In this document: positions 1-64,000 of the stretch, piece after piece
Numbering within the stretch: position 1 is the first letter of the stretch
Layout: each line of letters opens with the position of its first letter
Assembly (NCBI RefSeq): GCF_943181415.1
Contig: NZ_CALPBZ010000001.1
Location: 1,426,001 to 1,490,000 of the forward strand
Direction: 5' to 3'
Source: Microbacterium sp. Marseille-Q6648
GTDB taxonomy: Bacteria; Actinomycetota; Actinomycetes; Actinomycetales; Microbacteriaceae
DNA length: 64,000 nt
Program-made: the position numbers and the translations under genes
Notes under the pieces: model-generated
Told to the model about the DNA's origin: nothing
The model's input: the letters and a program-made list of their open reading frames with translations, nothing else
Database searches by the model: none

Positions 1-73
1 GTCGCGCGCCGAAGGCGACGGCATCCTTCCCCGCCTTGGTCGCCTGGTAGCCGACGACGATCGGAGCGGTCAT
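1..73 (-). CDS. Universal stress protein, N-terminal fragment
   Basis: Only the first 24 codons lie in the window; the gene runs off the left edge. The translation begins MTAPIVVGYQATKAGKDAVA, the first beta strand of a UspA fold, where VGYxATxxGxDAV leads into the nucleotide-binding site. The start codon overlaps the stop of the upstream putrescine oxidase gene by four bases (TCAT on the plus strand at 70-73), so the two are probably translationally coupled. Usp proteins are small cytoplasmic ATP-binding or dimeric stress proteins. A specific role in polyamine metabolism is not shown by the sequence; only the coupling suggests co-expression. Confidence 0.75.
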   Translation of the reverse strand, partial: MTAPIVVGYQATKAGKDAVAFGAR

Positions 74-1431
74 GCGCGCACCTCGCTGACGATGTTGGCC
101 GCGGCCAGGCGACCCATGCGGATCGCGCCGTCCACGTGCTGGTATCCGGCGCCGGCCATGTCGGAGCAGGCGAAGTGGATCGGGCCGACGGGGGTCCGCA
201 GATCGGCGCCGTAGCGGGCGAGACCGCCGAGGTCGAAGCTGGCGGCGTAGGCGCCGCGCGTCCACTCCTCGGCTCCCCAGTCGCTCTCGAAGTACACGAG
301 CGGCTCCTTCGCCTCGGGACCGAAGTAGTGCGAGAGCGACTCGAGGATGCGCGCCTTGCGCTCCTCGGCCGAGACGCGGAACAGATCGTCGGCGTTGCGG
401 TCCGAGACGAAGCCGACGAGGGTGCCGCGCTCATCGCCGTGGTTGGTGTTGTCGTAGGCCTCGTGCGAGATCTCGTACGGGCTGAACGCGGTGCCCGACA
501 GCCCCTGCTCGCGCCAGAACGGGCGGTCGTAGACGGCGTGGACCTTGATGACGAAGCCCATGGAGATGTGCTGGTGCATCTGCTGCTTGAGGCGGGGCAG
601 CGGCGGCTGGAAGTCGATCCACGGGTAGAGGACCGGCGCGTGGGCGAGGATGACGAAGCGCGCGCGGACGGTGAGACCCCCGTCGGTCACCACCGTCACG
701 CCCCCCTCGCCCCGCTGCACGGTGTTGACCGGCTGCTCGAGGAACACGTCGTCCCCGAGCCGCTCGGCGAGCAGCAGGGGGACCTGCTGGAGTCCGCCGA
801 CGACGCGCTCGTCGAGGATGAAGTCCGCGTCGACCAGATGGCTGAAGCTGCCCGCGCTGGCGGCCATGAGCAGCGCCTGGAGGGCCGAGAACGCGTAGGC
901 CGGCTTGGTGAGCATGGCGCCCGCGATGAAGAGGGCGATGTTGTCACGCGCCTCCTGGTCCTCGGTCTGCTGCTCGAGCCACGCCTCGAACGAGACGCGA
1001 TCGAGCTCTTCCGCATCGGGGTGTTCCCAGGGGCGATCGGGATCGACCTGGGCGACGAGCTCGTCGAGCACGGCGATGAGGCGGACGATCTCCTTCTCGG
1101 TCTCGGGCGCCACGGGGAAGATCTCGCCGGTGAACCGCGTGCGCTCGCCGTGACGGCCGATGTACACCGAGTCGCCCTCGCGGTAGCGCGAATAGGTCTC
1201 GAGCCCCAGGTCGGCGAGGGTCTCCTTGAGGGCGTCCTGGTCGGGCGAGACCCACTGACCGCCGACTTCGAGCATCGCGCCGTCCACGACGTCCGTCCAC
1301 AGCCGCCCGCCGACGCGGTCGCGCGCCTCGAGCACCGCGACCGAGAGTCCGGCGCGGCGCAGCTCGTTCGCGGCCGTCAGGCCGGCGGCGCCGGCGCCGA
1401 CGATGACGACGTCTCGGGTGATCTCATCCAT
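70..1431 (-). CDS. puo: Putrescine oxidase / flavin monoamine oxidase
   Basis: A 453-residue flavin amine oxidase that should oxidise putrescine to 4-aminobutanal with release of ammonia and hydrogen peroxide. The dinucleotide-binding motif VVIVGAGAAGLTAANEL is at about residues 8-24, followed by an acidic strand end and GGR. The C-terminal amine-oxidase motif AGYQHVDGAIRMGRLAA closes the FAD site. I chose the ATG at 1431 because GAAAGG precedes it; an in-frame extension to 1728 has no family similarity and runs into gabT. The protein is predicted cytoplasmic, with no signal peptide. It lies 155 bases downstream of gabT, so the product 4-aminobutanal could be oxidised to GABA and then transaminated. 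The spacer carries palindromes (separate entry). Another diamine or monoamine substrate is possible. Confidence 0.82.
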   Translation of the reverse strand: MDEITRDVVIVGAGAAGLTAANELRRAGLSVAVLEARDRVGGRLWTDVVDGAMLEVGGQWVSPDQDALKETLADLGLETYSRYREGDSVYIGRHGERTRFTGEIFPVAPETEKEIVRLIAVLDELVAQVDPDRPWEHPDAEELDRVSFEAWLEQQTEDQEARDNIALFIAGAMLTKPAYAFSALQALLMAASAGSFSHLVDADFILDERVVGGLQQVPLLLAERLGDDVFLEQPVNTVQRGEGGVTVVTDGGLTVRARFVILAHAPVLYPWIDFQPPLPRLKQQMHQHISMGFVIKVHAVYDRPFWREQGLSGTAFSPYEISHEAYDNTNHGDERGTLVGFVSDRNADDLFRVSAEERKARILESLSHYFGPEAKEPLVYFESDWGAEEWTRGAYAASFDLGGLARYGADLRTPVGPIHFACSDMAGAGYQHVDGAIRMGRLAAANIVSEVRA

Positions 1432-1455
1432 GGGGGTGCCTTTCTCGCCGTCCGG

Positions 1456-1528
1456 ATCACGTGATGTGAGCGAGCGCACACGTTGCGTGCGTAGCGCGAC
1501 GGGTGATCTCGGCGAGATCACGTGATCT
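1456..1528. promoter_or_regulatory. Two E-box-like palindromes upstream of puo
   Basis: The gabT-puo spacer holds ATCACGTGAT at 1456-1465 and the longer perfect palindrome AGATCACGTGATCT at 1515-1528, about 60 bases apart. A second hairpin, GTGATCTC-ggc-GAGATCAC at 1503-1521, interleaves with the right copy. Twin copies of one palindrome 25-115 bases before the puo ATG look like a repressor or activator site. Which protein binds is unknown; PucR is one candidate. Confidence 0.5.
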
Positions 1529-1586
1529 GGACGGGGCGGGTGGGTGAAGCGAGCGAGCGAGCGGATGCCGGGGGTGAGACGGGCGA

Positions 1587-2948
1587 CTACGGCTGCGCGG
1601 CGAGCGCGGCGACGACGACGTCCAGGCCCTCGTGGAGCAGGTCGTCGGGGATGGACAGCGGCGGGAGGAAACGGATCACGTTCCCGTAGGTGCCGCACGT
1701 GAGCACGATGACGCCCTCGGCGATGCACGCCTTGGCGACCGCGGCGGTGAGCGCGGCATCCGGCTCACCGGTCACCGGGTCGATGAACTCGGCGGCGATC
1801 ATCGCGCCGTGACCTCGGACGTCTCCGACGCGGGCGTCCGTGGCCTGCAGCGCGCGCAGGCGGTCGGTCAGGAGCTCGCCGATCCGCCGCGCGCGCTCGA
1901 GCAAACCGTCGTTCTCGAACGCGTCGATCGAGGCGAGGGCGGCGGCGCACGCGATGGGGTTGCCGCCGTATGTTCCGCCGAGGCCGCCGGTGTGCGAGGC
2001 GTCCATGATCTCGGCCCGCCCGGTGACGGCGGCCAGCGGCAGCCCGCCGGCGATGCCCTTGGCTGTCGTGATGAGGTCGGGCACGATGCCGAAGTGCTCA
2101 CTGGCGAACATCGCACCCGTCCGCGCGAAGCCGGTCTGCACCTCGTCGGCGATGAAGACGACGCCGTTGTCGCGGCACCACTCCACGAGGGCGGGCAGGA
2201 AGCCGTCGGCCGGCACGATGAAGCCGCCCTCGCCCTGGATGGGCTCGATGATCATGGCGGCGAGGTTGTCCGCGCCGACCTGCTTCTCGATGAGTGAGAT
2301 CGCGCGCCTGGCCGCCTCGGCGCCGGTCAGACCGTCGCGGTAGGGGTACGACAGCGGCGCACGGTAGATCTCGCTCGCGAAGGGCCCGAAGCCGCTCTTG
2401 TACGGCATCGCCTTCGCCGTCAGCGCCATCGTCAGGTTGGTGCGGCCGTGATAGCCGTGGTCGAAGGCGACGACCGCCTGGCGCTTGGTGAACTTGCGGG
2501 CGATCTTGACGGCGTTCTCGACGGCCTCGGCGCCGGAGTTGAACAGGGCGCTCTTCTTGGCGTGGGAGCCCGGAGTCACGCGGTTGAGCGCCTCGGCGAC
2601 GGCGACGTACGACTCGTAGGGCGAGATCATGAAGCACGTGTGCGTGAACTGCGCCGCCTGCGCCTGCACCGCCGCGACGACAGCCGGGTGGGCGTTGCCC
2701 ACGCCGGTGACGGCGATGCCCGATCCGAGGTCGATGAGGGAGTTGCCGTCGGCGTCCACCACGACTCCCCCGCCGGCGGCGACCGCCTCGATCGGGACGG
2801 TGTGCCCGACCCCGGCGGGAACCGCCGCGGCCTTGCGCTCGAGCAGCTGCTGCGAGCGGGGACCGGGGATGGCCGTGACCAGACGCCGCTCCTGGGGCAG
2901 CGCCGGCCCGCCCAGCGGGTGGGTGTCGAGCGTGTCGGTCGAGGTCAT
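1587..2948 (-). CDS. gabT: 4-aminobutyrate aminotransferase
   Basis: A class III (fold type I) PLP aminotransferase of 453 residues, expected to convert GABA and 2-oxoglutarate to succinate semialdehyde and glutamate. Visible family marks are FNSGAEAVENAVKIAR (about 137-152), the cofactor Asp in FIADEVQTGFARTG (about 265-278) and the Schiff-base lysine K297 in TTAKGIAGGLPL. The ATG at 2948 is preferred over an upstream in-frame start because homologues begin near the TSTDTL sequence. The gene is divergent from pucR, with 93 bases between starts, and lies upstream of puo, which fits putrescine-to-GABA-to-succinate flow. No semialdehyde dehydrogenase is adjacent; the one at 33907 is distant and probably serves another pathway. 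Confidence 0.9.
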   Translation of the reverse strand: MTSTDTLDTHPLGGPALPQERRLVTAIPGPRSQQLLERKAAAVPAGVGHTVPIEAVAAGGGVVVDADGNSLIDLGSGIAVTGVGNAHPAVVAAVQAQAAQFTHTCFMISPYESYVAVAEALNRVTPGSHAKKSALFNSGAEAVENAVKIARKFTKRQAVVAFDHGYHGRTNLTMALTAKAMPYKSGFGPFASEIYRAPLSYPYRDGLTGAEAARRAISLIEKQVGADNLAAMIIEPIQGEGGFIVPADGFLPALVEWCRDNGVVFIADEVQTGFARTGAMFASEHFGIVPDLITTAKGIAGGLPLAAVTGRAEIMDASHTGGLGGTYGGNPIACAAALASIDAFENDGLLERARRIGELLTDRLRALQATDARVGDVRGHGAMIAAEFIDPVTGEPDAALTAAVAKACIAEGVIVLTCGTYGNVIRFLPPLSIPDDLLHEGLDVVVAALAAQP

Positions 2949-3014
2949 GCGGCGAGCGTAAGCGGCGGCTCGCGCGGCCGGCACCCGCCGTGAAGTACAT
3001 TCTCATCAGCGCCC

Positions 3015-3029
3015 TGTACAGGCCGTACA
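3015..3029. promoter_or_regulatory. Inverted repeat in the gabT/pucR divergent promoter
   Basis: TGTAC-N5-GTACA lies 13-27 bases upstream of the pucR start and 67 bases upstream of gabT. Its position between divergent genes is typical of an autoregulated operator for the PucR protein. A GAGGAG ribosome binding site for pucR follows at 3032-3037. The assignment to PucR is inference. Confidence 0.45.
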
Positions 3030-3041
3030 CCGAGGAGTGTC

Positions 3042-4577
3042 ATGCCCGCCGATGCCGACGCCCCCACCCTGCGGTCGCTGCTGAACCGCCCCGACCTGCG
3101 CCTGAGGCTCGAGGGGGATGCCGCGGACGACGCCCTCGATCGCCCCGTGCGCTGGGTGCACAGCTCGGACCTCGCCGACCCCACCCCGTTCCTCTCGGAC
3201 GGTCTGGTGCTGCTGACCACGGGCACGCAGTTCCACGAGTCCGGCGAGGATCCCGGGCCCTACCGCGCGTACGTCGAGCGCCTGTCACGGCGGGGCATCG
3301 CCGGTCTGGGCTTCGGCACCGAGGTCGTCCGCGACGGCATCCCCCCGGCTCTGTCGGCCGCGTGCCATGCCGAGGGGCTCGCCCTGTTCGAGGTGCCGTA
3401 CCGTACGCCGTTCCTCGCGGTGGCGCGGGCCAACGCCGAGGCGATCGCCGCCCAGGCGTACGCGCGCCGCAGCTGGGCACTCGCCGCCCAGCGCGCCATC
3501 TCGCTCGCGGCGCTCCGCCCGGACGGCCTGGGGGCGACCCTCGGCGAGCTGGCGAAGCAGCTCGACGCGTGGGTCGGCATGTTCGACGCGACCGGCGAAC
3601 TGTCTCGCGAGCATCCGACCGGCTCCCTCGATGCCGTCACGGCGGACGCCGTCCGCGCGGAGGTCCAGGCGGTCCTCCGCCGCGGCGCCCGCGCCGGATC
3701 GTCCTTCCACATCGGCGAGCGCGCCTTCACGCTGCAGACGCTCGGCCGCGGCGGGCGCCTGCGCGGCGTGATCGCGATCGCCGCCGGCGAGCTCGACCAG
3801 GAGGGCCGCGCCGTGCTGACCGCGGTGATCGCGATGGCCGGCCTCGCGCTCGAACAGCAGCAGGGGCTCTCGCGGGCGTGGGCGGACCTGCGGGCGGGGC
3901 TGGTGCAGTCGCTGCGGGGCGGCGATCCCGCCCTGGCGCGACGCGTCGCACGCGAGGTGTGGGGCCCCCTTCCGGCGCCGCCGGTCCAGGTCGCCCTCGC
4001 GAGCGCGGGGACACCGGCGCGGGCGAGCCGCCTCGAGGCGATGACCGAGCTCCTCGAGGGGCGTGCGCACGACGCCCGCGGGACGCTGTTCTTCGGCCGC
4101 GCCGACGACGGGCTCGTCATCGTCACCGCGGCCGGCGAGCGCGGCACGCTCGACGAGGTCGCCGCCCGCTTCGACGTCGCGATCGGGGTGTCGGAGCCGA
4201 CCGGGTACGACGGCTTCGACACGGCGCTGGACCAGGCCCGCGTGGCCCGCAACCGCGGGCGCGGCGGTGTCACCGCGTTCGCCGAGGTCGCTGGCGGCGG
4301 CGTGCTGTCGGCGCTGTCGGACCAGGCCCGCGCCGTGGCGGCGGCCGAGGTCAGACCGCTCAGCGATCACGATGCGGCGGCGGGCACGCACCTCGTCGCG
4401 ACACTGCGGGCGTGGCTGGATCACGACTGCTCGCACGAGGCGTCGGCGCGCGCCCTCGGCATCCATCGCCACACCGTGCGCACGCGACTCGCGCTCGCCG
4501 AGCGAGTCCTCGGTCGCGACCTCGGCTCGTTCGCCACCCGCGCCGAGCTGTGGGCGGCGCTGCGCGTGCTGGGGTGA
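3042..4577 (+). CDS. PucR family transcriptional regulator
   Basis: A 511-residue regulator with the PucR architecture. The N-terminal PucR ligand domain spans roughly residues 10-125 (VRWVHSSDLADPTPFLSDG, LLTTGTQF). A GGDEF-like central region follows, and the PucR-type helix-turn-helix is at the C terminus (HEASARALGIHRHTVRTRL, about 465-485). The ATG at 3042 follows GAGGAG by five to ten bases. The gene is divergent from gabT. In Corynebacterium a PucR-type protein activates the gab genes, so control of GABA or polyamine catabolism is the likely job. A short hairpin (4596-4610) follows the stop. The ligand is not evident from the sequence. Confidence 0.88.
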   Translation: MPADADAPTLRSLLNRPDLRLRLEGDAADDALDRPVRWVHSSDLADPTPFLSDGLVLLTTGTQFHESGEDPGPYRAYVERLSRRGIAGLGFGTEVVRDGIPPALSAACHAEGLALFEVPYRTPFLAVARANAEAIAAQAYARRSWALAAQRAISLAALRPDGLGATLGELAKQLDAWVGMFDATGELSREHPTGSLDAVTADAVRAEVQAVLRRGARAGSSFHIGERAFTLQTLGRGGRLRGVIAIAAGELDQEGRAVLTAVIAMAGLALEQQQGLSRAWADLRAGLVQSLRGGDPALARRVAREVWGPLPAPPVQVALASAGTPARASRLEAMTELLEGRAHDARGTLFFGRADDGLVIVTAAGERGTLDEVAARFDVAIGVSEPTGYDGFDTALDQARVARNRGRGGVTAFAEVAGGGVLSALSDQARAVAAAEVRPLSDHDAAAGTHLVATLRAWLDHDCSHEASARALGIHRHTVRTRLALAERVLGRDLGSFATRAELWAALRVLG

Positions 4578-4595
4578 CGGCGCGCGTGGACTCCC

Positions 4596-4610
4596 GCCGC
4601 CCGGGGCGGC
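4596..4610 (+). terminator. Short GC hairpin after pucR
   Basis: GCCGCC-cgg-GGCGGC forms a tight hairpin 18 bases after the pucR stop. There is no U-run, so it is a weak terminator candidate or a structure ahead of the next gene. Confidence 0.3.
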
Positions 4611-4697
4611 TCGATCGTGCGGGACCGGCGGGATTCGGGACGGATCGACGGATGCCGCGACCGCCGCCCGCGGGCAGGATGAGCTCGTGACTGCTGA

Positions 4698-6089
4698 GTG
4701 GGCGGGGCGGACCCCGTGAGGAACGGCGACGTGTCGTGGTGGTGGCGCGACCTCGGCGGACGCCCGCCCGAGCGCCCCGGGCTCGAGGGCGATCGCGACG
4801 CGGACGTCGTCATCGTCGGGGCGGGCTACACCGGGCTGTGGACGGCGTACTACCTGTCGCAGCTGCAGCCGGACCTGCGCATCACCGTGCTGGAGCAGCG
4901 CTTCGCCGGGTTCGGCGCGTCGGGCCGCAACGGCGGCTGGCTGACGAACTCGGTCACCGGCGGGCGCGAGAAGCTCGCCGTGAGCCACGGCCGCACGGCG
5001 GCGATCGCGCAGCAGCGCGCCCTCGACCACACCGTCGACGAGGTGATCTCCGTCGCCTCGCGAGAGGGCATCGACGCCGACATCGTCAAGGGCGGCGAGT
5101 TCGAGATCGCCCGCACGCCGTCCCAGCTGGCCCGCCTTCGCGCCGCGGCCGCGAACGAGCGATCCTGGCCCGGCACCGACATCGAGGAACTGGACGGCCG
5201 GGCCGCGGCGTCCCGCATCGCCGTCGACGGGATCCTCGGCGGCATCTGGCACCCGCACTGCGCGCGCGTGCATCCGGCCAAGCTCGTCGCGGGTCTCGCC
5301 GCCGTCGTCGAGCGCCGGGGCGTCACGATCCACGAGGGCACGCGGGTGACCCAGATCGCTCCGGGCCGCGCCGTGACCGACCACGGCACCGTGCGCGCGC
5401 TCCACATCATCCGCGCGACCGAGGGCTTCACGGCCGACCTGCGGGGCGAGCACCGCACGTGGCTGCCGATGAACTCGTCCATGATCGTCACCGAACCGCT
5501 CCCCGCGTCGTTCTGGGACGCTGTGGGCTGGTCGGGCCGTGAGACCCTCGGCGACTTCGCGCACGTGTACATGTACGCCCAGCGCACCGCGGACGATCGC
5601 ATCGCGTTCGGCGGTCGCGGCATCCCCTACCGCTATGCCTCCCGCGTCGACACCGACGGCGCGACGCAGGAGCGCACCATCGCGTCGCTGACCGCCCTTC
5701 TGCGTGACTTCTTCCCGGATGCCGCGACCACACCCGTCGCGCACGCCTGGTCGGGGGTGCTCGGCGTCCCGCGGGACTGGGCGGCCACGGTGGGCCACGA
5801 TCGCGCCACCGGTCTGGGCTGGGCGGGCGGTTACGTCGGGACCGGGGTGACCGCGACCAACCTCGCCGGGCGGACCCTCGCCGACCTCGTGCTGGGCCGC
5901 GACACCGACCTGGTGCGCCTGCCGTGGGTGGGGCATCGGGCGCGCCGCTGGGAGCCCGAGCCGCTGCGCTGGCTCGCGGTGCAGGGCATCTACGCCGCGT
6001 ATCGCACCGCCGATCGTCTGGAGGAGCTCGGCACGTCCGAGCGCACCGCGTGGCCGGCGTCGGTCGCCGACCTCGTCGCCGGCCGCTGA
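4698..6089 (+). CDS. DadA-type FAD oxidoreductase, gamma-glutamylputrescine oxidase-like
   Basis: A FAD-dependent oxidoreductase of the DAO/DadA family, 463 residues from GTG 4698. A second GTG at 4716 (giving MRNGDVSWWW) has a G-rich sequence upstream and is an equally good start. FAD contacts are ADVVIVGAGYTGLWTAYYL near residues 33-51 and GFGASGRNGGW (about 73-83), the latter typical of the PuuB/OrdL group that oxidises N-substituted amines such as gamma-glutamylputrescine. The C-terminal GGYVGTGVTATNLAGRTLADL closes the FAD domain. Following a PucR gene and facing the same gabT-puo cluster, it probably opens a second amine-oxidation route. No glutamylputrescine synthetase is in view, so the substrate is uncertain. 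Confidence 0.8.
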   Translation: MGGADPVRNGDVSWWWRDLGGRPPERPGLEGDRDADVVIVGAGYTGLWTAYYLSQLQPDLRITVLEQRFAGFGASGRNGGWLTNSVTGGREKLAVSHGRTAAIAQQRALDHTVDEVISVASREGIDADIVKGGEFEIARTPSQLARLRAAAANERSWPGTDIEELDGRAAASRIAVDGILGGIWHPHCARVHPAKLVAGLAAVVERRGVTIHEGTRVTQIAPGRAVTDHGTVRALHIIRATEGFTADLRGEHRTWLPMNSSMIVTEPLPASFWDAVGWSGRETLGDFAHVYMYAQRTADDRIAFGGRGIPYRYASRVDTDGATQERTIASLTALLRDFFPDAATTPVAHAWSGVLGVPRDWAATVGHDRATGLGWAGGYVGTGVTATNLAGRTLADLVLGRDTDLVRLPWVGHRARRWEPEPLRWLAVQGIYAAYRTADRLEELGTSERTAWPASVADLVAGR

Positions 6090-6093
6090 CGGT

Positions 6094-7572
6094 TCAGCGC
6101 GGGGCGTGCGCCTCGAGGAACTCGTACACGTCCGTCGTGTCGACCCCGGGAAAGGCCCCGGTGGGCAGAGTGGCCAGCAGGGTCCGCGGCGTCCGCACGT
6201 TCGGCCACGCGTTCTGCCGCCACGCCGCCTCGAGGTCGGCCGGCGCCCGGCGGCAGCACACCTCGACCGAATGCTTCGACACCCCGCGATTCGAGGTGTC
6301 GCGCCCCAGGAACCACTTCGTGTCGTCGAAGCGCACGCCCACCGACACCGAGTGCGCCCCCTCGCTCGACAGCTCCACGCGCGCCGTGCACCAGTACGTG
6401 CCGTTGCCGGTGTCGGTGTACTGGTAGTAGGGGTTGAAGTGGTCGTCGACGTCGAAGACCACGCGTGAGGTCCACTTGCGGCAGCACATCTGGCCCTCGA
6501 TCGACCCGAGCCGGTCGGTCGGGAAGTTGACGTCGTCGTTCTCGTACGCCTTCGTGATGGTGCCGGACTCGTGCACCTTCAAGAAGTGCACGGGCAGCCC
6601 CAGATGCTCCGTGGCGAGGTTCGTGAACCGGTGCGCGGCGGTCTCGTACGACACCGAGTAGGCGTCCCGCAGGTCCTCGATCGAGATCGCACGGTCCTTC
6701 TTGGCGTCCTGCAGGAACGGCACGGCGTGCGACTCGGGGATCAGCAGCGCGCCGGTGAGGTAATTCGTCTCGACCCGCTGGCGCAGGAACTCCGCGTACG
6801 AGGTCGGCTCGGCATGCCCGAGGATGCGGCTCGACAGCGCCTGCAGCACGGCGGTGCGCGGATCCCCCTTCGAGGTCAGCCGGCTGGACAGATACAGCCG
6901 GCCGTTCTTGATGTCGGCGACGCTGCGGGTGGTCTGGGGCAGATCCGGCACGTAGTGCAGGGTGAAGCCGAGGTGTGCGGCGATATCGGACGCCGTCCGC
7001 TGCGTCAGTGGTCCGCCGGGGTGGTCGACGGCCTCCAGGATGCCGCGCGCCTGCGCTTCGAGCTCGGCGAAGTAGTTGCTCTGCGTGCGCATGAGGCGGC
7101 GAAGCGCCAGATTCGCCCGCCGGGCCTCTTCGGGCGTCGCCGCCCGCTCGTCGTTGAGGCGCCCGATCTCGCCCTGGAGGGCGAGCATCGCCTTGAGCGC
7201 CTCGGTGGGCACCGATTTGCCGATGCGGAACGGCTCGATCCCGAGCGCCTGGAACGTCTGACCGCGCATGGCCCGCTCGAGCGCGATCTCGAGCGTCGCC
7301 CGCTCGTCGAGCGGCTCGGACTCGAGGAGCGCATCCAACGAGGTGCCGAGCGCGCGCGCGATGGTCTGCAGGAGAGTGAGCTTCGGCTCGCGACGCCCGT
7401 TCTCGATCATCGACAGCTGACTCGGCACCCGCCCGATGGCGCCGGCCAGGTCATCGAGGGTCATGCCGCGCTCGGTGCGCAGCTGGCGGATACGGCGGCC
7501 GATGGTCAGGGAGTCCACGTCTCCATCGTCGGCCGCATCCGACAGCACATCACGGGTGAACGGTGTCGTCAT
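6094..7572 (-). CDS. ramB: RamB-like XRE regulator of acetate/glyoxylate metabolism
   Basis: A 492-residue regulator of the short-chain fatty acyl family. An XRE helix-turn-helix occupies residues about 25-85 (RRIRQLRTERGMTLDDLAGAI, SQLSMIENG). An ImmA/IrrE-like region follows (about 215-330), in which no HExxH zinc motif is visible, so it is probably a sensory rather than catalytic module. The C-terminal DUF2083 part has several cysteines (MCCRKW). In Corynebacterium glutamicum RamB represses aceA, aceB and acetate activation genes. Here the gene is divergent from aceB-aceA, which strongly supports the same role. The shared spacer contains repeated TTCAC elements. The stop lies four bases from the convergent amine oxidase gene. 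Confidence 0.88.
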   Translation of the reverse strand: MTTPFTRDVLSDAADDGDVDSLTIGRRIRQLRTERGMTLDDLAGAIGRVPSQLSMIENGRREPKLTLLQTIARALGTSLDALLESEPLDERATLEIALERAMRGQTFQALGIEPFRIGKSVPTEALKAMLALQGEIGRLNDERAATPEEARRANLALRRLMRTQSNYFAELEAQARGILEAVDHPGGPLTQRTASDIAAHLGFTLHYVPDLPQTTRSVADIKNGRLYLSSRLTSKGDPRTAVLQALSSRILGHAEPTSYAEFLRQRVETNYLTGALLIPESHAVPFLQDAKKDRAISIEDLRDAYSVSYETAAHRFTNLATEHLGLPVHFLKVHESGTITKAYENDDVNFPTDRLGSIEGQMCCRKWTSRVVFDVDDHFNPYYQYTDTGNGTYWCTARVELSSEGAHSVSVGVRFDDTKWFLGRDTSNRGVSKHSVEVCCRRAPADLEAAWRQNAWPNVRTPRTLLATLPTGAFPGVDTTDVYEFLEAHAPR

Positions 7573-7593
7573 GAGGGGATTCTGTCACGAAAC

Positions 7594-7650
7594 GTGAATT
7601 ACGCCACAAGTTCACACCCGGATTCGTCGGGTTCACCCCGGGAACTTCAC
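7594..7650. promoter_or_regulatory. TTCAC repeat cluster in the ramB/aceB promoter
   Basis: The 199-base divergent spacer carries GTGAA at 7594-7598 and TTCAC at 7611-7615, 7632-7636 and 7646-7650. The first two form GTGAA-N12-TTCAC. The cluster sits 22-78 bases from the ramB start and about 120-180 from aceB. It is a plausible RamB operator array, although the Corynebacterium RamB consensus differs. The rest of the spacer is C-rich with no clear hairpin. Confidence 0.45.
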
Positions 7651-7771
7651 CCAGAGTGGGGGTACGCCCCACCCCGATCGGCCCAGAACGCAGATCACAG
7701 GACGCCGCGACCCGGCACACACCCCGGACCCCGGCATCCACTCACGTACTCGCTCACAGGAAGACAGGGAT

Positions 7772-9436
7772 ATGACACCTGCAACCGCCACCCCGATGCG
7801 CATTCGCACGGGGCCGATCCCCACCCAGACGCACGAACCCTCGATCGAGATCGCCGGGCCCATGGGGCCCCGCTACGACGAGATCCTCACGCCGGCAGCG
7901 CTCGCGTTCCTGACCGAGCTGCACCACCGCTTCGGCGCCCGGCGGCAGGACCGGCTCTCCGACCGTCTGCGTCGCCGGTTCGAGATCGGCAACGGTCACG
8001 ACCCGCAGTTCCGCGACGACACCCGGCACATTCGCGAGGATGCGTCGTGGAAGGTCGCCGGGGCGGGCCCCGGTCTCGAGGATCGTCGCGTCGAGATCAC
8101 GGGACCGACCGATCCGAAGATGACCATCAACGCCCTGAACTCCGGCGCGAAGGTGTGGCTCGCCGACCAGGAGGACGCCACCAGCCCGACGTGGGGCAAC
8201 GTCATCGGGGGTCAGCTGAGCCTGCGCGACGCGATCCGCGGCGAGCTGTCGTTCACGAGTCCCGAGGGCAAGCGCTACGAGGTCACAGCCACCGAGACCC
8301 CGACGATCGTGATGCGCCCGCGCGGGTGGCACCTGCCCGAGCAGCACATCCGCTTCACCGACCGCTACGGCCGCAGCATGCCCGCGTCGGGCTCGCTGGT
8401 GGACTTCGGGCTGTACTTCTTCCACAACGCGCAGCGGCTGATCGAGAACGGGCGCGGACCGTACTTCTACATCGCCAAGCTCGAGTCCAGTGAGGAAGCG
8501 CGACTGTGGAACGACGTGTTCACCTTCAGCGAGCGGTACATCGGCATCCCGCACGGCACCGTCCGCGCGACGATCCTCATCGAGACGCTGCCGGCGGCGC
8601 TCGAGATGGAGGAGATCCTGTTCGAGCTGCGCGACCACGCCGCGGGTCTGAACGCGGGCCGCTGGGACTACATCTTCTCGATCATCAAGACGTACCGGGG
8701 GCGCGGGGCGCGGTTCGTCCTGCCCGACCGCAGCGAGGTCACGATGACGGTGCCGTTCATGCGGGCGTACACCGAGCTGCTGGTGCAGACGTGCCACAAG
8801 CGCGGCGCGTTCGCGATCGGCGGGATGAGCGCCTTCATCCCGAACCGGCGCGATCCCGAGGTGACCGCGCGCGCGTTCGAGAAGGTCGCCGCAGACAAGA
8901 AGCGCGAAGCCGGCGACGGCTTCGACGGCACCTGGGTGGCGCACCCCGACCTGATCCCGGTGGCGCGGGCCGAGTTCGATGCGGTGCTGGGCGAGCGGCC
9001 GAACCAGCTCGACCGTCAGCGGCCAGAGGTCGAGGTCTCGGCATCCGATCTGATCGACGTCCACATCGGACGGCCGATCACGGCGGCGGGCGTGCACGGC
9101 AACGTGTCGGTCGCGGTCCGCTACATCGAAGCGTGGCTGCGGGGCCTGGGCGCCGTGGCGATCGACAACCTCATGGAGGACGCCGCGACCGCCGAGATCA
9201 GCCGCGGTCAGGTGTGGCAGTGGATCCATCAGGACCAGTCCACCGAGGACGGCACGCCGATCACCCGGGACTACATCGAGGGCCTGATCGCACAGGTGCT
9301 CGCCGAGGCGGACCGCCGTGACGGCGATCGCTTCGATGATGCGGCGGAGATCTTCCGCGAGGTCGCGCTCGGCCCGGACTTCCCGGCCTTCCTGACGCTG
9401 CCGGCCTACGCCCGGCATCTCGTCGAAACCGACTGA
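7772..9436 (+). CDS. aceB: Malate synthase A
   Basis: The 554-residue malate synthase A condenses glyoxylate with acetyl-CoA to malate, the second step of the glyoxylate bypass. Key stretches are GPTDPKMTINALNSGAKVWL and DQEDATSP (about 110-145), and the family signature RDHAAGLNAGRWDYIFS near residues 287-303. Length and layout match the A isoform rather than the longer GlcB type. ATG 7772 follows GACAGGGA. aceA starts 27 bases downstream in the same direction, so the two form an operon. Control by the divergent RamB gene is expected from family knowledge. Confidence 0.95.
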   Translation: MTPATATPMRIRTGPIPTQTHEPSIEIAGPMGPRYDEILTPAALAFLTELHHRFGARRQDRLSDRLRRRFEIGNGHDPQFRDDTRHIREDASWKVAGAGPGLEDRRVEITGPTDPKMTINALNSGAKVWLADQEDATSPTWGNVIGGQLSLRDAIRGELSFTSPEGKRYEVTATETPTIVMRPRGWHLPEQHIRFTDRYGRSMPASGSLVDFGLYFFHNAQRLIENGRGPYFYIAKLESSEEARLWNDVFTFSERYIGIPHGTVRATILIETLPAALEMEEILFELRDHAAGLNAGRWDYIFSIIKTYRGRGARFVLPDRSEVTMTVPFMRAYTELLVQTCHKRGAFAIGGMSAFIPNRRDPEVTARAFEKVAADKKREAGDGFDGTWVAHPDLIPVARAEFDAVLGERPNQLDRQRPEVEVSASDLIDVHIGRPITAAGVHGNVSVAVRYIEAWLRGLGAVAIDNLMEDAATAEISRGQVWQWIHQDQSTEDGTPITRDYIEGLIAQVLAEADRRDGDRFDDAAEIFREVALGPDFPAFLTLPAYARHLVETD

Positions 9437-9463
9437 CCCACCCAGACGTACAGAGGAACTGAC

Positions 9464-11059
9464 ATGACTGCATTCCAGGACGACATCGACGGCATCCGAG
9501 CCCTCAAAGAGCAGCGCGGCGCCGGGTGGGACGCCATCGATCCCGAGTCCGCCGCTCGCCTGCGGGCGCAGAACCGCTTCCGCACGGGACTCGAGATCGC
9601 CCAGTACACCGCCGACATCATGCGTCGCGACATGGCGGAGTACGACGCCGACACGTCGGTCTACACCCAGTCGCTCGGCGTCTGGCACGGCTTCATCGGG
9701 CAGCAGAAGCTCATCTCGATCAAGAAGCACCTCAAGACCACGAACAAGCGCTACCTGTACCTGTCGGGCTGGATGATCGCCGCGCTCCGTTCGGAGTTCG
9801 GCCCGCTTCCCGACCAGTCGATGCACGAGAAGACCGCGGTACCGGCGCTGATCGAGGAGCTCTACACGTTCCTCCGCCAGGCCGATGCGCGCGAACTCGA
9901 TCTGCTCTTCACGCAGCTGGACGCCGCGCGCGCGGCCGGCGACGACACCGCCGCCGAGTTCGTCCAGTCCCAGATCGACTCCTATGAGACCCATGTGGTG
10001 CCGATCATCGCCGACATCGACGCGGGCTTCGGCAACCCCGAGGCGACCTACCTGCTCGCCAAGAAGATGATCGAGGCGGGCGCCTGCGCGATCCAGATCG
10101 AGAACCAGGTGTCGGACGAGAAGCAGTGCGGCCACCAGGACGGGAAGGTCACCGTCCCGCACGAGGACTTCCTGGCCAAGATCAACGCGGTGCGGTACGC
10201 GTTCCTCGAGCTCGGCATCGACAACGGCATCATCGTGGCGCGCACCGACTCGCTCGGCGCCGGTCTCACCCAGAAGCTCGCCGTGACGAGGGAACCCGGC
10301 GACCTGGGCGACCGCTACAACTCCTTCCTCGACGCGGAGGAGGTCTCGGACGCCGACCTCGGCAACGGCGACGTCGTGATCAAGCGGGGCGACACACTGC
10401 TGCGGCCGAAGCGGCTGGCGAGCAACCTCTACCAGTTCCGTCCCGGCACGGGTGAGGATCGCGTGGTGCTCGATTGCATCACGTCGCTCCAGAACGGTGC
10501 CGACCTGCTGTGGATCGAGACCGAGAAGCCGCACATCGAGCAGATCGCCGGCATGGTCGACCGCATCCGCGAGGTGATCCCGGACGCGAAGCTCGTGTAC
10601 AACAACAGCCCGTCGTTCAACTGGACGCTGAACTTCCGCCAGCAGGTGTACGACGCCCTCGCGGAGCAGGGCGCGGACGTCTCGGCGTACGACCGCGGCG
10701 ACCTGATGAACGTCGCCTACGACGACACCGAGCTCGCCCGCCTGGCCGACGAGAGGATCCGCACCTTCCAGCGCGACGGCTCCGCGCGCGCCGGGATCTT
10801 CCACCACCTCATCACGCTGCCGACCTACCACACGGCTGCACTGTCGACCGATGACCTGGCGAAGGGCTACTTCGGGGACGAGGGCATGCTCGCCTACGTG
10901 ACGGGTGTGCAGCGTCGCGAGATCCGCGAGGGAATCGCCACGGTCAAGCACCAGAACATGGCCGGCAGCGACATCGGCGACAACCACAAGGAGTACTTCG
11001 CCGGCGCCGCGGCCCTGAAGGCCGGCGGCCAGCAGAACACCATGAACCAGTTCTCCTGA
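9464..11059 (+). CDS. aceA: Isocitrate lyase, long form
   Basis: Isocitrate lyase cleaves isocitrate to glyoxylate and succinate. At 531 residues it is about 100 longer than the E. coli and mycobacterial ICL1 enzymes and matches the Pseudomonas-type long class. The catalytic cysteine motif is KQCGH at 220-224 (C222), with DIDAGFGN at about 184-191 for metal binding and NNSPSFNW near 381-388. A GAGGAAC-like ribosome binding site precedes ATG 9464. It is the second gene of the aceBA operon and is followed by a 59-base inverted repeat that should end transcription. The presence of the long form in an actinobacterium is notable but not unique. Confidence 0.95.
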   Translation: MTAFQDDIDGIRALKEQRGAGWDAIDPESAARLRAQNRFRTGLEIAQYTADIMRRDMAEYDADTSVYTQSLGVWHGFIGQQKLISIKKHLKTTNKRYLYLSGWMIAALRSEFGPLPDQSMHEKTAVPALIEELYTFLRQADARELDLLFTQLDAARAAGDDTAAEFVQSQIDSYETHVVPIIADIDAGFGNPEATYLLAKKMIEAGACAIQIENQVSDEKQCGHQDGKVTVPHEDFLAKINAVRYAFLELGIDNGIIVARTDSLGAGLTQKLAVTREPGDLGDRYNSFLDAEEVSDADLGNGDVVIKRGDTLLRPKRLASNLYQFRPGTGEDRVVLDCITSLQNGADLLWIETEKPHIEQIAGMVDRIREVIPDAKLVYNNSPSFNWTLNFRQQVYDALAEQGADVSAYDRGDLMNVAYDDTELARLADERIRTFQRDGSARAGIFHHLITLPTYHTAALSTDDLAKGYFGDEGMLAYVTGVQRREIREGIATVKHQNMAGSDIGDNHKEYFAGAAALKAGGQQNTMNQFS

Positions 11060-11097
11060 CACCCGCGCGGCCCGGCCCGGCCGAGCCTGACCGCGAG

Positions 11098-11156
11098 AGT
11101 ACTTCTGGCGGACGAGAGGTGGGGGAAACCCCGGCCCCTCGTCCGCCAGTTGTACT
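11098..11156. terminator. Large inverted repeat between convergent aceA and response regulator
   Basis: The outer arms are AGTAC (11098-11102) and GTACT (11152-11156). After a symmetric TT/TT bulge comes the 12-bp stem CTGGCGGACGAG (11105-11116) with CTCGTCCGCCAG (11138-11149), and GGGG-aaa-CCCC lies inside. TTTC follows on the plus strand. Position between convergent genes suggests a bidirectional terminator. Confidence 0.75.
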
Positions 11157-11187
11157 TTCGCGGACAGGGGGAAGGGGACAGAGCGAA

Positions 11188-11209
11188 GGGGCAGGGGCAG
11201 GGGCAGGGG
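11188..11209 (+). repeat. GGGGCA tandem repeat, G-quadruplex motif
   Basis: (GGGGCA)3GGGG immediately abuts the stop codon of the response regulator gene and is preceded by two more GGGG runs (11167-11170, 11174-11177). Four G4 runs with two-base loops form a textbook quadruplex motif on the plus strand. Together with the adjacent inverted repeat it makes a dense structural block between convergent operons. Confidence 0.7.
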
Positions 11210-11842
11210 TCAGGGCAGGATGCCGCGCTCCAGAGCGAGGGTGACCGCGCGCGTGCGGTCGGTGACCGCCAGCTTCTCGAAGACCTTCAGCAGGTGGGTC
11301 TTCACGGTGGACTCGCCGATGCCCAGCGCGACGGCGATCTGCTTGTTGCTGCGACCCGAGGCCACCAGGCGCAGCACGTCGAGCTCTCGCGGGGTCAGCG
11401 GGGACTCCGGGGCCGGGCGCCGCATCCGCTCGACGAGCCGTACCGCGACCTGCGGGGACAGCGCCGACTGCCCCGCGGCGACCGAGCGGATGCCGGCGAC
11501 GATCTCGGCCTGCGGGGCGGCCTTCAGCAGGTAGCCCGCCGCCCCCGCCTCGATCGCGGCGAGGATCTGGTCGTCGGTCTCGTACGTGGTGAGGATCAGC
11601 ACCCGCGGCGGCGGATCGCCCGCCTCTCCCCCGGCGATGCGCGCCGTGGCGGCCACGCCGTCGACCCCGGGCATCCGCAGGTCCATGAGCACGACGTCGG
11701 GACGCGTGGCCGCGGCCAGCCGCACCGCCTCGTCGCCGTTCGCGGCCTCGGCGACCACCTCGAGCCCGTCCTCGTCCGAGAGCAGCCCGGCCAGCCCCGC
11801 GCGCACCACCGGATGGTCGTCGGCGATCAGCAGCCGGATCAC
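11210..11842 (-). CDS. NarL/LuxR family response regulator
   Basis: A 210-residue response regulator. The receiver domain has DD at 8-9 and the phospho-acceptor D54 in VVLMDLRMPGVDG, followed by the conserved Thr and Lys (TTYET, LLKAAP). The LuxR-type DNA-binding domain is at about 145-205 (LTPRELDVLRLVASGRSNKQ). The start is GTG 11842, because its GTGA overlaps the TGA of the kinase gene by four bases. It pairs with the kinase just upstream, and an ABC-2 exporter follows the kinase on the same strand, which is a common arrangement for antibiotic or envelope stress sensing. The target promoter is not identified. Confidence 0.9.
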   Translation of the reverse strand: MIRLLIADDHPVVRAGLAGLLSDEDGLEVVAEAANGDEAVRLAAATRPDVVLMDLRMPGVDGVAATARIAGGEAGDPPPRVLILTTYETDDQILAAIEAGAAGYLLKAAPQAEIVAGIRSVAAGQSALSPQVAVRLVERMRRPAPESPLTPRELDVLRLVASGRSNKQIAVALGIGESTVKTHLLKVFEKLAVTDRTRAVTLALERGILP

Positions 11843-13044
11843 GACGCGGCCTCCGCACCCCGGATGACGGATGCCGCAACCGGCGCGGCCGGCAGTTCGA
11901 TCACGACGCGGGCGCCGGCTCCCGGGGCGGTCGCCATCACGAGAGTGCCGCCGGCCAGCGCGACGCGCTCGCGCATGCCGTCGAGACCGAAGCCGGTGCG
12001 CGGTGCGGCCGGATCGAAGCCGGCCCCGTCGTCGGCGACCTCGAGCCGGAGCCCGCCGTCGGCCGCGCCGGTCACCTGCACCGCCACGCGCGAGGCGCCG
12101 GAGTGCTTGCGGACGTTGGCGAGGAGCTCCTGCACGCAGCGCAGCATCACCACCTGGCGCTCGCGATCGATCTCGGCCCCCGCCGTGTCGACGCGCAGGT
12201 CGATGTCGAGGCCGGTCTCGGCGCGGAACCGGTCGGAGAGTCGGCCGAGCGCGGCGTCGAGGGCCTGGTCGGAGGGCACCGCGGCCGTGCGGGCCACGAG
12301 TGCGCGCGCCTCGCCGAGCGCTTCGCGGGCGACCTGCTCGACCTCGCCGATCGCGTCGGCTGCGGCATCCGCTCGTCCTTCGCGCGATCGGCGCCCCGCG
12401 CGCTCGGCCAACAGGACGAGACCGGCGAGGGTCTGGGCGAGCGTGTCGTGGATGTCGCGGGCCAGGCGCTCGCGCTCCTCCGCCGCCCCGCGATCGCGGC
12501 TGAGCGCCTCGACCTGCGCCTGGGCGGCGGTGAGGTCGGCGAGCAGCCGCGCACGCTCTTCGCCGTACTCGGCGATGCTCGCGATCCACATGCCGAGCGC
12601 GATCGCGAACACGAGCGAGAACCCCGCCGTCGCCGCTCCCGAGGCCAGCCCGGAGGCGCCCGGGGCGCCGTTGATCGCGAACCCGGTGAACGTCGCGGCG
12701 GCGACCACGACCGAGCCCAGGATGCCGCGCCGCCGGGTGTCTCCGAGCACCCACACCAGCGGGTAGGCGAGGGTCTGCAGCATCGCCATGAACCCCGCCG
12801 CCGCGCATCCGACCGCGATCACCGCGAATGCCGCGACGAGGAAGGCGTGGAAGCGCCACGGCACGGGGCGCTCGATGCCGCCGCGGGCGATGAGGGCGTA
12901 GGCGAGGACGAACCCCGCGGTCGCGGCGAGCGCGACCGCCTGCCGTGCGGGTGAGGTGGGTCCGAAGCCGAAGACGGTTCCGACGGCGATCACGAGTGCT
13001 CCGGCGGCGACGGTGATGTCCCACCATCTCGGCTTCAGCAGCAT
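11839..13044 (-). CDS. NarL-type sensor histidine kinase
   Basis: A 401-residue membrane kinase. The N-terminal half has about five hydrophobic segments (residues 10-155) with very short loops and no sizeable extracytoplasmic domain, so it probably senses within the membrane. The HisKA_3 dimerisation box carries H199 in ERERLARDIHDTLAQ. The HATPase region follows (ELLANVRKHS, DDGAGF, GFGLDGMRERV). The stop overlaps the response regulator start. The ABC-2 exporter genes lie 45 bases upstream on the same strand, so all four may form one unit. Such intramembrane-sensing pairs often respond to cell-wall-active compounds; that is inference here. Confidence 0.88.
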   Translation of the reverse strand: MLLKPRWWDITVAAGALVIAVGTVFGFGPTSPARQAVALAATAGFVLAYALIARGGIERPVPWRFHAFLVAAFAVIAVGCAAAGFMAMLQTLAYPLVWVLGDTRRRGILGSVVVAAATFTGFAINGAPGASGLASGAATAGFSLVFAIALGMWIASIAEYGEERARLLADLTAAQAQVEALSRDRGAAEERERLARDIHDTLAQTLAGLVLLAERAGRRSREGRADAAADAIGEVEQVAREALGEARALVARTAAVPSDQALDAALGRLSDRFRAETGLDIDLRVDTAGAEIDRERQVVMLRCVQELLANVRKHSGASRVAVQVTGAADGGLRLEVADDGAGFDPAAPRTGFGLDGMRERVALAGGTLVMATAPGAGARVVIELPAAPVAASVIRGAEAAS

Positions 13045-13089
13045 CCGGCCCCCTCAGTCGTCCGCGGAGTCGTCCCGCCGCCAGTCAGG

Positions 13090-13944
13090 CTACGCGTCGC
13101 GGCGGTTCCAGCGGAACGTCAGCCGCCCGAGCACGAGCCCCACCACCAGCCAGATGCCGAGGGCGAGGGCGACGCCGGTGAGGTTCCACTCGCCGTTCTG
13201 CTCGAGCACGGCGTACTCCTCGGGCAGGAACACCGCGCGCATCCCCTGCGCCATCCATTTGACGGGGAACATCCCTGCCACGCTCTGCAGCCACTCCGGC
13301 AACTGGAAGAAGAAGAGGTACACGCCCGAGATGAACTGCAGGATGAGCACGAGGGGGATGACGACCGCCGAGGCGCTGCGAGAGGTGCGGGGCACCGTCG
13401 AGAGGGCGACGCCCAGCAGCGCCGACGTCGTGATCCCGAGGACGAACACCCACGCGAACGTCCCCCACTTCTCGGGCTCGGACGGCAGCTCCACCCGCAG
13501 CACGAACGCCGCGAAGGCGAGCAGGAGGGCCGCCTGCAGGATGCCCGTGACGAGGACCTGCACGATCTTGCCGATGAAGTAGCTGACCGGCGACACCGGC
13601 GTCGCCCCGAGCCGCTTGAGCATGCCCTCCGACCGCTCCACCGCGATGTCGAGGGCCATGTTCTGCAGTCCCGAGAGCAGCAGACCGGCGGCGAGCATCG
13701 ACGGCAGGTACATCTGCCCGAGGCTCACGGCGGGCAGGCCCGGCGCCGGCTGGAAGTCGCCGTCCGAACCGAACGCGACGGTGAACAGTCCCAGCAGGAG
13801 GATGGGGAACAGGAAGGTGAAGACGACGCTGTCGCCGCTGCGGAAGTACTGCTTGAGCTCGAACCGCGCACGCCACAGACCCATGCGCAGGATGCCGCGA
13901 CCGGCGGACGGGCGGGTCGCGACCCGCGGGGTGAGCACGCTCAT
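13090..13944 (-). CDS. ABC-2 type transporter permease
   Basis: A 284-residue ABC-2 permease with six predicted membrane segments, the first near FTFLFPILLLGLFTVAF (about 44-60) and the last near VALALGIWLVVGLVLG. It carries the cytoplasmic motif VERSEGMLKRLGATPVSP typical of drug or lipid exporters of the DrrB/YadH kind. ATG 13944 overlaps the stop of the ATPase gene by four bases. With the ATPase it should form an exporter; the neighbouring two-component system may control it. The substrate cannot be read from the sequence. Confidence 0.88.
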   Translation of the reverse strand: MSVLTPRVATRPSAGRGILRMGLWRARFELKQYFRSGDSVVFTFLFPILLLGLFTVAFGSDGDFQPAPGLPAVSLGQMYLPSMLAAGLLLSGLQNMALDIAVERSEGMLKRLGATPVSPVSYFIGKIVQVLVTGILQAALLLAFAAFVLRVELPSEPEKWGTFAWVFVLGITTSALLGVALSTVPRTSRSASAVVIPLVLILQFISGVYLFFFQLPEWLQSVAGMFPVKWMAQGMRAVFLPEEYAVLEQNGEWNLTGVALALGIWLVVGLVLGRLTFRWNRRDA

Positions 13945-14858
13945 GAGCGGGGAACCTTTCCGGTGGGGGCCGCGGCGGTCGTCGCGGCATCCGTCGATGC
14001 GTCGGGCGCGGGGTCGGCGTCGTAGCCGACCATCTCGAGGTAGACGTCTTCGAGCGAGGGCCGGACGATCTCGATGCCGGCCGGCTCGGCGCCCAGGCGG
14101 GCCACGAGGCCGGCGACGAAGCGGCCCGGCTCCGCGGTGCGCTCCTCGTGAGCCCGACCGCCCTCGTTCCACCGCACGAGCGGGATGCGGGCATCCGCGC
14201 CGCCGATGGTGTCGACCGGGCCGATCGCCTGCAGGCGCCCGCCGACGATGATGCCCACACGGTCGGCCAGCTGGGCGGCCTCTTCGAGGTAGTGGGTGGT
14301 GAGCAGGATGGTCGTGCCGCCGTCCGAGAGCCCCTGGATCATCGTCCAGAACTCCCGTCGGGCCTGCGGGTCGAAGCCCGTGGTCGGCTCGTCCAGGAAG
14401 AGCAGCTCGGGGCCGCCGATGATGCCCAGGGCCACGTCCACCCGTCGCTGCTGGCCCCCGGAGAGCTTGTTGACCCGGGTGGTCGCCTGCGGGGTGAGGC
14501 CGACCGCCTCGATCACCTCGTCCACGTCGCGCGGCCGCGGGAAGAAGCCCGCGAACTGCTGCACGTTCTCGCGCACGGTCAGTGCGCCGAGTTCGCCGGA
14601 GCTCTGCAGGACGACGCCGAGGCGCGCCCTCCACGACAGGGCGGCGTGGCCGGGGTCGGCCCCGAGCACGCTGATCTCGCCCGCGGTGCGCCGCCGGAAC
14701 CCCTCGAGGATCTCGACCGTCGTCGACTTGCCCGCCCCGTTCGGACCCAGGAGGGCGAAGGTTTCGCCGCGGGCGATGTCGAACGACACGTCGTCGACGA
14801 CGGCCCGGCCGCCGTACTCTTTGCGCAGGTTCCGCACCTGCACCACGTTGTCTGCCAT
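13941..14858 (-). CDS. ABC transporter ATP-binding protein (DrrA-like)
   Basis: A 305-residue ATPase of the ABC-2 exporter class. Walker A is GPNGAGKS at 38-45, the signature is LSGGQQRRVDVAL, and Walker B is LLFLDEPTTGFD. A C-terminal extension of about 80 residues after the nucleotide domain ends in a threonine/alanine-rich tail. I set the start at ATG 14858 (MADNVV); the upstream in-frame extension is not conserved in the family. It is divergent from aspC across 152 bases that include the perfect palindrome CGCCCGCGGGCG at 14943-14954. It partners the permease that overlaps its end. Confidence 0.9.
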   Translation of the reverse strand: MADNVVQVRNLRKEYGGRAVVDDVSFDIARGETFALLGPNGAGKSTTVEILEGFRRRTAGEISVLGADPGHAALSWRARLGVVLQSSGELGALTVRENVQQFAGFFPRPRDVDEVIEAVGLTPQATTRVNKLSGGQQRRVDVALGIIGGPELLFLDEPTTGFDPQARREFWTMIQGLSDGGTTILLTTHYLEEAAQLADRVGIIVGGRLQAIGPVDTIGGADARIPLVRWNEGGRAHEERTAEPGRFVAGLVARLGAEPAGIEIVRPSLEDVYLEMVGYDADPAPDASTDAATTAAAPTGKVPRS

Positions 14859-15010
14859 GACTCCAGCCTCGCGCTGCGCACCGCACCGCGGCAGGGCCAT
14901 TGGTCCGATGCCGCCTCCCCCATTCGGTGGATGCCGCACCCGCGCCCGCGGGCGGGTCGACGTCCACGGCGGGCCGACACCCGCCGGCGGTCGCGACTAC
15001 GATTCGGTGT

Positions 15011-16210
15011 GTGACCGAACGCGCTCCCCTGTCCCGCAAGCTGTCCGCCATCGCCGAGTCCGCCACGCTGAAGGTGGACGCCAAGGCCAAGGCCCTGCAG
15101 GCGGCGGGTCGTCCCGTGATCAGCTACGCCGCGGGCGAGCCCGACTTCCCCACGCCGCAGTTCATCGTGGACGCCGCCGCCGAGGCGCTGCACGATCCCG
15201 CGAACTATCGCTACACCCCCGCGGTGGGCCTTCCCGTGCTCCGCGAGGCGATCGCCGCGAAGACCCTCCGCGACTCGGGTCTCGAAGTCGACCCGTCGCA
15301 GGTCATCGTCACCAACGGCGGCAAGCAGGCGGTCTACCAGGCGTTCCAGGCGGTGGTGAACCCCGGCGACGAGGTCCTCCTGCCCGCCCCGTACTGGACG
15401 ACGTACCCCGAGGCGATCGCGCTGGCGGACGGCACTCCCGTCGAGGTGTTCGCCGGCGCCGACCAGGAGTACAAGGTCACCGTCGAACAGCTCGAAGCCG
15501 CGCGCACCGAGCGCACCACCACGCTGGTCTTCGTGTCGCCGTCGAACCCGACCGGCTCGGTCTACACGCCCGAAGAGACCAAGGCGATCGGCGAGTGGGC
15601 ACTCGAGCACGGCATCTGGATCATCACCGACGAGATCTATCAGAACCTCGTCTACGAGGGCGTGCGCGCGGTCTCGATCGTCGAGGCGGTGCCCGAGGCC
15701 GCGGCGCAGACGATCCTGGTCAACGGCGTCGCCAAGACGTACGCCATGACCGGCTGGCGCGTCGGCTGGATGGTCGGCCCCAAGGACGCGATCAAGGTGG
15801 CCGCGAACCTGCAGTCGCACCTGTCGAGCAACGTCAACAACATCGCCCAGCGGGCAGCCCTCGCCGCGCTGACGGGCCCGCAGACCGAAGCCGAGCAGAT
15901 GCGCGTCGCCTTCGACCGACGCCGCAAGCTCATCGTGTCGGAACTGGCGAAGATCGACGGCGTCACGGTGCCGAACCCCCTCGGTGCGTTCTACGTCTAC
16001 CCCGACGTCCAGGGGCTGCTCGGCCGTGAGTGGCGGGGCACCACGCCGACCACGACGCTCGAGCTGGCCGACCTCATCCTCGAAGCGGCCGAGGTCGCGG
16101 TCGTACCGGGCGAGGCGTTCGGCCCCAGCGGCTACCTGCGCCTGTCGTACGCCCTCGGCGACGACGCCCTGCTCGAAGGGGTGCGGCGCCTGCAGGAGCT
16201 CTTCTCCTGA
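15011..16210 (+). CDS. aspC: Aspartate-type PLP aminotransferase
   Basis: A fold-type I aminotransferase of subgroup I-gamma, 399 residues from GTG 15011. Marks are [12 protein letters not shown] (38-49), NPTG (179-182), the cofactor-contacting [12 protein letters not shown] and the PLP lysine K242 in [16 protein letters not shown]. It should transfer the amino group between aspartate and 2-oxoglutarate; some members act on prephenate or aromatic acids, which cannot be excluded. The GTG is chosen because upstream codons code for no conserved sequence. In many actinobacteria this gene lies near secE-nusG, but here the neighbours are different. An 8-bp hairpin follows the stop. Confidence 0.88.
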
Positions 16211-16230
16211 CAGACGCCGCTCGTCCGGCG

Positions 16231-16257
16231 GACCGGGCTGCCACGTGCGGCCCGGTC
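16231..16257. terminator. Hairpin between convergent aspC and PepSY gene
   Basis: GACCGGGC (16231-16238) pairs with GCCCGGTC (16250-16257) around an 11-base loop in the 54-base gap between convergent genes. There is no T-run, but placement supports a bidirectional terminator. Confidence 0.55.
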
Positions 16258-16264
16258 GTGCGGA

Positions 16265-16903
16265 TCAGTCGGTGCGGACGACGGTGAAGTCCGCCGCGAG
16301 CTCGACGTCGACGTCGTCGCCGTTCGCCAGCTCGACCTCGACCTCGTACGCGTGGTCGTCGTCGGCGTCGTCGTCCTCGCGCTCGACGCTCGTGACGGTT
16401 CCTTCGCCGACCTCTTCGAGCGCGGCAGCGGCGGCGGCCCTGTAGTCCTCGGAGTCGGCCGCGAGGTCGTCCGTGTCGCGGTCGTCGGCGTCGTCACTCG
16501 AGTCGTCGTCACGCGAGCCGTCGTCACGCGCGTCTCCCCCGCGGTCGTCGTTCTCGATCGAGACGACGTCGAAGGCGGCGTCGAGCTTGACCTCCGCATA
16601 GCCGCCCGCATCGAGGCGGATGTCGATCTCGTAGGCGTGCGAGGCGTCGTCGTCCGCATCCGCGTCGACGACGGTTCCCGAACCGGCGGCCTCGAGCGCG
16701 GCGGCGATCGCGCGATCCAGATCCGCGTCCGACACGGCCGGGTCGTTCGACGAGTCGTCGCTCGCGGGCGACGTCGGGGTGGCCGTCGGCGTCGCGGTCG
16801 CGGTGGGCGCGGTCGCCGGGGTCAGGGGCACCGCGGCCCCGCCTGCCAGAGCGACGGCGCCGGCGGCGGCGAGAGCGGTGATGGTGATGGTGCGCTTGTT
16901 CAT
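16265..16903 (-). CDS. Secreted acidic protein with two PepSY-like repeats
   Basis: A 212-residue exported protein. The N-terminal signal region (MNKRTITITALAAAGAVALA) lacks a lipobox. A Thr/Pro/Ala linker follows (27-46), then two similar modules at about 57-118 and 150-212, each with an AIAAALEAAGSGTV-type helix followed by AYEIDIRLDAGGYAEVKLD-type strands, as in PepSY domains. Between them is a very Asp-rich linker (119-150). A strong GAGGAGGACACC ribosome site precedes ATG 16903. Two CTGAAG boxes lie 42-58 bases upstream and match those in front of the OmpR-type regulator gene, so it is probably a target of that system. The function may be metal binding or protease inhibition at the cell surface. 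Confidence 0.8.
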   Translation of the reverse strand: MNKRTITITALAAAGAVALAGGAAVPLTPATAPTATATPTATPTSPASDDSSNDPAVSDADLDRAIAAALEAAGSGTVVDADADDDASHAYEIDIRLDAGGYAEVKLDAAFDVVSIENDDRGGDARDDGSRDDDSSDDADDRDTDDLAADSEDYRAAAAAALEEVGEGTVTSVEREDDDADDDHAYEVEVELANGDDVDVELAADFTVVRTD

Positions 16904-16944
16904 GGTGTCCTCCTCGGGTACGACTCCACTGTGCCGATCCGATG

Positions 16945-16961
16945 CTGAAGCCAGCCTGAAG
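16945..16961 (-). promoter_or_regulatory. OmpR-type regulator boxes upstream of the PepSY gene
   Basis: CTGAAG at 16945-16950 and again at 16956-16961 (plus-strand reading) form a direct repeat with an 11-base period. The same hexamer and period recur at 19000-19027. An 11-base direct repeat is the usual geometry of OmpR/PhoP-family sites. Confidence 0.65.
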
Positions 16962-16971
16962 CGCCTCCAGA

Positions 16972-18306
16972 TCAGAGCGGCAGGCGCAGTTCGGCGCGGG
17001 CGCCGCCCCAGGGCGACCCGGTGATGCGCGCCCAGCCGCCGTGTCGCACCGCGATCTCGCGGACGATGGCAAGCCCCAGGCCGCTTCCCCCGGCATCCCG
17101 GGAGCGGGCGTCGTCCAGCCGGACGAAGCGGTCGAACACGCGCTCCCGCTCGGCTTCGGCGACCCCCGGTCCGTCGTCGTCGATGGTGATGACCGCCCAC
17201 CCGTCCCGCTCGGAGCACGCCAGCGCGATCCGCCCCTGCGCATGGCGGGCGGCGTTGTCGACGAGGTTCCGGACCGCCTGGCGCAGCAGTCCCGGATCGA
17301 CGCGGGCGCGCACGGGGGCGATCGCCGAGCCGTCCACCGACACAGCCGCGGGGCGCAGTCGCTGCGCCTCGGCCAGCAGGACGTCGTCGAGGTCGACCTC
17401 CTGCGGAGTGATCGTGAGCGCGCGTTCGTCGGCGCGGGCGAGCACCAGCATCCCCTGGACCAGGCGCTCCAATCGCGCGCCCTCGTCGAGGACGGTGTCG
17501 GTCAGTTCCCGGGGGGTGACGCGTTCGGGGTGGTCCCGCGCCACCTCGGCGAACTGCCGCAGCACGGCCAGCGGCGACTTCAGCTCGTGCGAGGCGTCCG
17601 AGATGAAGCGCCGCTGCGCCCGCTGCGCGTCGTCCAGCCGCGTCAGCATCCCGTTCATGGTGGTGGCCAGGCCCGCGAGCTCGTCGCCGGTCCCGGGCTC
17701 GTCCACACGTCGCGACAGATCGGTCGCGCTCACGGCGTCCACCTGGCGCCGCATGCGCTCCACGGGCCGGAGCGCTCCGCCCACCGCGACCCAGGTGGTC
17801 ACCCCGACGATTCCCGCGACGATCGGCACCGCCACCGCCAACAGCACCCCGACGGCGCTGAGGGTGGTGTCGACCTCCTCGGTCGAGCGGCCGGCCACGA
17901 CGACCACGTCACCGTCGCGCTCGGCCGCCATCGCGTAGACGGTGCCGTCGTCGACGCGCATGAGGTCCGGCACGCTGCCGTCCGCCGCGGCGAGCGCCCC
18001 GAGATCCTCGGCGACATCGCTGGCGCCCCGAACCGCGCCGCTCTCGTCGTCGATGACCTGCCACAGGCGGTCGTCGTCGACATCGGGGAGCGCGTCGACG
18101 TCGCCCTCGTCGAGCTGCTCGGCGAAGGCGGCGGCATCCTGGTTCGCGGCGGTGTCGAGCTGGCCGAGCAGCGACGCCCGCAGCACGAGCCAGAACCCGA
18201 CCGCGCCGGCGATCAGCGCGATCGTCACCGCGGCCACCGCGACGACGGTGATGCGCAGGCGGATGCCGCCGCGTCGGCGGGCGGGTCGCTCCGCCGACTC
18301 ACTCAT
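16972..18306 (-). CDS. OmpR-class sensor histidine kinase
   Basis: A 444-residue membrane kinase with TM1 at about 20-42, an extracytoplasmic domain of about 105 residues rich in Asp/Glu, TM2 at about 151-175, and a HAMP domain to about 230. The HisKA box with H240 is ISDASHELKSPLAVL, and the HATPase has DNAARHAQ, DDDGPGV and GSGLGLAIV. The acidic sensor domain suggests cation or cationic-peptide sensing, by analogy with PhoQ-like kinases. The start overlaps the regulator stop by eight bases. The downstream neighbour on the same strand is the PepSY gene, a frequent partner of such systems. Confidence 0.9.
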   Translation of the reverse strand: MSESAERPARRRGGIRLRITVVAVAAVTIALIAGAVGFWLVLRASLLGQLDTAANQDAAAFAEQLDEGDVDALPDVDDDRLWQVIDDESGAVRGASDVAEDLGALAAADGSVPDLMRVDDGTVYAMAAERDGDVVVVAGRSTEEVDTTLSAVGVLLAVAVPIVAGIVGVTTWVAVGGALRPVERMRRQVDAVSATDLSRRVDEPGTGDELAGLATTMNGMLTRLDDAQRAQRRFISDASHELKSPLAVLRQFAEVARDHPERVTPRELTDTVLDEGARLERLVQGMLVLARADERALTITPQEVDLDDVLLAEAQRLRPAAVSVDGSAIAPVRARVDPGLLRQAVRNLVDNAARHAQGRIALACSERDGWAVITIDDDGPGVAEAERERVFDRFVRLDDARSRDAGGSGLGLAIVREIAVRHGGWARITGSPWGGARAELRLPL

Positions 18307-18976
18307 CTTCGGAGCCGATGCGGTAGCCCGCGCCGCGGATGGTGCGGATCGACGAGCGACCGAAGGGCCGGTCGACCTTGGCGCGCAGGTGTCCGATGTA
18401 GACCTCGACGATGTTCGGGTCGCCTTCGAACGAGAAGTCCCACACGCCGTCGAGGATGTCGGACTTCGACACGACCTCTCCGGCCCGGCGCATGAGGAAG
18501 TGCAGCACGGCGAACTCGCGGCTGGTCAGCTCGATCGGGGTGCGCCCGCGCGCCACCGTCCGCGCGGCGGGATCGAGGACGAGGTCGTCGACGGCAAGCT
18601 GCACGGGGCGCGGCGTCGACCCCCTGCGGGTGAGCGCCCGCAGCCGGGCGAGCAGCACCGCGAACGAGAACGGCTTGGTCAGGTAGTCGTCGGCTCCGGT
18701 GTCGAGACCCTCGATCTGGTCCCATTCGCCGTCCTTGGCGGTGAGCATCAGCACCGGCGTCCAGTTCTGCTCGTCGCGCAGCGTCCGGCACACCGCGTAT
18801 CCGCTCAGGCGCGGCAGCATGAGGTCGAGCAGGATCGCCGCGTACGTGTTCTCGCGCGCGTACCAAAGACCCTCGACGCCGTCGTGGGCGACGTCGACGG
18901 CGAAGCCCTCAGCCTCGAGCCCGCGCTTCAAGCCCTCGGCGAGGCGCACTTCGTCGTCGACCACCAGCACGCGCAT
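18299..18976 (-). CDS. OmpR family response regulator
   Basis: A 225-residue regulator. The receiver domain has DD at 7-8, phospho-acceptor D51 in AAILLDLMLPRLSGY, and K101 in YLTKPF. The winged-helix output domain spans about 125-222 (LTSREFAVLHFLMRRAGEVV, VYIGHLRAKVDR, IRTIRGAGYRI). It is co-transcribed with the downstream kinase through an 8-base overlap. ATG 18976 is supported by homologous MRVLVVDDE starts. Three CTG(A/T)AG hexamers with an exact 11-base period lie 24-51 bases upstream, indicating autoregulation. Confidence 0.92.
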   Translation of the reverse strand: MRVLVVDDEVRLAEGLKRGLEAEGFAVDVAHDGVEGLWYARENTYAAILLDLMLPRLSGYAVCRTLRDEQNWTPVLMLTAKDGEWDQIEGLDTGADDYLTKPFSFAVLLARLRALTRRGSTPRPVQLAVDDLVLDPAARTVARGRTPIELTSREFAVLHFLMRRAGEVVSKSDILDGVWDFSFEGDPNIVEVYIGHLRAKVDRPFGRSSIRTIRGAGYRIGSEDE

Positions 18977-18999
18977 GGGTCCATCGTGGCCGACGAAAC

Positions 19000-19027
19000 C
19001 TGTAGCGCGCCTGAAGCGCGGCTGAAG
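19000..19027 (-). promoter_or_regulatory. Triple 11-base-period box, autoregulatory site
   Basis: CTGTAG (19000-19005), CTGAAG (19011-19016) and CTGAAG (19022-19027) start exactly 11 bases apart in the short murB-regulator spacer. They match the pair upstream of the PepSY gene. Read on the coding strand the repeat is CTTCAG-N5-CTTCAG-N5-CTACAG. Binding by the adjacent OmpR-type regulator is inference. Confidence 0.7.
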
Positions 19028-19038
19028 ACGGTGCGGCG

Positions 19039-20175
19039 CTACAGCTCGACGCCCACCAGCACGGGCTCGGGCTGCAGGATGAGACCGAACTCGGACTGCA
19101 CGCGCCCTTGGATGAAACGGGCGAGTTCGGCGACCTCTCCCGCGGTGGCGTTGCCCCGGTTGGTCAGCGCCAGGGCGTGCTTGCTGGACAGCGCGGCGCG
19201 CGAACGCGGCAGCTTGAAGCCCTTGCGCAGACCCGAGTGCTCGATGAGCCACGCCGCGCTCACCTTCACGTCGGACGCGACGGCGGACGGCGGCGGTACG
19301 TACCCGTCGAACGCGGCGAGCGGGATCACGAGGACCGGGTCGAGGTCGGGTGCGACCGGCCAGCGCGGGCAGGCATCCGGCAGGGTGCGCGCGAAGGATG
19401 CCGAGACGATCGCGTTCTGGAAGAACGAGCCGGCACTGTAGGTGTCGGGATCGCCGTCATCGAGCACCATGCCCTTGAGGCGGCGTGTGGCCAGCACGTG
19501 GTCGCGGATCCATGCCACCGCGACGGCGTCGCCCTCCGCCAGTCCCAGCGCCGTCCGCAGCTGCTGCCCCTCGATCGTCCGCTCGGTGCGCCCCACGTCG
19601 GCCAGCTCCAGGGTCACCGTGAGGATGACCGCCTGGCGGGCGGGAGCCTGACCGTAGTGATGCTTGAGCACCGACGTGCGGAAGCCGAGCCCGAGCTCTG
19701 CCGCCGGAACCGTCGAGACCTCGCCGGTGGCCTCGTCGATCAGCTCCACCTCGACCAGGGTCTGCACGATCTCCTGCCCGTAGGCGCCGATGTTCTGCAC
19801 CGGCGCCGCACCGACGGTGCCGGGGATCCCCGCCATCGCCTCGATGCCGGCGAGCCCTTCGCCGACCGCGTACGCGACCAGCGCGTCCCAGTCGTGTCCC
19901 GCCTCGACCTTCAGCCGGACGAAGCCGGGGCGAGGAGACGGCATCCGCTCGATGCCGGACGTGCGAACGCGGACGACGGCACCGTCGAAGGGTTCGTCCC
20001 CGACGAACAGGTTGGATCCTCCGCCGAGGACGAGCCACGGCTCCCGCTCGTCCCAGAGCTGTCGCAGCGTGGCCACGAGCTCGTCGCGGAAGGTCGCCTC
20101 GAACATGCGCGCCGGGGCGGCTCCGGTGCGAAGGGTCGTGAGGGTCTTCAGCTCGACCGGCGAGATCTCCGTCAT
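19039..20175 (-). CDS. murB: UDP-N-acetylmuramate dehydrogenase
   Basis: MurB reduces UDP-GlcNAc-enolpyruvate to UDP-MurNAc with NADPH and FAD in peptidoglycan synthesis. At 378 residues it is a type I enzyme. The FAD-binding part has LVLGGGSNLFV (about 48-58) and GIEAMAGIPGTVGAAPVQNIGAYGQEI (positions about 108-134). The catalytic serine region is YSAGSFFQNAIV, and the final acidic motif is LQPEPVLVG. The ATG shares one base with the stop of the hadB-like gene. This murB-dehydratase arrangement is conserved in actinobacteria. Confidence 0.95.
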   Translation of the reverse strand: MTEISPVELKTLTTLRTGAAPARMFEATFRDELVATLRQLWDEREPWLVLGGGSNLFVGDEPFDGAVVRVRTSGIERMPSPRPGFVRLKVEAGHDWDALVAYAVGEGLAGIEAMAGIPGTVGAAPVQNIGAYGQEIVQTLVEVELIDEATGEVSTVPAAELGLGFRTSVLKHHYGQAPARQAVILTVTLELADVGRTERTIEGQQLRTALGLAEGDAVAVAWIRDHVLATRRLKGMVLDDGDPDTYSAGSFFQNAIVSASFARTLPDACPRWPVAPDLDPVLVIPLAAFDGYVPPPSAVASDVKVSAAWLIEHSGLRKGFKLPRSRAALSSKHALALTNRGNATAGEVAELARFIQGRVQSEFGLILQPEPVLVGVEL

Positions 20176-20582
20176 CAGGCTGCGGGCCGGACGCGCACCT
20201 GCGCCTTGCCGAGCACGGTCGTGCCGGCGTGAGTGACGGTGAGGTCCACGCGCACCGCCTCGTCCTCGATCGCCCCGACCTTGGCGACCACCGTGACATC
20301 GGCGCCGGTCTCAGGATCGACGACCACCGGGCGCGTGAACCGCACCCCGTACTCGAGGATGCGGCCGGCGTCGCCGAGCCACGGCACGATCGTCTCGACG
20401 GCGAGTCCCATGGTCAGCATTCCGTGCGCGAGGACGCCGGGCAGACCGACGGCGGCGGCGACGTCGTCGCGGTAGTGGATGGGGTTGAAGTCCCCCGACG
20501 CGCCCGCGTAGCGCACGAGCGACTCGCGGGTGAGGTGGACGGTGCGTTCGGCGACGACGTCGCCCACGTTCAGGTCGGTCAC
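20175..20582 (-). CDS. MaoC family (3R)-hydroxyacyl dehydratase, HadB-like
   Basis: A 135-residue single hot-dog MaoC protein. The hydratase 2 motif appears as YAGASGDFNPIHYRDDVAAAVGL (about 25-47), with the catalytic Asp/His of D-F-N-P-I-H. It should act as the catalytic subunit of a heterodimeric (3R)-hydroxyacyl-ACP/CoA dehydratase together with the HadA-like protein encoded just upstream. Genes overlap by four bases on one side and one base on the other, so dehydratase and murB form one operon. In mycobacteria HadAB serves mycolate elongation; in a bacterium without mycolates the substrate is unclear. Confidence 0.85.
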   Translation of the reverse strand: MTDLNVGDVVAERTVHLTRESLVRYAGASGDFNPIHYRDDVAAAVGLPGVLAHGMLTMGLAVETIVPWLGDAGRILEYGVRFTRPVVVDPETGADVTVVAKVGAIEDEAVRVDLTVTHAGTTVLGKAQVRVRPAA

Positions 20583-21028
20583 TTCTCGCCCTCTCCCACC
20601 AGCAGCACCGACGTCGCGGTCACGACATGCGCGCCCGCGGCGTCGAGGACCTCGGCGTCGCTGGTGACCATCGCGTTGCCGCCGAGCGTTCGGATGCCGG
20701 TGACGGTCAGCTGCGCCGTGAGCTCGTCGCCCGCGACGATCGGGCGGGAGTAGCGGAACCGCTGCTCGGCGTGGAGCACCCGCGAGAGCTCGATGCCCGA
20801 GTCGGGCTCGGCCAGCAGCTGCTGCAGCGTGAGGTCCTGCACGACCATCGCGAAGGTCGGCGGCGCGACGACGTCGGCGTAGCCGAGCGCGCGGGCCGCA
20901 GCCGGATCGGTGTGCTGAGGGTCGTCGGCGAAGACGGCGCGGGCGAACTCCCGCACCTTCTCACGGCCGACGAGGTACGGCGCGGTCGCGGGGAAGACGC
21001 GTCCGACGAGCTCGGGGTTCACTGGCAC
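20579..21028 (-). CDS. FAS1-like dehydratase domain protein, HadA-like
   Basis: A 149-residue MaoC_dehydrat_N protein (UPF0336/HadA class). It begins PVNPELVGRVFPATAPYLVGR and includes VVAPPTFAMVVQ. It lacks the D-x-x-P-I-H catalytic motif found in its partner, consistent with the substrate-tunnel subunit of a HadA/HadB heterodimer. The start is GTG 21028; another GTG six bases inside is possible. It is the first gene of the hadA-hadB-murB operon. The 44-base gap to the next gene upstream probably contains its promoter. Confidence 0.82.
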   Translation of the reverse strand: MPVNPELVGRVFPATAPYLVGREKVREFARAVFADDPQHTDPAAARALGYADVVAPPTFAMVVQDLTLQQLLAEPDSGIELSRVLHAEQRFRYSRPIVAGDELTAQLTVTGIRTLGGNAMVTSDAEVLDAAGAHVVTATSVLLVGEGEK

Positions 21029-21072
21029 CGTGCCATCCTACCCAGCGGCTCCGCGCCGCCCCCGGGAGCAGA

Positions 21073-21468
21073 TCAGTCCTCGTAGCCGATGAGCCAGCGG
21101 ATGCCGAATCGATCGACGACCTGGCCGTCGGTCGAGCCCCACGGCCGCTTCTGCATCGGGTCCAGAACCGTGCCCCCGTCCGACAGCCCGTCGAACCACC
21201 GTGTCAGCGTCTCGGGGTCGGCGGTGCCCAGAAGCGCCATGCTGACGCCGGTCTGCGACACCGAAGGCTCGTCGCCTGCGGCGTCGGTGCCGTACAGCCG
21301 CACGGGACCGCCCAGGATCCCGTGGGCGATGGCCTCGGCCGGACCGTCGGTGCGGCCGAACTCCTCGTACGTGTGGAGTTCGAGCCGTCCGTCGAACACG
21401 TCGCGATAGAACGTCAGCGCTTCGGCGGCGTTGCCGGGGAACCAGACGTACAGGGTCAGGTCGGTCAT
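21073..21468 (-). CDS. VOC family protein, PhnB-like
   Basis: A 131-residue single glyoxalase/bleomycin-resistance fold protein of the PhnB/3-demethylubiquinone type. It opens LTLYVWFPGNAAEALTFYRDVF and has LLGTADPETLTRWFDGLSDGG. The C-terminal GQVVDRFGIRWLIG matches the family end DRFGxxWxI. It has no signal peptide. It follows the HxlR-AraC regulator gene after 117 bases and may be its target. The biochemical activity of PhnB-like VOC proteins is mostly unknown; many are binding or resistance proteins. Confidence 0.82.
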   Translation of the reverse strand: MTDLTLYVWFPGNAAEALTFYRDVFDGRLELHTYEEFGRTDGPAEAIAHGILGGPVRLYGTDAAGDEPSVSQTGVSMALLGTADPETLTRWFDGLSDGGTVLDPMQKRPWGSTDGQVVDRFGIRWLIGYED

Positions 21469-21585
21469 GCGGGAACCTTCTCTCCGGGGGCGTGGTGCCC
21501 CGTCGTCTCCACCGTGGCCGATGCCGCCGTCGCCGCGCCCGCTCGGCGTCGCGGGTCGTCCGATCCGTTGCGGTCGGACGGTCGC

Positions 21586-22563
21586 TCAGGAGCGATCCGC
21601 GGTCATCTCGCTCTCGGCCGCGCGCCGGTAGGCCCGCGGCGACATGAGTCCGGCGCGCGTGAAGGCGGTCCGCAGGCCCGCGGTGGTCGCGAACCCCACG
21701 CGCGAGGCGATCTCGTCGACCGGGAGCCCGGTCGAGGTCAGCAGGTGGCGGGCGATGCGCACCCGCTCACCCGTCAGCCAATCGCCGGGACTGCGCCCGT
21801 ACACCGCGATGAAACGACGACGCAGCTGACGTTCGCTCAGATGGGCGGCCGCCGCGAGATCCCGGACGCCGATGCCGCTGGACAGGTGCGCGATGGCCCA
21901 CTCCGCCACCTCGGCCAGAGCCGGCTCCGCCGGCAGCGCGTACGGCACGACGAGGTAGCGGGCTCCGGGCGCCCCGGTGCCCTCCGGGGCGGCATCCGCG
22001 GCCCGGTCGATCAGACCCGGCTCGTCGGCGAGCCGCATGCTCGCATCGAGGTAGGCCTCGGCGATCCGGCCGATCGGGCGAGGTTCGGTGGGGTCGGGCC
22101 GGGGAACACCGAGATAGGCCTCGCGCAGCTCCGCCATCATCGCCGCGACGAACGGGGCGCCGCCGCGTGCGAGGACCTCGGTGCGCACGCGCAGCAGCGG
22201 GGAGGTCGGCCGGTGCTTGATGCCCCAGTTGCCCAGCTGCACCAGGATCGGCAGGACGTCGATCCCGGCATCCGTCAGCGCATAGTGCTCACCGCGAGAC
22301 CCGGCCACCCGCGTCCTGGTCACGAGGCCGCCCGCCTCCAGCCGCCGGAGCCGAGCGGCGAGGATGCCGCGGGGGATCCCTTCGAGCGAGTTGCCCGCCA
22401 GCTCGCTGAACCTCAGCGGCCGACCGAGCATGAGATCGCGCAGGATGACGAGCGACCAGGCGTCCCCGAGCGCTTCCGCCGCCGCGTTGACGGGACAGCC
22501 CGACCTCATCGTCTGCCCCGCGTCGGCGACGTGGGTGCCGCGCTCCGGCTCGCTCATCCTCAT
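21586..22563 (-). CDS. HxlR-AraC chimeric transcriptional regulator
   Basis: A 325-residue protein with two different DNA-binding domains. Residues about 18-105 are an HxlR/DUF24 winged helix (CPVNAAAEALGDAWSLVILR, LARLRRLEAGGLV-type turn, GEHYALTDAG). A linker of about 100 residues follows. Residues about 225-320 are an AraC helix-turn-helix pair (VRDLAAAAHLSERQLRRRF, LPVDEIASRVGFATTAGLR). The ATG at 22563 overlaps the TauE stop by four bases, which supports the longer MRMSEPERG start over ATG 22557. The combination is unusual; each domain alone is common. The HxlR part contains one cysteine near its start, as in redox-sensing HxlR proteins. Confidence 0.85.
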   Translation of the reverse strand: MRMSEPERGTHVADAGQTMRSGCPVNAAAEALGDAWSLVILRDLMLGRPLRFSELAGNSLEGIPRGILAARLRRLEAGGLVTRTRVAGSRGEHYALTDAGIDVLPILVQLGNWGIKHRPTSPLLRVRTEVLARGGAPFVAAMMAELREAYLGVPRPDPTEPRPIGRIAEAYLDASMRLADEPGLIDRAADAAPEGTGAPGARYLVVPYALPAEPALAEVAEWAIAHLSSGIGVRDLAAAAHLSERQLRRRFIAVYGRSPGDWLTGERVRIARHLLTSTGLPVDEIASRVGFATTAGLRTAFTRAGLMSPRAYRRAAESEMTADRS

Positions 22564-23366
22564 CGGCGCCGCGCGCGCACGGCCTTCCATGCCATCTGTC
22601 CCGCGATGAAGGTGAGGAAGGCGGCGAAGAGCACGTTGCCGACGAAGGGGTCGACGCGCGTGGCGATGAAGGCTCCGAGCGCGGTCGTGGTGCACGCCGA
22701 GAAGCCGACGACGGCTGCGGCGACGAGGTCGACGTTCCGGCGACGGATGTTTCCCACGGTTCCCGAGATCGCCGTCGGGATCATCATCAGCAGCGACGTG
22801 CCCTTGGCCACGAGGTCGCTCGTGCCGAACAGGATCATGAGGGCCGGCACGACGACGATGCCGCCCCCCACGCCGAGGAGCCCCGAGAGGACGCCGGTGA
22901 TCACCCCGAGCACGACCAGGCCGATCCCGGTGATCCAGGTGAGCTCCAGCCCGACCTCGCGTGAGGGGATCACATAGAACAGGGTGACGATGACGACCGC
23001 GAGGAAGCCGATGAAGCACCAGCGCAGCAGAGTCTGGCTGAGCCGGGCGAGCAGCCACGTGCCGAACTGGGCTCCCACGACGGCGCCGGCCGCCAGGATG
23101 AGCGCAGCGACCCAGGCCACCGATCCGGTGAGCGCGTACGAGACGACGCCGACCGCGGCCGTCGGGACGATGGCGGCCAGCGAGGTCCCGGCGGCGAGTC
23201 GCTGATCGAAGCCGAGGATGAGGACGAGCAGGGGCACGATGACCGTGCCGCCCCCGACGCCGAACAGCCCCGACAGAAGACCTGCGAGCAGGCCCACACC
23301 GACGCAGGTGACGAAGAACCGCGCGTTTCGGGCAGGCAGGACCCGTTCGTCCGTCGTTCCGGGCAT
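22560..23366 (-). CDS. TauE/SafE family sulfite/organosulfonate exporter
   Basis: A 268-residue membrane protein with about eight helices. Two homologous halves are visible: GLLSGLFGVGGGTVIVPLLV near residues 30-49 and GVLSGLLGVGGGIVVVPALM near 156-175, each followed by an A/V-x-GTSL-x-x-x-(V/I)PTA motif. This internal duplication is characteristic of TauE/SafE carriers, proposed to export sulfite, sulfonates or similar anions. It shares one base with the DUF2510 gene stop and four bases with the regulator start, so it sits mid-operon. Confidence 0.88.
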   Translation of the reverse strand: MPGTTDERVLPARNARFFVTCVGVGLLAGLLSGLFGVGGGTVIVPLLVLILGFDQRLAAGTSLAAIVPTAAVGVVSYALTGSVAWVAALILAAGAVVGAQFGTWLLARLSQTLLRWCFIGFLAVVIVTLFYVIPSREVGLELTWITGIGLVVLGVITGVLSGLLGVGGGIVVVPALMILFGTSDLVAKGTSLLMMIPTAISGTVGNIRRRNVDLVAAAVVGFSACTTTALGAFIATRVDPFVGNVLFAAFLTFIAGQMAWKAVRARRR

Positions 23367-24280
23367 CAGAAGAACGAGGCGTCGTCGATGGCCCAGCCGC
23401 CGTCCGCCGGCACGAGGACGTACTCGAGGCGGTCCTCGTACTGTTCGAGGCTGTCGGTCTGCTGGCCGTTCTCGTCGTACATGCTCGCGTACGTCTCGGA
23501 CGTCGACACCCGGATGCTGTCCGCATCGCTTTCGAGCGCCGTGACCGTCACGGCGTAGTCCTGCACGGTGGTGGCGAACAGGCTCGCGTCGGTCTCGAAC
23601 GACTCGCAGTCGGTCAGATCGAGCACGCCCTCGCGGAAGGCCTCGGTGGTCGCGGTGAAGAACTTGTCGCAGTCGACGGTCTGCCAGGCCTCGTCGTAGA
23701 GTTCCACCGCCGCGATCGCGGCCTCTTCGTCGGCGCCGGCGGCCTCAGCGCCTTCCTCGATCTCGATGGGAGCGGGCGCCTGCGACGAGCCTCCGCTCTG
23801 GCTCTGCCCGGCAGCGAGACCGAAGAACAGCAGGGGGATCACCACGGCCGCGGCGATCACGATCCCCAGGAGCACGACGCCGAGCACGACCCAGAGGATC
23901 CAGAGCTTGGACTTCTTCGGCTCGGTCGCGGCGACGAACGCGCCGGACGGGGCGGCGGGGTACCCCGGGTAGGCGCCGGTGAACAGCTGCGCCCCCGGGT
24001 CCGCTCCGCCGTCGACGCCGGTGTAGGGCCCGTACGCCGGCGTCTCGGCGGGCGACGGCATTCCGGTCGCCATCGCGGCGGCGGGGTCGAGCGGTCCGGC
24101 CGCCTCGGGGGGAGCCACCTGAGTGTCGCCGGCGGTGTCGGTCTGCGTCCCGGCATCCTCGTGCGACCCTGATGCCTCGGGCGCGTCGGGCTGGGCGACG
24201 TGCTCGGTCCACTGCGCGCCGTCCCACCAGCGCAGAGCGCCGTGTCCGTCGTCGTACCACCCGGGAGGCGTCGTAGTCAT
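23366..24280 (-). CDS. DUF2510 membrane protein
   Basis: A 304-residue protein. A DUF2510 motif lies at the N terminus (GWYDD...LRWWDGAQWTEHV, residues 6-28), followed by a Pro/Ala/Gly-rich cytoplasmic linker. A single transmembrane helix is near 128-158, after PKKSKLW. The rest is an extracytoplasmic domain of about 130 residues with two cysteines (VDCDKF, TDCESF) that may form a disulfide. The outer domain resembles NTF2/DUF4878-like lipoprotein folds in outline. The function is unknown. It overlaps TauE by one base and follows the renalase-like gene by ten. Confidence 0.82.
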   Translation of the reverse strand: MTTTPPGWYDDGHGALRWWDGAQWTEHVAQPDAPEASGSHEDAGTQTDTAGDTQVAPPEAAGPLDPAAAMATGMPSPAETPAYGPYTGVDGGADPGAQLFTGAYPGYPAAPSGAFVAATEPKKSKLWILWVVLGVVLLGIVIAAAVVIPLLFFGLAAGQSQSGGSSQAPAPIEIEEGAEAAGADEEAAIAAVELYDEAWQTVDCDKFFTATTEAFREGVLDLTDCESFETDASLFATTVQDYAVTVTALESDADSIRVSTSETYASMYDENGQQTDSLEQYEDRLEYVLVPADGGWAIDDASFF

Positions 24281-24290
24281 GAGCGCAACC

Positions 24291-25286
24291 CTATCGCCCG
24301 GGCGTTGCGGCCCCTGCCCCGATGGCCCGGCCGAGGGCGTCGCCCGACGACCAGGCGGTGCGCACCGCGGTGGGCCCGCCCCAGGCGTCGCCGCACACCC
24401 CGATGCCGTCGTGCCACAGGTACGGCTCGTCGCCGTTGTCCGCCGGACGGGCGAACGTCCAGCGGTGGGCGAATACGGCGTCGGGGTCGCGGTCGATCCC
24501 GAGGATGCGGCGGGTTGCCGCGACCGCCGGAGCGATGGCGCCGTCCGGCGCGGCGAGGTGTCGCCGCGCGCGCTCGGCCGTGGTGTGCACCACGAGCACT
24601 GCGGCCCCGTCCCCACGGCGATCGCCGTCGTCGGCGATGAAAGACACGTCGGGATCGCCGTCGACGAACGCGCCGTGCAGGTCGGCGGCCCATCGTCGCT
24701 CGTCCCAGCAAAGCACCACCGCGATGACCGGCTCGAATGCGCGCGCGTCGAGCACGGGCGCGAACGGGGAGTCGTCAGGGAGGAGCCGCCGCGCCTGAGG
24801 GGCGGGCATGGCGAGCACCACGTCGGCGACCGACGCGCCGTCCACCGATCCGGGAGCCACCGCTGAGACGACGCGGTCGCTGACGACCTCCAGCCCCGCG
24901 GCGAGGTCCGCGACGAGCGAGCGCAGGCCCGCGGGCGCCGCGTACCTCATCGGCCCGGTGGTCGTACCGGAGACGCCGGATGCCGTCGCCACGGCGAAGG
25001 TGTCCGTCCACTCCCGGGCGAGACCGCGCTCGGTCCAGCCGCCCACGATATCGGCGAAGCCGTCGTCGTCCGGGGCCGTCAGGTAGGCGGCGCCGATGTC
25101 GACCGGACGACCGCCGACAGTGCGGGTGGCCATCCGACCGCCGACCCGTCTCCCGCGATCGAGCACGCGGACAGGCGTGCCCGACGCCCGCAGCGCCCGC
25201 GCGCACGCGAGACCCGAGATTCCCGCGCCGATCACCGTGACCGGGCGTGCGGGGTCCGGCGCCCCGTTCGAGGTGATGTGCGTCAC
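24291..25286 (-). CDS. FAD-dependent oxidoreductase, renalase-like
   Basis: A 331-residue single FAD-domain protein. The Rossmann motif VTVIGAGISGLACARAL begins near residue 16, followed by LDRGRRVGGRMATR, the renalase/amine-oxidase GGR(M)A-T variant. The C-terminal YLWHDGIGVCGDAWGGPTAV contains the conserved GD of the FAD site. Bacterial renalase-like enzymes oxidise isomeric alpha-NAD(P)H; this is family knowledge and not demonstrated here. The start overlaps the flotillin gene stop by four bases. Confidence 0.8.
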   Translation of the reverse strand: MTHITSNGAPDPARPVTVIGAGISGLACARALRASGTPVRVLDRGRRVGGRMATRTVGGRPVDIGAAYLTAPDDDGFADIVGGWTERGLAREWTDTFAVATASGVSGTTTGPMRYAAPAGLRSLVADLAAGLEVVSDRVVSAVAPGSVDGASVADVVLAMPAPQARRLLPDDSPFAPVLDARAFEPVIAVVLCWDERRWAADLHGAFVDGDPDVSFIADDGDRRGDGAAVLVVHTTAERARRHLAAPDGAIAPAVAATRRILGIDRDPDAVFAHRWTFARPADNGDEPYLWHDGIGVCGDAWGGPTAVRTAWSSGDALGRAIGAGAATPGR

Positions 25287-26689
25287 TCCGAGGACGCCGG
25301 ATTCGCCGGCGCGGCCGCCCCGGCGCCGGCACCGACGGTCGCGCGCTCGGCCGCCATGCCCGCGCCGATCCCCTCGCCGACGGTGCGGCCCTGGATGATC
25401 GCGGCGATGTCGAGACCGGTCGCCGCCTTCACCGAGTCGAACACCGAACGCAGACCCGTGGCCGACTCGCCCGCCAGGTGCGAGGACGCCCCGTCACCGC
25501 CGAGGACGGTGATCGAGCCGACCTTGTCGAAGCCCTTGGCGTACTCGGCCATGACCTGCGGCAGGGCGTCGAGGGCGCGCTGCGCCAGCAGCGCCTCCTG
25601 GTTGCGGGCGAGGGCCGCGGCCTCGGCCTCGAGCGCGTCGGCCTTGGCCTGTCCGGCCAGCCGCACGGCCTCGGCGTCGGCTTCCGCGCGCAGGCGCGTG
25701 GCCTTGGCCTCCTCCTCGGCGATCTGGGCGCGAGCCTCGGCGGCCTTCACCTGCTCGTAGGCCTCGGCGTCGGCTGCCCGCTGACGCTCGTACAGTCGAG
25801 CATCGGCGACGCGCTTGACCTCGGCGTCCAGCTCGGCCTGCCGGTTCTCGGCACGCTGCTGCAGGACGCCCTGCTCCGCCTGCGCCTTGGCCAGCGCCTC
25901 GGCCTGCTCGGCCTCGGCGTTCGCGCGACCGACCTCGGCCTGTGATGCGGCGGTGTTCTTGTCGTAGGCGGTCTGCTCGACGAGGGTCGCCTCGCTCGTC
26001 GACAGCTCGCGACGCTTGATCTCGCGGCGGGCGTCGATCTCAGCGACCTCGGCCTCGCGCTTGACGCGCTGCACCTCCGTCGCTCCCAGCGCCGAGATGT
26101 ACCCGTTCGAGTCGGTGATGCCCTGGATCTGGAACGAGTCCAGGATGAGGCCCTGACTCGAGAGGTCGTTCTTGATGCCCTCGGCGATCTGGTCCGACAG
26201 GCGCTGGCGATCGCGCATGAGCTCTTCGACGGTGAGCGTGGCCACCACGCCGCGGAGCGCGCCCTCGAGCTGCTCGGTCGTGAACTGCTCGATGGCCTTG
26301 TCCTGCGACGCGAAGCGCTCCGCGGCGCGGCGCACCGCTTCGGGGTCCGACCCGATCTTCACCAGCGCGACACCGCTCACGGTCACCGTGACGCCGTTCG
26401 AGGACTGCGCGACCGGCTCCATCTTGATCTGCCGCGCGCGCAGCGAGACGAGCTCGGCGCGCTGGGTGATCGGATTGACGATCGCGCCGCCCCCGGTGAT
26501 CACGGAGATGCGGGACGATACGCCGTCCGCGCCCTTCTGGGTCTTTCCGACGATGACGAGGGCCTCGTCGGCCTTGGCCACGCGATACCACGCGCGGAAG
26601 ACCAGCAGACCGATGAAGAAGACGACCAGCGCCACGATGGCGATGATCACGATGGGGACGATGAGACCGACGGTGGCGAGGAAGTCCAT
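25283..26689 (-). CDS. SPFH/flotillin family membrane protein
   Basis: A 468-residue flotillin. An N-terminal hydrophobic anchor spans about residues 5-34 (LIVPIVIIAIVALVVFFIGLLVF). The SPFH/PHB domain is at about 35-190, ending in LDSFQIQGI. A long Ala/Glu/Lys/Arg-rich coiled coil follows (about 200-370), with EAEQAEALAKAQAEQG-like heptads. The small C-terminal tail ends in a Gly/Ala stretch. I start at ATG 26689; a GTG two codons upstream is also in frame. Flotillins scaffold membrane microdomains. It heads the leftward operon, so the following genes may be co-regulated with membrane remodelling. Confidence 0.9.
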   Translation of the reverse strand: MDFLATVGLIVPIVIIAIVALVVFFIGLLVFRAWYRVAKADEALVIVGKTQKGADGVSSRISVITGGGAIVNPITQRAELVSLRARQIKMEPVAQSSNGVTVTVSGVALVKIGSDPEAVRRAAERFASQDKAIEQFTTEQLEGALRGVVATLTVEELMRDRQRLSDQIAEGIKNDLSSQGLILDSFQIQGITDSNGYISALGATEVQRVKREAEVAEIDARREIKRRELSTSEATLVEQTAYDKNTAASQAEVGRANAEAEQAEALAKAQAEQGVLQQRAENRQAELDAEVKRVADARLYERQRAADAEAYEQVKAAEARAQIAEEEAKATRLRAEADAEAVRLAGQAKADALEAEAAALARNQEALLAQRALDALPQVMAEYAKGFDKVGSITVLGGDGASSHLAGESATGLRSVFDSVKAATGLDIAAIIQGRTVGEGIGAGMAAERATVGAGAGAAAPANPASSE

Positions 26690-26751
26690 TCCCACAGCCT
26701 AGGGGGCGGTATATCGGCCGGCCGCCGCTATCCACAGGCGCTCACGCAGGG

Positions 26752-27666
26752 TCAGCGGCTCAGCAGCTCCTCCGTCGACAGATCCGGAAGCGCCAGGGTC
26801 ACCTGCGTCCCCCACGGATCGGTCACGATCACCGAGCGCCCGTCCCGGCGGAAGGCGATTCCGTGAGACGCGAGTCGCGCGGCGACGGCATCGAGCTCGG
26901 ATGCCGTCGGCACGGTCACCGCGACATCCCCCAGCCCCAGCCCGGCAGCGCGAGGACCGGAGCCCGCGCTGTTCCAGATGTTCATCGCGATGTGGTGGTG
27001 GTAGCCACCGGCCGACGCGAACAGGGCGCCCGGGTACTGGCTCTGCGTGGTCTCGAAGCCGAGCGCGTCCACATAGAACTTCCGGGCGGTAGGGAGATCT
27101 CCCACTTGGAGGTGAACATGGCCGACCCTCCCGGACAGCGCGGGACCGGCATCCACCGCGGTCTCGGTGAGGTGGCGCTCCAGGTATTCGTGGGGATCGA
27201 GATAGTCGGTCGCCATCTGGATCTGGTTCCCACGCCGTGACCACTGCTCGCGCGGGCGGTCCGTGTACAGCTCGACGCCGTTGCCTTCCGGATCGGTGAA
27301 ATAGAACGCCTCGCTCACGAGGTGATCGCTGGATCCGACGAAGCGGCTTCTCGGATGCCGCGCAGCGCGGTACACCGTCGCTGCCAGACTCTCGGCGTCG
27401 CCGAAGAGGAAGGCGGTGTGGAACAGGCCGGGTTGGCGCGGGTCCACGGCGGGGAGGGCGGGCGTGTGGATCAGCCGGAGCAGCGGAGTGTCGCCCCGCC
27501 CGAGAACGCGATGCACTTCGCGGGCTCGGGCGCGCTCCTCGAGGGGCTCCATCGCGAAGGCGCGGGAGTAGTACTCCGACATCCCCTCGAGGTCCCCCAC
27601 GCGCAGCGTGACGGCGCCCATCGAGGTCTCGGGGTGAAGGATGCGGTCGTCTGTCTCGGCGGTCAT
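26752..27666 (-). CDS. VOC dioxygenase, CatE-like catechol 2,3-dioxygenase
   Basis: A 304-residue extradiol-type dioxygenase with two tandem VOC domains (about 15-130 and 165-300). Candidate iron ligands are the His in VGHVHLQVGD, the HHHIAMNIW segment and a late acidic residue. It resembles Bacillus CatE/MhqO-type ring-cleavage enzymes that act on catechols or hydroquinones. It is divergent from a MarR gene with a palindromic operator between, a typical quinone/phenol-response pair. The exact substrate is unknown. Confidence 0.85.
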   Translation of the reverse strand: MTAETDDRILHPETSMGAVTLRVGDLEGMSEYYSRAFAMEPLEERARAREVHRVLGRGDTPLLRLIHTPALPAVDPRQPGLFHTAFLFGDAESLAATVYRAARHPRSRFVGSSDHLVSEAFYFTDPEGNGVELYTDRPREQWSRRGNQIQMATDYLDPHEYLERHLTETAVDAGPALSGRVGHVHLQVGDLPTARKFYVDALGFETTQSQYPGALFASAGGYHHHIAMNIWNSAGSGPRAAGLGLGDVAVTVPTASELDAVAARLASHGIAFRRDGRSVIVTDPWGTQVTLALPDLSTEELLSR

Positions 27667-27684
27667 GGCGTCTTTTCGGTTTGC

Positions 27685-27722
27685 TTGTACATGAAACTAA
27701 CACGAGAAGCTTGTATGTACAA
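27685..27722. promoter_or_regulatory. MarR operator between divergent VOC and marR genes
   Basis: TTGTA-tg-TACAA is at 27711-27722. A related half, TTGTACAT, is at 27685-27692; it pairs with ATGTACAA (27715-27722) over 22 bases, and GCTTGTA occurs directly at 27683 and 27709. It sits 20-57 bases before marR and directly upstream of the dioxygenase, so it probably represses both. It is markedly AT-richer than its surroundings. Confidence 0.65.
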
Positions 27723-27741
27723 CCTTTGCTACCCTCGAGGC

Positions 27742-28278
27742 ATGCCGGAGCTCGAGCAGGACGAACGCGTCGCTGTCGCACGCCTTCGCGCCCTCCTCGA
27801 ACTGCTGCCGACCGCCCTCGACCGGGAACTGGCCGCCGAGGGCATCACGTCTTTCGAGTTCACCCTCTTGGAAGCCCTCCACGAGGCCGACGCGGGTCGG
27901 CTGCGTCTGAGCGCACTCGCGGCGCGCACCAACGCCACACTCCCCCGCCTCTCACGCGTGGTGACGAGTCTCGAGCGGAAGGGGCTCGTCCTCCGCGCGG
28001 CGTGCGAGGAGGACGGCCGCGCCACCAACGCACTGCTGACGCCCGCCGGCGAGCGCGCCTATGAGGCCAGTCGCCCCCGACACGACGAGGCCGTTCGCCG
28101 CATGATCTTTGACGGACTCGGTGACGGTGGAGCCGAACGGCTGTCAGAGATCTCCTATGCGATCCTCGACAAGCTCGACCCCGACCGGCGCCTCGCCGTG
28201 ACGGCCGACGGGTGCGCCGCAGACCCGACTCCCGCAGAGGACGCGGGGGCCTGCGCCGCAGACCCGGCGCCGCGCTGA
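27742..28278 (+). CDS. MarR family transcriptional regulator
   Basis: A 178-residue MarR repressor. The winged helix lies at about 35-110 (FEFTLLEALHEADAGRLRLS, LPRLSRVVTSLERKGLVLR) with the wing DGRATNALLTPAG. The C-terminal 24 residues are an extra Ala/Asp/Pro tail in which CAADP occurs twice, encoded by a 15-base direct repeat (28213-28227 and 28252-28266). The ATG at 27742 follows a short leader; no strong Shine-Dalgarno sequence is visible. Divergent orientation with a CatE-like dioxygenase suggests it senses a phenol or quinone. It ends 13 bases from the convergent gcvPB-like gene. Confidence 0.9.
   Translation: MPELEQDERVAVARLRALLELLPTALDRELAAEGITSFEFTLLEALHEADAGRLRLSALAARTNATLPRLSRVVTSLERKGLVLRAACEEDGRATNALLTPAGERAYEASRPRHDEAVRRMIFDGLGDGGAERLSEISYAILDKLDPDRRLAVTADGCAADPTPAEDAGACAADPAPR
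28213..28266 (+). repeat. 15-bp direct repeat in the marR 3' end
   Basis: TGCGCCGCAGACCCG occurs at 28213-28227 and 28252-28266, in frame, and encodes the doubled CAADP segment of the MarR tail. It looks like a recent local duplication within the coding sequence. Confidence 0.7.
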
Positions 28279-28291
28279 GCGCGACGTCTCG

Positions 28292-29818
28292 TCAGCGGTC
28301 CGCATGCTTCCGCCGGTACGCCGACCACGTGACTGCCCACGTGTCGGGGTCGTCGAGACCGGAGCCGTCGATCTGAGCCACGACCTGGTTGTGCGGCGCC
28401 GTGCGTACGAGTTCGGGATCGCGACGGCCCTCGTCGAGCACGTGCGCGAGCACCGCGATCCACTCGTCGAGATCCTCCTTCGACCACATCTCGCCCGCCT
28501 CGGGTGTGAAGGGCTCGGGGATGATCCACGGCTCGTGCGCGAGCCAGTAGGCGTCGATCCCGAAGTCCGTCATCCGGTTCTGCACATCGATCGTCGTCAG
28601 CCCCGTCTCGGCGGTGTACTCCTCGAGCGAGTACCGCGTCATCTCCATGCGCGGCAGGGCCTTGCCCGGGAACGACATCGTGACACCCGGCAGCGCCATG
28701 AGCTGCTTCTCCATGTAGTTGTTGGCCAGGACCGACAGGTCGGAGGCCTCCCGGAGCCCGTCTGTGCCCATCGCCCGCGTCCAGGAGTACGCCTTGACGA
28801 GCTGCTGGACGTTGCCGAGGAACTCGCGCACCCGACCCACGCTGTCGGCCGGCTCGATGAGGTCGTAGCGCCCGCCGTCTTCGACCACGCGCGGGCCGGG
28901 AAGGAAGCGGGCCAGCTCTTCCGAGCATCCGTACGCTCCGACGGAGGGGCCGTTGCCGCCCTTGGGCACACCGAACGTCTTGTGTAGCATGTACATGCAG
29001 GCGTCGAAGCCCAGGTCGCGCGCACGCAGCCGCGTCATGACCCCGTTGAAGTTCGCGCTGTCGTAGAAGGCGAGCGCGCCGACGCCGTGCACCGCCTCGA
29101 TGAACTCCTTGATGTGGGGGTTGTAGATCCCCATGTCGTCCGGGTTGTTGAGCATGAGCGCCGCCGTGTGCGGGCCGATGACGGCGTTGAGCGCCGCCAC
29201 GGACGGGTAGCCGTCCTCTTCGATCGGGAGCGTGATGACGTCGAAGCCGGCCGCCTTGGCCGTCGCGGGGTTGCACGGGTGGGCCTGTGCCGTCGTCACG
29301 ATCTGCGTGCGCTGGGCCAGCTCGCCGCGTGAGGCGTGGTAGGCCCGCGTCACGACGGCGTGCAGATACGCCGCATCCGCCCCGCCGCCCGGCTGGAAGC
29401 TGAACGCATGCATGCCCGAGAGGTTGCACAGCTGCTCCTCGAGGGAGTGCACGATGCCGAGCAGACCCTGGTAGGTCGCCGGATCCTGACGGGGATGCAC
29501 GGCGGCGACCTCCGATCGTGCCGTGATCTGCTCGTTGACCGTGGGGTTGTGCTTCATGGTGCACGTGCCGAAGAGGCTGATGCCCATCATGCCCATCGTC
29601 TGCTGCGACAGGTGGGTGAAGTGACGCCGCACTTCGTACTCCGCGAGCTCGGGCAGCTCGGCATCCTTCTCCCGCCGCAGCCCGTCGGGGAACGCCGAGA
29701 CGCCGGCTTCGGGCGCCCACGACGCCGGCGGCACGATGCCGCGACGGCCGGGCGCACCGAGCTCGTAGACGACGGGCTCGTCCCAGGACGCGGCGTGGAA
29801 TCTGCGGATGGCGCTCAT
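28292..29818 (-). CDS. gcvPB: Glycine dehydrogenase (decarboxylating) subunit 2-like protein
   Basis: A 508-residue PLP protein of the GcvPB family. The PLP lysine is K280 in MLHKTFGVPKGGNGPSVG, a diverged form of the usual LHKTF-IP-HGGGGPG. THLSQQTMGMMGISLFGTCTMKHNP (positions about 68-92) and FSFQPGGGADAAY correspond to the S-cleft of P-protein. The start overlaps the gcvPA-like stop by four bases. Genes for GcvT, GcvH and lipoylation are absent nearby, and the pair follows an aminotransferase and an AcoX gene. It may therefore be a paralogue acting on a substrate other than glycine or without lipoyl H-protein. It is the last gene of a leftward operon under the 33804-33837 boxes. Confidence 0.85.
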   Translation of the reverse strand: MSAIRRFHAASWDEPVVYELGAPGRRGIVPPASWAPEAGVSAFPDGLRREKDAELPELAEYEVRRHFTHLSQQTMGMMGISLFGTCTMKHNPTVNEQITARSEVAAVHPRQDPATYQGLLGIVHSLEEQLCNLSGMHAFSFQPGGGADAAYLHAVVTRAYHASRGELAQRTQIVTTAQAHPCNPATAKAAGFDVITLPIEEDGYPSVAALNAVIGPHTAALMLNNPDDMGIYNPHIKEFIEAVHGVGALAFYDSANFNGVMTRLRARDLGFDACMYMLHKTFGVPKGGNGPSVGAYGCSEELARFLPGPRVVEDGGRYDLIEPADSVGRVREFLGNVQQLVKAYSWTRAMGTDGLREASDLSVLANNYMEKQLMALPGVTMSFPGKALPRMEMTRYSLEEYTAETGLTTIDVQNRMTDFGIDAYWLAHEPWIIPEPFTPEAGEMWSKEDLDEWIAVLAHVLDEGRRDPELVRTAPHNQVVAQIDGSGLDDPDTWAVTWSAYRRKHADR

Positions 29819-31215
29819 CGCGCGACCACCTCCTCGAGGGCGGAGATCAGTTGTCGGACATCGTCTTCCGAGATCACCTCGGTGACGCAGTACAAGGCGC
29901 AGCCCTCGAGCGAGGGGTGGCTGCCGGTGAGGTCGTGGCCGCCGAGGATGCCGCGCTCGAGCAGTGCCGCGTTGATGTCGGCCACGGTACGACCGGTGTC
30001 CGAGAAGTCCACGACGAACTCCTTGAAGATGCGGTCCGCGTAGCGGACCGACACGGTGGGGATCTCGGCGATGAGCTGCGCCGTGCGGCGCGCGTTGGCG
30101 GCGACCGTCTCGGCGAGCTCCCTCATGCCCGAAGGGCCGAGCAGCGCGAGATAGATCGCGGCGCGCACGGCCCAGAGGTAGACGGAATTGCCCGTCCAGT
30201 CGTTGCCCAGTTCGCGTGCGCCGTAGGAGCTCTGACCGAAGAGCGTCATGCCGAAGGCGCGCTCGCCTTCGCGGATGGTCGGGGCGATGCTGACCTGCAG
30301 CGTCGGGAACTGGCGCGCGTACCGCTCCTCATCGCGGCTGGCGATGAACCCGCCGACGCCGCCGCCGGCGTTGAGGTGGATGCCGAGCGGCTGGATCGAC
30401 CCCACGACGATGTCCGCACCGAAGGCGGCGGGCGAGGCGAGGCCGCCGAGCGAGATCGGGTCGACGCCGACGATCGCCTCGGCGCCCGCTGCATGGGCGG
30501 CATCGACGATGCGGGCGATGTCGTGCTCGATCACACCCCATGCGTTGGGGGTTTCGACGTACACCGCGGCGACGTCGTCCCCCAGGGCGGCATGCAGCGC
30601 CTCGAGCGACACGGTGCCGGACGCCGGGTCGACGGGCACTTCGCGGATCTCGAGCGAACCTCCCAGCTCGCGGTAGCCGGCGTACGTCTCGATGACGAGC
30701 CGGCGCTCCCGGTCGATGTTGTCGGGGAGCACCACGACGCTGCGCCCCGTCATCCGCCCGGCCATGCGCAGCGCGTGTCCGGCCGCACAGCCCCAGCTGT
30801 AGACGGGCAGGCCGACGAACTCGAGGTCCAGGAGCGCACCGAGCTCGGATGCGAACTCGAACCAGGCCTGATTGCGCCCGTGGTCGGAGCTGGGAGTGCC
30901 CCACACCGAGGTCGAGATCTCGGGTCGTCCGACGATCTCGTCGCAGAGCGCGGGCACGTGGTGCTTCCAGTACCCGCCGCCGAGGAACGAGATGTGGGTG
31001 TCGGTGGAGATTCCCCCGCGAAGGCGTCCCTCGAGCATCCGCCGCAGCTCGAACTCCGAGCGGATGCCGGGTACGGACGCCACGTGGTCGTCCGAACGGT
31101 GGTCGCCCGGGATCTGGGCGAAGAGCTCTTCGGCGTCCGAGATGCCGATCGCGTCCAGAAGCGCCTGCCGGCTCCCCTCCGCGGAGTTGGCCATGTACGG
31201 GTGCGATGGACTCAT
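29815..31215 (-). CDS. gcvPA: Glycine dehydrogenase (decarboxylating) subunit 1-like protein
   Basis: A 466-residue GcvPA-type partner of the preceding protein. SFLGGGYWKHHVPALCDEIV (about 77-96) corresponds to the FLGAG-x-YxH-xxP start of P-protein, with TPYQPEIS replaced by GRPEISTSVW. The Asp in VGVDPISLGGL and the SIQPLGIHLNAGGGVGGFIA segment match the family's cofactor side. AGGAGAC precedes ATG 31215. It lacks the active lysine, which lies in subunit 2. The divergence from glycine-type motifs supports a paralogous role. A 14-base tandem repeat lies just upstream. Confidence 0.83.
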   Translation of the reverse strand: MSPSHPYMANSAEGSRQALLDAIGISDAEELFAQIPGDHRSDDHVASVPGIRSEFELRRMLEGRLRGGISTDTHISFLGGGYWKHHVPALCDEIVGRPEISTSVWGTPSSDHGRNQAWFEFASELGALLDLEFVGLPVYSWGCAAGHALRMAGRMTGRSVVVLPDNIDRERRLVIETYAGYRELGGSLEIREVPVDPASGTVSLEALHAALGDDVAAVYVETPNAWGVIEHDIARIVDAAHAAGAEAIVGVDPISLGGLASPAAFGADIVVGSIQPLGIHLNAGGGVGGFIASRDEERYARQFPTLQVSIAPTIREGERAFGMTLFGQSSYGARELGNDWTGNSVYLWAVRAAIYLALLGPSGMRELAETVAANARRTAQLIAEIPTVSVRYADRIFKEFVVDFSDTGRTVADINAALLERGILGGHDLTGSHPSLEGCALYCVTEVISEDDVRQLISALEEVVAR

Positions 31216-31244
31216 GTCTGTCTCCTGCTCTCGCTCATCCTGGG

Positions 31245-31283
31245 GGTGCGTGTCATGCGGTGCGTGTCATGAGGTGCATGTCT
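31245..31283. repeat. 14-bp tandem repeat between acoX-like and gcvPA-like genes
   Basis: GGTGCGTGTCATG(C/A) occurs twice in tandem (31245-31258, 31259-31272), followed by a partial third unit GGTGCATGTCT. It occupies half of the 77-base intergenic gap, the only sizeable gap in this operon. Confidence 0.75.
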
Positions 31284-31292
31284 CGGGGTCCG

Positions 31293-32411
31293 TCACGCCG
31301 CCGCGTCGACCACGCGGAGGACGGTGCTCTGCCGGGGACCCGTGCGCACGCGACGGTAGCCGAGCAGCGGGTGCGGCGACGACTGCTCGTCGAGGTCGGC
31401 ATCGACGAGGAGCACGGGCGGGAACAGCACCCCGATCTTCTCCTCGGTCGCGATGATGTGGATGCGCGGGGCGCCGATCGCGGCGATGACCCGCGGGCTG
31501 AGCTCCTGATTGCCGCGGCCCAGCAGGAAACCCTGCCCACCCACGACGCCGAGCACGAGGACGGGATGCTCCGCCGCCGAGACGACGGCGAAGAGCCGGT
31601 TCTCCGCCACGTCCTTCTCGACGCTGCCGTCGGGGTGCCGCACATCGACTCCCCGCAGCGTGGGGACGACGCCGAGTCTGTCCGCCACCGCACCCGCCGT
31701 TGCGCCCGGGCCGATGATCCAGGTCGTTCGCGGGTCCGCGGCGGGGACGAGAGACTCGGCGATGGCGCGACCGGCGGCGGCCGAGAATGCGGGCGGCGCT
31801 GCTGCCTTCGCGCCCTGAAGCGGCTCGGCCGAACGGGGTGCGCGGAGCAGGCCGACCACGCCGGCGCCGCCGTCCGCCCCGACGTCGAGGACCTCCGCCG
31901 GCTCGAACGACGCACGACCGTCGACGACGGCCGCGATCAGTCGCCCCGCCGCCTCGGGCGAACGCGCGAACACCTCGGAGTGCATCTTGACCCCCGACGG
32001 CACGCCGACGACGGGAACGTCCTGTGCGATCGCGCGGGCGATGTCCGTCGCCGTCCCGTCACCTCCGGCGAAGACGATGAGGTCCGCGCCGTGGGCGGCG
32101 AACGACCGCGCCGCTGCGACGGTGTGTTCCCGCGTCGTGCGCGCGGGGGGCACGGGCATGTCGAGCACGGTGTGAGGGATGCCGGCATCCGCGAGCGCGT
32201 GGGCGCCCATCGGTCCGGGCGCCGCGACCAGTTCGAGCCCGGAGCCTCCGACGGCGGCCCGGTCGAGTGCCCGAACGAGTCGACGTGCCGCGTGGCCGGC
32301 CCGCACCGCCTCGTCGAAACGGTCCAGCGGAAGCTCATCGGTGCCGTGGAGCGCGCGCGTGCCGCCGAAACCCGCAATCGGGTTCAGCACCACGCCCACA
32401 CGCACCGTCAC
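31293..32411 (-). CDS. ATP-NAD kinase family protein, AcoX-like
   Basis: A 372-residue protein of the NAD kinase-like AcoX group. It opens VRVGVVLNPIAGFGGTRALHG and has the kinase motif FAGGDGTATDIARAI near 105-125, followed by VPSGVKMHSEVFA. AcoX proteins occur in acetoin and amine catabolic operons, but their reaction is unproven. GTG 32411 is four bases after the aminotransferase stop; GTG 32405 is an alternative. Its place between a class III aminotransferase and a GcvP pair suggests a cofactor-related or sugar/keto-acid kinase step in the same pathway. Confidence 0.8.
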   Translation of the reverse strand: MTVRVGVVLNPIAGFGGTRALHGTDELPLDRFDEAVRAGHAARRLVRALDRAAVGGSGLELVAAPGPMGAHALADAGIPHTVLDMPVPPARTTREHTVAAARSFAAHGADLIVFAGGDGTATDIARAIAQDVPVVGVPSGVKMHSEVFARSPEAAGRLIAAVVDGRASFEPAEVLDVGADGGAGVVGLLRAPRSAEPLQGAKAAAPPAFSAAAGRAIAESLVPAADPRTTWIIGPGATAGAVADRLGVVPTLRGVDVRHPDGSVEKDVAENRLFAVVSAAEHPVLVLGVVGGQGFLLGRGNQELSPRVIAAIGAPRIHIIATEEKIGVLFPPVLLVDADLDEQSSPHPLLGYRRVRTGPRQSTVLRVVDAAA

Positions 32412-32415
32412 GGCC

Positions 32416-33786
32416 CTACGCGTCGCGCAGTTCTTCGACGGCGCGGTCGAGACCGCGGCGGACGCCGGCGACCATGCGCTCGAGCTCGTCGGGCGTGGTG
32501 ACGAACGGCGGTGAGAACGAGACGGTGTCGGCTGCGGGCAGCGCCCGCGTGATGACACCCTCCGCGAGGGCACCCCGCGTGACGACCCCCGCGAACGCGC
32601 CCTGCGCGGCGAAGGGGCGCAGCGGCTCGCGTGACTCGACGAACTCGACGGCGGCCATGAGTCCGCGCCCGCGGATCTCTCCGACGTGCGGGTGTTCGCC
32701 GAACGCATCGTGCAACAGCTCGTGCAGGAGCCGGCCGTTCTCCGCCACGCGGTCGACGAGCCCCTCGCGTTCGATGATGTCGAGATTCGTCATGGCAGCC
32801 GCTGCCGCGAGCGGGTGCGCCGAATAGGTGTAGCCGTGCCCGAAGCTGCCGTACTTCGCCGATCCCTCCAGGAGCACCTGCCACACCTTCTCACTCACGA
32901 GGACGGCCGAGAGGGGCACGTAAGCGGATGTGATGCCCTTCGCGACCGTCATGAGGTCGGGGCGCATGTCGACCGCGGTGCTGCCGAAGGGCACTCCGAG
33001 GCGGCCGAATCCGGTGACGACCTCGTCCGCGATGAGGAGCACGTCATGCTTGTCGAGGACCGCCTGGATCTTCGGGAAGTAGGTTTCGGGCGGCACGATG
33101 ACACCGCCCGCAGCCATCACGGGTTCGGCGATCATGGCAGCGACCGTCCCGGGTCCCTCGTTGACGATGAATCGGTCGAGTTCGGTCGCCAGGGCCGTGG
33201 CGAACTCGTCGTCGGTCTGCCCCGGCTCGCGCTCCCACAGCCGGTGGGGCGGACGCACGTGGCGGATCATGGGCAGCGGCAGGTCGAATCCGTCGTGCAG
33301 GTTCTGGAGTCCGGTGAGACCGCCGGACAGCACGGTGACGCCGTGGTAGCCCCGGCGGCGCGCGATGATCTTCTTCTTCTGCGGACGACCGAGCACGTTG
33401 TTGTAGTACCAGACGAGCTTGGCCTGGGTGTCGTTCGCGTCCGATCCGGAGTTGCCGTAGAACACCTTGCTCATGGGCACGGGCGCCATCGAGATGAGCC
33501 GCTCCGAAAGACGGGCGGGCAGGTCGGTCCCCATCGACGAGAACGCATGGAAGTACGGCAGCTTCAGCGCCTGCTCGCGCAGGGCCTCGGCCATCTCGGG
33601 ATGCGAGTACCCGACGTTGACGCACCACAGTCCCGCCATCGCGTCGAGATAGTCGCGCCCCGCGCGGTCGGTGACGGTGGAACCCTTCCCCGAGACGATC
33701 GTCATGTGGGGACCGTTCTGGGCGTGAGCCGCCAGGTTGGTCATCGGGTGGAAGAGGAAGTTCCGATCCAGCTCCTCGACGTGCAT
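32416..33786 (-). CDS. Class III (omega-type) aminotransferase
   Basis: A 456-residue fold-type I aminotransferase. Marks are FYGNSGSDANDTQAKLVWYY (about 109-128), the omega-transaminase version with SDAND, the cofactor Asp in LLIADEVVTGFGRLG and the PLP lysine K283 in TVAKGITSAYVPL. Homologues use putrescine, beta-alanine or taurine with pyruvate as acceptor. The start at ATG 33786 is preceded by AAAGG; the in-frame extension to 33837 would run through the operator boxes and is rejected. It heads the leftward aminotransferase-AcoX-GcvPA-GcvPB operon and is divergent from an aldehyde dehydrogenase, so amine to aldehyde to acid is a likely sequence. Confidence 0.88.
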   Translation of the reverse strand: MHVEELDRNFLFHPMTNLAAHAQNGPHMTIVSGKGSTVTDRAGRDYLDAMAGLWCVNVGYSHPEMAEALREQALKLPYFHAFSSMGTDLPARLSERLISMAPVPMSKVFYGNSGSDANDTQAKLVWYYNNVLGRPQKKKIIARRRGYHGVTVLSGGLTGLQNLHDGFDLPLPMIRHVRPPHRLWEREPGQTDDEFATALATELDRFIVNEGPGTVAAMIAEPVMAAGGVIVPPETYFPKIQAVLDKHDVLLIADEVVTGFGRLGVPFGSTAVDMRPDLMTVAKGITSAYVPLSAVLVSEKVWQVLLEGSAKYGSFGHGYTYSAHPLAAAAAMTNLDIIEREGLVDRVAENGRLLHELLHDAFGEHPHVGEIRGRGLMAAVEFVESREPLRPFAAQGAFAGVVTRGALAEGVITRALPAADTVSFSPPFVTTPDELERMVAGVRRGLDRAVEELRDA

Positions 33787-33803
33787 GTCGTACACCTTTG
33801 TTC

Positions 33804-33837
33804 GTTCGCAATACGCACTGATGGTCGCACTTCGCAC
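33804..33837. promoter_or_regulatory. Two IclR-type boxes in the aminotransferase/aldehyde dehydrogenase promoter
   Basis: GTTCGCAATACGCAC (33804-33818) and GGTCGCACTTCGCAC (33823-33837) fit GTTCG-N5-CGCAC and start 19 bases apart. A plausible -10 for the rightward gene is TATGCT at 33847-33852, which places the second box over its -35. On the left the first box covers the region just before the aminotransferase start. The same box occurs four times at 44912-44985. Confidence 0.75.
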
Positions 33838-33906
33838 ATTACCCTCTATGCTGGACCTGGTTCAAACCCGATGCCGGGATCCGAGTCAGAAAGTTGAGGG
33901 CGACCC

Positions 33907-35376
33907 ATGACGACCACCCGTTCCGAGCTGCTCGCGAGCGATCTCCTGCGCACTCAGCTCTATTACGACGGACAGTGGCGAGACGGGTCAACGGGTGACC
34001 GCCACCCCGTCACCGATCCCGCCACGGGCGAGGAGATCGCGCAGGTCGCGATCGCGACGGCGGAGGACGTCGAGGCCGCCGTCGAGGCTGCCGCGGTTGC
34101 GTTCAAGACCTGGTCGAAAGTGCCCGCTCCGCAGCGCTCGCGCATCCTGCGGCGCTGGTACGACCTCGTCGTCGAACGCGCGGACGACCTCGCCGAGATC
34201 CTCACCGCCGAGCAGGGCAAGCCCCTCGCCGAGGCGCGCGCCGAGGTCCTCTACGGCGCCGGCTTCATCGAGTGGTTCGCCGAAGAGGCCAAGCGGCTCT
34301 ACGGCGAGGTCATCCCCACCAACAACCCCGATCGGCGCATGCTCACGACCCGCACCGCCGTCGGCGTCACCGCCGCGATCACGCCGTGGAACTTCCCCGC
34401 GGCGATGATCCTCCGCAAGGCGTCCCCGGCTCTCGCGGCCGGCTGCACGATGATCATCAAGCCCGCGAGCGAGACGCCGCTCACGGCCTTCGCCCTCGTC
34501 GCGCTCGCCGAAGAGGCCGGCATCCCCGCCGGCGTGCTCAGCGTCGTCAACGGTTCCGGCCCGGTCATCGGCGGCGTGCTCACGAGCCACGAGCTCGTGC
34601 GCACCATCAGCTTCACGGGGTCGACCGAGGTCGGCCGGATGCTGATGGCGCAGTCGGCCGGCACGATCAAGCGGCTCGCGCTGGAGCTCGGCGGCAACGC
34701 GCCGCTCATCGTCTTCGACGACGCCGATCTCGACAACGCGGTCAAGGGCGCCATGGACTCGAAGTTCCGCAATGCGGGCCAGACGTGCGTGTGCGCGAAC
34801 CGCATCATCGTTCAGGAGGGCATCCACGACGCGTTCGTCGAGGCCCTTTCGCGCGAGGTCGCGAAGCTGCGCGTCGGGGACGGCCGCGAGCCCGGGACGA
34901 CGCAGGGCCCGCTCATCTCGCGCTCGGCCGTCGAGAAGGTCGAGTCGCACATCGCGGACGCGACGGCCAAGGGCGCGCGCATCGTGTCCGGTGGCGGAGT
35001 GAGCGAGCTCGGGGGCACGTTCTTCGAGCCCACGCTCCTCGTGGGCGCGACCGCCGACATGCGCGTCGCGACCGAGGAGACCTTCGGCCCCCTCGCGCCG
35101 GTGTTCAAGTTCTCGACCGAGGAGGAGGCGATCGCGCTGGCGAACGACACCGAGTTCGGTCTCGCCGGCTACTTCTTCAGCCGCGACATCGGCCGCATCA
35201 CCCGCGTCGCGGAGGCTCTCGAGGTGGGCGTCGTCGGCGTCAACACGGGCCTCATCTCCTACGAGGGGGCGCCGTTCGGCGGCGTGAAGCAGTCGGGCAT
35301 CGGCCGCGAAGGCTCCCTCCACGGCATCGAGGAGTACACCGACCTGAAGTACATCTGCATCGAGGGCATCCTGTGA
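33907..35376 (+). CDS. NAD(P)-dependent aldehyde dehydrogenase, succinate-semialdehyde type
   Basis: A 489-residue aldehyde dehydrogenase of the GabD class. Catalytic E260 is in LALELGGNAP and the nucleophile C294 in NAGQTCVCANR; NAD contacts include ITPWNFP (158-164) and FTGSTEVGR. It would oxidise succinate semialdehyde or a related semialdehyde acid, for example 2-oxoglutarate semialdehyde, to the diacid. GAGGG precedes ATG 33907. It is the first gene of a rightward unit with iclR and an old yellow enzyme. The sequence does not decide between semialdehyde substrates; context with a DapA-family enzyme makes a 2-oxo semialdehyde possible. Confidence 0.9.
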   Translation: MTTTRSELLASDLLRTQLYYDGQWRDGSTGDRHPVTDPATGEEIAQVAIATAEDVEAAVEAAAVAFKTWSKVPAPQRSRILRRWYDLVVERADDLAEILTAEQGKPLAEARAEVLYGAGFIEWFAEEAKRLYGEVIPTNNPDRRMLTTRTAVGVTAAITPWNFPAAMILRKASPALAAGCTMIIKPASETPLTAFALVALAEEAGIPAGVLSVVNGSGPVIGGVLTSHELVRTISFTGSTEVGRMLMAQSAGTIKRLALELGGNAPLIVFDDADLDNAVKGAMDSKFRNAGQTCVCANRIIVQEGIHDAFVEALSREVAKLRVGDGREPGTTQGPLISRSAVEKVESHIADATAKGARIVSGGGVSELGGTFFEPTLLVGATADMRVATEETFGPLAPVFKFSTEEEAIALANDTEFGLAGYFFSRDIGRITRVAEALEVGVVGVNTGLISYEGAPFGGVKQSGIGREGSLHGIEEYTDLKYICIEGIL

Positions 35377-35419
35377 CCGCGAGGGCGACGGTGGGCGTCT
35401 GAGGAGAGGACCGCCGGCG

Positions 35420-36217
35420 ATGACCGACATCGACAGCGATCGCAGGTCTGGCGAGTTCATCCAGTCCCTCGACCGGGGACTGGCCGTCGTCCGGGCGTTC
35501 TCGAACGAGCGCGACCTGCTCTCGCTCGCGGACGTCGCCAAGGTGACCGGACTCAGTCGCGCGTCCGTGCGCCGTGCGCTGCTGACCCTCGAGACGCTCG
35601 GCTACGTGGGCAGCCGGCAGAACCGGTTCTACCTCCGTCCGCGCGTTCTGGACCTGGGCTACGCGTTCCTGTCCTCGTCGTCGAGCATCGACATCACGCA
35701 GGATCATCTGCGCCGCCTCTCGGCCCGCATCGGCGAGTCGGTCTCGGCATGCGAGTACGACGACGGAGATGTCGTCTACGTCGCGCGCGCCGCAGCGGAG
35801 ACGATCATGCCGATCCGGCTGGGTATCGGCAGGCGGCTGCCGGCTTTCTGCACGTCGACGGGTCGGGTGCTCCTGTCGGAGTTCGACGACGATCGGCTCG
35901 ACGCGTACTTCCAGGCCTACCCGCGCGAGAAGCTGTCCCCCGCGACGATCGTCGACGAGCAGGAGCTCCGCGACCGCATCGCCGAGGTGCGCGCACAGGG
36001 CTGGTCGCTGAACAACCAGGAAGTCGACCTCGGCGCGCGCTCCATCGCCGCACCCGTGGTCGGCGCCGACGGCCGCTACGTCAGCGCCGTCAACATCTCG
36101 GTGTCGACGTCGCGCGTATCGGTCGAGCAGCTCCGCGGCGACTACCTCCCGCAGCTCCTCGAGGCGACGGGCCTCATCAGCGCCGACCTCTCCCACCTCA
36201 GCCGCCGTCAGACCTGA
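35420..36217 (+). CDS. IclR family regulator, PcaR/PcaU-like
   Basis: A 265-residue IclR protein. The helix-turn-helix lies at about 30-60 (SLADVAKVTGLSRASVRRAL), and the effector domain spans about 85-260 with GRRLPAFCTSTGRVLLSE. The opening FIQSLDRGLAVVRAFS and the RALLTLETLGYV region match the beta-ketoadipate regulator subfamily (PcaR, PcaU, PobR). It lies between two promoters that carry six PcaR-like GTTCG-N5-CGCAC boxes, so it is the obvious candidate regulator for the whole 28-50 kb region. PcaR-type proteins often activate with a catabolic intermediate as ligand; the ligand here is unknown. Confidence 0.9.
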   Translation: MTDIDSDRRSGEFIQSLDRGLAVVRAFSNERDLLSLADVAKVTGLSRASVRRALLTLETLGYVGSRQNRFYLRPRVLDLGYAFLSSSSSIDITQDHLRRLSARIGESVSACEYDDGDVVYVARAAAETIMPIRLGIGRRLPAFCTSTGRVLLSEFDDDRLDAYFQAYPREKLSPATIVDEQELRDRIAEVRAQGWSLNNQEVDLGARSIAAPVVGADGRYVSAVNISVSTSRVSVEQLRGDYLPQLLEATGLISADLSHLSRRQT

Positions 36218-36256
36218 CGGCGCCCCGCCCCTCACCGCACGACAGAAGGAACCCGA

Positions 36257-37339
36257 GTGCCCCGTCTGACGCCACGCCTGTTCGAGCCCATCACGCTGAA
36301 CGGGCTCACGATCCCCCACCGTCTCTGGGTCGCGCCCATGTGCATGTACTCGTCGGTCGACGGCATGCCCACCGACTGGCACCTGGTGCATCTCGGCTCG
36401 TTCGCCATCGGGCGGGCGGGCCTCATCATGACCGAGGCCGCCGCGGTCTCGCCCGAGGGTCGCATCAGCCCCGACGACGCCGGCATCTGGAACGATGAGC
36501 ATGTCACCGCCTGGCGCAGGGTCGTCGACTTCGTGCACGGCATGGACAGCCTGATCGGCATCCAGCTCTCGCACGCGGGCCGTAAGGCGGCGACGTACCC
36601 GCCGACGCGCGGCCGCGGCTCGGTCCCGGTCGAAGAGGGAGGGTGGACCACGCTCGGCCCGTCCGACATCGCCTACGGTACGTTCACGACCCCGGCCGCG
36701 CTCGATCGTGCCGGCATTGCGAAGGTCGTCGCGGACTATGCCGCCGCCGCGGAGCGCGCCGTCGCCGCCGGCTTCGACCTCGTCGAGATCCACGCGGCGC
36801 ACGGCTACCTGCTCGGTCAGTTCCTGTCGCCCACATCGAACCTGCGCACCGATGAGTACGGCGGCGACGCGGCCGGCCGTGACCGCCTGCTGCGCGAGGT
36901 GATCTCGGCCGTGCGGGAGCGCATTCCGACCGACATGCCGCTCGTCGTCCGGATCTCGGCCACCGAGTGGGTGCCGGGAGGAGTCACGGTCGACGACACG
37001 ATCGCGACCCTTCAGCGGATCGAGGGGGTGGACCTCGTGAGCGTCTCATCCGGGGGCAACAGCCCCGACCAGCAGATCCCGGCGGGTCCCGGGTACCAGC
37101 AGCCGCTCTCCCGCGCGGTGCGCGCGGCCGTCGATGTGCCCGTCGGCGTCGCGGGGCTCATCACGACGCCCGAACAGGCCGAGGCCGCCCTCGGAGCGGG
37201 CGACGCCGACGTCGTCTACGTCGCCCGTCAGTTCCTGCGGGAGCCGACGTTCACGCTCCGCGCCGCAGCGGCGCTCGGCGGAGAGCTCGCGTGGGCGTGG
37301 CAGTACAACCGGGCCAAGTACATCGAGAGCATCCCCTGA
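36257..37339 (+). CDS. Old yellow enzyme family NADH:flavin oxidoreductase, YqjM-like
   Basis: A 360-residue FMN enzyme of the class III (YqjM) old yellow enzymes. Marks are WVAPMCMYSS, whose cysteine tunes FMN, IQLSHAGRKAATYP, and HAAHGYLLGQFLSPTSNLRTDEYGG. It should reduce an activated C=C bond, or demethylate/oxidise an amine-linked compound in some subfamilies. The start is GTG 36257 preceded by AAGGAA. It is the third gene of the aldehyde dehydrogenase-IclR unit and ends 21 bases from the convergent ferredoxin-like gene. Its role in the pathway, probably reduction of an unsaturated intermediate, is inferred. Confidence 0.9.
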   Translation: MPRLTPRLFEPITLNGLTIPHRLWVAPMCMYSSVDGMPTDWHLVHLGSFAIGRAGLIMTEAAAVSPEGRISPDDAGIWNDEHVTAWRRVVDFVHGMDSLIGIQLSHAGRKAATYPPTRGRGSVPVEEGGWTTLGPSDIAYGTFTTPAALDRAGIAKVVADYAAAAERAVAAGFDLVEIHAAHGYLLGQFLSPTSNLRTDEYGGDAAGRDRLLREVISAVRERIPTDMPLVVRISATEWVPGGVTVDDTIATLQRIEGVDLVSVSSGGNSPDQQIPAGPGYQQPLSRAVRAAVDVPVGVAGLITTPEQAEAALGAGDADVVYVARQFLREPTFTLRAAAALGGELAWAWQYNRAKYIESIP

Positions 37340-37360
37340 CACCGGCCGGGCGCGCGGGAA

Positions 37361-37687
37361 TCAGTGACCGCGCGCCGGGTCCGACGCCGCGGTGGGTTCC
37401 GCACCCTCCTGGTGGGCGACGGTCATCCCCTCGCGCACGAAGGTGACGCACGTCCGTGTCTGCGGCACCCCGTCGACGACCATGACGCAGTCGAAGCACA
37501 CGCCCATGCCGCAGTAATAGCCACGGGCATCCTTGTTCTCGGTGCGTCGCAGGCCCAGGCCGCGGTCGGCCATGACGGCCGCCGCGACGCTCTCGCCCTC
37601 GTACGCCTCCGCGGGGCGGCCGTCGATGACGATCTCGACGCGTCGTCCGCGCTCGAGGCCGTGCCCGGGCACCCTCCCCGCGCTCAT
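37361..37687 (-). CDS. (2Fe-2S)-binding small subunit, HcnA/SoxA-N-like
   Basis: A 108-residue ferredoxin-like protein. The plant-type [2Fe-2S] cysteines are C59, C64, C67 and C80 in YYCGMGVCFDCVM and RTC. The EIVIDGRPAEAYEGESVAAAVMA region is typical of the small subunit of HCN synthase, opine oxidase and D-hydroxyproline dehydrogenase. The start overlaps the DapA-family stop by four bases. It should form the electron-transfer subunit of the fused flavoprotein two genes upstream. It is the last gene of the leftward block. Confidence 0.87.
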   Translation of the reverse strand: MSAGRVPGHGLERGRRVEIVIDGRPAEAYEGESVAAAVMADRGLGLRRTENKDARGYYCGMGVCFDCVMVVDGVPQTRTCVTFVREGMTVAHQEGAEPTAASDPARGH

Positions 37688-38628
37688 GCCGTGCCGCTCT
37701 CCGACGGCAGCAGGCCCTCCTCCACCAGCACGGCCCGCATGGCAGCGAGGTCGCGGGGGTCGGTGATCGGAAGGCGCGGACGCCGCACGTGTCCGGCGGG
37801 CTGACCGAGCATGTGCATGAGCGCCTTCAACTGGGCCTGATACGACCCGTAGATGCCCGCCCAGCCCCCTGGCAGCCACAGCTTCGGAAAGAGCCGGTCC
37901 GCCTTCTCCGCGTACTCCTGCATCGGCGCGACGTCGCCGGCCCAGTGGTTCTCCCAGAATGCGGGGTCGGGGCGTCCGTGGAGCGATCCTCCGCCGACGA
38001 AACCGTCCCCGCCCTCGGTGCGCAACACCTCGACGCCTCGAGTGGACATGTAGGGCCCGAAGACACGCACGCGATCGCGCACGCGCCGCGACGTCTCGAA
38101 GAACTGATCGGCGTCCGGGGTGCTGTCTTTGATCGCGACGACGGCCTTCACGTCGGCGAGCCGATCGGCCAGGTCGCTGTCGATGTCGATGCCCGTGCCG
38201 TGCGGCCAGTTGTACACGACGAGGGGTCCCGCGATGCGCTCGCCGATGTCCTCGTACCAGGCGACGACCTCGTCGGGGAACAGCTTGATGTACGGCGGCG
38301 CCGAGGCGAGGACGCCGTCCGCACCGGCGCCGAGGGCGTGCGCGGCCAGCACCTCGACGTTCTCGGCGGTGTTGGAGGTGCATCCCACGAGCACGCGCAG
38401 ACGGCCGGCTGCGGCGGCTACGGCGGTCTCGGCGACGGCGTGACGCTCATCCACGCTCTGCGAGAACCACTCCCCGCATGTGCCGTTGACGACCACACCG
38501 TGCATTCCGCGCTCGACGTACTGTTCGATCAGGGCGTGCAGCGTGTCGGTGTCCAGCGCCCCGCTCTCGGTGAAGGGCGTCACCACCGCGGGGAAGTAGC
38601 CGGCCCAGTCGACGTCGTTGCGATCCAT
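37684..38628 (-). CDS. Dihydrodipicolinate synthase/N-acetylneuraminate lyase family protein
   Basis: A 314-residue class I aldolase-fold enzyme. The Schiff-base lysine is K167 in VVAIKDST and the catalytic tyrosine is Y139 in VVYNWPHG. The usual GTTGE loop reads NGTCGEW (48-54). Family members cleave, condense, dehydrate or deaminate 2-oxo acids. Next to an HcnABC-like oxidase the closest known analogy is the 1-pyrroline-4-hydroxy-2-carboxylate deaminase of hydroxyproline catabolism, but no hydroxyproline epimerase is present, so this is only an analogy. True lysine biosynthesis (dapA) is unlikely in this context. Confidence 0.85.
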   Translation of the reverse strand: MDRNDVDWAGYFPAVVTPFTESGALDTDTLHALIEQYVERGMHGVVVNGTCGEWFSQSVDERHAVAETAVAAAAGRLRVLVGCTSNTAENVEVLAAHALGAGADGVLASAPPYIKLFPDEVVAWYEDIGERIAGPLVVYNWPHGTGIDIDSDLADRLADVKAVVAIKDSTPDADQFFETSRRVRDRVRVFGPYMSTRGVEVLRTEGGDGFVGGGSLHGRPDPAFWENHWAGDVAPMQEYAEKADRLFPKLWLPGGWAGIYGSYQAQLKALMHMLGQPAGHVRRPRLPITDPRDLAAMRAVLVEEGLLPSESGTA

Positions 38629-38665
38629 CAGTCAGTGCTCCTGTTCGTCTGTCGTTCGTTGAAGT

Positions 38666-41362
38666 TCAGGCCCGGGCGCGGTCGACCGTGCGGTCGATCG
38701 AGAAGCGCTCGTCGAAGGGCGAGGCCGCCGCCGGCGCCACGATCATCTCGGCGATCTGCCGAGCGTAGATGGGCGAGAAGGTGAATCCGGTCGACGCGAC
38801 GCACGCGTAGTACCCGGGCACCCGGACCGACTCCCCGACGATGGGCGAGTAGTCGTCGGTGAAGGCGATGATGCCCGACCACGTGCGCAGAACCCGCACG
38901 TCCTCCAGCTGCGGGACGACATCGAGGGCGACACGCAGGTTGCCGGCGGCGCTGCGCCACGTCGTGGGGTATCGCCGCGGGTATCCCATCATCGGCGTCG
39001 GCCAGCCGCCGCCGATGATGAACGAGCCGTGGTGGGTCTGTTTGAGGGTCAGTCGACGACCGATGTGCTGCACCATCGATGGCAGGAGCTCGGCCCGCGC
39101 CTCGGTCACATTGACATGGAGGCCCTCCCGGCGGATCGGGAAGCGGAGCCCCACCATGGCGCCGAGCTCGCCCGCCCACCCGCCGCCGCAGTTCACCACC
39201 CGTCGAGCGCGGATCGTGCCCGCGCTGGTACGGACGGTGAAGCGATGCGCACCAGCGGCATCGTCGACATCGATCGCGAAGACCTCCACGCCCGTCCGCA
39301 CGCGCGCGCCGTGCTCGATCGCGCGACGGGCGTAGAGCGGCGCGACGACGAGCGGATTGGCGTGCCCCTCGAGGTCGCAGTACGTCGCCCCGATCACTCG
39401 ATCGGAGAAGTACGGCGCGCGCTCGCGGAGCCGTCCTCCGGTCAGCACCTCGGTGTGGATCCCCGCTTCCTCTTCGAGCACATGCTTCTCGTGCAGCAGG
39501 CTGAGCTGCTCGTCCGTCTCGGCGACCATCCAGCCTCCGGTCTGGTGCAGCCCGATGTCCGCGCCGAGCTCGGCGCTCAGCTTCTTCCACAGCCCGTAGG
39601 CCTCGACGCTCGCGCGCGCGTCACCGAGGAGCCGCGAACGATCGGCGTCGGTCCCCTTGCCCGAGAGCTGGTGGATCGCGAGCTGGAAATGGAAGCTGCC
39701 GGCGTTCGTTCCCGATGCCTCCCGGTTGAGCTCCCCGCGTTCGACGAGCTCGACCTCGACGCCTTCCTTAGCGAGGTAGTAGGCGACCGCCGCGCCGGCG
39801 ATGCCGCCGCCGATGACGAGGACGTCCGTGTCGGCGACGACGGCGCCGGCGCGTCCGGGCAGGTCGGACGGCCTGAGGTCCGTTCTCTCGGGTTCGATCG
39901 GGTCGTCCTCCTTCGCCGCGAAGAGCCCGGGGTCGGCGACGTTCGCGTCGGCGACGGCGCCGATCGGCACCGGGCGCAGCGGCATGCGTGGTGTGGCGGG
40001 AGCGACGTCTCCGACATCCACACCCCGCTCCTCGGCGATCATCGCGGCGATGTGGCGTCCGCACATCCGGCCCTGACACGGACCCATGCCCGCGCGGGTG
40101 AGGGCCTTCACGGCGCTGACTTCGGGAGCGGTCTGTACGGCGACGCGCACCTCGGCTTCGGAGACTCCCTCGCAGCGGCACACGATCGTCGTGGGCTCGG
40201 CGAGCCCGAACACCCCGGCGCCCACCCCGTACATGCGCTGCGTCGCGCGCGTGAGGGCTCGCCGCCGCGCGAGGCGACGCAGGAGCGGACGAGCCGCCGC
40301 GACGACGGCGTCGTCGGCGGAGACCCCTGCGTCGAGCGCGACGGCCAGCGCGGCGATGCGGCCCTCGTCCGCCGCGACGGCCGAGCCTTCGACGCCCGCA
40401 CCGTCGCCCGCCGCGTACACCCCCGCGACCTCCGTGCGGCACCACTCGTCCTTGCGCACGACGGGTCCGCCGAGGTCCTCGCTCGTGTCGAAACCGCAGC
40501 CGACGAGGCGCAGCAGCTCGGAAGCGGGGGTGAACCCGTAGCCGACGCACAGCACGTCGGCGGCGACCGTCTCCTCGGAGCCGGGGATCACCCGCCATTG
40601 CGTATCGACGCGTGCGTGCACGACACGCTCGACCCGGCCGTCGCCTTCGGCGCGCACGACGATGCGACGGTAGCGCAACGGGATGCGGTGGGCGAGGAGC
40701 GCGGACTGGTACTTGGCGGCATCCATGAGCAGACCCACATTGCCCGGCGCGGCGGCCGCGATCCGGGCGAGGTCGCCGGGGCCGGGCGGCGGGCCCGCTT
40801 CGAGTGCCGTGACGATGTTCGCCCCGAAGCCCGCCAGCTGCGCCGGGAAGGCCAGGGCCACGGGGCCGGAGCCGGCGAAGACGATGCGCTCGCCGGGGAC
40901 GAACGCCTGCGTCTTCGCGAGGGTCTGCAGACCGCCGGCGGTGATGACCCCGGGGAGAGTCCAGCCGGGGAAGACGACGGGTCTGTCGTGTGCGCCGGCG
41001 GCGACGACGACGCGCCGGGCGCGGACGGACGAGACCGGCTCGCCGTCGGTCTGCACCATGGCGATCCACCCGCCCGCGTCCGGCTCGACGTCGACGACGC
41101 TGGTGCGCAGCCGCACGACCGCTCGACTGGCCGTGACCTCGTCGATCAGCGCGCGGCCGGCGAGGTACTGCGCACCCATCCGCCGGGCGTCCGTCACCCG
41201 CATCCCCGGGCCGGGCTGCTTGTACACCTGGCCGCCGAGAGTGGGGCGTTCGTCGATGAGCACGGTATCCAGTCCCGCATCGGCCGCGGTCGACGCCGCG
41301 GCCATGCCCGCAGGCCCACCGCCGACGATCAGGACGTCGTACACGTGCTCATCGACGGTCAT
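38666..41362 (-). CDS. Fused FAD/[2Fe-2S] amino acid dehydrogenase (HcnB-HcnC-like)
   Basis: An 898-residue fusion of two proteins that are normally separate. Residues 1-460 resemble HcnB/OoxA: an FAD motif at 10-23, a second nucleotide motif FAGSGPVALA, and a BFD-type [2Fe-2S] site C395, C397, C429, C434. After a linker (about 460-508), residues 509-898 resemble HcnC/OoxB/DadA-type amine oxidase, with VLVIGGGIAGAAVAYYLAKE near 514-533. With the small (2Fe-2S) protein it would make a complete amino-acid dehydrogenase oxidising an imino or N-substituted (opine-like) acid. ATG 41362 is three bases after the SBP stop. True cyanide synthesis is unlikely in this catabolic context. Confidence 0.87.
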   Translation of the reverse strand: MTVDEHVYDVLIVGGGPAGMAAASTAADAGLDTVLIDERPTLGGQVYKQPGPGMRVTDARRMGAQYLAGRALIDEVTASRAVVRLRTSVVDVEPDAGGWIAMVQTDGEPVSSVRARRVVVAAGAHDRPVVFPGWTLPGVITAGGLQTLAKTQAFVPGERIVFAGSGPVALAFPAQLAGFGANIVTALEAGPPPGPGDLARIAAAAPGNVGLLMDAAKYQSALLAHRIPLRYRRIVVRAEGDGRVERVVHARVDTQWRVIPGSEETVAADVLCVGYGFTPASELLRLVGCGFDTSEDLGGPVVRKDEWCRTEVAGVYAAGDGAGVEGSAVAADEGRIAALAVALDAGVSADDAVVAAARPLLRRLARRRALTRATQRMYGVGAGVFGLAEPTTIVCRCEGVSEAEVRVAVQTAPEVSAVKALTRAGMGPCQGRMCGRHIAAMIAEERGVDVGDVAPATPRMPLRPVPIGAVADANVADPGLFAAKEDDPIEPERTDLRPSDLPGRAGAVVADTDVLVIGGGIAGAAVAYYLAKEGVEVELVERGELNREASGTNAGSFHFQLAIHQLSGKGTDADRSRLLGDARASVEAYGLWKKLSAELGADIGLHQTGGWMVAETDEQLSLLHEKHVLEEEAGIHTEVLTGGRLRERAPYFSDRVIGATYCDLEGHANPLVVAPLYARRAIEHGARVRTGVEVFAIDVDDAAGAHRFTVRTSAGTIRARRVVNCGGGWAGELGAMVGLRFPIRREGLHVNVTEARAELLPSMVQHIGRRLTLKQTHHGSFIIGGGWPTPMMGYPRRYPTTWRSAAGNLRVALDVVPQLEDVRVLRTWSGIIAFTDDYSPIVGESVRVPGYYACVASTGFTFSPIYARQIAEMIVAPAAASPFDERFSIDRTVDRARA

Positions 41363-41365
41363 GGA

Positions 41366-42226
41366 TCAGCAGCCCTCCGGCATCGCCGGCAGCTCGGGAG
41401 CCATCCACTTCGTGTACAGCTCCTCGAGGGTGCCGTCGCTCTGCACCGAGCACAGGAACGCATCGAGCTGCTCGACGAGCGCGGCGTTGTCCTTCTGCAC
41501 GCCCCACGCGCCGTAGTACAGGCTCAACGGCTCGCTGAGGTCGAGCGGCGCCAGCTGCCCCGGGTTGGAGCGGTCGAACTCCGCGAGGATGTAGTCCTCG
41601 ACGACGACGGCATCCGCGCGTCCTGTCGCGACCTCGAGCAGCGCGGCGTTCTGGTCGGGGAACCCGGCGACCGTCGCGTTGGGGAATGTGTCCTTCACGA
41701 GCTGCTCGCCCGTCGAACCCTGCAGTGCGGTGATGACGACGCCCTCCTGGTCGTAGTCCTCGATGCTCGAGCCCAGCTCGGATCCGGGTGCGACGCCGAG
41801 GATCGTGGCGTACGGCACGTAGCCGCGGCTGAAGTCGATGACCTCCTTGCGCTCATCCGTCGCCCCGAGACCGACCGAGACCATGTCGAACTGTCGGGAC
41901 TGCAGACCGGGGATGAGCCCGTTGAAGTCGAGGTTCTGGATGTCGAGCTCGACGCCCATCTCCTCGGCGAGCAGGTTGAGAAGGTCGACGTCGTACCCCG
42001 AAGGGGTGTCGCCGTCGAGGAACATCTGGGGCTTGTACTGGAGGTTCATGCCGACCACGAGCGTGCCGGGGGTCATGAGCCCGCTGTCGGCCGCCGCGTC
42101 CTCGGACTCCTCGGGGGCGGCGGCTCCACTGCCGCCGCTGCTGCAGGCCGACAGCACCAGCGCTGCGGCCGCGGCTGCGGCGACGAGAGGCACCCGCAGT
42201 GCCTTCATGCTGATTCGTGCGTTCAC
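41366..42226 (-). CDS. Amino acid ABC transporter substrate-binding lipoprotein
   Basis: A 286-residue binding protein of the polar amino acid (HisJ/FliY) family. The lipobox LSAC places the lipidated cysteine near residue 28. The binding fold has YDVDLLNLLAEEMGVE and FNGLIPGLQSRQFDM. I prefer GTG 42226 over ATG 42238, because GGAG lies six bases upstream of the GTG and would otherwise fall inside the coding sequence. It belongs with the permease and ATPase upstream and with the fused oxidase downstream. The ligand is presumably the amino-acid-like substrate of the regulon. Confidence 0.88.
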   Translation of the reverse strand: MNARISMKALRVPLVAAAAAAALVLSACSSGGSGAAAPEESEDAAADSGLMTPGTLVVGMNLQYKPQMFLDGDTPSGYDVDLLNLLAEEMGVELDIQNLDFNGLIPGLQSRQFDMVSVGLGATDERKEVIDFSRGYVPYATILGVAPGSELGSSIEDYDQEGVVITALQGSTGEQLVKDTFPNATVAGFPDQNAALLEVATGRADAVVVEDYILAEFDRSNPGQLAPLDLSEPLSLYYGAWGVQKDNAALVEQLDAFLCSVQSDGTLEELYTKWMAPELPAMPEGC

Positions 42227-42300
42227 GGTGTTCTCCATTCGATGTGACTTCGGGATTGCGGAGGTGATGCCGGAGGGGGAAAAGCGATGGCGGGATGCCG

Positions 42301-43077
42301 TCACTTGGGCGTGTAGAGGGTGCCGGTCGCGGGGGTGACCGCCTTGATGCGCCCCGCAAGGGCGTCGACCGTTCGGCGCTGACGCGCACGCAGGGTGCGA
42401 CCGACGATCCCGAGCGGAGGCCGGACGTACGCGCCCTCGATGAGCCGGAAGACGAGGTCGATCGCGAACGCGGCGAGCACGTAGATGATCGCGGCCGCGG
42501 TGTAGAGGACGAACGGCTGGAACGTCGTCGCGACGAGGTTCTGGGTGACGCGGACCACTTCGAGCAGGCCGATGACGGTGAAGGTCGAGGTGTCCTTGAC
42601 CATGCCGATGAACATGCTGCCGATGTTGGGGAGCGCGATCTTGATCGCCTGCGGCAGGGTGACCGAGAAGAAGATCTGCGACGACCGCATGCCCAGGGCC
42701 CAGCCCGCCTCGGTGTGACCGGCGGGCACGGCCTGAAGCGCCGAGCGGAAGATCTCCGCGAAGAAGGCGCTGTACAGAAGCGAGAGCGCGATGACGCCGG
42801 CCTGGAAGACGGTGAACCGCACCCCGAGCAGCAGGGCGAGACCGAAGTACACCCAGATGACGCTCACGAGGGCGGGGACGCCGCGGAAGATGTTGATGTA
42901 GGCCGACGCGAGCCAGTTGACGGGCTTGGGCGCCGAGCGCAGCACGGCGAGGAGGAGCCCGAAGACGAGCGAGATCGCCAGGCCCACGATGGCGACCGAG
43001 AAGGCCGTCCACAGGCCGGAGAGGAGCGCATCGCGGTTGTCCCAGATGAGACTCCAGTCGTAGTCGAGGATCGACAT
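42301..43077 (-). CDS. Amino acid ABC transporter permease
   Basis: A 258-residue HisM-type permease with five predicted membrane helices. The EAA loop is AGWALGMRSSQIFFSVTLPQAIKIALPN, shown here as family positions about 131-158. An extension of some 35 Arg-rich residues after the last helix is longer than usual. The ATG shares one base with the ATPase stop. A homodimer would form the channel, since no second permease gene is present. Confidence 0.9.
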   Translation of the reverse strand: MSILDYDWSLIWDNRDALLSGLWTAFSVAIVGLAISLVFGLLLAVLRSAPKPVNWLASAYINIFRGVPALVSVIWVYFGLALLLGVRFTVFQAGVIALSLLYSAFFAEIFRSALQAVPAGHTEAGWALGMRSSQIFFSVTLPQAIKIALPNIGSMFIGMVKDTSTFTVIGLLEVVRVTQNLVATTFQPFVLYTAAAIIYVLAAFAIDLVFRLIEGAYVRPPLGIVGRTLRARQRRTVDALAGRIKAVTPATGTLYTPK

Positions 43078-43880
43078 CACATCACCGCCCGCAGGAATTC
43101 GCGCGCACGGTCGCTCGTGCAGTTGTCGTAGAACCCGCGCGGACCCGATTCGACGATGCGCCCGTCCTCCATGAAGACGTTGAGATCGCCGACCTCCTTC
43201 GCGAAGCCGAGCTCGTGCGTGACGACGACCATGGTCATCCCGGTCTCGGCCACCTCGCGCATTGTCTTGAGCACCTCGCCGACCAGCTCGGGATCGAGTG
43301 CGGAGGTGGGCTCGTCGAAGAGCATCACCTCGGGGTCGAGGGCCAGCGCGCGAGCGATGGCCACGCGCTGCTGCTGACCGCCGCTCAGCTCTGCCGGATA
43401 GTTCGCCGCCCGGTCGATCAGCCCGACGCGTCGGAGGGTGATGGCGGCCTTCTCGCGTGCCTTCTGCCTGCTCATGCGCTGCACCTTGCGCAGCGGGAGC
43501 GCCACGTTGTCGAGCGCGCACAGGTGCGGGAAGAGGTTGAACTGCTGGAAGACCATCCCCACGCGCCGGCGCAGCTCGAGGCGACCCCCGCGCTTGACCC
43601 CGGATTCGCCCGGAAGCCCCGGCCCGAACTCGACACCGTCGACCTTGAGCGACCCGGAGTCGGGCTCGGCCAAGAGGTTGATGCTGCGCAGCACCGTGGA
43701 CTTGCCGGAGCCGGAGGGACCGAACAGCACGACGTGCTGACCGCGCTCGATCGTGAGGTCGATGTCGAAGAGCACTTGCGTCTTGCCGTAGGTCTTGTTG
43801 ATGCCGCGCAGCGCGATGAGCGGCTGACCGAGCGTCCCCGCGGACGCGGCGCCGTCGGCGGCGAGCGTATGCCGGGTCAC
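43077..43880 (-). CDS. Amino acid ABC transporter ATP-binding protein
   Basis: A 267-residue ATPase of the GlnQ/HisP family. Walker A is GPSGSGKST, the signature LSGGQQQRVAIARAL, and Walker B VMLFDEPTSALDPE. A short N-terminal extension precedes the domain. The start is GTG 43880, overlapping the VOC gene stop by four bases. It completes the importer with the SBP and permease genes that follow. Confidence 0.92.
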   Translation of the reverse strand: MTRHTLAADGAASAGTLGQPLIALRGINKTYGKTQVLFDIDLTIERGQHVVLFGPSGSGKSTVLRSINLLAEPDSGSLKVDGVEFGPGLPGESGVKRGGRLELRRRVGMVFQQFNLFPHLCALDNVALPLRKVQRMSRQKAREKAAITLRRVGLIDRAANYPAELSGGQQQRVAIARALALDPEVMLFDEPTSALDPELVGEVLKTMREVAETGMTMVVVTHELGFAKEVGDLNVFMEDGRIVESGPRGFYDNCTSDRAREFLRAVM

Positions 43881-44839
43881 GCGCGCACCTCGGTGACGCT
43901 GACGTACAGGCCGTCCGGGTCGCGGAAGTAGGCGTACCGCCAGGTGCGCCCGCCCTCCATCCGGATCTCGTGCGGCTCGCCCACGAGGTCCACGCCGATC
44001 GAATCGAGATACGCGATCGCGAGGTCGAGGTTCCGCGCGCCGATCGAGAACTCGAAGGTGCCGAGGTGCCCCCATTCCCCGCGCATGTCCGGCCCGGCCG
44101 GTGTCTGCTCGACGGGCTCGAGCGACCCGCCGTGCGGGCTCATCAGCAGCATCATCCGCTGGCTCGGCGGCTGGCGGCCGACGTCGAGGAACCACTGGTT
44201 CATCGGCTCGTTCACGCCCGCCATGTCGAAGAGCTTCGCGGTGAACCCCAGGGAGCGGTAGAACGCCTCGGTGCGGTCGGAGCTGCCGACCCCGAACGCG
44301 ACGTGGTTGACGCCTTGCGGACCGTCGGGGTAGGGCCACCCCGACTCCAGCGAGCGCCATTCGATGAACTCGATCTTGGCGCCGTCGGGGTCCTCGACAT
44401 AGGAGAGGCCGCAGTGGGTGTCGTAGGGCTCGAGGATCTGGTCGTTCGGCTCCATGAGCACCGTGTGGCCGTCGGCGACGAGACGCTCGTGGAAGTCCTC
44501 GTAGGACTGCACGTGGATGCAGACCTCGCAGATGCCGGGCTCCCCGTAGGCGAAGCCCTCGGGAAGCGGCGGCTGCGGCCGGTTCGTGATCTGGACGAGC
44601 TTGATCCCGGAGCGTCCCAGCACGGTCGGATGCGCGCTGCGCAGGTACACGACGCGCGCTTCGGTCGCCTCGTGCCCGGTCAGCGCCTCGATCCCGCCCA
44701 GGGGGCCGGTGTAGTCGAAGGCGACGTCGACGAAGCCCAGGTCGCCGTAGAACCGCAGAGATGCGTCCATGTCGGAGACGCCGATGCCGATGTGGTCGAG
44801 CCCCAGGAGGGTTCCGAACCGGTAGTCAGGTGCGTTCAT
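43877..44839 (-). CDS. Two-domain VOC protein, hydroxyphenylpyruvate dioxygenase-like
   Basis: A 320-residue VOC protein with two modules (about 10-140 and 170-315). Candidate metal ligands are the His in LGLDHIGIGVSD, the His in VNHVAFGVGS and acidic residues in IEFIEW and YVSVTEV. The shape is that of extradiol or 4-hydroxyphenylpyruvate dioxygenases, but the length is shorter than HPPD. It is the first gene of the leftward transporter-oxidase block and starts 73 bases from the cluster of four IclR-type boxes. The reaction is unknown; oxygenation or isomerisation of a pathway intermediate is possible. Confidence 0.8.
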   Translation of the reverse strand: MNAPDYRFGTLLGLDHIGIGVSDMDASLRFYGDLGFVDVAFDYTGPLGGIEALTGHEATEARVVYLRSAHPTVLGRSGIKLVQITNRPQPPLPEGFAYGEPGICEVCIHVQSYEDFHERLVADGHTVLMEPNDQILEPYDTHCGLSYVEDPDGAKIEFIEWRSLESGWPYPDGPQGVNHVAFGVGSSDRTEAFYRSLGFTAKLFDMAGVNEPMNQWFLDVGRQPPSQRMMLLMSPHGGSLEPVEQTPAGPDMRGEWGHLGTFEFSIGARNLDLAIAYLDSIGVDLVGEPHEIRMEGGRTWRYAYFRDPDGLYVSVTEVRA

Positions 44840-44911
44840 GTGTGGGGTCCTCGCGTAGTCGCGGTTGCGTGATGCGGGTCACGCGCGGACGACCGTGGTC
44901 GTTGGAGTGAT

Positions 44912-44985
44912 GTTTGCATAACGCACACTTGTCCGCAATACGCACAATTGCGTTCGTATTGCGATGATCCGTTCGCATACCGTAC
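44912..44985. promoter_or_regulatory. Four IclR-type boxes in the VOC/SDR divergent promoter
   Basis: The boxes are GTTTGCATAACGCAC (44912-44926), GTCCGCAATACGCAC (44931-44945), GTTCGTATTGCGATG (44952-44966) and GTTCGCATACCGTAC (44971-44985). Starts are spaced 19, 21 and 19 bases, about two helical turns. They match the two boxes at 33804-33837. The region is conspicuously AT-richer than its flanks. Confidence 0.8.
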
Positions 44986-45003
44986 ATTACTGTCAGTCCG
45001 ATC

Positions 45004-45009
45004 AGGAGG
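45004..45009 (+). promoter_or_regulatory. Strong ribosome binding site fixing a TTG start
   Basis: AGGAGG at 45004-45009 stands eight bases before TTG 45018. No ATG or GTG lies at usable spacing; GTG 45027 is 17 bases away. This decides the start of the SDR gene and excludes the upstream in-frame ATG at 44964, which overlaps the operator boxes. Confidence 0.75.
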
Positions 45010-45017
45010 ATGGTCTT

Positions 45018-45809
45018 TTGACGCACGTGGATCCGCAGGGCGCCGACACGTCGGCGACAGCGCCCTCATCGCGCCCGCTCGCGGGTCGGCGCTTTCTGGT
45101 CACGGGCGGGGCACGGGGACTCGGCGCCGCCATCGTCGAAGCGCTGGCCGCGCAGGGGGCGCGAGGGGCGATCATCGACCTCCATCCGCCGGCGTCACCC
45201 GCTCCGTGGCCGACCGTGAGCGCCGACGTGACCGATGAGCAGGCGATGGATGCCGCGGTGAGCACTCTGACGAACGACGACGTCCCGTTCGACGGACTCA
45301 TCGCCGCCGCCGGCGTCGTACCGTCCTGGCACTCCCCCGAGACCGTCGATCTCGATGACTTCGACCGGACGATGTCGGTGAACGTGCGCGGCGTGGTGGC
45401 GGCTATCAGGAGTGTCGCCCCCGCCATGCCCGACGGCGGCACGATCGTCGTGATCGGCTCGCTGAACTCGTGGAAAGCCGATCCGCACCTCCTCTCCTAT
45501 GTGGCGAGCAAGCACGCTCTACTCGGCGTCGTGCGCTCGTCGGCGCTGGCGCTCGGCCGTCGGGGCATCCGCGTGAACGCCGTCGCTCCGGGACCGGTCG
45601 AGACCGAAGCGCTGCTGGGGCGGATCGACAGCCGCGCAGCCCTCACCGGCCTCGACCGGGAGTCCGCGCTCGCGCGAGCCGCCGAGGCCACCGCACTCGG
45701 GCGGCTGGCCACGGCTCAGGATGTGGCCGAGGCGGCGCTCTTCCTCTCGTCTCCGGCTTCGAAAGCGATCACCGGCCACCTTCTGCCCGTCGACGGCGGA
45801 ATGCTCTGA
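45018..45809 (+). CDS. Short-chain dehydrogenase/reductase, first of pair
   Basis: A 263-residue classical SDR. The NAD-binding motif TGGARGLG is at 29-36 and the catalytic residues are S148, Y161 and K165 (SYVASKHALLG). The acidic residue after beta-2 (IIDLHPP) suggests preference for NAD over NADP. It starts at TTG 45018. It is the first gene of the rightward block and precedes a second SDR by 11 bases. It should oxidise or reduce an alcohol/keto intermediate; the substrate is not known. Confidence 0.87.
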   Translation: MTHVDPQGADTSATAPSSRPLAGRRFLVTGGARGLGAAIVEALAAQGARGAIIDLHPPASPAPWPTVSADVTDEQAMDAAVSTLTNDDVPFDGLIAAAGVVPSWHSPETVDLDDFDRTMSVNVRGVVAAIRSVAPAMPDGGTIVVIGSLNSWKADPHLLSYVASKHALLGVVRSSALALGRRGIRVNAVAPGPVETEALLGRIDSRAALTGLDRESALARAAEATALGRLATAQDVAEAALFLSSPASKAITGHLLPVDGGML

Positions 45810-45820
45810 AGGAGACCACC

Positions 45821-46579
45821 ATGGCGGCACTCGAAGGGCGCACAGCTCTCATCACAGGCGTCTCAGGCGCGATCGGCGGAGAACTGGCCCGCGTCTTCGG
45901 CCGCGAGGGCGCGAAGGTGATCGGCACGTATCGGAGCCGACGCGAGGCGGCCGAGGCGGCCCTGGCGGGCATCCCCGGGGAACGCCGGACGCTCCTGCAG
46001 GCGGGGTTCGGCGGCGGCGACAGCGCTCGTGACCTGTGGACACGCGCTCTCGAGCAGGGTGACGTCGACACCGTCGTCGTGAACGCCGCCGCCATGGCGT
46101 CGACGCCGCTCGTCGGCGACGACGCCGAATGGGATGCCGGCTGGCAGCGTTCTCTGCAGGTGAACGTCATCGCCGCGTCAACGCTCATGAGAGAGGCGGC
46201 GAGCGCGTTCGCCGAGCGTCAGCGCGGTTCCATCATCGCGGTCTCGAGCTGGGCGGCGGAGCAGGGCAGCCGCATCCCCGACCTGGGCGGGTACGCGGCC
46301 TCCAAGGCCGCGCTGCGCAACTTCGCCCAGACCCTCGCCCGCGCCTACGCGCGATCGGGGGTCCGCGTGTACACGATCGCTCCGGGCGTCGTCGACGGCG
46401 GCATGGGCACGGCCGACCTCGATCCGGATGAGGTGCGCGCCGTTGCGGAAGGACTCGCGATGGGTCAGCACGTCGCCGTTTCGGAGATCGCCGAGCTCGC
46501 CGCGTTCCTCGCATCCGATCGCTGTCCGAGTCTGACCGGATCGACGATCGACCTCAACGGGGCCTCCTACATCCGGTGA
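45821..46579 (+). CDS. Short-chain dehydrogenase/reductase, second of pair
   Basis: A 252-residue SDR with GVSGAIGG (13-20) and catalytic S142/S143, Y158 and K162 (GGYAASKAAL). After beta-2 it has TYRSRREA, the basic pair that favours NADP. It differs from the preceding SDR in cofactor preference. GAAGGAGA precedes ATG 45821. The stop codon lies inside a perfect 8-base-pair hairpin (46573-46597), so some transcripts may end here before the next three genes. Confidence 0.87.
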   Translation: MAALEGRTALITGVSGAIGGELARVFGREGAKVIGTYRSRREAAEAALAGIPGERRTLLQAGFGGGDSARDLWTRALEQGDVDTVVVNAAAMASTPLVGDDAEWDAGWQRSLQVNVIAASTLMREAASAFAERQRGSIIAVSSWAAEQGSRIPDLGGYAASKAALRNFAQTLARAYARSGVRVYTIAPGVVDGGMGTADLDPDEVRAVAEGLAMGQHVAVSEIAELAAFLASDRCPSLTGSTIDLNGASYIR

Positions 46580-46597
46580 TTCCGCGCGGATCACCGG
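46573..46597 (+). terminator. Hairpin overlapping the second SDR stop codon
   Basis: CCGGTGAT (46573-46580) pairs with ATCACCGG (46590-46597) around a 9-base loop. The TGA stop of the SDR gene lies within the left arm. There is no T-run; it could attenuate transcription into the downstream genes or stabilise the upstream message. Confidence 0.5.
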
Positions 46598-46655
46598 CAC
46601 CCGCCCCCGGGCATTCACCTTCAGAGCCACCAGAACACCTGATCGGACGCGTTAC

Positions 46656-47672
46656 ATGACTTCACCCCCTCCGCTCGGAACGAGCCCCGCTCCGCATGCC
46701 ACCGAAACGGTCGCGGTGATCGGCGCGGGCAGCATCGGGATCGCGTGGGCCGTCGTCTTCGCCTCAGCGGGCGTGCACGTGCAGATGACCGAGACGCATG
46801 AGGGCGTGCGCGAGAGTGCGCTCGACGAGGTCGAGGCGATGCTGACCGAGCTCTCGGATGCGGGACTCCTCGCCGACCCCGTCGACGTGCTGCGCGCGCG
46901 CGTCACGATGTGCGCGACGCTCGAGGCCGCCCTCGCGGGCGCGGACTTCGTGCAGGAATGCGTCATCGAGGACGTCGACGTCAAGCGGGCGCTCTTCGCC
47001 GAGCTCGATCGGCTGACCGACCGCCGCGTCGTTCTGGCGAGCTCGACATCGACCATCATCGCCTCTCAATTCGCCGAAGACCTCCCGGGGCGCGAGCGCT
47101 GCCTCGTCGTGCATCCCGCGAACCCCCCGTACTTCCTGCGGGTCGCCGAGGTCGTGCCCGCCCCCTTCACGTCGGCCGACGCTGTGGCGGCCGCGACGGA
47201 CCTGCTCACCAGGATCGATCTCACACCCGTCGTCCTCCACCGCGAGATCGAGGGCTTCGCGTTCAACCGCCTCCAGGGGGCCATGCTGCGCGAGGCCTAC
47301 TGCCTCGTGCGCGACGGCGTCATCTCCCCCGGAGACGTCGACACGCTCGTCCGCAAGGGGCTGGGCCTGCGCTGGTCGGTCATCGGCCCCTTCACGACGA
47401 GTGAGCTCAACACCCGGGGCGGGCTGCGGCGCCATGCCGAGGTCCTCGGGCCGGTGTACGCGCGGATCGGGGTGGAGAGGGGCACCGACGACCCCTGGAC
47501 GCCCGAGACGATCGAGCACGTCGCCCATCAGATCGAGCAGCGTCTGCCGCATCCGACGTGGGAGGAGAACGTCCGGGAGCGGGACCTCGCGATGATCCGC
47601 CTCGCGTCGCTCCTGCGCCACTTCGACAATCCGCTCGCCACTCCCGCACCCGCTGTCACCTCGCCTTTGTAA
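46656..47672 (+). CDS. 3-hydroxyacyl-CoA dehydrogenase family protein, L-gulonate/carnitine dehydrogenase-like
   Basis: A 338-residue NAD-dependent hydroxyacid dehydrogenase. The N-terminal VAVIGAGSIGIAWAVVFASA (19-38) binds NAD. The catalytic His is in VVHPANPPYFLRVAEVVP, the form seen in lambda-crystallin/L-gulonate dehydrogenase and carnitine dehydrogenase rather than in fatty-acid oxidation enzymes. QECVIEDVDVK and the C-terminal dimer domain follow. It probably oxidises a 3-hydroxy acid to a 3-oxo acid. The 76-base gap upstream contains a hairpin but no clear promoter. Confidence 0.85.
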   Translation: MTSPPPLGTSPAPHATETVAVIGAGSIGIAWAVVFASAGVHVQMTETHEGVRESALDEVEAMLTELSDAGLLADPVDVLRARVTMCATLEAALAGADFVQECVIEDVDVKRALFAELDRLTDRRVVLASSTSTIIASQFAEDLPGRERCLVVHPANPPYFLRVAEVVPAPFTSADAVAAATDLLTRIDLTPVVLHREIEGFAFNRLQGAMLREAYCLVRDGVISPGDVDTLVRKGLGLRWSVIGPFTTSELNTRGGLRRHAEVLGPVYARIGVERGTDDPWTPETIEHVAHQIEQRLPHPTWEENVRERDLAMIRLASLLRHFDNPLATPAPAVTSPL

Positions 47673-47730
47673 AGCAGAGGCGTCCACCAACCTGGCAGAG
47701 GAACGTTCCGCGCCCGATAGGCTGTGGCTT

Positions 47731-48489
47731 GTGAGCGAATCAGCGGATGCCGGGATCCAGGTCGCAGCCTGGTCGATGCTGGGAACCCCCGCGGCGGCCT
47801 CTCTCATGGCGCGCATCGGCGCCGATCTGCTGGTGCTCGACGCGCAGCATGGTCTCTACGACGACGCGGGACTGATCGCCGCGATCCCCGCGGCATCGGC
47901 CGTCCCGGTTCACGTGCGCGTACCCGAGAACAACGCCGCCCTCATCGGTCGCGCCCTCGACGCCGGCGCGACGGGCATCATCGTGCCGATGGTGCAGAAC
48001 GTCGCGGAGGCCATCGCCGCCGCCGCCGCCGCACGCTACCCACCGCTGGGCGAGCGCTCGTGGGGTCCCCTCGCGGCCTACCGAGGTGAATCGACGACGC
48101 CCCCCGACGAGGCGAACGAGAGCGTGTCGTGCGCGGTCATGGTCGAGACCTCGCGCGCGCTGGCCGATGTCGACGCCATCGCGTCCGCTCCGGGAGTCGA
48201 CATGGTGTTCGTCGGACCGTTCGACCTCGCGATCGCCCTCGGCAGGTCCGTGCCCGATCTCCTCGCCGACCACTCGCCCGGGAACCCGCTGGACGCGGTC
48301 GTGGCGGCGTGTCGCCGGGCGGGCACGCGCGCGGGCGCTTTCGCGGGAAGCCTCGAGGCCGCGCGCGCACTCTCGGAGCGCGGCTTCACCACGCTGGCCG
48401 TGGCGGTCGACACCCAGCTGATCTCGGCGGCGGGCACCACGCTCGTCGACGCCGCGCGCGGCATCCGGACGTCTGGCCGGCCCGCATGA
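47731..48489 (+). CDS. HpcH/HpaI family class II aldolase
   Basis: A 252-residue aldolase/citrate lyase-type protein. Visible catalytic positions are the His of LDAQHGLYDD, the Arg of VPVHVRVPE, and the metal ligands Glu in CAVMVETSRAL and Asp in FVGPFDLAIALG. Family members split 2-oxo-4-hydroxy acids into pyruvate plus an aldehyde. The start is GTG 47731. TAGGCT eight bases upstream looks like a -10, so a nearly leaderless promoter of its own is possible. The stop overlaps the DUF885 start by four bases. Confidence 0.87.
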   Translation: MSESADAGIQVAAWSMLGTPAAASLMARIGADLLVLDAQHGLYDDAGLIAAIPAASAVPVHVRVPENNAALIGRALDAGATGIIVPMVQNVAEAIAAAAAARYPPLGERSWGPLAAYRGESTTPPDEANESVSCAVMVETSRALADVDAIASAPGVDMVFVGPFDLAIALGRSVPDLLADHSPGNPLDAVVAACRRAGTRAGAFAGSLEAARALSERGFTTLAVAVDTQLISAAGTTLVDAARGIRTSGRPA

Positions 48490-50162
48490 GCTCGCTCGTC
48501 CGCGACATCGCCGACGAGTACATGCATGCTCTCGCGGTGCGTGAGCCCTCCGCCGCGCTCGCCCTCGGCCGTCCGAGCCCCGCGCGCGCACTCGCGGACC
48601 TCTCGCCCGAGTGGCTCGAAGAGCGGTACGCCCTGCAGGGCGGCGTGCTCGATCGCCTCGCGGCCCTCCCCGCCGACGCGCCGGACGCAGTCCTGCGCGC
48701 GGCCCTCGCCGAGCGACTCGCCGGGGACCGCGCCCTGTTCGACACCGGTTTCACGATGCGGCTGGTGGCCGGGCTCGCGACCCCCGTGCACCTCGTCCTC
48801 GGAAGCATCGAAGGTCTCGCGATCGGCGACGACGCCGCCGGGCGGGCCGTCCTCGAGCGGCTCGAGGCCGGACCGGCGGCCGTGCGCGAATACATGCGGT
48901 CGCTCGCGCGGGCGCGCGACCTCGGCAGAGCCGGCCGGTTCACGGGTACGGGCGTCGCATCCGCGCGCCAGATCCGGATCCTCGCCGATCAGGTGGCGGG
49001 CTGGGTGCGCAGCGACTACTTCGCCGGGATCGAGCGCGCAGTCGATCTGTCCCCGGCAGTCGCGGCACGTGCGGACGCCGCAGCGGCCGCCATGACGGCG
49101 GCGCTGTCCGAGCTCGTCGGGTTCCTCCGCGACGAGCTCCTGGCCGACGCCGCCGAGGACGACGCCATGGGCGAGGCCGTCTACGCGACGATGGCCGCGA
49201 GCATGCTCGGCTCGCCGATCGACCTCGATGAGGTCTACGGGTTCGGCTGGAGCGAGCTCGAGCGGCTCGTCGCCCTCTCACGCGAACTGGCCGAACAGCT
49301 CGGCGGATCGGGGGGCGACCCCGTCCGGTCGGCCGCCGCTCTCCTCGACGCCGACCCGCGCTACCGGCTCGAGGGCATCGAAGCGATCGTGACGTGGCTG
49401 CGCAGGCGGGTCGCCGAGAGCGTCGACGTGCTGGGGGCCGAGGCGTTCGACCTGCCGCCGACGATCGACGATGTCGAGTGCGTCGTCTCGCAGGCGTCGG
49501 CGGGCGTCGTGTACTACACGCCCGCGCCGCCCGACGGCACGGTCCCGAGCCGCATCGTGTGGACGGTCCCGAGCGGCCTGCCCGTCGCCGCGACGTGGCA
49601 GGAGGTCACGAGCGTCCACCACGAAGGGCTCCCGGGCCACCACCTCGAGCACACGGTCAATCGCGCGAACGCCGACCTGCACCCGTGGCAGCGGTACCTG
49701 TGCGAGGTCCACGGCTTCGCCGAGGGGTGGGCGCATTACGCCGAGGCCCTGTCCGACGAGCTCGGCCTCATCCGCGATCCCGCCGAGCGTCTCGGCATGG
49801 TCCTCGGCCAGATCTGGAGGTCCGTGCGCATCGTCGCCGACATCGGCATGCACACCGGACGACCGATACCGCCGACGACGCTCACCGCCGAGACCTCGTG
49901 GACGCCCGCGCTCGCCCGCACCTTCCTCGAGGACTACGCCATGGTCGAGCCCGACCTCGCGCGCTTCGAAGTCGACCGCTATCTGGGCTACCCCGGGCAG
50001 GCCCTCGCGTTCAAGGTCGGCGCCAAGCTGTGGTCGGAGGCGCGGGAAGCGTGGCGCGCGCGCCGCGGCCCGGATGCGCGACTGGCGGACTTCCACCGCG
50101 AGGCGCTCGCGCTCGGGCCGATGGGCCTCGCGCCGCTGCGCGCACTCCTCCTCGCCGACTGA
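48486..50162 (+). CDS. DUF885 family putative metallohydrolase
   Basis: A 558-residue DUF885 protein. The family motif HHEGLPGHH at 378-386 resembles a zinc metallopeptidase HExxxH-like site, with a later acidic segment EGWAHYAEAL (about 409-418) that could supply a further ligand. No signal peptide is visible, so it should act in the cytoplasm. It may hydrolyse an amide or peptide form of the pathway substrate. It is the last gene of the rightward block, coupled to the aldolase by a 4-base overlap. A second DUF885 gene sits at 63358-64000. Biochemical proof for this family is sparse. Confidence 0.8.
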   Translation: MSSLVRDIADEYMHALAVREPSAALALGRPSPARALADLSPEWLEERYALQGGVLDRLAALPADAPDAVLRAALAERLAGDRALFDTGFTMRLVAGLATPVHLVLGSIEGLAIGDDAAGRAVLERLEAGPAAVREYMRSLARARDLGRAGRFTGTGVASARQIRILADQVAGWVRSDYFAGIERAVDLSPAVAARADAAAAAMTAALSELVGFLRDELLADAAEDDAMGEAVYATMAASMLGSPIDLDEVYGFGWSELERLVALSRELAEQLGGSGGDPVRSAAALLDADPRYRLEGIEAIVTWLRRRVAESVDVLGAEAFDLPPTIDDVECVVSQASAGVVYYTPAPPDGTVPSRIVWTVPSGLPVAATWQEVTSVHHEGLPGHHLEHTVNRANADLHPWQRYLCEVHGFAEGWAHYAEALSDELGLIRDPAERLGMVLGQIWRSVRIVADIGMHTGRPIPPTTLTAETSWTPALARTFLEDYAMVEPDLARFEVDRYLGYPGQALAFKVGAKLWSEAREAWRARRGPDARLADFHREALALGPMGLAPLRALLLAD

Positions 50163-50187
50163 CCGCGCACGGCCCGACGCCGATCCG

Positions 50188-51216
50188 TCAGCGACCGTCG
50201 ACCGGGACCGTCGCGACGACGCCGTGGACGATGAGGCGGATGTGATCGCCGACGCGACGCTCGCCCGCATCCGTCGTCTCGACGACCGTGCCGTCCGTCA
50301 GCTCGACCCGTACCGCCCGGTCTGCGCCGCGGAAGGACGTGCGCACGACCCGACCCGCGACCCCGGCATCCCCTTCGGCGATGCGGACCGATTCGGGTCT
50401 CAGCACGGCGAGCCGCTCACCGGGGGGCGTGTCCATGTCGACGCAGAGATCGCCGAATGCGCTTCGCGCCTCCCCCGGCCCGGTCATCTTCGCCGGGATG
50501 AGTGTCGAGCGCCCCACGAACGACGCCGTGAAGCGGTCGACCGGATGCCGGTACACCTCCTCGGGTGTCCCGTGCTGGTGGATGCGGCCCCGGTTCATGA
50601 CGACGATGCGATCGGCGATGGCCAGCGCCTCAGCCTGGTCGTGCGTCACGAGCAGCGCCGACGTGCCGGTGCGCGCGATCGCGCGCAGCATCTCGTCGCG
50701 CACCTGCTCGCGCAGGGATGCGTCCAGATGCGCGAAGGGCTCGTCCAGCAGCACCAGCGACGGCCGGGGGGCGAGCGTGCGCGCGAGGGCGGCGCGCTGC
50801 TGCTCACCGCCGCTGACCTCGTGCGGCATCCGTCGGGCCAGGTGGGCGATGCCCAGCAGCTCGAGCATCTGCCCGGCATCCCTGTTCTTCGCCGGTCCGC
50901 GCAGGCCGTACGCGACGTTGGCGCCGATGTCGAGGTGCGGAAACAGGACGCTGTCCTGGAAGACGAGCCCCACGCCGCGGGCTTCCGGCGCGACGGCATG
51001 CCTCCCGCCGCTGACGCGGACCCCGTCGATGTCGATCGTGCCCTCGCCCGTGTCGAGACCCGCGATGAGCCGGAGCGTGGTGGTCTTGCCGCAGCCCGAC
51101 GGACCGAGGAGCGCGACGAGAGCCCCCCGCGGCACCGCGATGTCGGCGTGGTCGACCGCGACCACCGCGCCGTAGCGGTATCCCAGACCGCGCGCGTCCA
51201 GAGCGAGATCCGTCAT
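50188..51216 (-). CDS. Ferric iron ABC transporter ATP-binding protein
   Basis: A 342-residue ATPase of the FbpC/PotA group. Walker A is GPSGCGKTTT, the signature VSGGEQQRAALARTL, Walker B LVLLDEPFAHLD. A C-terminal TOBE-like region spans about 240-342 (AVLRPESVRI). It overlaps the permease stop by four bases. With the permease and binding protein genes upstream it forms a complete iron importer. Family members also transport other small anions; the YY motif in the binding protein argues for iron. Confidence 0.88.
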   Translation of the reverse strand: MTDLALDARGLGYRYGAVVAVDHADIAVPRGALVALLGPSGCGKTTTLRLIAGLDTGEGTIDIDGVRVSGGRHAVAPEARGVGLVFQDSVLFPHLDIGANVAYGLRGPAKNRDAGQMLELLGIAHLARRMPHEVSGGEQQRAALARTLAPRPSLVLLDEPFAHLDASLREQVRDEMLRAIARTGTSALLVTHDQAEALAIADRIVVMNRGRIHQHGTPEEVYRHPVDRFTASFVGRSTLIPAKMTGPGEARSAFGDLCVDMDTPPGERLAVLRPESVRIAEGDAGVAGRVVRTSFRGADRAVRVELTDGTVVETTDAGERRVGDHIRLIVHGVVATVPVDGR

Positions 51217-52778
51217 GTCGCCCCCGGTCCGTGCACCGTCGCGCGCGCGTGCAGCCAGAGCAGCGGGACGCTGATCGCCACCATGAGCAGCGCGGAGATG
51301 CTCGCCGTCGTGTACTGCCCCTCCACCATCGCCCCCCAGAGTCTCACAGCGAGCGTCTCCGCCCCCGTCGGCCGCAGCAGGAGCGTCGCCGGCAGTTCAT
51401 GGAAGGTCGCGAAGAACACCAGCACGGCGCCGGTGAGCGCCGCGGGACGCACCAGCGGCAGGACGACCAGGGCCAGCGTCGCAGCATCCGATCGGCCGAG
51501 CGCACGGGACGCGTCGAGAAGCCGGTCGTCGATGCGCCGGAGCGCGACGCTGAGCGGAGCGATCGCCAGGGGCAGGAACAGGACGGCGTAGGCCAGGACC
51601 AGCGTCGTCGTGGACTGGTACAGCGTGGCGGGACCCAGGAGTGAGAGCACGAGGATCGCGAGCCCGACCGCCAGGTGCGGCAGCGAGTGGGTGATCCACG
51701 GCACCGCCTCGACGACGCGTCCGAGCAGCCGGCGACGGCGCGCCGCGAGGGCGATGGGCAGGGCGAGGAGTGTCGTCACCACGCTCGCGTACAGGCCGTA
51801 CAGCACGGCGTTCCCCGCTTCGGCCAGCACCGGCCCCGGCTGCGCGCCCGCGGCGATGCCGCGCACCGTCCAGGCCACGAGCGTCGAGATGGGCAGGATG
51901 CTGGAGAACAGCACCACGAGCGTGAGGAGGGCCGTTCCGGCGGTTCGGGAGGCGACGCTCCCACGACGGGACACCGCAGGTCGCGCATTCGGCGCAGCAG
52001 CCGGCTCGCGTCCTCGCAGCACGACCTGCCCCACGATGAAGACCGCGGCCACGAGGACGAGGACCGAGCACAGCGCGAACGCGGGCGCGAGGTCGGCCCG
52101 GCCGCGGAACTGCGCGTACACGGCGCGGGTGAAGGTGTCGTACCGAAGCATCGACACCGCGCCGAAGTCCGAGATCACATACAGCGCCAGGATGCACGCG
52201 GCCAGCGCGAGCGTGCCGCGCAGATGCGGCAGGACGACGCGCGCGAACACCCGCGTCGAGGTGTCGCCGAGCAGGCGCGCGCTCTCCTCCAGCGCCGGAT
52301 CGAGGCGGGACAGCGCGGCCGACACGAGGGTGTGCACGATCGGGATCCCGACGATCGTGAGGCACGCGGTCGCGGCCCACAGCCCGGCAGCCGGCGGGAG
52401 CCGGTCGACGCCGAAGGGCCCGAGCCACCGCGTCAGCGTGCCGTCGCCGCCGAGCATGCCCGACAGGGCTACCGCGATGACGTACGCGGGGAGCACGAGG
52501 GGCACCATCACGAGGGTCGACCACATGCGGCCGGCGCGCAGCGCGGAACGCTGCGTCACCACCGCGGTGGCGGTGCCGATCACGATCGAGAAGGCGACGA
52601 CGAGCCCGGCGAGGAGGAGCGTGTTGCCGAGGAGTTCGACGAGCCGTTCGGGGCCCACCGTCTGCGCGTCGCGCCCGAGCACGCCCTGCACCGCGAGCAC
52701 GACCAGCGGCGGTGCGCTCAGGAGGACGACGACGAGGACGGCGAGGACCGCCGCCGCGCGCTGGGCCGGTTCTGCCAC
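51213..52778 (-). CDS. Ferric iron ABC transporter permease, two-domain FbpB-like
   Basis: A 521-residue permease made of two similar halves of about six helices each, as in FbpB/FutB. Each half has an EAA-type loop (EESARLLGDTSTRVFARVVLP shown at about 170-190, and DASRALGRSDAATLALVVLP in the second half). The start lies seven bases before the SBP stop. The fused layout means a single polypeptide can form the channel. Confidence 0.88.
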   Translation of the reverse strand: MAEPAQRAAAVLAVLVVVLLSAPPLVVLAVQGVLGRDAQTVGPERLVELLGNTLLLAGLVVAFSIVIGTATAVVTQRSALRAGRMWSTLVMVPLVLPAYVIAVALSGMLGGDGTLTRWLGPFGVDRLPPAAGLWAATACLTIVGIPIVHTLVSAALSRLDPALEESARLLGDTSTRVFARVVLPHLRGTLALAACILALYVISDFGAVSMLRYDTFTRAVYAQFRGRADLAPAFALCSVLVLVAAVFIVGQVVLRGREPAAAPNARPAVSRRGSVASRTAGTALLTLVVLFSSILPISTLVAWTVRGIAAGAQPGPVLAEAGNAVLYGLYASVVTTLLALPIALAARRRRLLGRVVEAVPWITHSLPHLAVGLAILVLSLLGPATLYQSTTTLVLAYAVLFLPLAIAPLSVALRRIDDRLLDASRALGRSDAATLALVVLPLVRPAALTGAVLVFFATFHELPATLLLRPTGAETLAVRLWGAMVEGQYTTASISALLMVAISVPLLWLHARATVHGPGAT

Positions 52779-52785
52779 GGCTCGC

Positions 52786-53829
52786 CTAGATGAGACCGGA
52801 TCGGGCGATCAGGTCGGCGGCGATGTCGAGGTTGCCCGCGACCTCGCCGAGCCTCATGTCGCCGATGAGCTCGCCGTCCAGCGGGCGCTCCCCCGCGGGC
52901 GTGCCCACGCCGGTTCGCATCGGGTACTCTCCGACGGCCTCGAGGAAGTGCTGCTGGGACGCGTCGGAGAGCAGGAAGCGGACGAAGTCGAGCGCGACGG
53001 CGGGGTGGTCAGCCGAGGCGAGCGTGCCGATGGTCGTCGGCACGAGCACGTCGCCGGCATCCCCCGCCTCGAACGAGTGGTTGCGCACCGGGAAACCCGG
53101 GTCCTCCACCAGAAGCCGGTGCACGTAGTAGTGATTGACGAGCCCGACCTCGAGATCGCCCGCTGCGATCGCGCGCAGCTGCTCCTCGTTTCCGTCGAAG
53201 ACCTGCGGATCGTTGGCCGCCATGTCCTCGAGCCAGGCGAGGGTCGGGCCCTCTCCGTGCATCGCGACGAGGGCGGCGACGAAGGAGACGAAGGAGCTGT
53301 GCGTGGGCGCGAGACCGACCTTCCCGGCCCACTCCGATCCGGTGAGCTCGAACACCGAGGACGGCAGTCGCGCCTCGGGGGTCTGCGCGGGATCGTAGGC
53401 GAGCACGCGCCGGCGCGCGGTCACGCCGACCCAGTCGTCCTCTCGCCCGGCGACCGCCTCCGGCACGAGGTCGAGGACGTCCGCGGGCAGGGCACTCAGG
53501 AGCCCCGCCTCCGACACGGCGCCCATGTAGGCGGGGTCCTGGGCGAAGAACACGTCGGCGGGCGAGGCCTCCCCCTCCTGGAGGATCGTCGTGGCGAGCT
53601 CGCCCGTGCTCCCGTAGCGGGCTTCGACGACGAGGCCGGTGTCTCGCTCGAAGCGCTCGACGAGCGGGCGCACGTGATCCTCGTTGCGTCCGACGTAGAC
53701 CACGAGGTCGGCCGAACCGTCCCCGCCCGCACCCGGCTCCGAGGCGCCGCCGTCGGACGATCCCGTCGCGCACCCCGTGAGCGCGAGGACGGCGACGAGC
53801 GCGAGGGCGACGAGACGGCGGGGATGCAT
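52786..53829 (-). CDS. Ferric iron ABC transporter substrate-binding lipoprotein
   Basis: A 347-residue lipoprotein with lipobox LTGC (C20) in MHPRRLVALALVAVLALTGC. It follows the FbpA/FutA fold: LVVYVGRNEDHVRPLVERFE at the start of domain 1 and GLVNHYYVHRLL, whose tandem tyrosines are the usual ferric ligands. No iron-dependent operator of obvious kind is visible in the 16-base gap upstream, so it is probably read with the propeller gene. Confidence 0.88.
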   Translation of the reverse strand: MHPRRLVALALVAVLALTGCATGSSDGGASEPGAGGDGSADLVVYVGRNEDHVRPLVERFERDTGLVVEARYGSTGELATTILQEGEASPADVFFAQDPAYMGAVSEAGLLSALPADVLDLVPEAVAGREDDWVGVTARRRVLAYDPAQTPEARLPSSVFELTGSEWAGKVGLAPTHSSFVSFVAALVAMHGEGPTLAWLEDMAANDPQVFDGNEEQLRAIAAGDLEVGLVNHYYVHRLLVEDPGFPVRNHSFEAGDAGDVLVPTTIGTLASADHPAVALDFVRFLLSDASQQHFLEAVGEYPMRTGVGTPAGERPLDGELIGDMRLGEVAGNLDIAADLIARSGLI

Positions 53830-53845
53830 GGGTGCGGCGGTGCTC

Positions 53846-56800
53846 CTATTCTGCGGGCGCGACGAGGGGGATGCCGGGATCGGCCCGGAGTGCGGCATCC
53901 AGTTCGGGGATCGACGTCTTCTTCAGGTCATCGAGCCGCGCGAGCGCGGCGTCCGCCTCGGCCTCGAATCGGTCGAGGACCTCGTAGACCCCCGGCACGG
54001 GCCGCGTGTCGGAGAGCTCGACGACGATCTCGGGCAGGAGCACGATCTTCTGCTCGAGCCCCGCCGCCATCTTGAGCGCGTCGTTGTGGTCCTTCATGTC
54101 GGGGTTGGTCAGTACACGGCGGAGCGCGTCGATCTCGCCGGCCGTCGAGCCGATCCGCTCGGCGAACGGACGCCCGTCGAGGCGTGCGCGCAGGCCCTCG
54201 AGAGCGTCGAAGGCGGAGGCCGACCACCCGATGCCGTCGGCCACCCGCTGCAGCAGGTCGCGGATCCGCACGAGCAGCCGGTACTGCTCGACGAGGTCGT
54301 CGTCCGACGCGACGCCGCGCGGATCCCGCTCGACCTGGACTTCCTGCACGTGCGTCGAGCCCAGCGCCGCCAGTTCCACCGAGTACGTCCCGGGCGCGAC
54401 ACGCGGGCCGGGGTGCACGACCTCGCGTGAGGACCCGTCGCGCGGCGAGGTGAGCGCGGGCTCGATCCGCAGATCCCACAGGAATGCATGAGTGCCGGCG
54501 GCGGTGGACGGAACCTCGGTGGCGGGCAGATCGCGGTCTGCGGGCGCCGTCGACCGGAACGTCCGCAGCGTCTGACCCCCGGCATCCCGGATCGTGATCG
54601 TGACGTGGTCCGCATCGGCGGGCAGTCGGTAGATCAGCTGCGCGCCGTTCGGCGGGTTCTTCCCGCCGTCGAGCCAGACCGTCTCGCGCGTGCCGTCGGG
54701 CAGCGCCCGCCGGGTGAACGTCGCGCCGCCGAGCGGCACTCCGGGGAAGCCCCCGACCCACGTGCCCTCGCCGGGCATGTCGAAGCCGTCCGGTGTCGGG
54801 TAGCGGTAGACGGCGGGCGGGGTGAAGAGCACGGGGCGGGAGACGTCGGCATGCGCGATCTCGCGCAGCGGCGCGATGTCGTCGAGGATCCAGAAGGCGC
54901 GCCCGTGCGTCCCGGCGACGAGCTCGTTCGCGCGGACCTTGATGTCGTAGACCGGCACCGACGGCATGTTCCCCCGCAGGCTCGCCCATGTTCCGCCTCG
55001 ATCGGCCGAGAACCACACCCGGCGCTCGGTCGCGAGGAACAGCAGTTCGGGCGAGGACGGATCCTCTCGGATGCTGCGCGCCCACTCGGTGGCGGGGATG
55101 CCGTCCGAGATCGCCTCCCACGTCGCCCCGAAGTCGTCGGTGCGATACACGAACGGGCGCGGATCCTGCAGGCGGTAGGCGTGCGCCACGAGGTATGCGG
55201 TGCCGGCGCGGTGCGCCGACGGCTCGATGCGCGCGATCGTCGCCCACTCGGGCAGATCGGGCACCTCCAGCCGCGTCCATTCGCCGCCGCCGTCGCGCGA
55301 GAGGTGGACCAGCCCGTCATCGGAGCCGACCCACAGCTCGCCGGGGGTGAGCGGCGACTCTGCGAAGGCGTAGATGGTGCAATACACCTCGGCGCCGGTG
55401 GAGTCGCCGGAGATGGGGCCGCCCGTCGGCTGCTGCTTCTGTTCGTCGTCGCGGGTCAGGTCGGGGCTGATGGCGCTCCACGAGATGCCCCCATCGGGCG
55501 AGCGGAAGAGTCGCTCCCCGCCGACGTACAGGACGCCGGGCTCGTGCGGCGAGAACTCGATCGGGTAGGTCCACCCGAACCGGTGCTTCATCTCGCTGGC
55601 ACCGATGCCCATGAAGTACTCGGGCCATACGGCCACGTCGCGCGCCTGCTCGGTCACCTGATCGAAGCGCAGCAGCGGGCCGGGGTGGCCGAAGCCCGCT
55701 CCGCCGAGCATGACGAAGCGGGGATCGGAGCGGTCCAGGGCCACATCGCCCGCCTCGGCTTCGCCGAGTTCGACGCAGTCGGGCCAGCGCAGCGCCCCCT
55801 TCCACGAGCGGGAGGGCGCGCGGATGCCGGAATTGTCCTGCTGGGTCGCGTACAGGTCGAACGGGAAGCGGTGATCGATGTCGAAGCGGTAGAACTGCGC
55901 CGTCGGCTGGTTGTAGATCGACGACCACGTCATGCCGCCGTTGACGCTCACGCACGCGCCGCCGTCGTTGCCGTTGATCATCCGGCGCGGGTCGGAGGGG
56001 TCGATCCACAGGTCGTGGTTGTCGCCGTGCGGCGTCTGGACCTGCTGGAACGTGCGGCCGCCATCCCGCGAGCGCCACGCCCACGTGTTCATGCTCCACA
56101 CCGTGTCGGGCTCGGTGGGGTGGGCGATGATGTGGCTGTAGTACCAGGGGCGTCCCTGCACGGAGCGCTCGCGTGAGACGTGTTCCCAGGTGTCGCCGGC
56201 GTCGTCGGAGCGGTAGACGCCGCCCTCTTCGCCGATCGCCTCGACGAGCGCCCACACGCGTCCGGGCCGGGCCGGGCTGGCGGCCACGCCGATCCGCCCG
56301 AGCAGTCCCGTGGCGAACCCGGGTCGGTCGGAGATGCGCTCCCAGGAGTCTCCCGCGTCGGTCGAGCGCCACAGGCCCGAGTCCTCCCCTCCGGAGATGA
56401 TGTTCCAGGGGTGGCGGACCATCTGCCAGATCGAGGCGTAGAGCACTCGGGGATTGCCGGCGTCGATGACGAGGTCGGCGGCTCCCGCTCGGTCCGAGAC
56501 GTGGAGGACCAGATCCCAGGTGCGCCCGCCGTCGCGCGTGCGGTAGACGCCCCGCTCCGGATTGGGTCCGAAGACGTCTCCCGTGGCGGCGACATAGGCG
56601 ATGTCGGCGTCGCGGGGGTGCACCCGCACTTTGGCGATGTGCTTCGTGGCCTCCAGGCCCAGGTGGTCCCATGTGCGGCCGCCGTCGACGGTGCGGTAGA
56701 CGCCGTCTCCGGGGACGACGTTGTTGCGTGCGAACGATTCGCCGGTTCCGACCCAGACGACCTGCGGGTCCGACTCCGCGACGGCGATCGCCCCGATCGA

Positions 56801-57019
56801 GGCGGTGTCGAGGAAGCCGTCGCTCATCGGGCGCCAGTACTGGCCGGCGTCGTCGGTCATCCATACGCCGCCCGAGCACGCGCCCATCCAGAACCGCGAG
56901 TGGTCCCGCGGGTCACCCGCGACGGCGACGACCCGGCCGCCGCGCGAGGGCCCGACGCTGCGCCATCGGATGACGTCGCCGCCGAGATCGGAAGCCAGCT
57001 GGGCGCTGGTGCGGGTCAT
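53846..57019 (-). CDS. Sortilin/VPS10-like beta-propeller protein
   Basis: A 1057-residue protein built from repeated BNR/Asp-box and VPS10-like blades. Recurrent motifs include GGVWMTDDAGQYWRPMSDG, GVYRTVDGGRTWDHLG, GVYRTRDGGRTWDLV and SDDAGDTWEHVS. The last 250 residues form a separate C-terminal part with Ig-like and helical character. The N terminus (MTRTSAQLASDLGGDVIRW) has no signal peptide, although most relatives are exported. ATG 57019 overlaps the PPOX stop by four bases. It is often annotated as glycosyl hydrolase, but no catalytic residues can be assigned. The operon context is a peptide transporter and a flavoprotein. Confidence 0.8.
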   Translation of the reverse strand: MTRTSAQLASDLGGDVIRWRSVGPSRGGRVVAVAGDPRDHSRFWMGACSGGVWMTDDAGQYWRPMSDGFLDTASIGAIAVAESDPQVVWVGTGESFARNNVVPGDGVYRTVDGGRTWDHLGLEATKHIAKVRVHPRDADIAYVAATGDVFGPNPERGVYRTRDGGRTWDLVLHVSDRAGAADLVIDAGNPRVLYASIWQMVRHPWNIISGGEDSGLWRSTDAGDSWERISDRPGFATGLLGRIGVAASPARPGRVWALVEAIGEEGGVYRSDDAGDTWEHVSRERSVQGRPWYYSHIIAHPTEPDTVWSMNTWAWRSRDGGRTFQQVQTPHGDNHDLWIDPSDPRRMINGNDGGACVSVNGGMTWSSIYNQPTAQFYRFDIDHRFPFDLYATQQDNSGIRAPSRSWKGALRWPDCVELGEAEAGDVALDRSDPRFVMLGGAGFGHPGPLLRFDQVTEQARDVAVWPEYFMGIGASEMKHRFGWTYPIEFSPHEPGVLYVGGERLFRSPDGGISWSAISPDLTRDDEQKQQPTGGPISGDSTGAEVYCTIYAFAESPLTPGELWVGSDDGLVHLSRDGGGEWTRLEVPDLPEWATIARIEPSAHRAGTAYLVAHAYRLQDPRPFVYRTDDFGATWEAISDGIPATEWARSIREDPSSPELLFLATERRVWFSADRGGTWASLRGNMPSVPVYDIKVRANELVAGTHGRAFWILDDIAPLREIAHADVSRPVLFTPPAVYRYPTPDGFDMPGEGTWVGGFPGVPLGGATFTRRALPDGTRETVWLDGGKNPPNGAQLIYRLPADADHVTITIRDAGGQTLRTFRSTAPADRDLPATEVPSTAAGTHAFLWDLRIEPALTSPRDGSSREVVHPGPRVAPGTYSVELAALGSTHVQEVQVERDPRGVASDDDLVEQYRLLVRIRDLLQRVADGIGWSASAFDALEGLRARLDGRPFAERIGSTAGEIDALRRVLTNPDMKDHNDALKMAAGLEQKIVLLPEIVVELSDTRPVPGVYEVLDRFEAEADAALARLDDLKKTSIPELDAALRADPGIPLVAPAE

Positions 57020-57405
57020 GCCTTCTCCTTGGTCGCGTAGGGCCGGATGCGGCAGATCACGCGCTCGCTCTCGATCTGCTCGGGGATGTAGGGGCGCCCG
57101 AAGTAGCGCTGCGACAGCTCGTCGATGTGCGCGCGTGCGGCCGGGCCGTGGATGAATTCGACGACCTCGCCGCGGACCTCCGCGTAATGGTACGGGTCGG
57201 CGCTGTCGATGATGAGCACCGCCACCCGCGGGTCCCGCTGCATGTGCCGGAACTTGAGCCGGTGGATCTCGGTGTTGATGAGGATGTGCTCGTCGTCGCA
57301 GTCGACCCACATCACCTGCGCGGTCGGCGACCCGTCCTTGCGCAGCGTGGTGAGCGAGGCGAAGTTGACGCCTTTCGCGAGCGCGCGCGTTCGTTCGTCC
57401 AGCAT
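57016..57405 (-). CDS. PPOX class F420/FMN-dependent enzyme
   Basis: A 129-residue split-barrel protein of the pyridoxamine 5'-phosphate oxidase-like class. It has FASLTTLRKDGSPTAQVMWV, HILINTEIHRLKFRHMQRDP and PYHYAEVRGEVVEF. The length and KxxxxxRDPRV motif fit F420-dependent or FMN-binding PPOX enzymes of actinobacteria. ATG 57405 is preceded by GAAGGGA; an in-frame extension to 57444 overlaps the permease gene and lacks a ribosome site. It is translationally coupled to the propeller gene. Confidence 0.83.
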   Translation of the reverse strand: MLDERTRALAKGVNFASLTTLRKDGSPTAQVMWVDCDDEHILINTEIHRLKFRHMQRDPRVAVLIIDSADPYHYAEVRGEVVEFIHGPAARAHIDELSQRYFGRPYIPEQIESERVICRIRPYATKEKA

Positions 57406-57440
57406 CGGATGTCCCTTCTCGGATCGCACCTCGGGTGCGG

Positions 57441-58400
57441 TCACTTGACGCGGACGCGTGAATCCAGCAGCGCGTACACGATGTCGACCAGGATGGACGA
57501 GATCACCACGAACAGCGAAGCCAGCAGCATCGTCCCGATGATCACCGGCTGGTCGCCCCGGGTGACGGACTGGATCGCGAGCCGCCCGATGCCGTTGATC
57601 CCGAAGATCTGCTCGGTGACGACGAGCCCGCCCATGAGGACCGCGATGTCGAGGCTGATCTGCGTCACCACCGGGGTGAGTGCGCTGCGCATTCCGTGCT
57701 TGTACACGACGGCGTTCTCACCGAGCCCCTTCGCACGGGCGGTGCGGATGTAGTCCTCGCCCAGCACTCCGGCGAGCTGGCTCCGCGTCAGACGCGCGTA
57801 GGTGGCGGCGGATACGAACCCGACGGTGATCCAGGGAAGGATGAGGTGCCTCGCCCACTGCGCGGGATCGTCGGCGAAGTCGACGTACCCCGCGGCGGGG
57901 AACAGGGGAAGCCCGATGACCGTCAGCTGGAAGAAGAACACGTACAGCAGCAGCAGGCCGACCACGAAGGTGGGCACGCTCAGGCCGCTGAGGACGAAGA
58001 CGGTGCTGGCGCGATCGAGGATCGATCCCGGGCGCCGTGCCGCTCCGATGCCGATGCTGACACCGATGAGCAGTGCCATGGCGAGTCCGCCGAACGCGAT
58101 CGAGGCGGTCTCGGGCAGCCGCTGCAGGATCGAGTCGAGCACGGGCTGCTGGTTGAAGAAGGAGTAGCCGAGGTCTCCCTGCAGCAGACCGCCCATATAG
58201 AGGAAGTACCGCTCGATGATCGGCAGGTCCAGTCCCAGACGCTCCCGGACCTGCTCGACCTGGGCATTGGTCGCCTGCACGCCGGCGATCGTTCGCGCCG
58301 GATCGTTGGGGGCGACGTAGAACAGCACGAACATCAGCGCGCTGATCGCGATCAGGGTCAGGATGCCGGAGAGCGTCCGACGGCTGAGGAAGCGGATCAT
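57441..58400 (-). CDS. Dipeptide/oligopeptide ABC transporter permease, DppB-like
   Basis: A 319-residue permease with six helices. The opening MIRFLSRRTLSGILTLIAIS and the first periplasmic loop (NDPARTIAGVQAT) are typical of DppB/OppB. The EAA loop is EDYIRTARAKGLGENAVVYKHG (given here at about residues 223-244). The start overlaps the DppC-like stop by four bases. It is the third gene of the binding protein-ATPase-permease set when read leftwards from 63140. Confidence 0.9.
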   Translation of the reverse strand: MIRFLSRRTLSGILTLIAISALMFVLFYVAPNDPARTIAGVQATNAQVEQVRERLGLDLPIIERYFLYMGGLLQGDLGYSFFNQQPVLDSILQRLPETASIAFGGLAMALLIGVSIGIGAARRPGSILDRASTVFVLSGLSVPTFVVGLLLLYVFFFQLTVIGLPLFPAAGYVDFADDPAQWARHLILPWITVGFVSAATYARLTRSQLAGVLGEDYIRTARAKGLGENAVVYKHGMRSALTPVVTQISLDIAVLMGGLVVTEQIFGINGIGRLAIQSVTRGDQPVIIGTMLLASLFVVISSILVDIVYALLDSRVRVK

Positions 58401-59458
58401 GCCCGTGCCCCCTTCCGGGCGGCGCGCCGGGCGGCTCGGCGGCGCGCGAGACGTCGGCGACCCGCGAAGAGGGTCTGGCGCGGATCGAGGGCGTCGCGGA
58501 TCGAATCGCCCAGGAGGTTGAAGGCGAGCGTCACGGCCAGCAGCGCCGCCGAGGGGAAGACGACCAGCCACGGCGCGATCGTGTAGAGCGAGCCGGTGGA
58601 GGCGACCGAGAGCATGTTGCCCCATGTCGCCGTCGGAGGCAGCACGCCCAGGCCTAGGAACGACAGCGTCGCCTCGAAGACGATCGCCTGCGGGATGAGC
58701 AGCGTGCCGTAGACGAGGATCGGCACGAGGAGGTTCGGCAGCACGTCCACGCGCATGATGCGCCAGTTCGAGGCGCCGAGCGAACGAGCCGCCTCGACGA
58801 ACTCGCGCTCGCGCAGCGAGAGCACCTGTCCGCGGACGACCCGGGCGATGGGTGCCCACGAGAACAGCACGATGACGAACACCGTCGTGGCCAGCGACGG
58901 CCCGACCAGGGCGACGAGCGAGATCGCGAAGAGCAGCTGGGGAAGGCTGAGCGTCGTGTCCATGAGCCACGTGAGGATGGTGTCGACCCAGCCGCGGAGG
59001 AAGCCGGCGACCAGGCCGACGAGGGTGCCCAGCCCCAGTGCGCCCAACGTCGCGGCGAAGGCCACGATGAGACTGATCTGCGCTCCGTAGACCAGGCGGA
59101 CGAGGACGTCCCGACCGAGGTTGTCGGTGCCCAGCAGGAACTGGGAGTTGGGGGCGACAGGCGTGCCGAATTCGCTCAGACCCGCCTCACGGAATTGTTC
59201 GTTCGGTCCGTGTCCTGTCCACAGCGCCACCAGCGGGGCGGCGACGGCCGCGATGATGACGAACACGATCACGCCCGCCGAGATCATGGCGGTGCGGTCG
59301 CTGCGCAGCCTGCTCCAGACGAGCTGAAGCGGGCTCCGCGCGGCGACCGGGGCCTGGGCTGTCATGCCGGCCACCGGTGTGGACGACCCCTTGTCGACGA
59401 CCGCGTCCTCCGCAGTCTCGGCCGGCGGGTGCGGCTCGGTCGAGTTCGGACGGCTCAT
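58397..59458 (-). CDS. Dipeptide/oligopeptide ABC transporter permease, DppC-like
   Basis: A 353-residue permease. A 45-residue hydrophilic N-terminal extension rich in Thr, Ala and Pro precedes the usual DppC start. FLLGTDNLGRDVLVRLVYGAQ (around residues 110-130) is the family hallmark, and the EAA loop reads EFVEAARSLGASNWRIMRVDVLP. The C terminus is Arg/Ala-rich. It overlaps the ATPase stop by four bases and pairs with the DppB-like protein. Confidence 0.9.
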   Translation of the reverse strand: MSRPNSTEPHPPAETAEDAVVDKGSSTPVAGMTAQAPVAARSPLQLVWSRLRSDRTAMISAGVIVFVIIAAVAAPLVALWTGHGPNEQFREAGLSEFGTPVAPNSQFLLGTDNLGRDVLVRLVYGAQISLIVAFAATLGALGLGTLVGLVAGFLRGWVDTILTWLMDTTLSLPQLLFAISLVALVGPSLATTVFVIVLFSWAPIARVVRGQVLSLREREFVEAARSLGASNWRIMRVDVLPNLLVPILVYGTLLIPQAIVFEATLSFLGLGVLPPTATWGNMLSVASTGSLYTIAPWLVVFPSAALLAVTLAFNLLGDSIRDALDPRQTLFAGRRRLARRRAARRAARKGARA

Positions 59459-61302
59459 CCGCCCACTCCCTTCGCGAAGGTGTCACCCGGTTCGAGCGCG
59501 GTGTCCACATGGGGCGCGGCGGCCAGCAGGGCGCGCGTGTACTCCTGCTGCGGCGAACGGTAGATCTCATCGACGGTGCCGTGCTCCACGATGACACCGC
59601 GGTGCATCACCGCCACGGTGTCGGCGATGTGCTCGACCACGGCGAGGTCGTGCGCGATGAAGACGTAGGTGAGCCCGAGCTCGTCCTGCAACGACCCGAG
59701 CAGGTTGAGGATCTGGGCCTGGATCGATACGTCCAGCGCCGAGACGGGCTCGTCGCAGACGACCAGCTTCGGGTTGAGCGCGAGGGCTCGCGCGATCCCG
59801 ATGCGCTGGCGCTGACCGCCCGAGAACTCCGCGGGGAAGCGGTTGTAGTGCTCGGGGTTGAGGCCGACGAGCTCCATGAGCTCCTGCACCTTCGCCCGCA
59901 GCCCCTTGCCGTCATTGACACCGTGGATGACGAGCGGGTCGGCGATGATCGATCCCACACGGCGCTGCTGGTTGAGGGAGCCGTACGGATCCTGGAAGAC
60001 CATCTGCACGTTGCGACGCAGCGCGCGTCGGTCCGCGCCGCGCAGGCCGGTGATGTCGCGGCCCTCGAACTCGACGCGCCCGCTCGTGAGCGGGATGAGC
60101 CCGGTCAGTGCCCGGGCGAGGGTGGACTTGCCGCTTCCCGACTCTCCGACGATGCCGAGGGTGCCCCCGCGCGGGATGTCCAGGCTCACACCGTCGACGG
60201 CGACGACCGTTTCGGCCTTGAGTCCGAGCACGCCCTTGCGGGCGCCCGGGAAGGTGATGCGGACGTCCTCGACGCGGGCGATCAGGTCGTCGCCGGCCGC
60301 CGCCGCGTGCGCGGTCTCCGGGAGTGCGGGCAGCACGACCGGTCCGGCGTGTTCTGCCGGCAGCACGCACGCCGAGCCGTGACCGGGGCCGATGCGCTTC
60401 TCGTCCGGGAATCCGTGCAGGCACTCGTCCCGGGCGAAGGTGCAGCGGCTCGCGAACGGGCACCCCGGCTGCTCGACGAGAAGGCTCGGCGGATTGCCGG
60501 GGATCGATTGCAGGACGGTGCGCTGCGAGCCGACGCGGGGCACCGAGGCGAGCAGACCGCGCGTGTACGGGTGATGCGGCCGGGCCAGGACGTCCGTTCG
60601 GGAACCGCGCTCGACGATCCGGCCGGCGTACATCGTGAGCACCCGGTCGGCCACTCCCGCCACCACTCCCAGGTCATGGGTGATCATCAGGATCGCGGTG
60701 CCGTGTTCGCGCTGGAGCGAATTCATCAGCTCGAGCAGCTGCTTCTGGACGGTGACGTCCAGCGCTGTCGTGGGTTCGTCGGCGATGAGCAGGGATGGGC
60801 GCAGGGCGAGCGCCAGTCCGATCATGACCCGCTGGCGCATGCCGCCCGAGAACTGATGCGGGTAATCGTCAACCCGCTTGTCGGGATTCGGGATCCCGAC
60901 CTCGTCGAGAACGTCGATCACGCGGGATCGCATCAGCTTCGGCGACGTCGGCTCGTGGGTGCGGATCGCCTCGGCGATCTGCGCACCCACGCGGTACTGC
61001 GGATGCAGCGACGAGAGCGGATCCTGGAACACCATGCCGATCTCGCGACCGCGGATCGATCGCAGGTCCGCGTCGCCCATCGTGAGCAGATCGCGTCCCT
61101 CGAACAGCGCGCGGCCCGTCACGATGGCGCCGCTGGACAGCCCCACCATCGACTGGGTGCTGACCGACTTCCCGGACCCGGACTCGCCCACCACCCCGAG
61201 GGTCTCCCCTCGGTCCAGCTCGAAGGAGATGCCACGCACTGCGTGGAGTCGACCGTCCCCGGTGTCGAACGACACGTCGAGATCCTCGACACTCAGCAAC
61301 AC
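59455..61302 (-). CDS. Fused dipeptide ABC transporter ATPase, DppD-DppF
   Basis: A 615-residue protein with two complete ABC ATPase domains. The first has Walker A GESGSGKS near residue 37 and signature [15 protein letters not shown]. The second has [14 protein letters not shown] and [17 protein letters not shown]. Between them the oligopeptide-class C-terminal motif with cysteines ([17 protein letters not shown]) marks the DppD end. Fusion of the two subunits is common in actinobacteria. It serves the two permeases that follow. Confidence 0.92.
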
Positions 61303-61349
61303 GTGGCATCTCCTCCGTTCAGGTCATCCGGTCCGCGAGCGGACGGGAC

Positions 61350-63140
61350 TCAGTCCTCGAGCCAGACGTTCGTGACGTCGCCGTTGTTCGTCCAGGCGTT
61401 CCACTCGAAGCCACCCACCCGCTCGGAGTGGAAGACCGGCGTGCGGGCGAACGTGATCGGCACCCACGCGGCATCCTCGGTCGCGACGGCATCCGCAGCG
61501 ATCCACGCCTCGTTCGCCGCCTCGGGCGTCTCGGCGGCGAGCGCCTCGTCGACGAGCGCGTTGAACTCCTCGTTGTTCCAGCCGCCGAAGTTCGGCGAAC
61601 CGGCGGCGTACCCGCGTCCGTCCAGCATCGGCACCAGGTAGGGGCGACCACCGAAGTAGTCCGAGCTCCACGCGGCGATGGCGATGTCCCACTCACCGGC
61701 CTCGGTGATGTCCTGGTTGAGCAGGAACTCGCCGTAGAAGGCGTTCTGCGTGGTGACCTTCATCTCGACGTCGAAGCCCGCGGCCTGGAGGTCCTGCTGC
61801 ATGGCGGTCGCGAGCGACGCGTAGGGCTCGGTCTCGCGGTAGAGCAGACGAACGGGGAGCCCGTCTTCGTAGCCGGCCTCGGCCAGGAGCTCCTGAGCGC
61901 GCTCGGTGTCGCCGCCCTCGGGCACGTCCAGGACGTTCGCCTGCTCGGTGCCGAGGACCTCCGGCGGGAGGATCTGCGTGGCGACCTCGGCGAGCCCGGG
62001 GCCACCCTGGATCTGCTGGGCGGCGCTGCGATCGATCGCGAAGTTCAGTGCCTGACGCACCTCGGTCTTACCGAAGGCGCCGTCCGCGTTCGGGCTGAGC
62101 GTGTTGATGACGACGTAGGGACGGATGGCGCCGTCGCTGCCGATCACCAGACGCTCGTCCTCCGCGGCGAGGAGCGCGGGCACCGAGGCGGTGGGAGTGA
62201 CGGTGTCCGCCCACTGCATGTCGACCGTTCCGGCCTCGAGCTGCTGCTGCACGGCCGCGGCATCCTGGCCCATCGAGATCTCGATCGCGTCGACGTACGC
62301 CTCGCGGATCGGGTCGAGGTCGGCATCCCACACGGGGTTGCGCTCTAGGGTGAAGCTCTCCTCGGGGACGTACTCGGCGATGCGGTACGGGCCGGTGGAG
62401 ATGATGTTCTGGCGGAGCTCGGGCGAGTCGGGCAGGTAGTCCAGGTACTCCACCGGCTGCGGCGCCAGGAAGACGCCCAGCGCCATGATCTCGATGAAGT
62501 CCGCCGCAGGCTGGGTGATGGTGAACTCGACGGTCCGCTCATCGACGGCCCGCACGCCCTCCAGCTCCGTGCCCTCGACGTACTCCCTGATCGCCTCGAT
62601 GCTCGGGTCCACTTCGGCGAACCCTTCGCAGTACGCGGCGAGACCGACGATCGTGTCGGTGAAGTAGCCCAGCGCGTTCGACGGCGAGACGGGGTTGCAG
62701 ATGCGCTTGATCGCCCGCACGACGTCCTCGGCGACGACCGCGCGTGCGCCGTCCGGCGCGTCGAACTCGACGCCCTCCTGCAGCTCCACGGTGTAGACCA
62801 GGCCGTCCTCGGAGATGCCGCCGTTCTCGCGGGTGGGGATCTCGAGGGCCAGGTCGGGCACGATCTCGGTGTTGCCCGTGTCGTCCCCTGCGGGCACATG
62901 GGCGAAGAGCGTGCGGGTGAGGGCCCGGTGGACCTGGTAGTCCGGTGCCGAGTACGCCGCCGCGGGGTCGAGATACAGGACGTCGGAGTTGCCGGCCAGC
63001 ATGAGGGTGCCGCCGGTGTCGCCGTCGCCCTGGTCGGCGTCGCCCGAGTCCTCACCGCCGCCGCCGGCGCAGCCGGTCAGCACGAGGGCGGGGATCGCGA
63101 AGGTCGCTGCCAAGAGCGCGAGCCGTGATCGGTAGTGCAT
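61350..63140 (-). CDS. Peptide ABC transporter substrate-binding lipoprotein
   Basis: A 596-residue family 5 binding protein. The signal peptide ends at lipobox LTGC (C24), followed by a Gly/Asp/Glu-rich linker (25-46). Typical stretches are LDPAAAYSAPDYQVHRALTR, the DGLVYTVELQEGVEF region and VRQALNFAIDRSAAQQIQ. It is the first gene of the leftward peptide-uptake operon. The upstream 217 bases are unusually AT-rich and should hold the promoter. Ligand size is not determinable from sequence. Confidence 0.9.
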   Translation of the reverse strand: MHYRSRLALLAATFAIPALVLTGCAGGGGEDSGDADQGDGDTGGTLMLAGNSDVLYLDPAAAYSAPDYQVHRALTRTLFAHVPAGDDTGNTEIVPDLALEIPTRENGGISEDGLVYTVELQEGVEFDAPDGARAVVAEDVVRAIKRICNPVSPSNALGYFTDTIVGLAAYCEGFAEVDPSIEAIREYVEGTELEGVRAVDERTVEFTITQPAADFIEIMALGVFLAPQPVEYLDYLPDSPELRQNIISTGPYRIAEYVPEESFTLERNPVWDADLDPIREAYVDAIEISMGQDAAAVQQQLEAGTVDMQWADTVTPTASVPALLAAEDERLVIGSDGAIRPYVVINTLSPNADGAFGKTEVRQALNFAIDRSAAQQIQGGPGLAEVATQILPPEVLGTEQANVLDVPEGGDTERAQELLAEAGYEDGLPVRLLYRETEPYASLATAMQQDLQAAGFDVEMKVTTQNAFYGEFLLNQDITEAGEWDIAIAAWSSDYFGGRPYLVPMLDGRGYAAGSPNFGGWNNEEFNALVDEALAAETPEAANEAWIAADAVATEDAAWVPITFARTPVFHSERVGGFEWNAWTNNGDVTNVWLED

Positions 63141-63357
63141 GAGTTTTCCTCTCGAACGGTGAGTGCAAGCGGGCCGGCGAGGGCCGGGGATCCGTCGCAC
63201 CGCTTAAGACCTGCTCCAGTGCAAGGTCTCTTCGGTAACGGAACTGCTGAAAGACTCAGTTATTGGGTCGCAGGGTTTTGCTTTGCCAAGTCTAGTCACA
63301 ATCTAACCTTTCAAACGATATCGAGAAGGTTACGATCATGAAACAGACGAACTCGTT
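63141..63357 (-). promoter_or_regulatory. AT-rich promoter region of the peptide transporter operon
   Basis: This 217-base spacer is the least GC-rich part of the window, especially 63210-63350. It contains the inverted repeat TAACCTT (63304-63310) and AAGGTTA (63326-63332). It lies between the DUF885 stop and the binding-protein start, both on the minus strand. I see no coding potential. A promoter with an operator is likely; the regulator is unknown. Confidence 0.55.
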
Positions 63358-64000
63358 TCAGGACGCGGTCAGCGGCCGGTCGAACGCGTCGAGCTCGTCG
63401 ACGTCGGCGCGGTCTCCGAGGATCTCCCAGCGCTGGAGGGCGAAGGGCACGTTGCCGTTGCGCCATACCCGGTCGTGCACCTCTCGGAGCGAGAACTCCG
63501 CCCCGTCCGCCACCACGGCGTCGGTGACCAGACGCAGCAGCTGCTGCTTGCCCACGTGGTACGACATGGCCAGGCCGGGCGTGGCCAGGTACATCGCACA
63601 CTCTTCTCGCGCGGTGTCGACGTCCATCGGCACCAGCCGGACGAAGAAGTCGATCGCCTCGTCGAGCGTGAAGGCGCCGGTGGCGAGGTTCACATCGACG
63701 ACCACCCGCAGGCTCCGGAGCCGGTTGAAGTTGTGGATGACCTCCTGGGAGTGCGGAGCATCGTCGAAGAGTCCCGCGAGCAGCATCAGCTCTTCGTTGT
63801 AGAACGCGATGCCCTCGTTGGCGACCGAGTCCACGTACCGGCGCCGGACGGGATCGGGGTTGGCCCACGACAGCGCCAGCTGCTTGTAGTGCGCGCCCTC
63901 GTGCACGATGCCCAGTCGGGGGTCGCGCGCGTTCGCGGCGTAGAAGTAGGGCAGATCCGGTCGCGGCGCCGGCATGTACGACACGCTGTCCACGTCGAGC
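63358..64000 (-). CDS. DUF885 family hydrolase, C-terminal part
   Basis: The 3' portion, about 213 codons, of a second DUF885 gene; its start lies beyond the right edge. The metal-site segment reads GIVHEGAHYKQLALSW, a variant with HEGAHYKQ in place of the HEGLPGHH of the other copy. The region EGIAFYNEELMLLAGLFDD corresponds to the EGWAHYAEAL part of the family. It is likely cytoplasmic and is followed by the peptide transporter operon, which suggests use of imported peptides or amides. An internal methionine near 63993 is not the start. Confidence 0.8.
   Translation of the reverse strand, partial: LDVDSVSYMPAPRPDLPYFYAANARDPRLGIVHEGAHYKQLALSWANPDPVRRRYVDSVANEGIAFYNEELMLLAGLFDDAPHSQEVIHNFNRLRSLRVVVDVNLATGAFTLDEAIDFFVRLVPMDVDTAREECAMYLATPGLAMSYHVGKQQLLRLVTDAVVADGAEFSLREVHDRVWRNGNVPFALQRWEILGDRADVDELDAFDRPLTAS

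Follow-up and report, generated by a model that had tools for sequence, protein, structure and literature searches.

The described systems closest to the locus analysed here are the split P-protein of glycine cleavage (GcvPA/GcvPB; 1wyt), acetoin dehydrogenase with its NAD-kinase-like partner AcoX, the enzymes of the opine dehydrogenase, D-hydroxyproline dehydrogenase and HCN synthase type, and the pair of GABA transaminase and SSADH. The cited portion of PMC10943186 reports that, in E. coli, acetoin dehydrogenase activity requires acoX, and the cited portion of PMC4575208 gives, as motifs of the flavin dehydrogenase family, CX4CX2CX11-12C in the gamma subunit, two FAD motifs, R-X-W in the beta subunit and CXC-X15-20-CX4C in the alpha subunit. 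In the window, i.e. the whole 64-kb stretch of DNA that was analysed, open reading frames and family profile matches delineate 19 genes in four blocks between positions 28292 and 50162. The original prediction had described about nineteen genes in four divergent blocks; all 19 are present and belong to the families it named, while the start of the aminotransferase and the lengths of the ferredoxin (about 100 amino acids) and of the protein called AcoX (about 371 amino acids) had to be amended.

The promoter region between the aminotransferase and aldehyde dehydrogenase genes (33805–33837, plus strand) contains a pair of operator-like boxes at 33805–33818 and 33824–33837, 19 bp apart, and the region between the VOC and SDR1 genes (44913–44965) contains boxes at 44913–44926 (plus), 44932–44945 (plus) and 44952–44965 (minus). 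The class III aminotransferase (32416–33786, minus strand; PF00202) has a reading frame that opens at 33837; because the boxes occupy 33805–33837, translation probably starts at the ATG at 33786, yielding a protein of 456 amino acids. Allowing at most one mismatch, CGCAATACGCAC occurs at 3 sites in the 64-kb window, all inside the two divergent promoter regions, compared to 0.20 expected and with none of 100 shuffles reaching 3, which bears out the shared boxes that had been predicted; the boxes at 33824–33837 and 44913–44926 have three mismatches each. Looser tests are weaker than this count: a search with 14 bases and 3 mismatches gave 7 matches compared to 3.1 expected, a number reached by 3 of 100 shuffles, and among about 300 random pairs of stretches from the window, the number of 12-mers common to the two promoter regions was matched by 4 pairs and that of 14-mers by 9. 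The aminotransferase start was revised with knowledge of the boxes, and the pair test used the longer promoter stretch that this revision gave; the count over the whole window is independent of it. As in PcaR-like IclR regulons, the cluster contains the regulator gene (35420–36217, plus strand; PcaR/PcaU/PobR-like, TIGR02431 281.3 bits, slightly below the cut-off of 284.75), and both promoter regions share an operator-like box. The box is present at both promoter regions in 5 of 7 relatives, at one only in G202 and at none in G397. Considering that the box is confined to the two divergent promoter regions and recurs in these relatives, the four blocks constitute one regulon, probably controlled by its own IclR protein, which would bind to the boxes.

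Gene order is identical in three Microbacterium genomes (L196–L198 joined with L029, L032 and L030) and less complete in four further actinobacteria (L199, L200, L202 and L018+L201). Gene order, boxes and conservation in relatives agree with the claim of one co-regulated catabolic unit, and the gene-neighbourhood comparison demonstrates that the blocks do co-occur elsewhere, contrary to the case, named in the original prediction, that they never do. The full set as a single system stood only in part: most blocks co-occur, but the HpcH/HpaI-family aldolase (47731–48489, plus strand; PF03328) and the DUF885 protein (48486–50162, plus strand; PF05960) were found in only 3 of the 7 relatives examined, all Microbacterium, and not in the retrieved stretches of the four non-Microbacterium actinobacteria, and are therefore outside the core.

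The core is a triad comprising a PLP-binding GcvPB-like subunit (508 amino acids; 28292–29818), a GcvPA-like subunit (466 amino acids; 29815–31215) and an NAD-kinase-like protein with a putative start (31293–32408; PF01513, 71.7 bits), all on the minus strand. A scan in which relatives, perhaps including canonical ones, were encoded on 376 stretches provided 80 species genomes for comparison. In these, gcvPB accompanies gcvPA in 80 of 80 loci and the kinase-like gene does so in 79 of 80, within 500 bp in 75 of these 79; taking the kinase-like protein as the starting point, gcvPA and gcvPB were found in 11 of 11 loci. The partner genes of the triad differ between loci. Pooling the 11 retrieved loci with the 80 scanned ones counts three of them twice (L020 = L059, L021 = L067 and L022 = L048), and the pooled counts of 91, 92, 89, 85, 82, 98 and 105 hold repeats, the last also second cuts of some genomes. 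The triad is kept even in small actinobacterial genomes (assemblies of 1.2–1.9 Mb, one of them lake-derived by name).

The two P-like subunits are expected to form an alpha/beta PLP enzyme. As with the split P-protein, there are two subunits with full-length sequence matches, and both exceed their NCBIfam cut-offs (NF003346, 494.8 versus 441 bits for GcvPB; NF001696, 386.8 versus 364 bits for GcvPA). The GcvPB-like subunit carries the PLP-lysine motif HKTF, and in the sequence comparison K280 and the adjacent D253 and H180, which we take to be PLP-site residues, are common to canonical P-proteins, whereas the loop lysine K286 is a histidine in canonical GcvPB. In contrast to the canonical subunits, 92 triad GcvPA and 89 triad GcvPB sequences form one clade each, apart from 12 canonical sequences and with support of 1.0 (three loci counted twice in both trees), and 48 positions (17+31) have a different near-invariant residue in each group. 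No GcvH match was found in 98 triad loci (pooled, with repeats; lowest E 0.88), and a canonical P-protein is encoded elsewhere in the genome in 23 of 23 triad genomes checked. Among four annotated canonical split pairs, L131 and L134 adjoin gcvT and gcvH, L132 adjoins a gcvT piece and L135 neither. On account of the separate clades, the switched positions, the lack of a GcvH match in the triad loci and the coexisting canonical P-protein, we rejected an ordinary glycine cleavage system, and the GcvPA/GcvPB pair of the original prediction does not resemble ordinary subunits of that system. The pair could still be a glycine decarboxylase that acts in trans with the cellular GcvH and GcvT and consumes glycine arising from the pathway; the exceeded equivalog cut-offs and the retained PLP site are in line with this, as is the occurrence of a GcvH gene in 59 of 60 triad genomes, but since 142 of 148 genomes from the class also have one, this presence is uninformative on dependence, and the resident canonical P-protein, the switched positions, the lack of a GcvH match near the triad and the near-constant kinase-like gene make such a role unlikely.

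Among solved structures, the transaminase and the aldehyde dehydrogenase are closest to the GABA transaminase/SSADH pair, although here the two enzymes are embedded with the triad. The nearest solved chain to the aminotransferase is 5kr6, named 4-aminobutyrate transaminase (504 bits), and the succinate-semialdehyde-type aldehyde dehydrogenase (33907–35376, plus strand; TIGR01780, 700.9 bits, cut-off 646.35) scores 639 bits to SSADH (3jz4) compared to 392 bits to KGSADH. Among the 80 loci, all 34 with an aldehyde dehydrogenase also carry a transaminase, and in two other loci, L064 and L111, an amine oxidase and an acyl-CoA ligase take its place, again leading from amine to acid. The plasmid locus L110 has the aldehyde dehydrogenase without a transaminase, 16 of the 80 loci have neither transaminase nor amine dehydrogenase in the examined stretches, some of which are short, and seven sugar-type loci have a GH42-cluster gene (7 of 7) and no obvious amine step. 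The importer, encoded on the minus strand, is of the amino acid type, consistent with the predicted import of an amino-acid-like compound; it comprises a polar-amino-acid-type solute-binding protein (41366–42238; PF00497), a permease (42301–43077; TIGR01726, 83.2 bits with a cut-off of 42.2, scored on the longer reading frame 42301–43521) and an ATPase (43077–43880; PF00005, best NCBIfam match GlnQ, below its cut-off). The best match of the solute-binding protein is a reconstructed ancestral protein, followed mostly by GlnH- and ArtJ-type amino acid binders, and comparisons of this protein and of the DapA-family lyase do not fix the substrate. A two-domain VOC protein (43877–44839, minus strand; PF00903) and an old yellow enzyme family oxidoreductase (36257–37339, plus strand; PF00724) are also encoded.

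The DapA-family lyase (37684–38628, minus strand; PF00701) carries an IKD motif, the lysine of which is presumably the Schiff-base lysine. It is flanked by a small [2Fe-2S] subunit of the HcnA/gamma type with a putative start (37361–37663, minus strand; PF13510) and by a flavoprotein resembling an amine dehydrogenase in which the HcnB (alpha) and HcnC (beta, DAO) types are fused (38666–41362, minus strand; PF07992, PF04324 and PF01266). These parts correspond to those of opine dehydrogenase, D-hydroxyproline dehydrogenase and HCN synthase, a likeness that supports the predicted oxidation of a C–N bond: the gamma subunit has CX4CX2CX11C, in accordance with the family motif, and the flavoprotein has FAD motifs at 14 (GGGPAG) and 518 (GGGIAG) and R-X-W as RTW at 826. 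Differences are the fusion of alpha and beta into 898 amino acids and, in the alpha part, a spacing of 31 between CXC and CX4C compared to 15–20 in the cited portion of PMC4575208. The regulon might accordingly be read as a variant trans-4-hydroxyproline or opine pathway of dehydrogenase, DapA-type deaminase and semialdehyde dehydrogenase, with the triad as an add-on, and in addition to the family motifs, DapA in 36 of the 49 oxidase-bearing loci and a proline-racemase family gene near the triad in L034 and L043 speak for it. A profile search of 14 triad genomes for PF05544 (proline racemase/hydroxyproline epimerase), however, gave a match in six but none in the window's genome or in the seven others; together with an aldehyde dehydrogenase nearer to SSADH than to KGSADH, this weakens a plain hydroxyproline pathway and the hydroxyproline version of the original prediction. 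The variant pathway is improbable, as the aldehyde dehydrogenase goes with the transaminase and the triad is left unexplained.

The kinase-like protein shares with AcoX an NAD-kinase-like sequence with GGDGT and the partnership with a two-subunit enzyme that cleaves C–C bonds. Its identity to AcoX is 27% for L182, confirmed as an aco cluster, and 25% for L183, which led us to reject acetoin AcoX as its label; the protein that the original prediction called AcoX is a distant cousin rather than an ortholog. An HMM of the triad kinase-like proteins gave weak matches (19–31 bits), mostly in the GGDGT region, for 26 of the 149 Pseudomonas genomes, the match of L182 included. The partner in the triad is of the PLP type, as opposed to a TPP E1 with a lipoyl E2 for AcoX, and the window gene list has no TPP E1 or lipoyl E2 genes beside the kinase-like gene. 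In Pseudomonas, AcoX-b adjoins a PdxB-like gene in 19 of 25 short loci, in a single genus in which the linkage may be inherited. No solved structure matched the kinase-like protein in sequence. Comparison of its predicted structure (pLDDT 89.7) placed NAD kinase and diacylglycerol kinase among the top matches, but without a clear margin over other folds, with 3lkv and 3lft scoring nearly equal to NAD kinase and the C-terminal part scarcely covered. By analogy to sphingosine kinase and S1P lyase, the kinase-like protein might phosphorylate an amino-alcohol or hydroxy-amino intermediate, and the P-like enzyme would then act as a lyase on the phosphorylated product, a scheme that we regard as improbable.

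As the best explanation we tentatively propose, at somewhat less than an even chance for the full reading, a single IclR-type catabolic regulon that takes up and degrades an amino-acid-like compound, with a non-glycine P-like enzyme triad as its core. The importer would bring in the compound, probably an amino acid relative, and the alpha/beta PLP enzyme, no longer serving glycine cleavage, would break a C–C bond of another amino acid, most likely by alpha-decarboxylation and without a lipoyl H-protein. The resulting amine would pass to the 4-aminobutyrate-type transaminase and the resulting aldehyde to the succinate-semialdehyde-type dehydrogenase, which would yield an acid of the TCA cycle. 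The flavin/[2Fe-2S] amine dehydrogenase and the DapA-family lyase may prepare or divert substrate through C–N oxidation and cleavage, and hydroxyl groups would be oxidised by SDR1 (45018–45809, TTG start; PF13561), SDR2 (45821–46579; PF13561) and a 3-hydroxyacyl-CoA-dehydrogenase-like hydroxyacid dehydrogenase (46656–47672; NF004783, 386.3 bits, cut-off 347; nearest solved structure lambda-crystallin 3ado), all on the plus strand. Aldol and decarboxylation steps are postulated, and the least certain step is that of the kinase-like partner, which may use ATP to activate substrate or enzyme. Counting for the regulon as proposed are the conserved order and boxes, the near-constant linkage and clade support of the triad, a PLP lysine kept despite the switched positions, the separate canonical P-protein with no GcvH nearby, the kinship to GABA transaminase and SSADH, the transaminase in all 34 of the 80 loci that carry the aldehyde dehydrogenase, and the amine oxidase/acyl-CoA ligase loci. 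Counting against it are the loci lacking an amine enzyme, the sugar-type loci and L110, as well as the NCBIfam scores and the nearly ubiquitous GcvH, which would permit use in trans.

A broader reading, which we judge to be evenly balanced between right and wrong, is that of a widespread PLP system in which a P-like pair with a dedicated NAD-kinase-like partner acts on non-glycine substrates without a lipoyl H-protein, within amino-acid, acyl-CoA and sugar regulons of Actinobacteria, Proteobacteria and at least one haloarchaeon. Among the literature matches listed (titles and abstract openings), there is no description of the triad or of a reaction for its P-like enzyme, in keeping with the statement that no pathway with this set had been described. 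Because annotation pipelines label the triad P-like proteins as glycine dehydrogenase subunits, models of at least 80 species genomes would contain a second enzyme for glycine cleavage, one that is probably absent. The triad also bears on an old puzzle, the role of NAD-kinase-like partners for enzymes that cleave C–C bonds, as in the acoX case (PMC10943186, in the portion cited). If its reaction is new, the triad would extend the repertoire of PLP enzymes and open a pathway for an amino-acid-like compound.

The regulon (window 28292-50162), in a genome of 3.49 Mb, is built from two divergent pairs of blocks. The aminotransferase, NAD-kinase-like, gcvPA and gcvPB genes lie on the minus strand, divergent from ALDH, IclR and OYE; the VOC, ABC ATPase, permease, solute-binding protein (SBP), fused flavoprotein (HcnBC), DapA and [2Fe-2S] protein genes, also on the minus strand, are divergent from SDR1, SDR2, a 3HCDH-type dehydrogenase, HpcH and DUF885. 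An ABC importer (window 50188-53922) and a 1218-aa ORF with Sortilin-Vps10/BNR matches (window 53846-57502) flank the regulon.

Both promoter regions carry a common box. Across the whole window, CGCAATACGCAC with at most one mismatch occurs only at 33807, 44934 and 44952 (0.20 sites expected; three sites reached in 0 of 100 shuffles), and a second, weaker box with 3 mismatches lies 19 bp off in each region (33805/33824 and 44913/44932). With one mismatch, CGCAWTACGCAC is found in both promoter regions of five of seven relatives (G394, G395, G607, G396 and G610), once in G202, beside VOC, and not in G397, with no match elsewhere in the stretches examined of the seven. We infer that the regulon's IclR protein binds this box; its assignment to the PcaR/PcaU-like class is based on a TIGR02431 match of 281.3 bits, just below the cut-off.

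With the kinase-like protein as query, 12 of 394 genomes in the class were found to encode it, including the window's own, and the regions of about 20 kb taken from the other 11 all contain gcvPA, gcvPB and the kinase-like gene. Four (L018, L020, L021, L022) also have the aminotransferase, divergent ALDH, 3HCDH-type gene and oxidase, three of them with importer genes, which were not found in the ~20-kb region of L022; the remaining seven show a sugar-type context, unlike the window. A GcvPA alignment was run against one genome from each of 84,980 species and yielded 376 stretches encoding a relative, the nearest being mostly from Microbacterium (88-91% identity). Around the best 80 of the 376 (≥50% identity), with flanks of up to 10 kb and many contigs shorter, we counted gcvPB 80 times, kinase-like 79, aminotransferase 45, ABC ATPase 43, 3HCDH 42, DapA 39, SDR2 37, IclR 36, HcnBC 35, ALDH 34, permease 31, SDR1 28, a second oxidase type 27, SBP 26, [2Fe-2S] 17, OYE 16 and VOC 9; counts for broad families, ABC and SDR for instance, will take in some unrelated genes. 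HpcH and DUF885 were found at none of the 80 within these flanks, and because both are more than 10 kb away in the window, the far side was examined in seven relatives. Three Microbacterium genomes have all 19 genes in identical order (L196-L198 read with L029, L032 and L030); neither HpcH nor DUF885 lies in the 20-kb cuts from the remaining four relatives, the cut in L202 reaching about 2 kb past 3HCDH, and in G202 the 3HCDH gene adjoins gcvPB. Two recorded names look wrong: 'Planococcus' L031 has 69% GC and gcvPA, gcvPB and aminotransferase 88-93% identical to the window's, and 'Bifidobacterium breve' L062 (43% GC) matches the Nanopelagicales locus L060 in gene content.

In trees of 92 GcvPA and 89 GcvPB sequences, each with 12 canonical P-proteins and with three loci counted twice, the triad forms one clade (support 1.0 in each). 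The window's GcvPA and GcvPB are 22-33% and 27-38% identical to canonical proteins, and the window proteins 39-48% identical to three sugar-type ones. Near-invariant positions common to canonical and type I/III triad proteins number 28 (PA) and 58 (PB), the PLP lysine included, and at 17 (PA) and 31 (PB) positions the two groups are each near-invariant for a residue of their own. One such position is six residues past the PLP lysine, where the canonical His becomes Lys286 (Lys in 80 of 82); the sugar-type triad keeps the His (7/7). The sugar-type loci (L019, L023-L028) retain more canonical P-protein residues and could represent an intermediate.

In each of the 23 triad genomes examined, including the window's, there is a separate, canonical P-protein, matched as two pieces in G220 and G416 and as a split pair below the fused model's cut-off in G426, G433 and G434. 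GcvH is not matched near the triad in any of 98 loci (the lowest E value was 0.88, against 5e-80 for the positive control). It is present elsewhere in 59 of 60 triad genomes, drawn from those behind 88 distinct loci, and since the background is similar (142/148), this presence is uninformative on the triad's GcvH dependence.

The triad occurs in several contexts. Type I, that of the window, has aminotransferase and ALDH, and all 34 ALDH loci among the 80 carry the aminotransferase; the plasmid locus L110 has ALDH without it. A flavin dehydrogenase is found in 49 of the 80 and DapA in 39, 36 of these with the oxidase. The seven type II, or sugar-type, loci have a GH42-cluster gene (7/7), an MGH1-cluster gene (5/7), an SDR and, in some, sugar ABC and GntR genes. 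Type III comprises nine loci in their own clade, eight with an acyl-CoA ligase, which is of the PRK08162 kind in L064 and Gemmobacter L111; these two have an amino acid permease and amine oxidase as well, and Rhodococcus L112 has an ArgE/DapE-type deacylase. Rhodobacterales plasmids bear carbohydrate ABC genes (L109, L110, L113) and a sugar-phosphate-isomerase family gene (L109, L110). By annotation, a haloarchaeal plasmid groups the kinase-like gene, aminotransferase, DapA, SDRs, DUF885 and CoA-transferase genes, with gcvPA/gcvPB about 55 kb away; its CoA-transferases share 49-51% identity with those of L020, its aminotransferase shares only 31% with the window's, and its DapA gave no match in the sequence comparison. 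Beside the triad in L097 (7244-8743, by Pfam scan) and L103 (7122-8633, by similarity) is an aldo-keto reductase with a fused L-PSP (RidA-type) domain.

By family match and nearest solved chains, the SBP is of the polar amino acid class, so the imported compound is probably amino-acid-like. Two unlike amine-to-acid modules accompany the triad, transaminase with ALDH and, at two loci, amine oxidase with ligase, which would fit a P-like enzyme decarboxylating its substrate to an amine. The nearest chains to the transaminase and ALDH are named GABA transaminase and SSADH, suggesting a gamma-amino acid and thus a glutamate-like precursor. Evidence against one simple story comes from the sugar-type loci and from the 16 loci, out of 80, with neither transaminase nor flavin dehydrogenase. 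Among 105 loci searched, L034 and L043 have a proline-racemase family gene near the triad, which hints that the amino acid is cyclic or racemised in these organisms, and L063 has a third, weaker match; a search of the window's genome found none.

The fold and cofactor are known; the literature searched held no description of triad or regulon, a weak negative because most subscription journals lie outside its scope, and the regulon is tentatively undescribed there. Outside the triad, Pseudomonas (L177 and L152-L176) has a middle version of the kinase-like protein, encoded in 19 of 25 short loci next to a 2-Hacid_dh + DUF3410 gene that we take to be PdxB-like, so that a link to vitamin B6 metabolism is conceivable. 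In Peptoclostridium acidaminophilum (L119, 9992-12068), the gene for a kinase-like relative overlaps one whose annotation reads class I/II aminotransferase-fold PLP enzyme; here, too, the kinase-like family is paired with a PLP enzyme.
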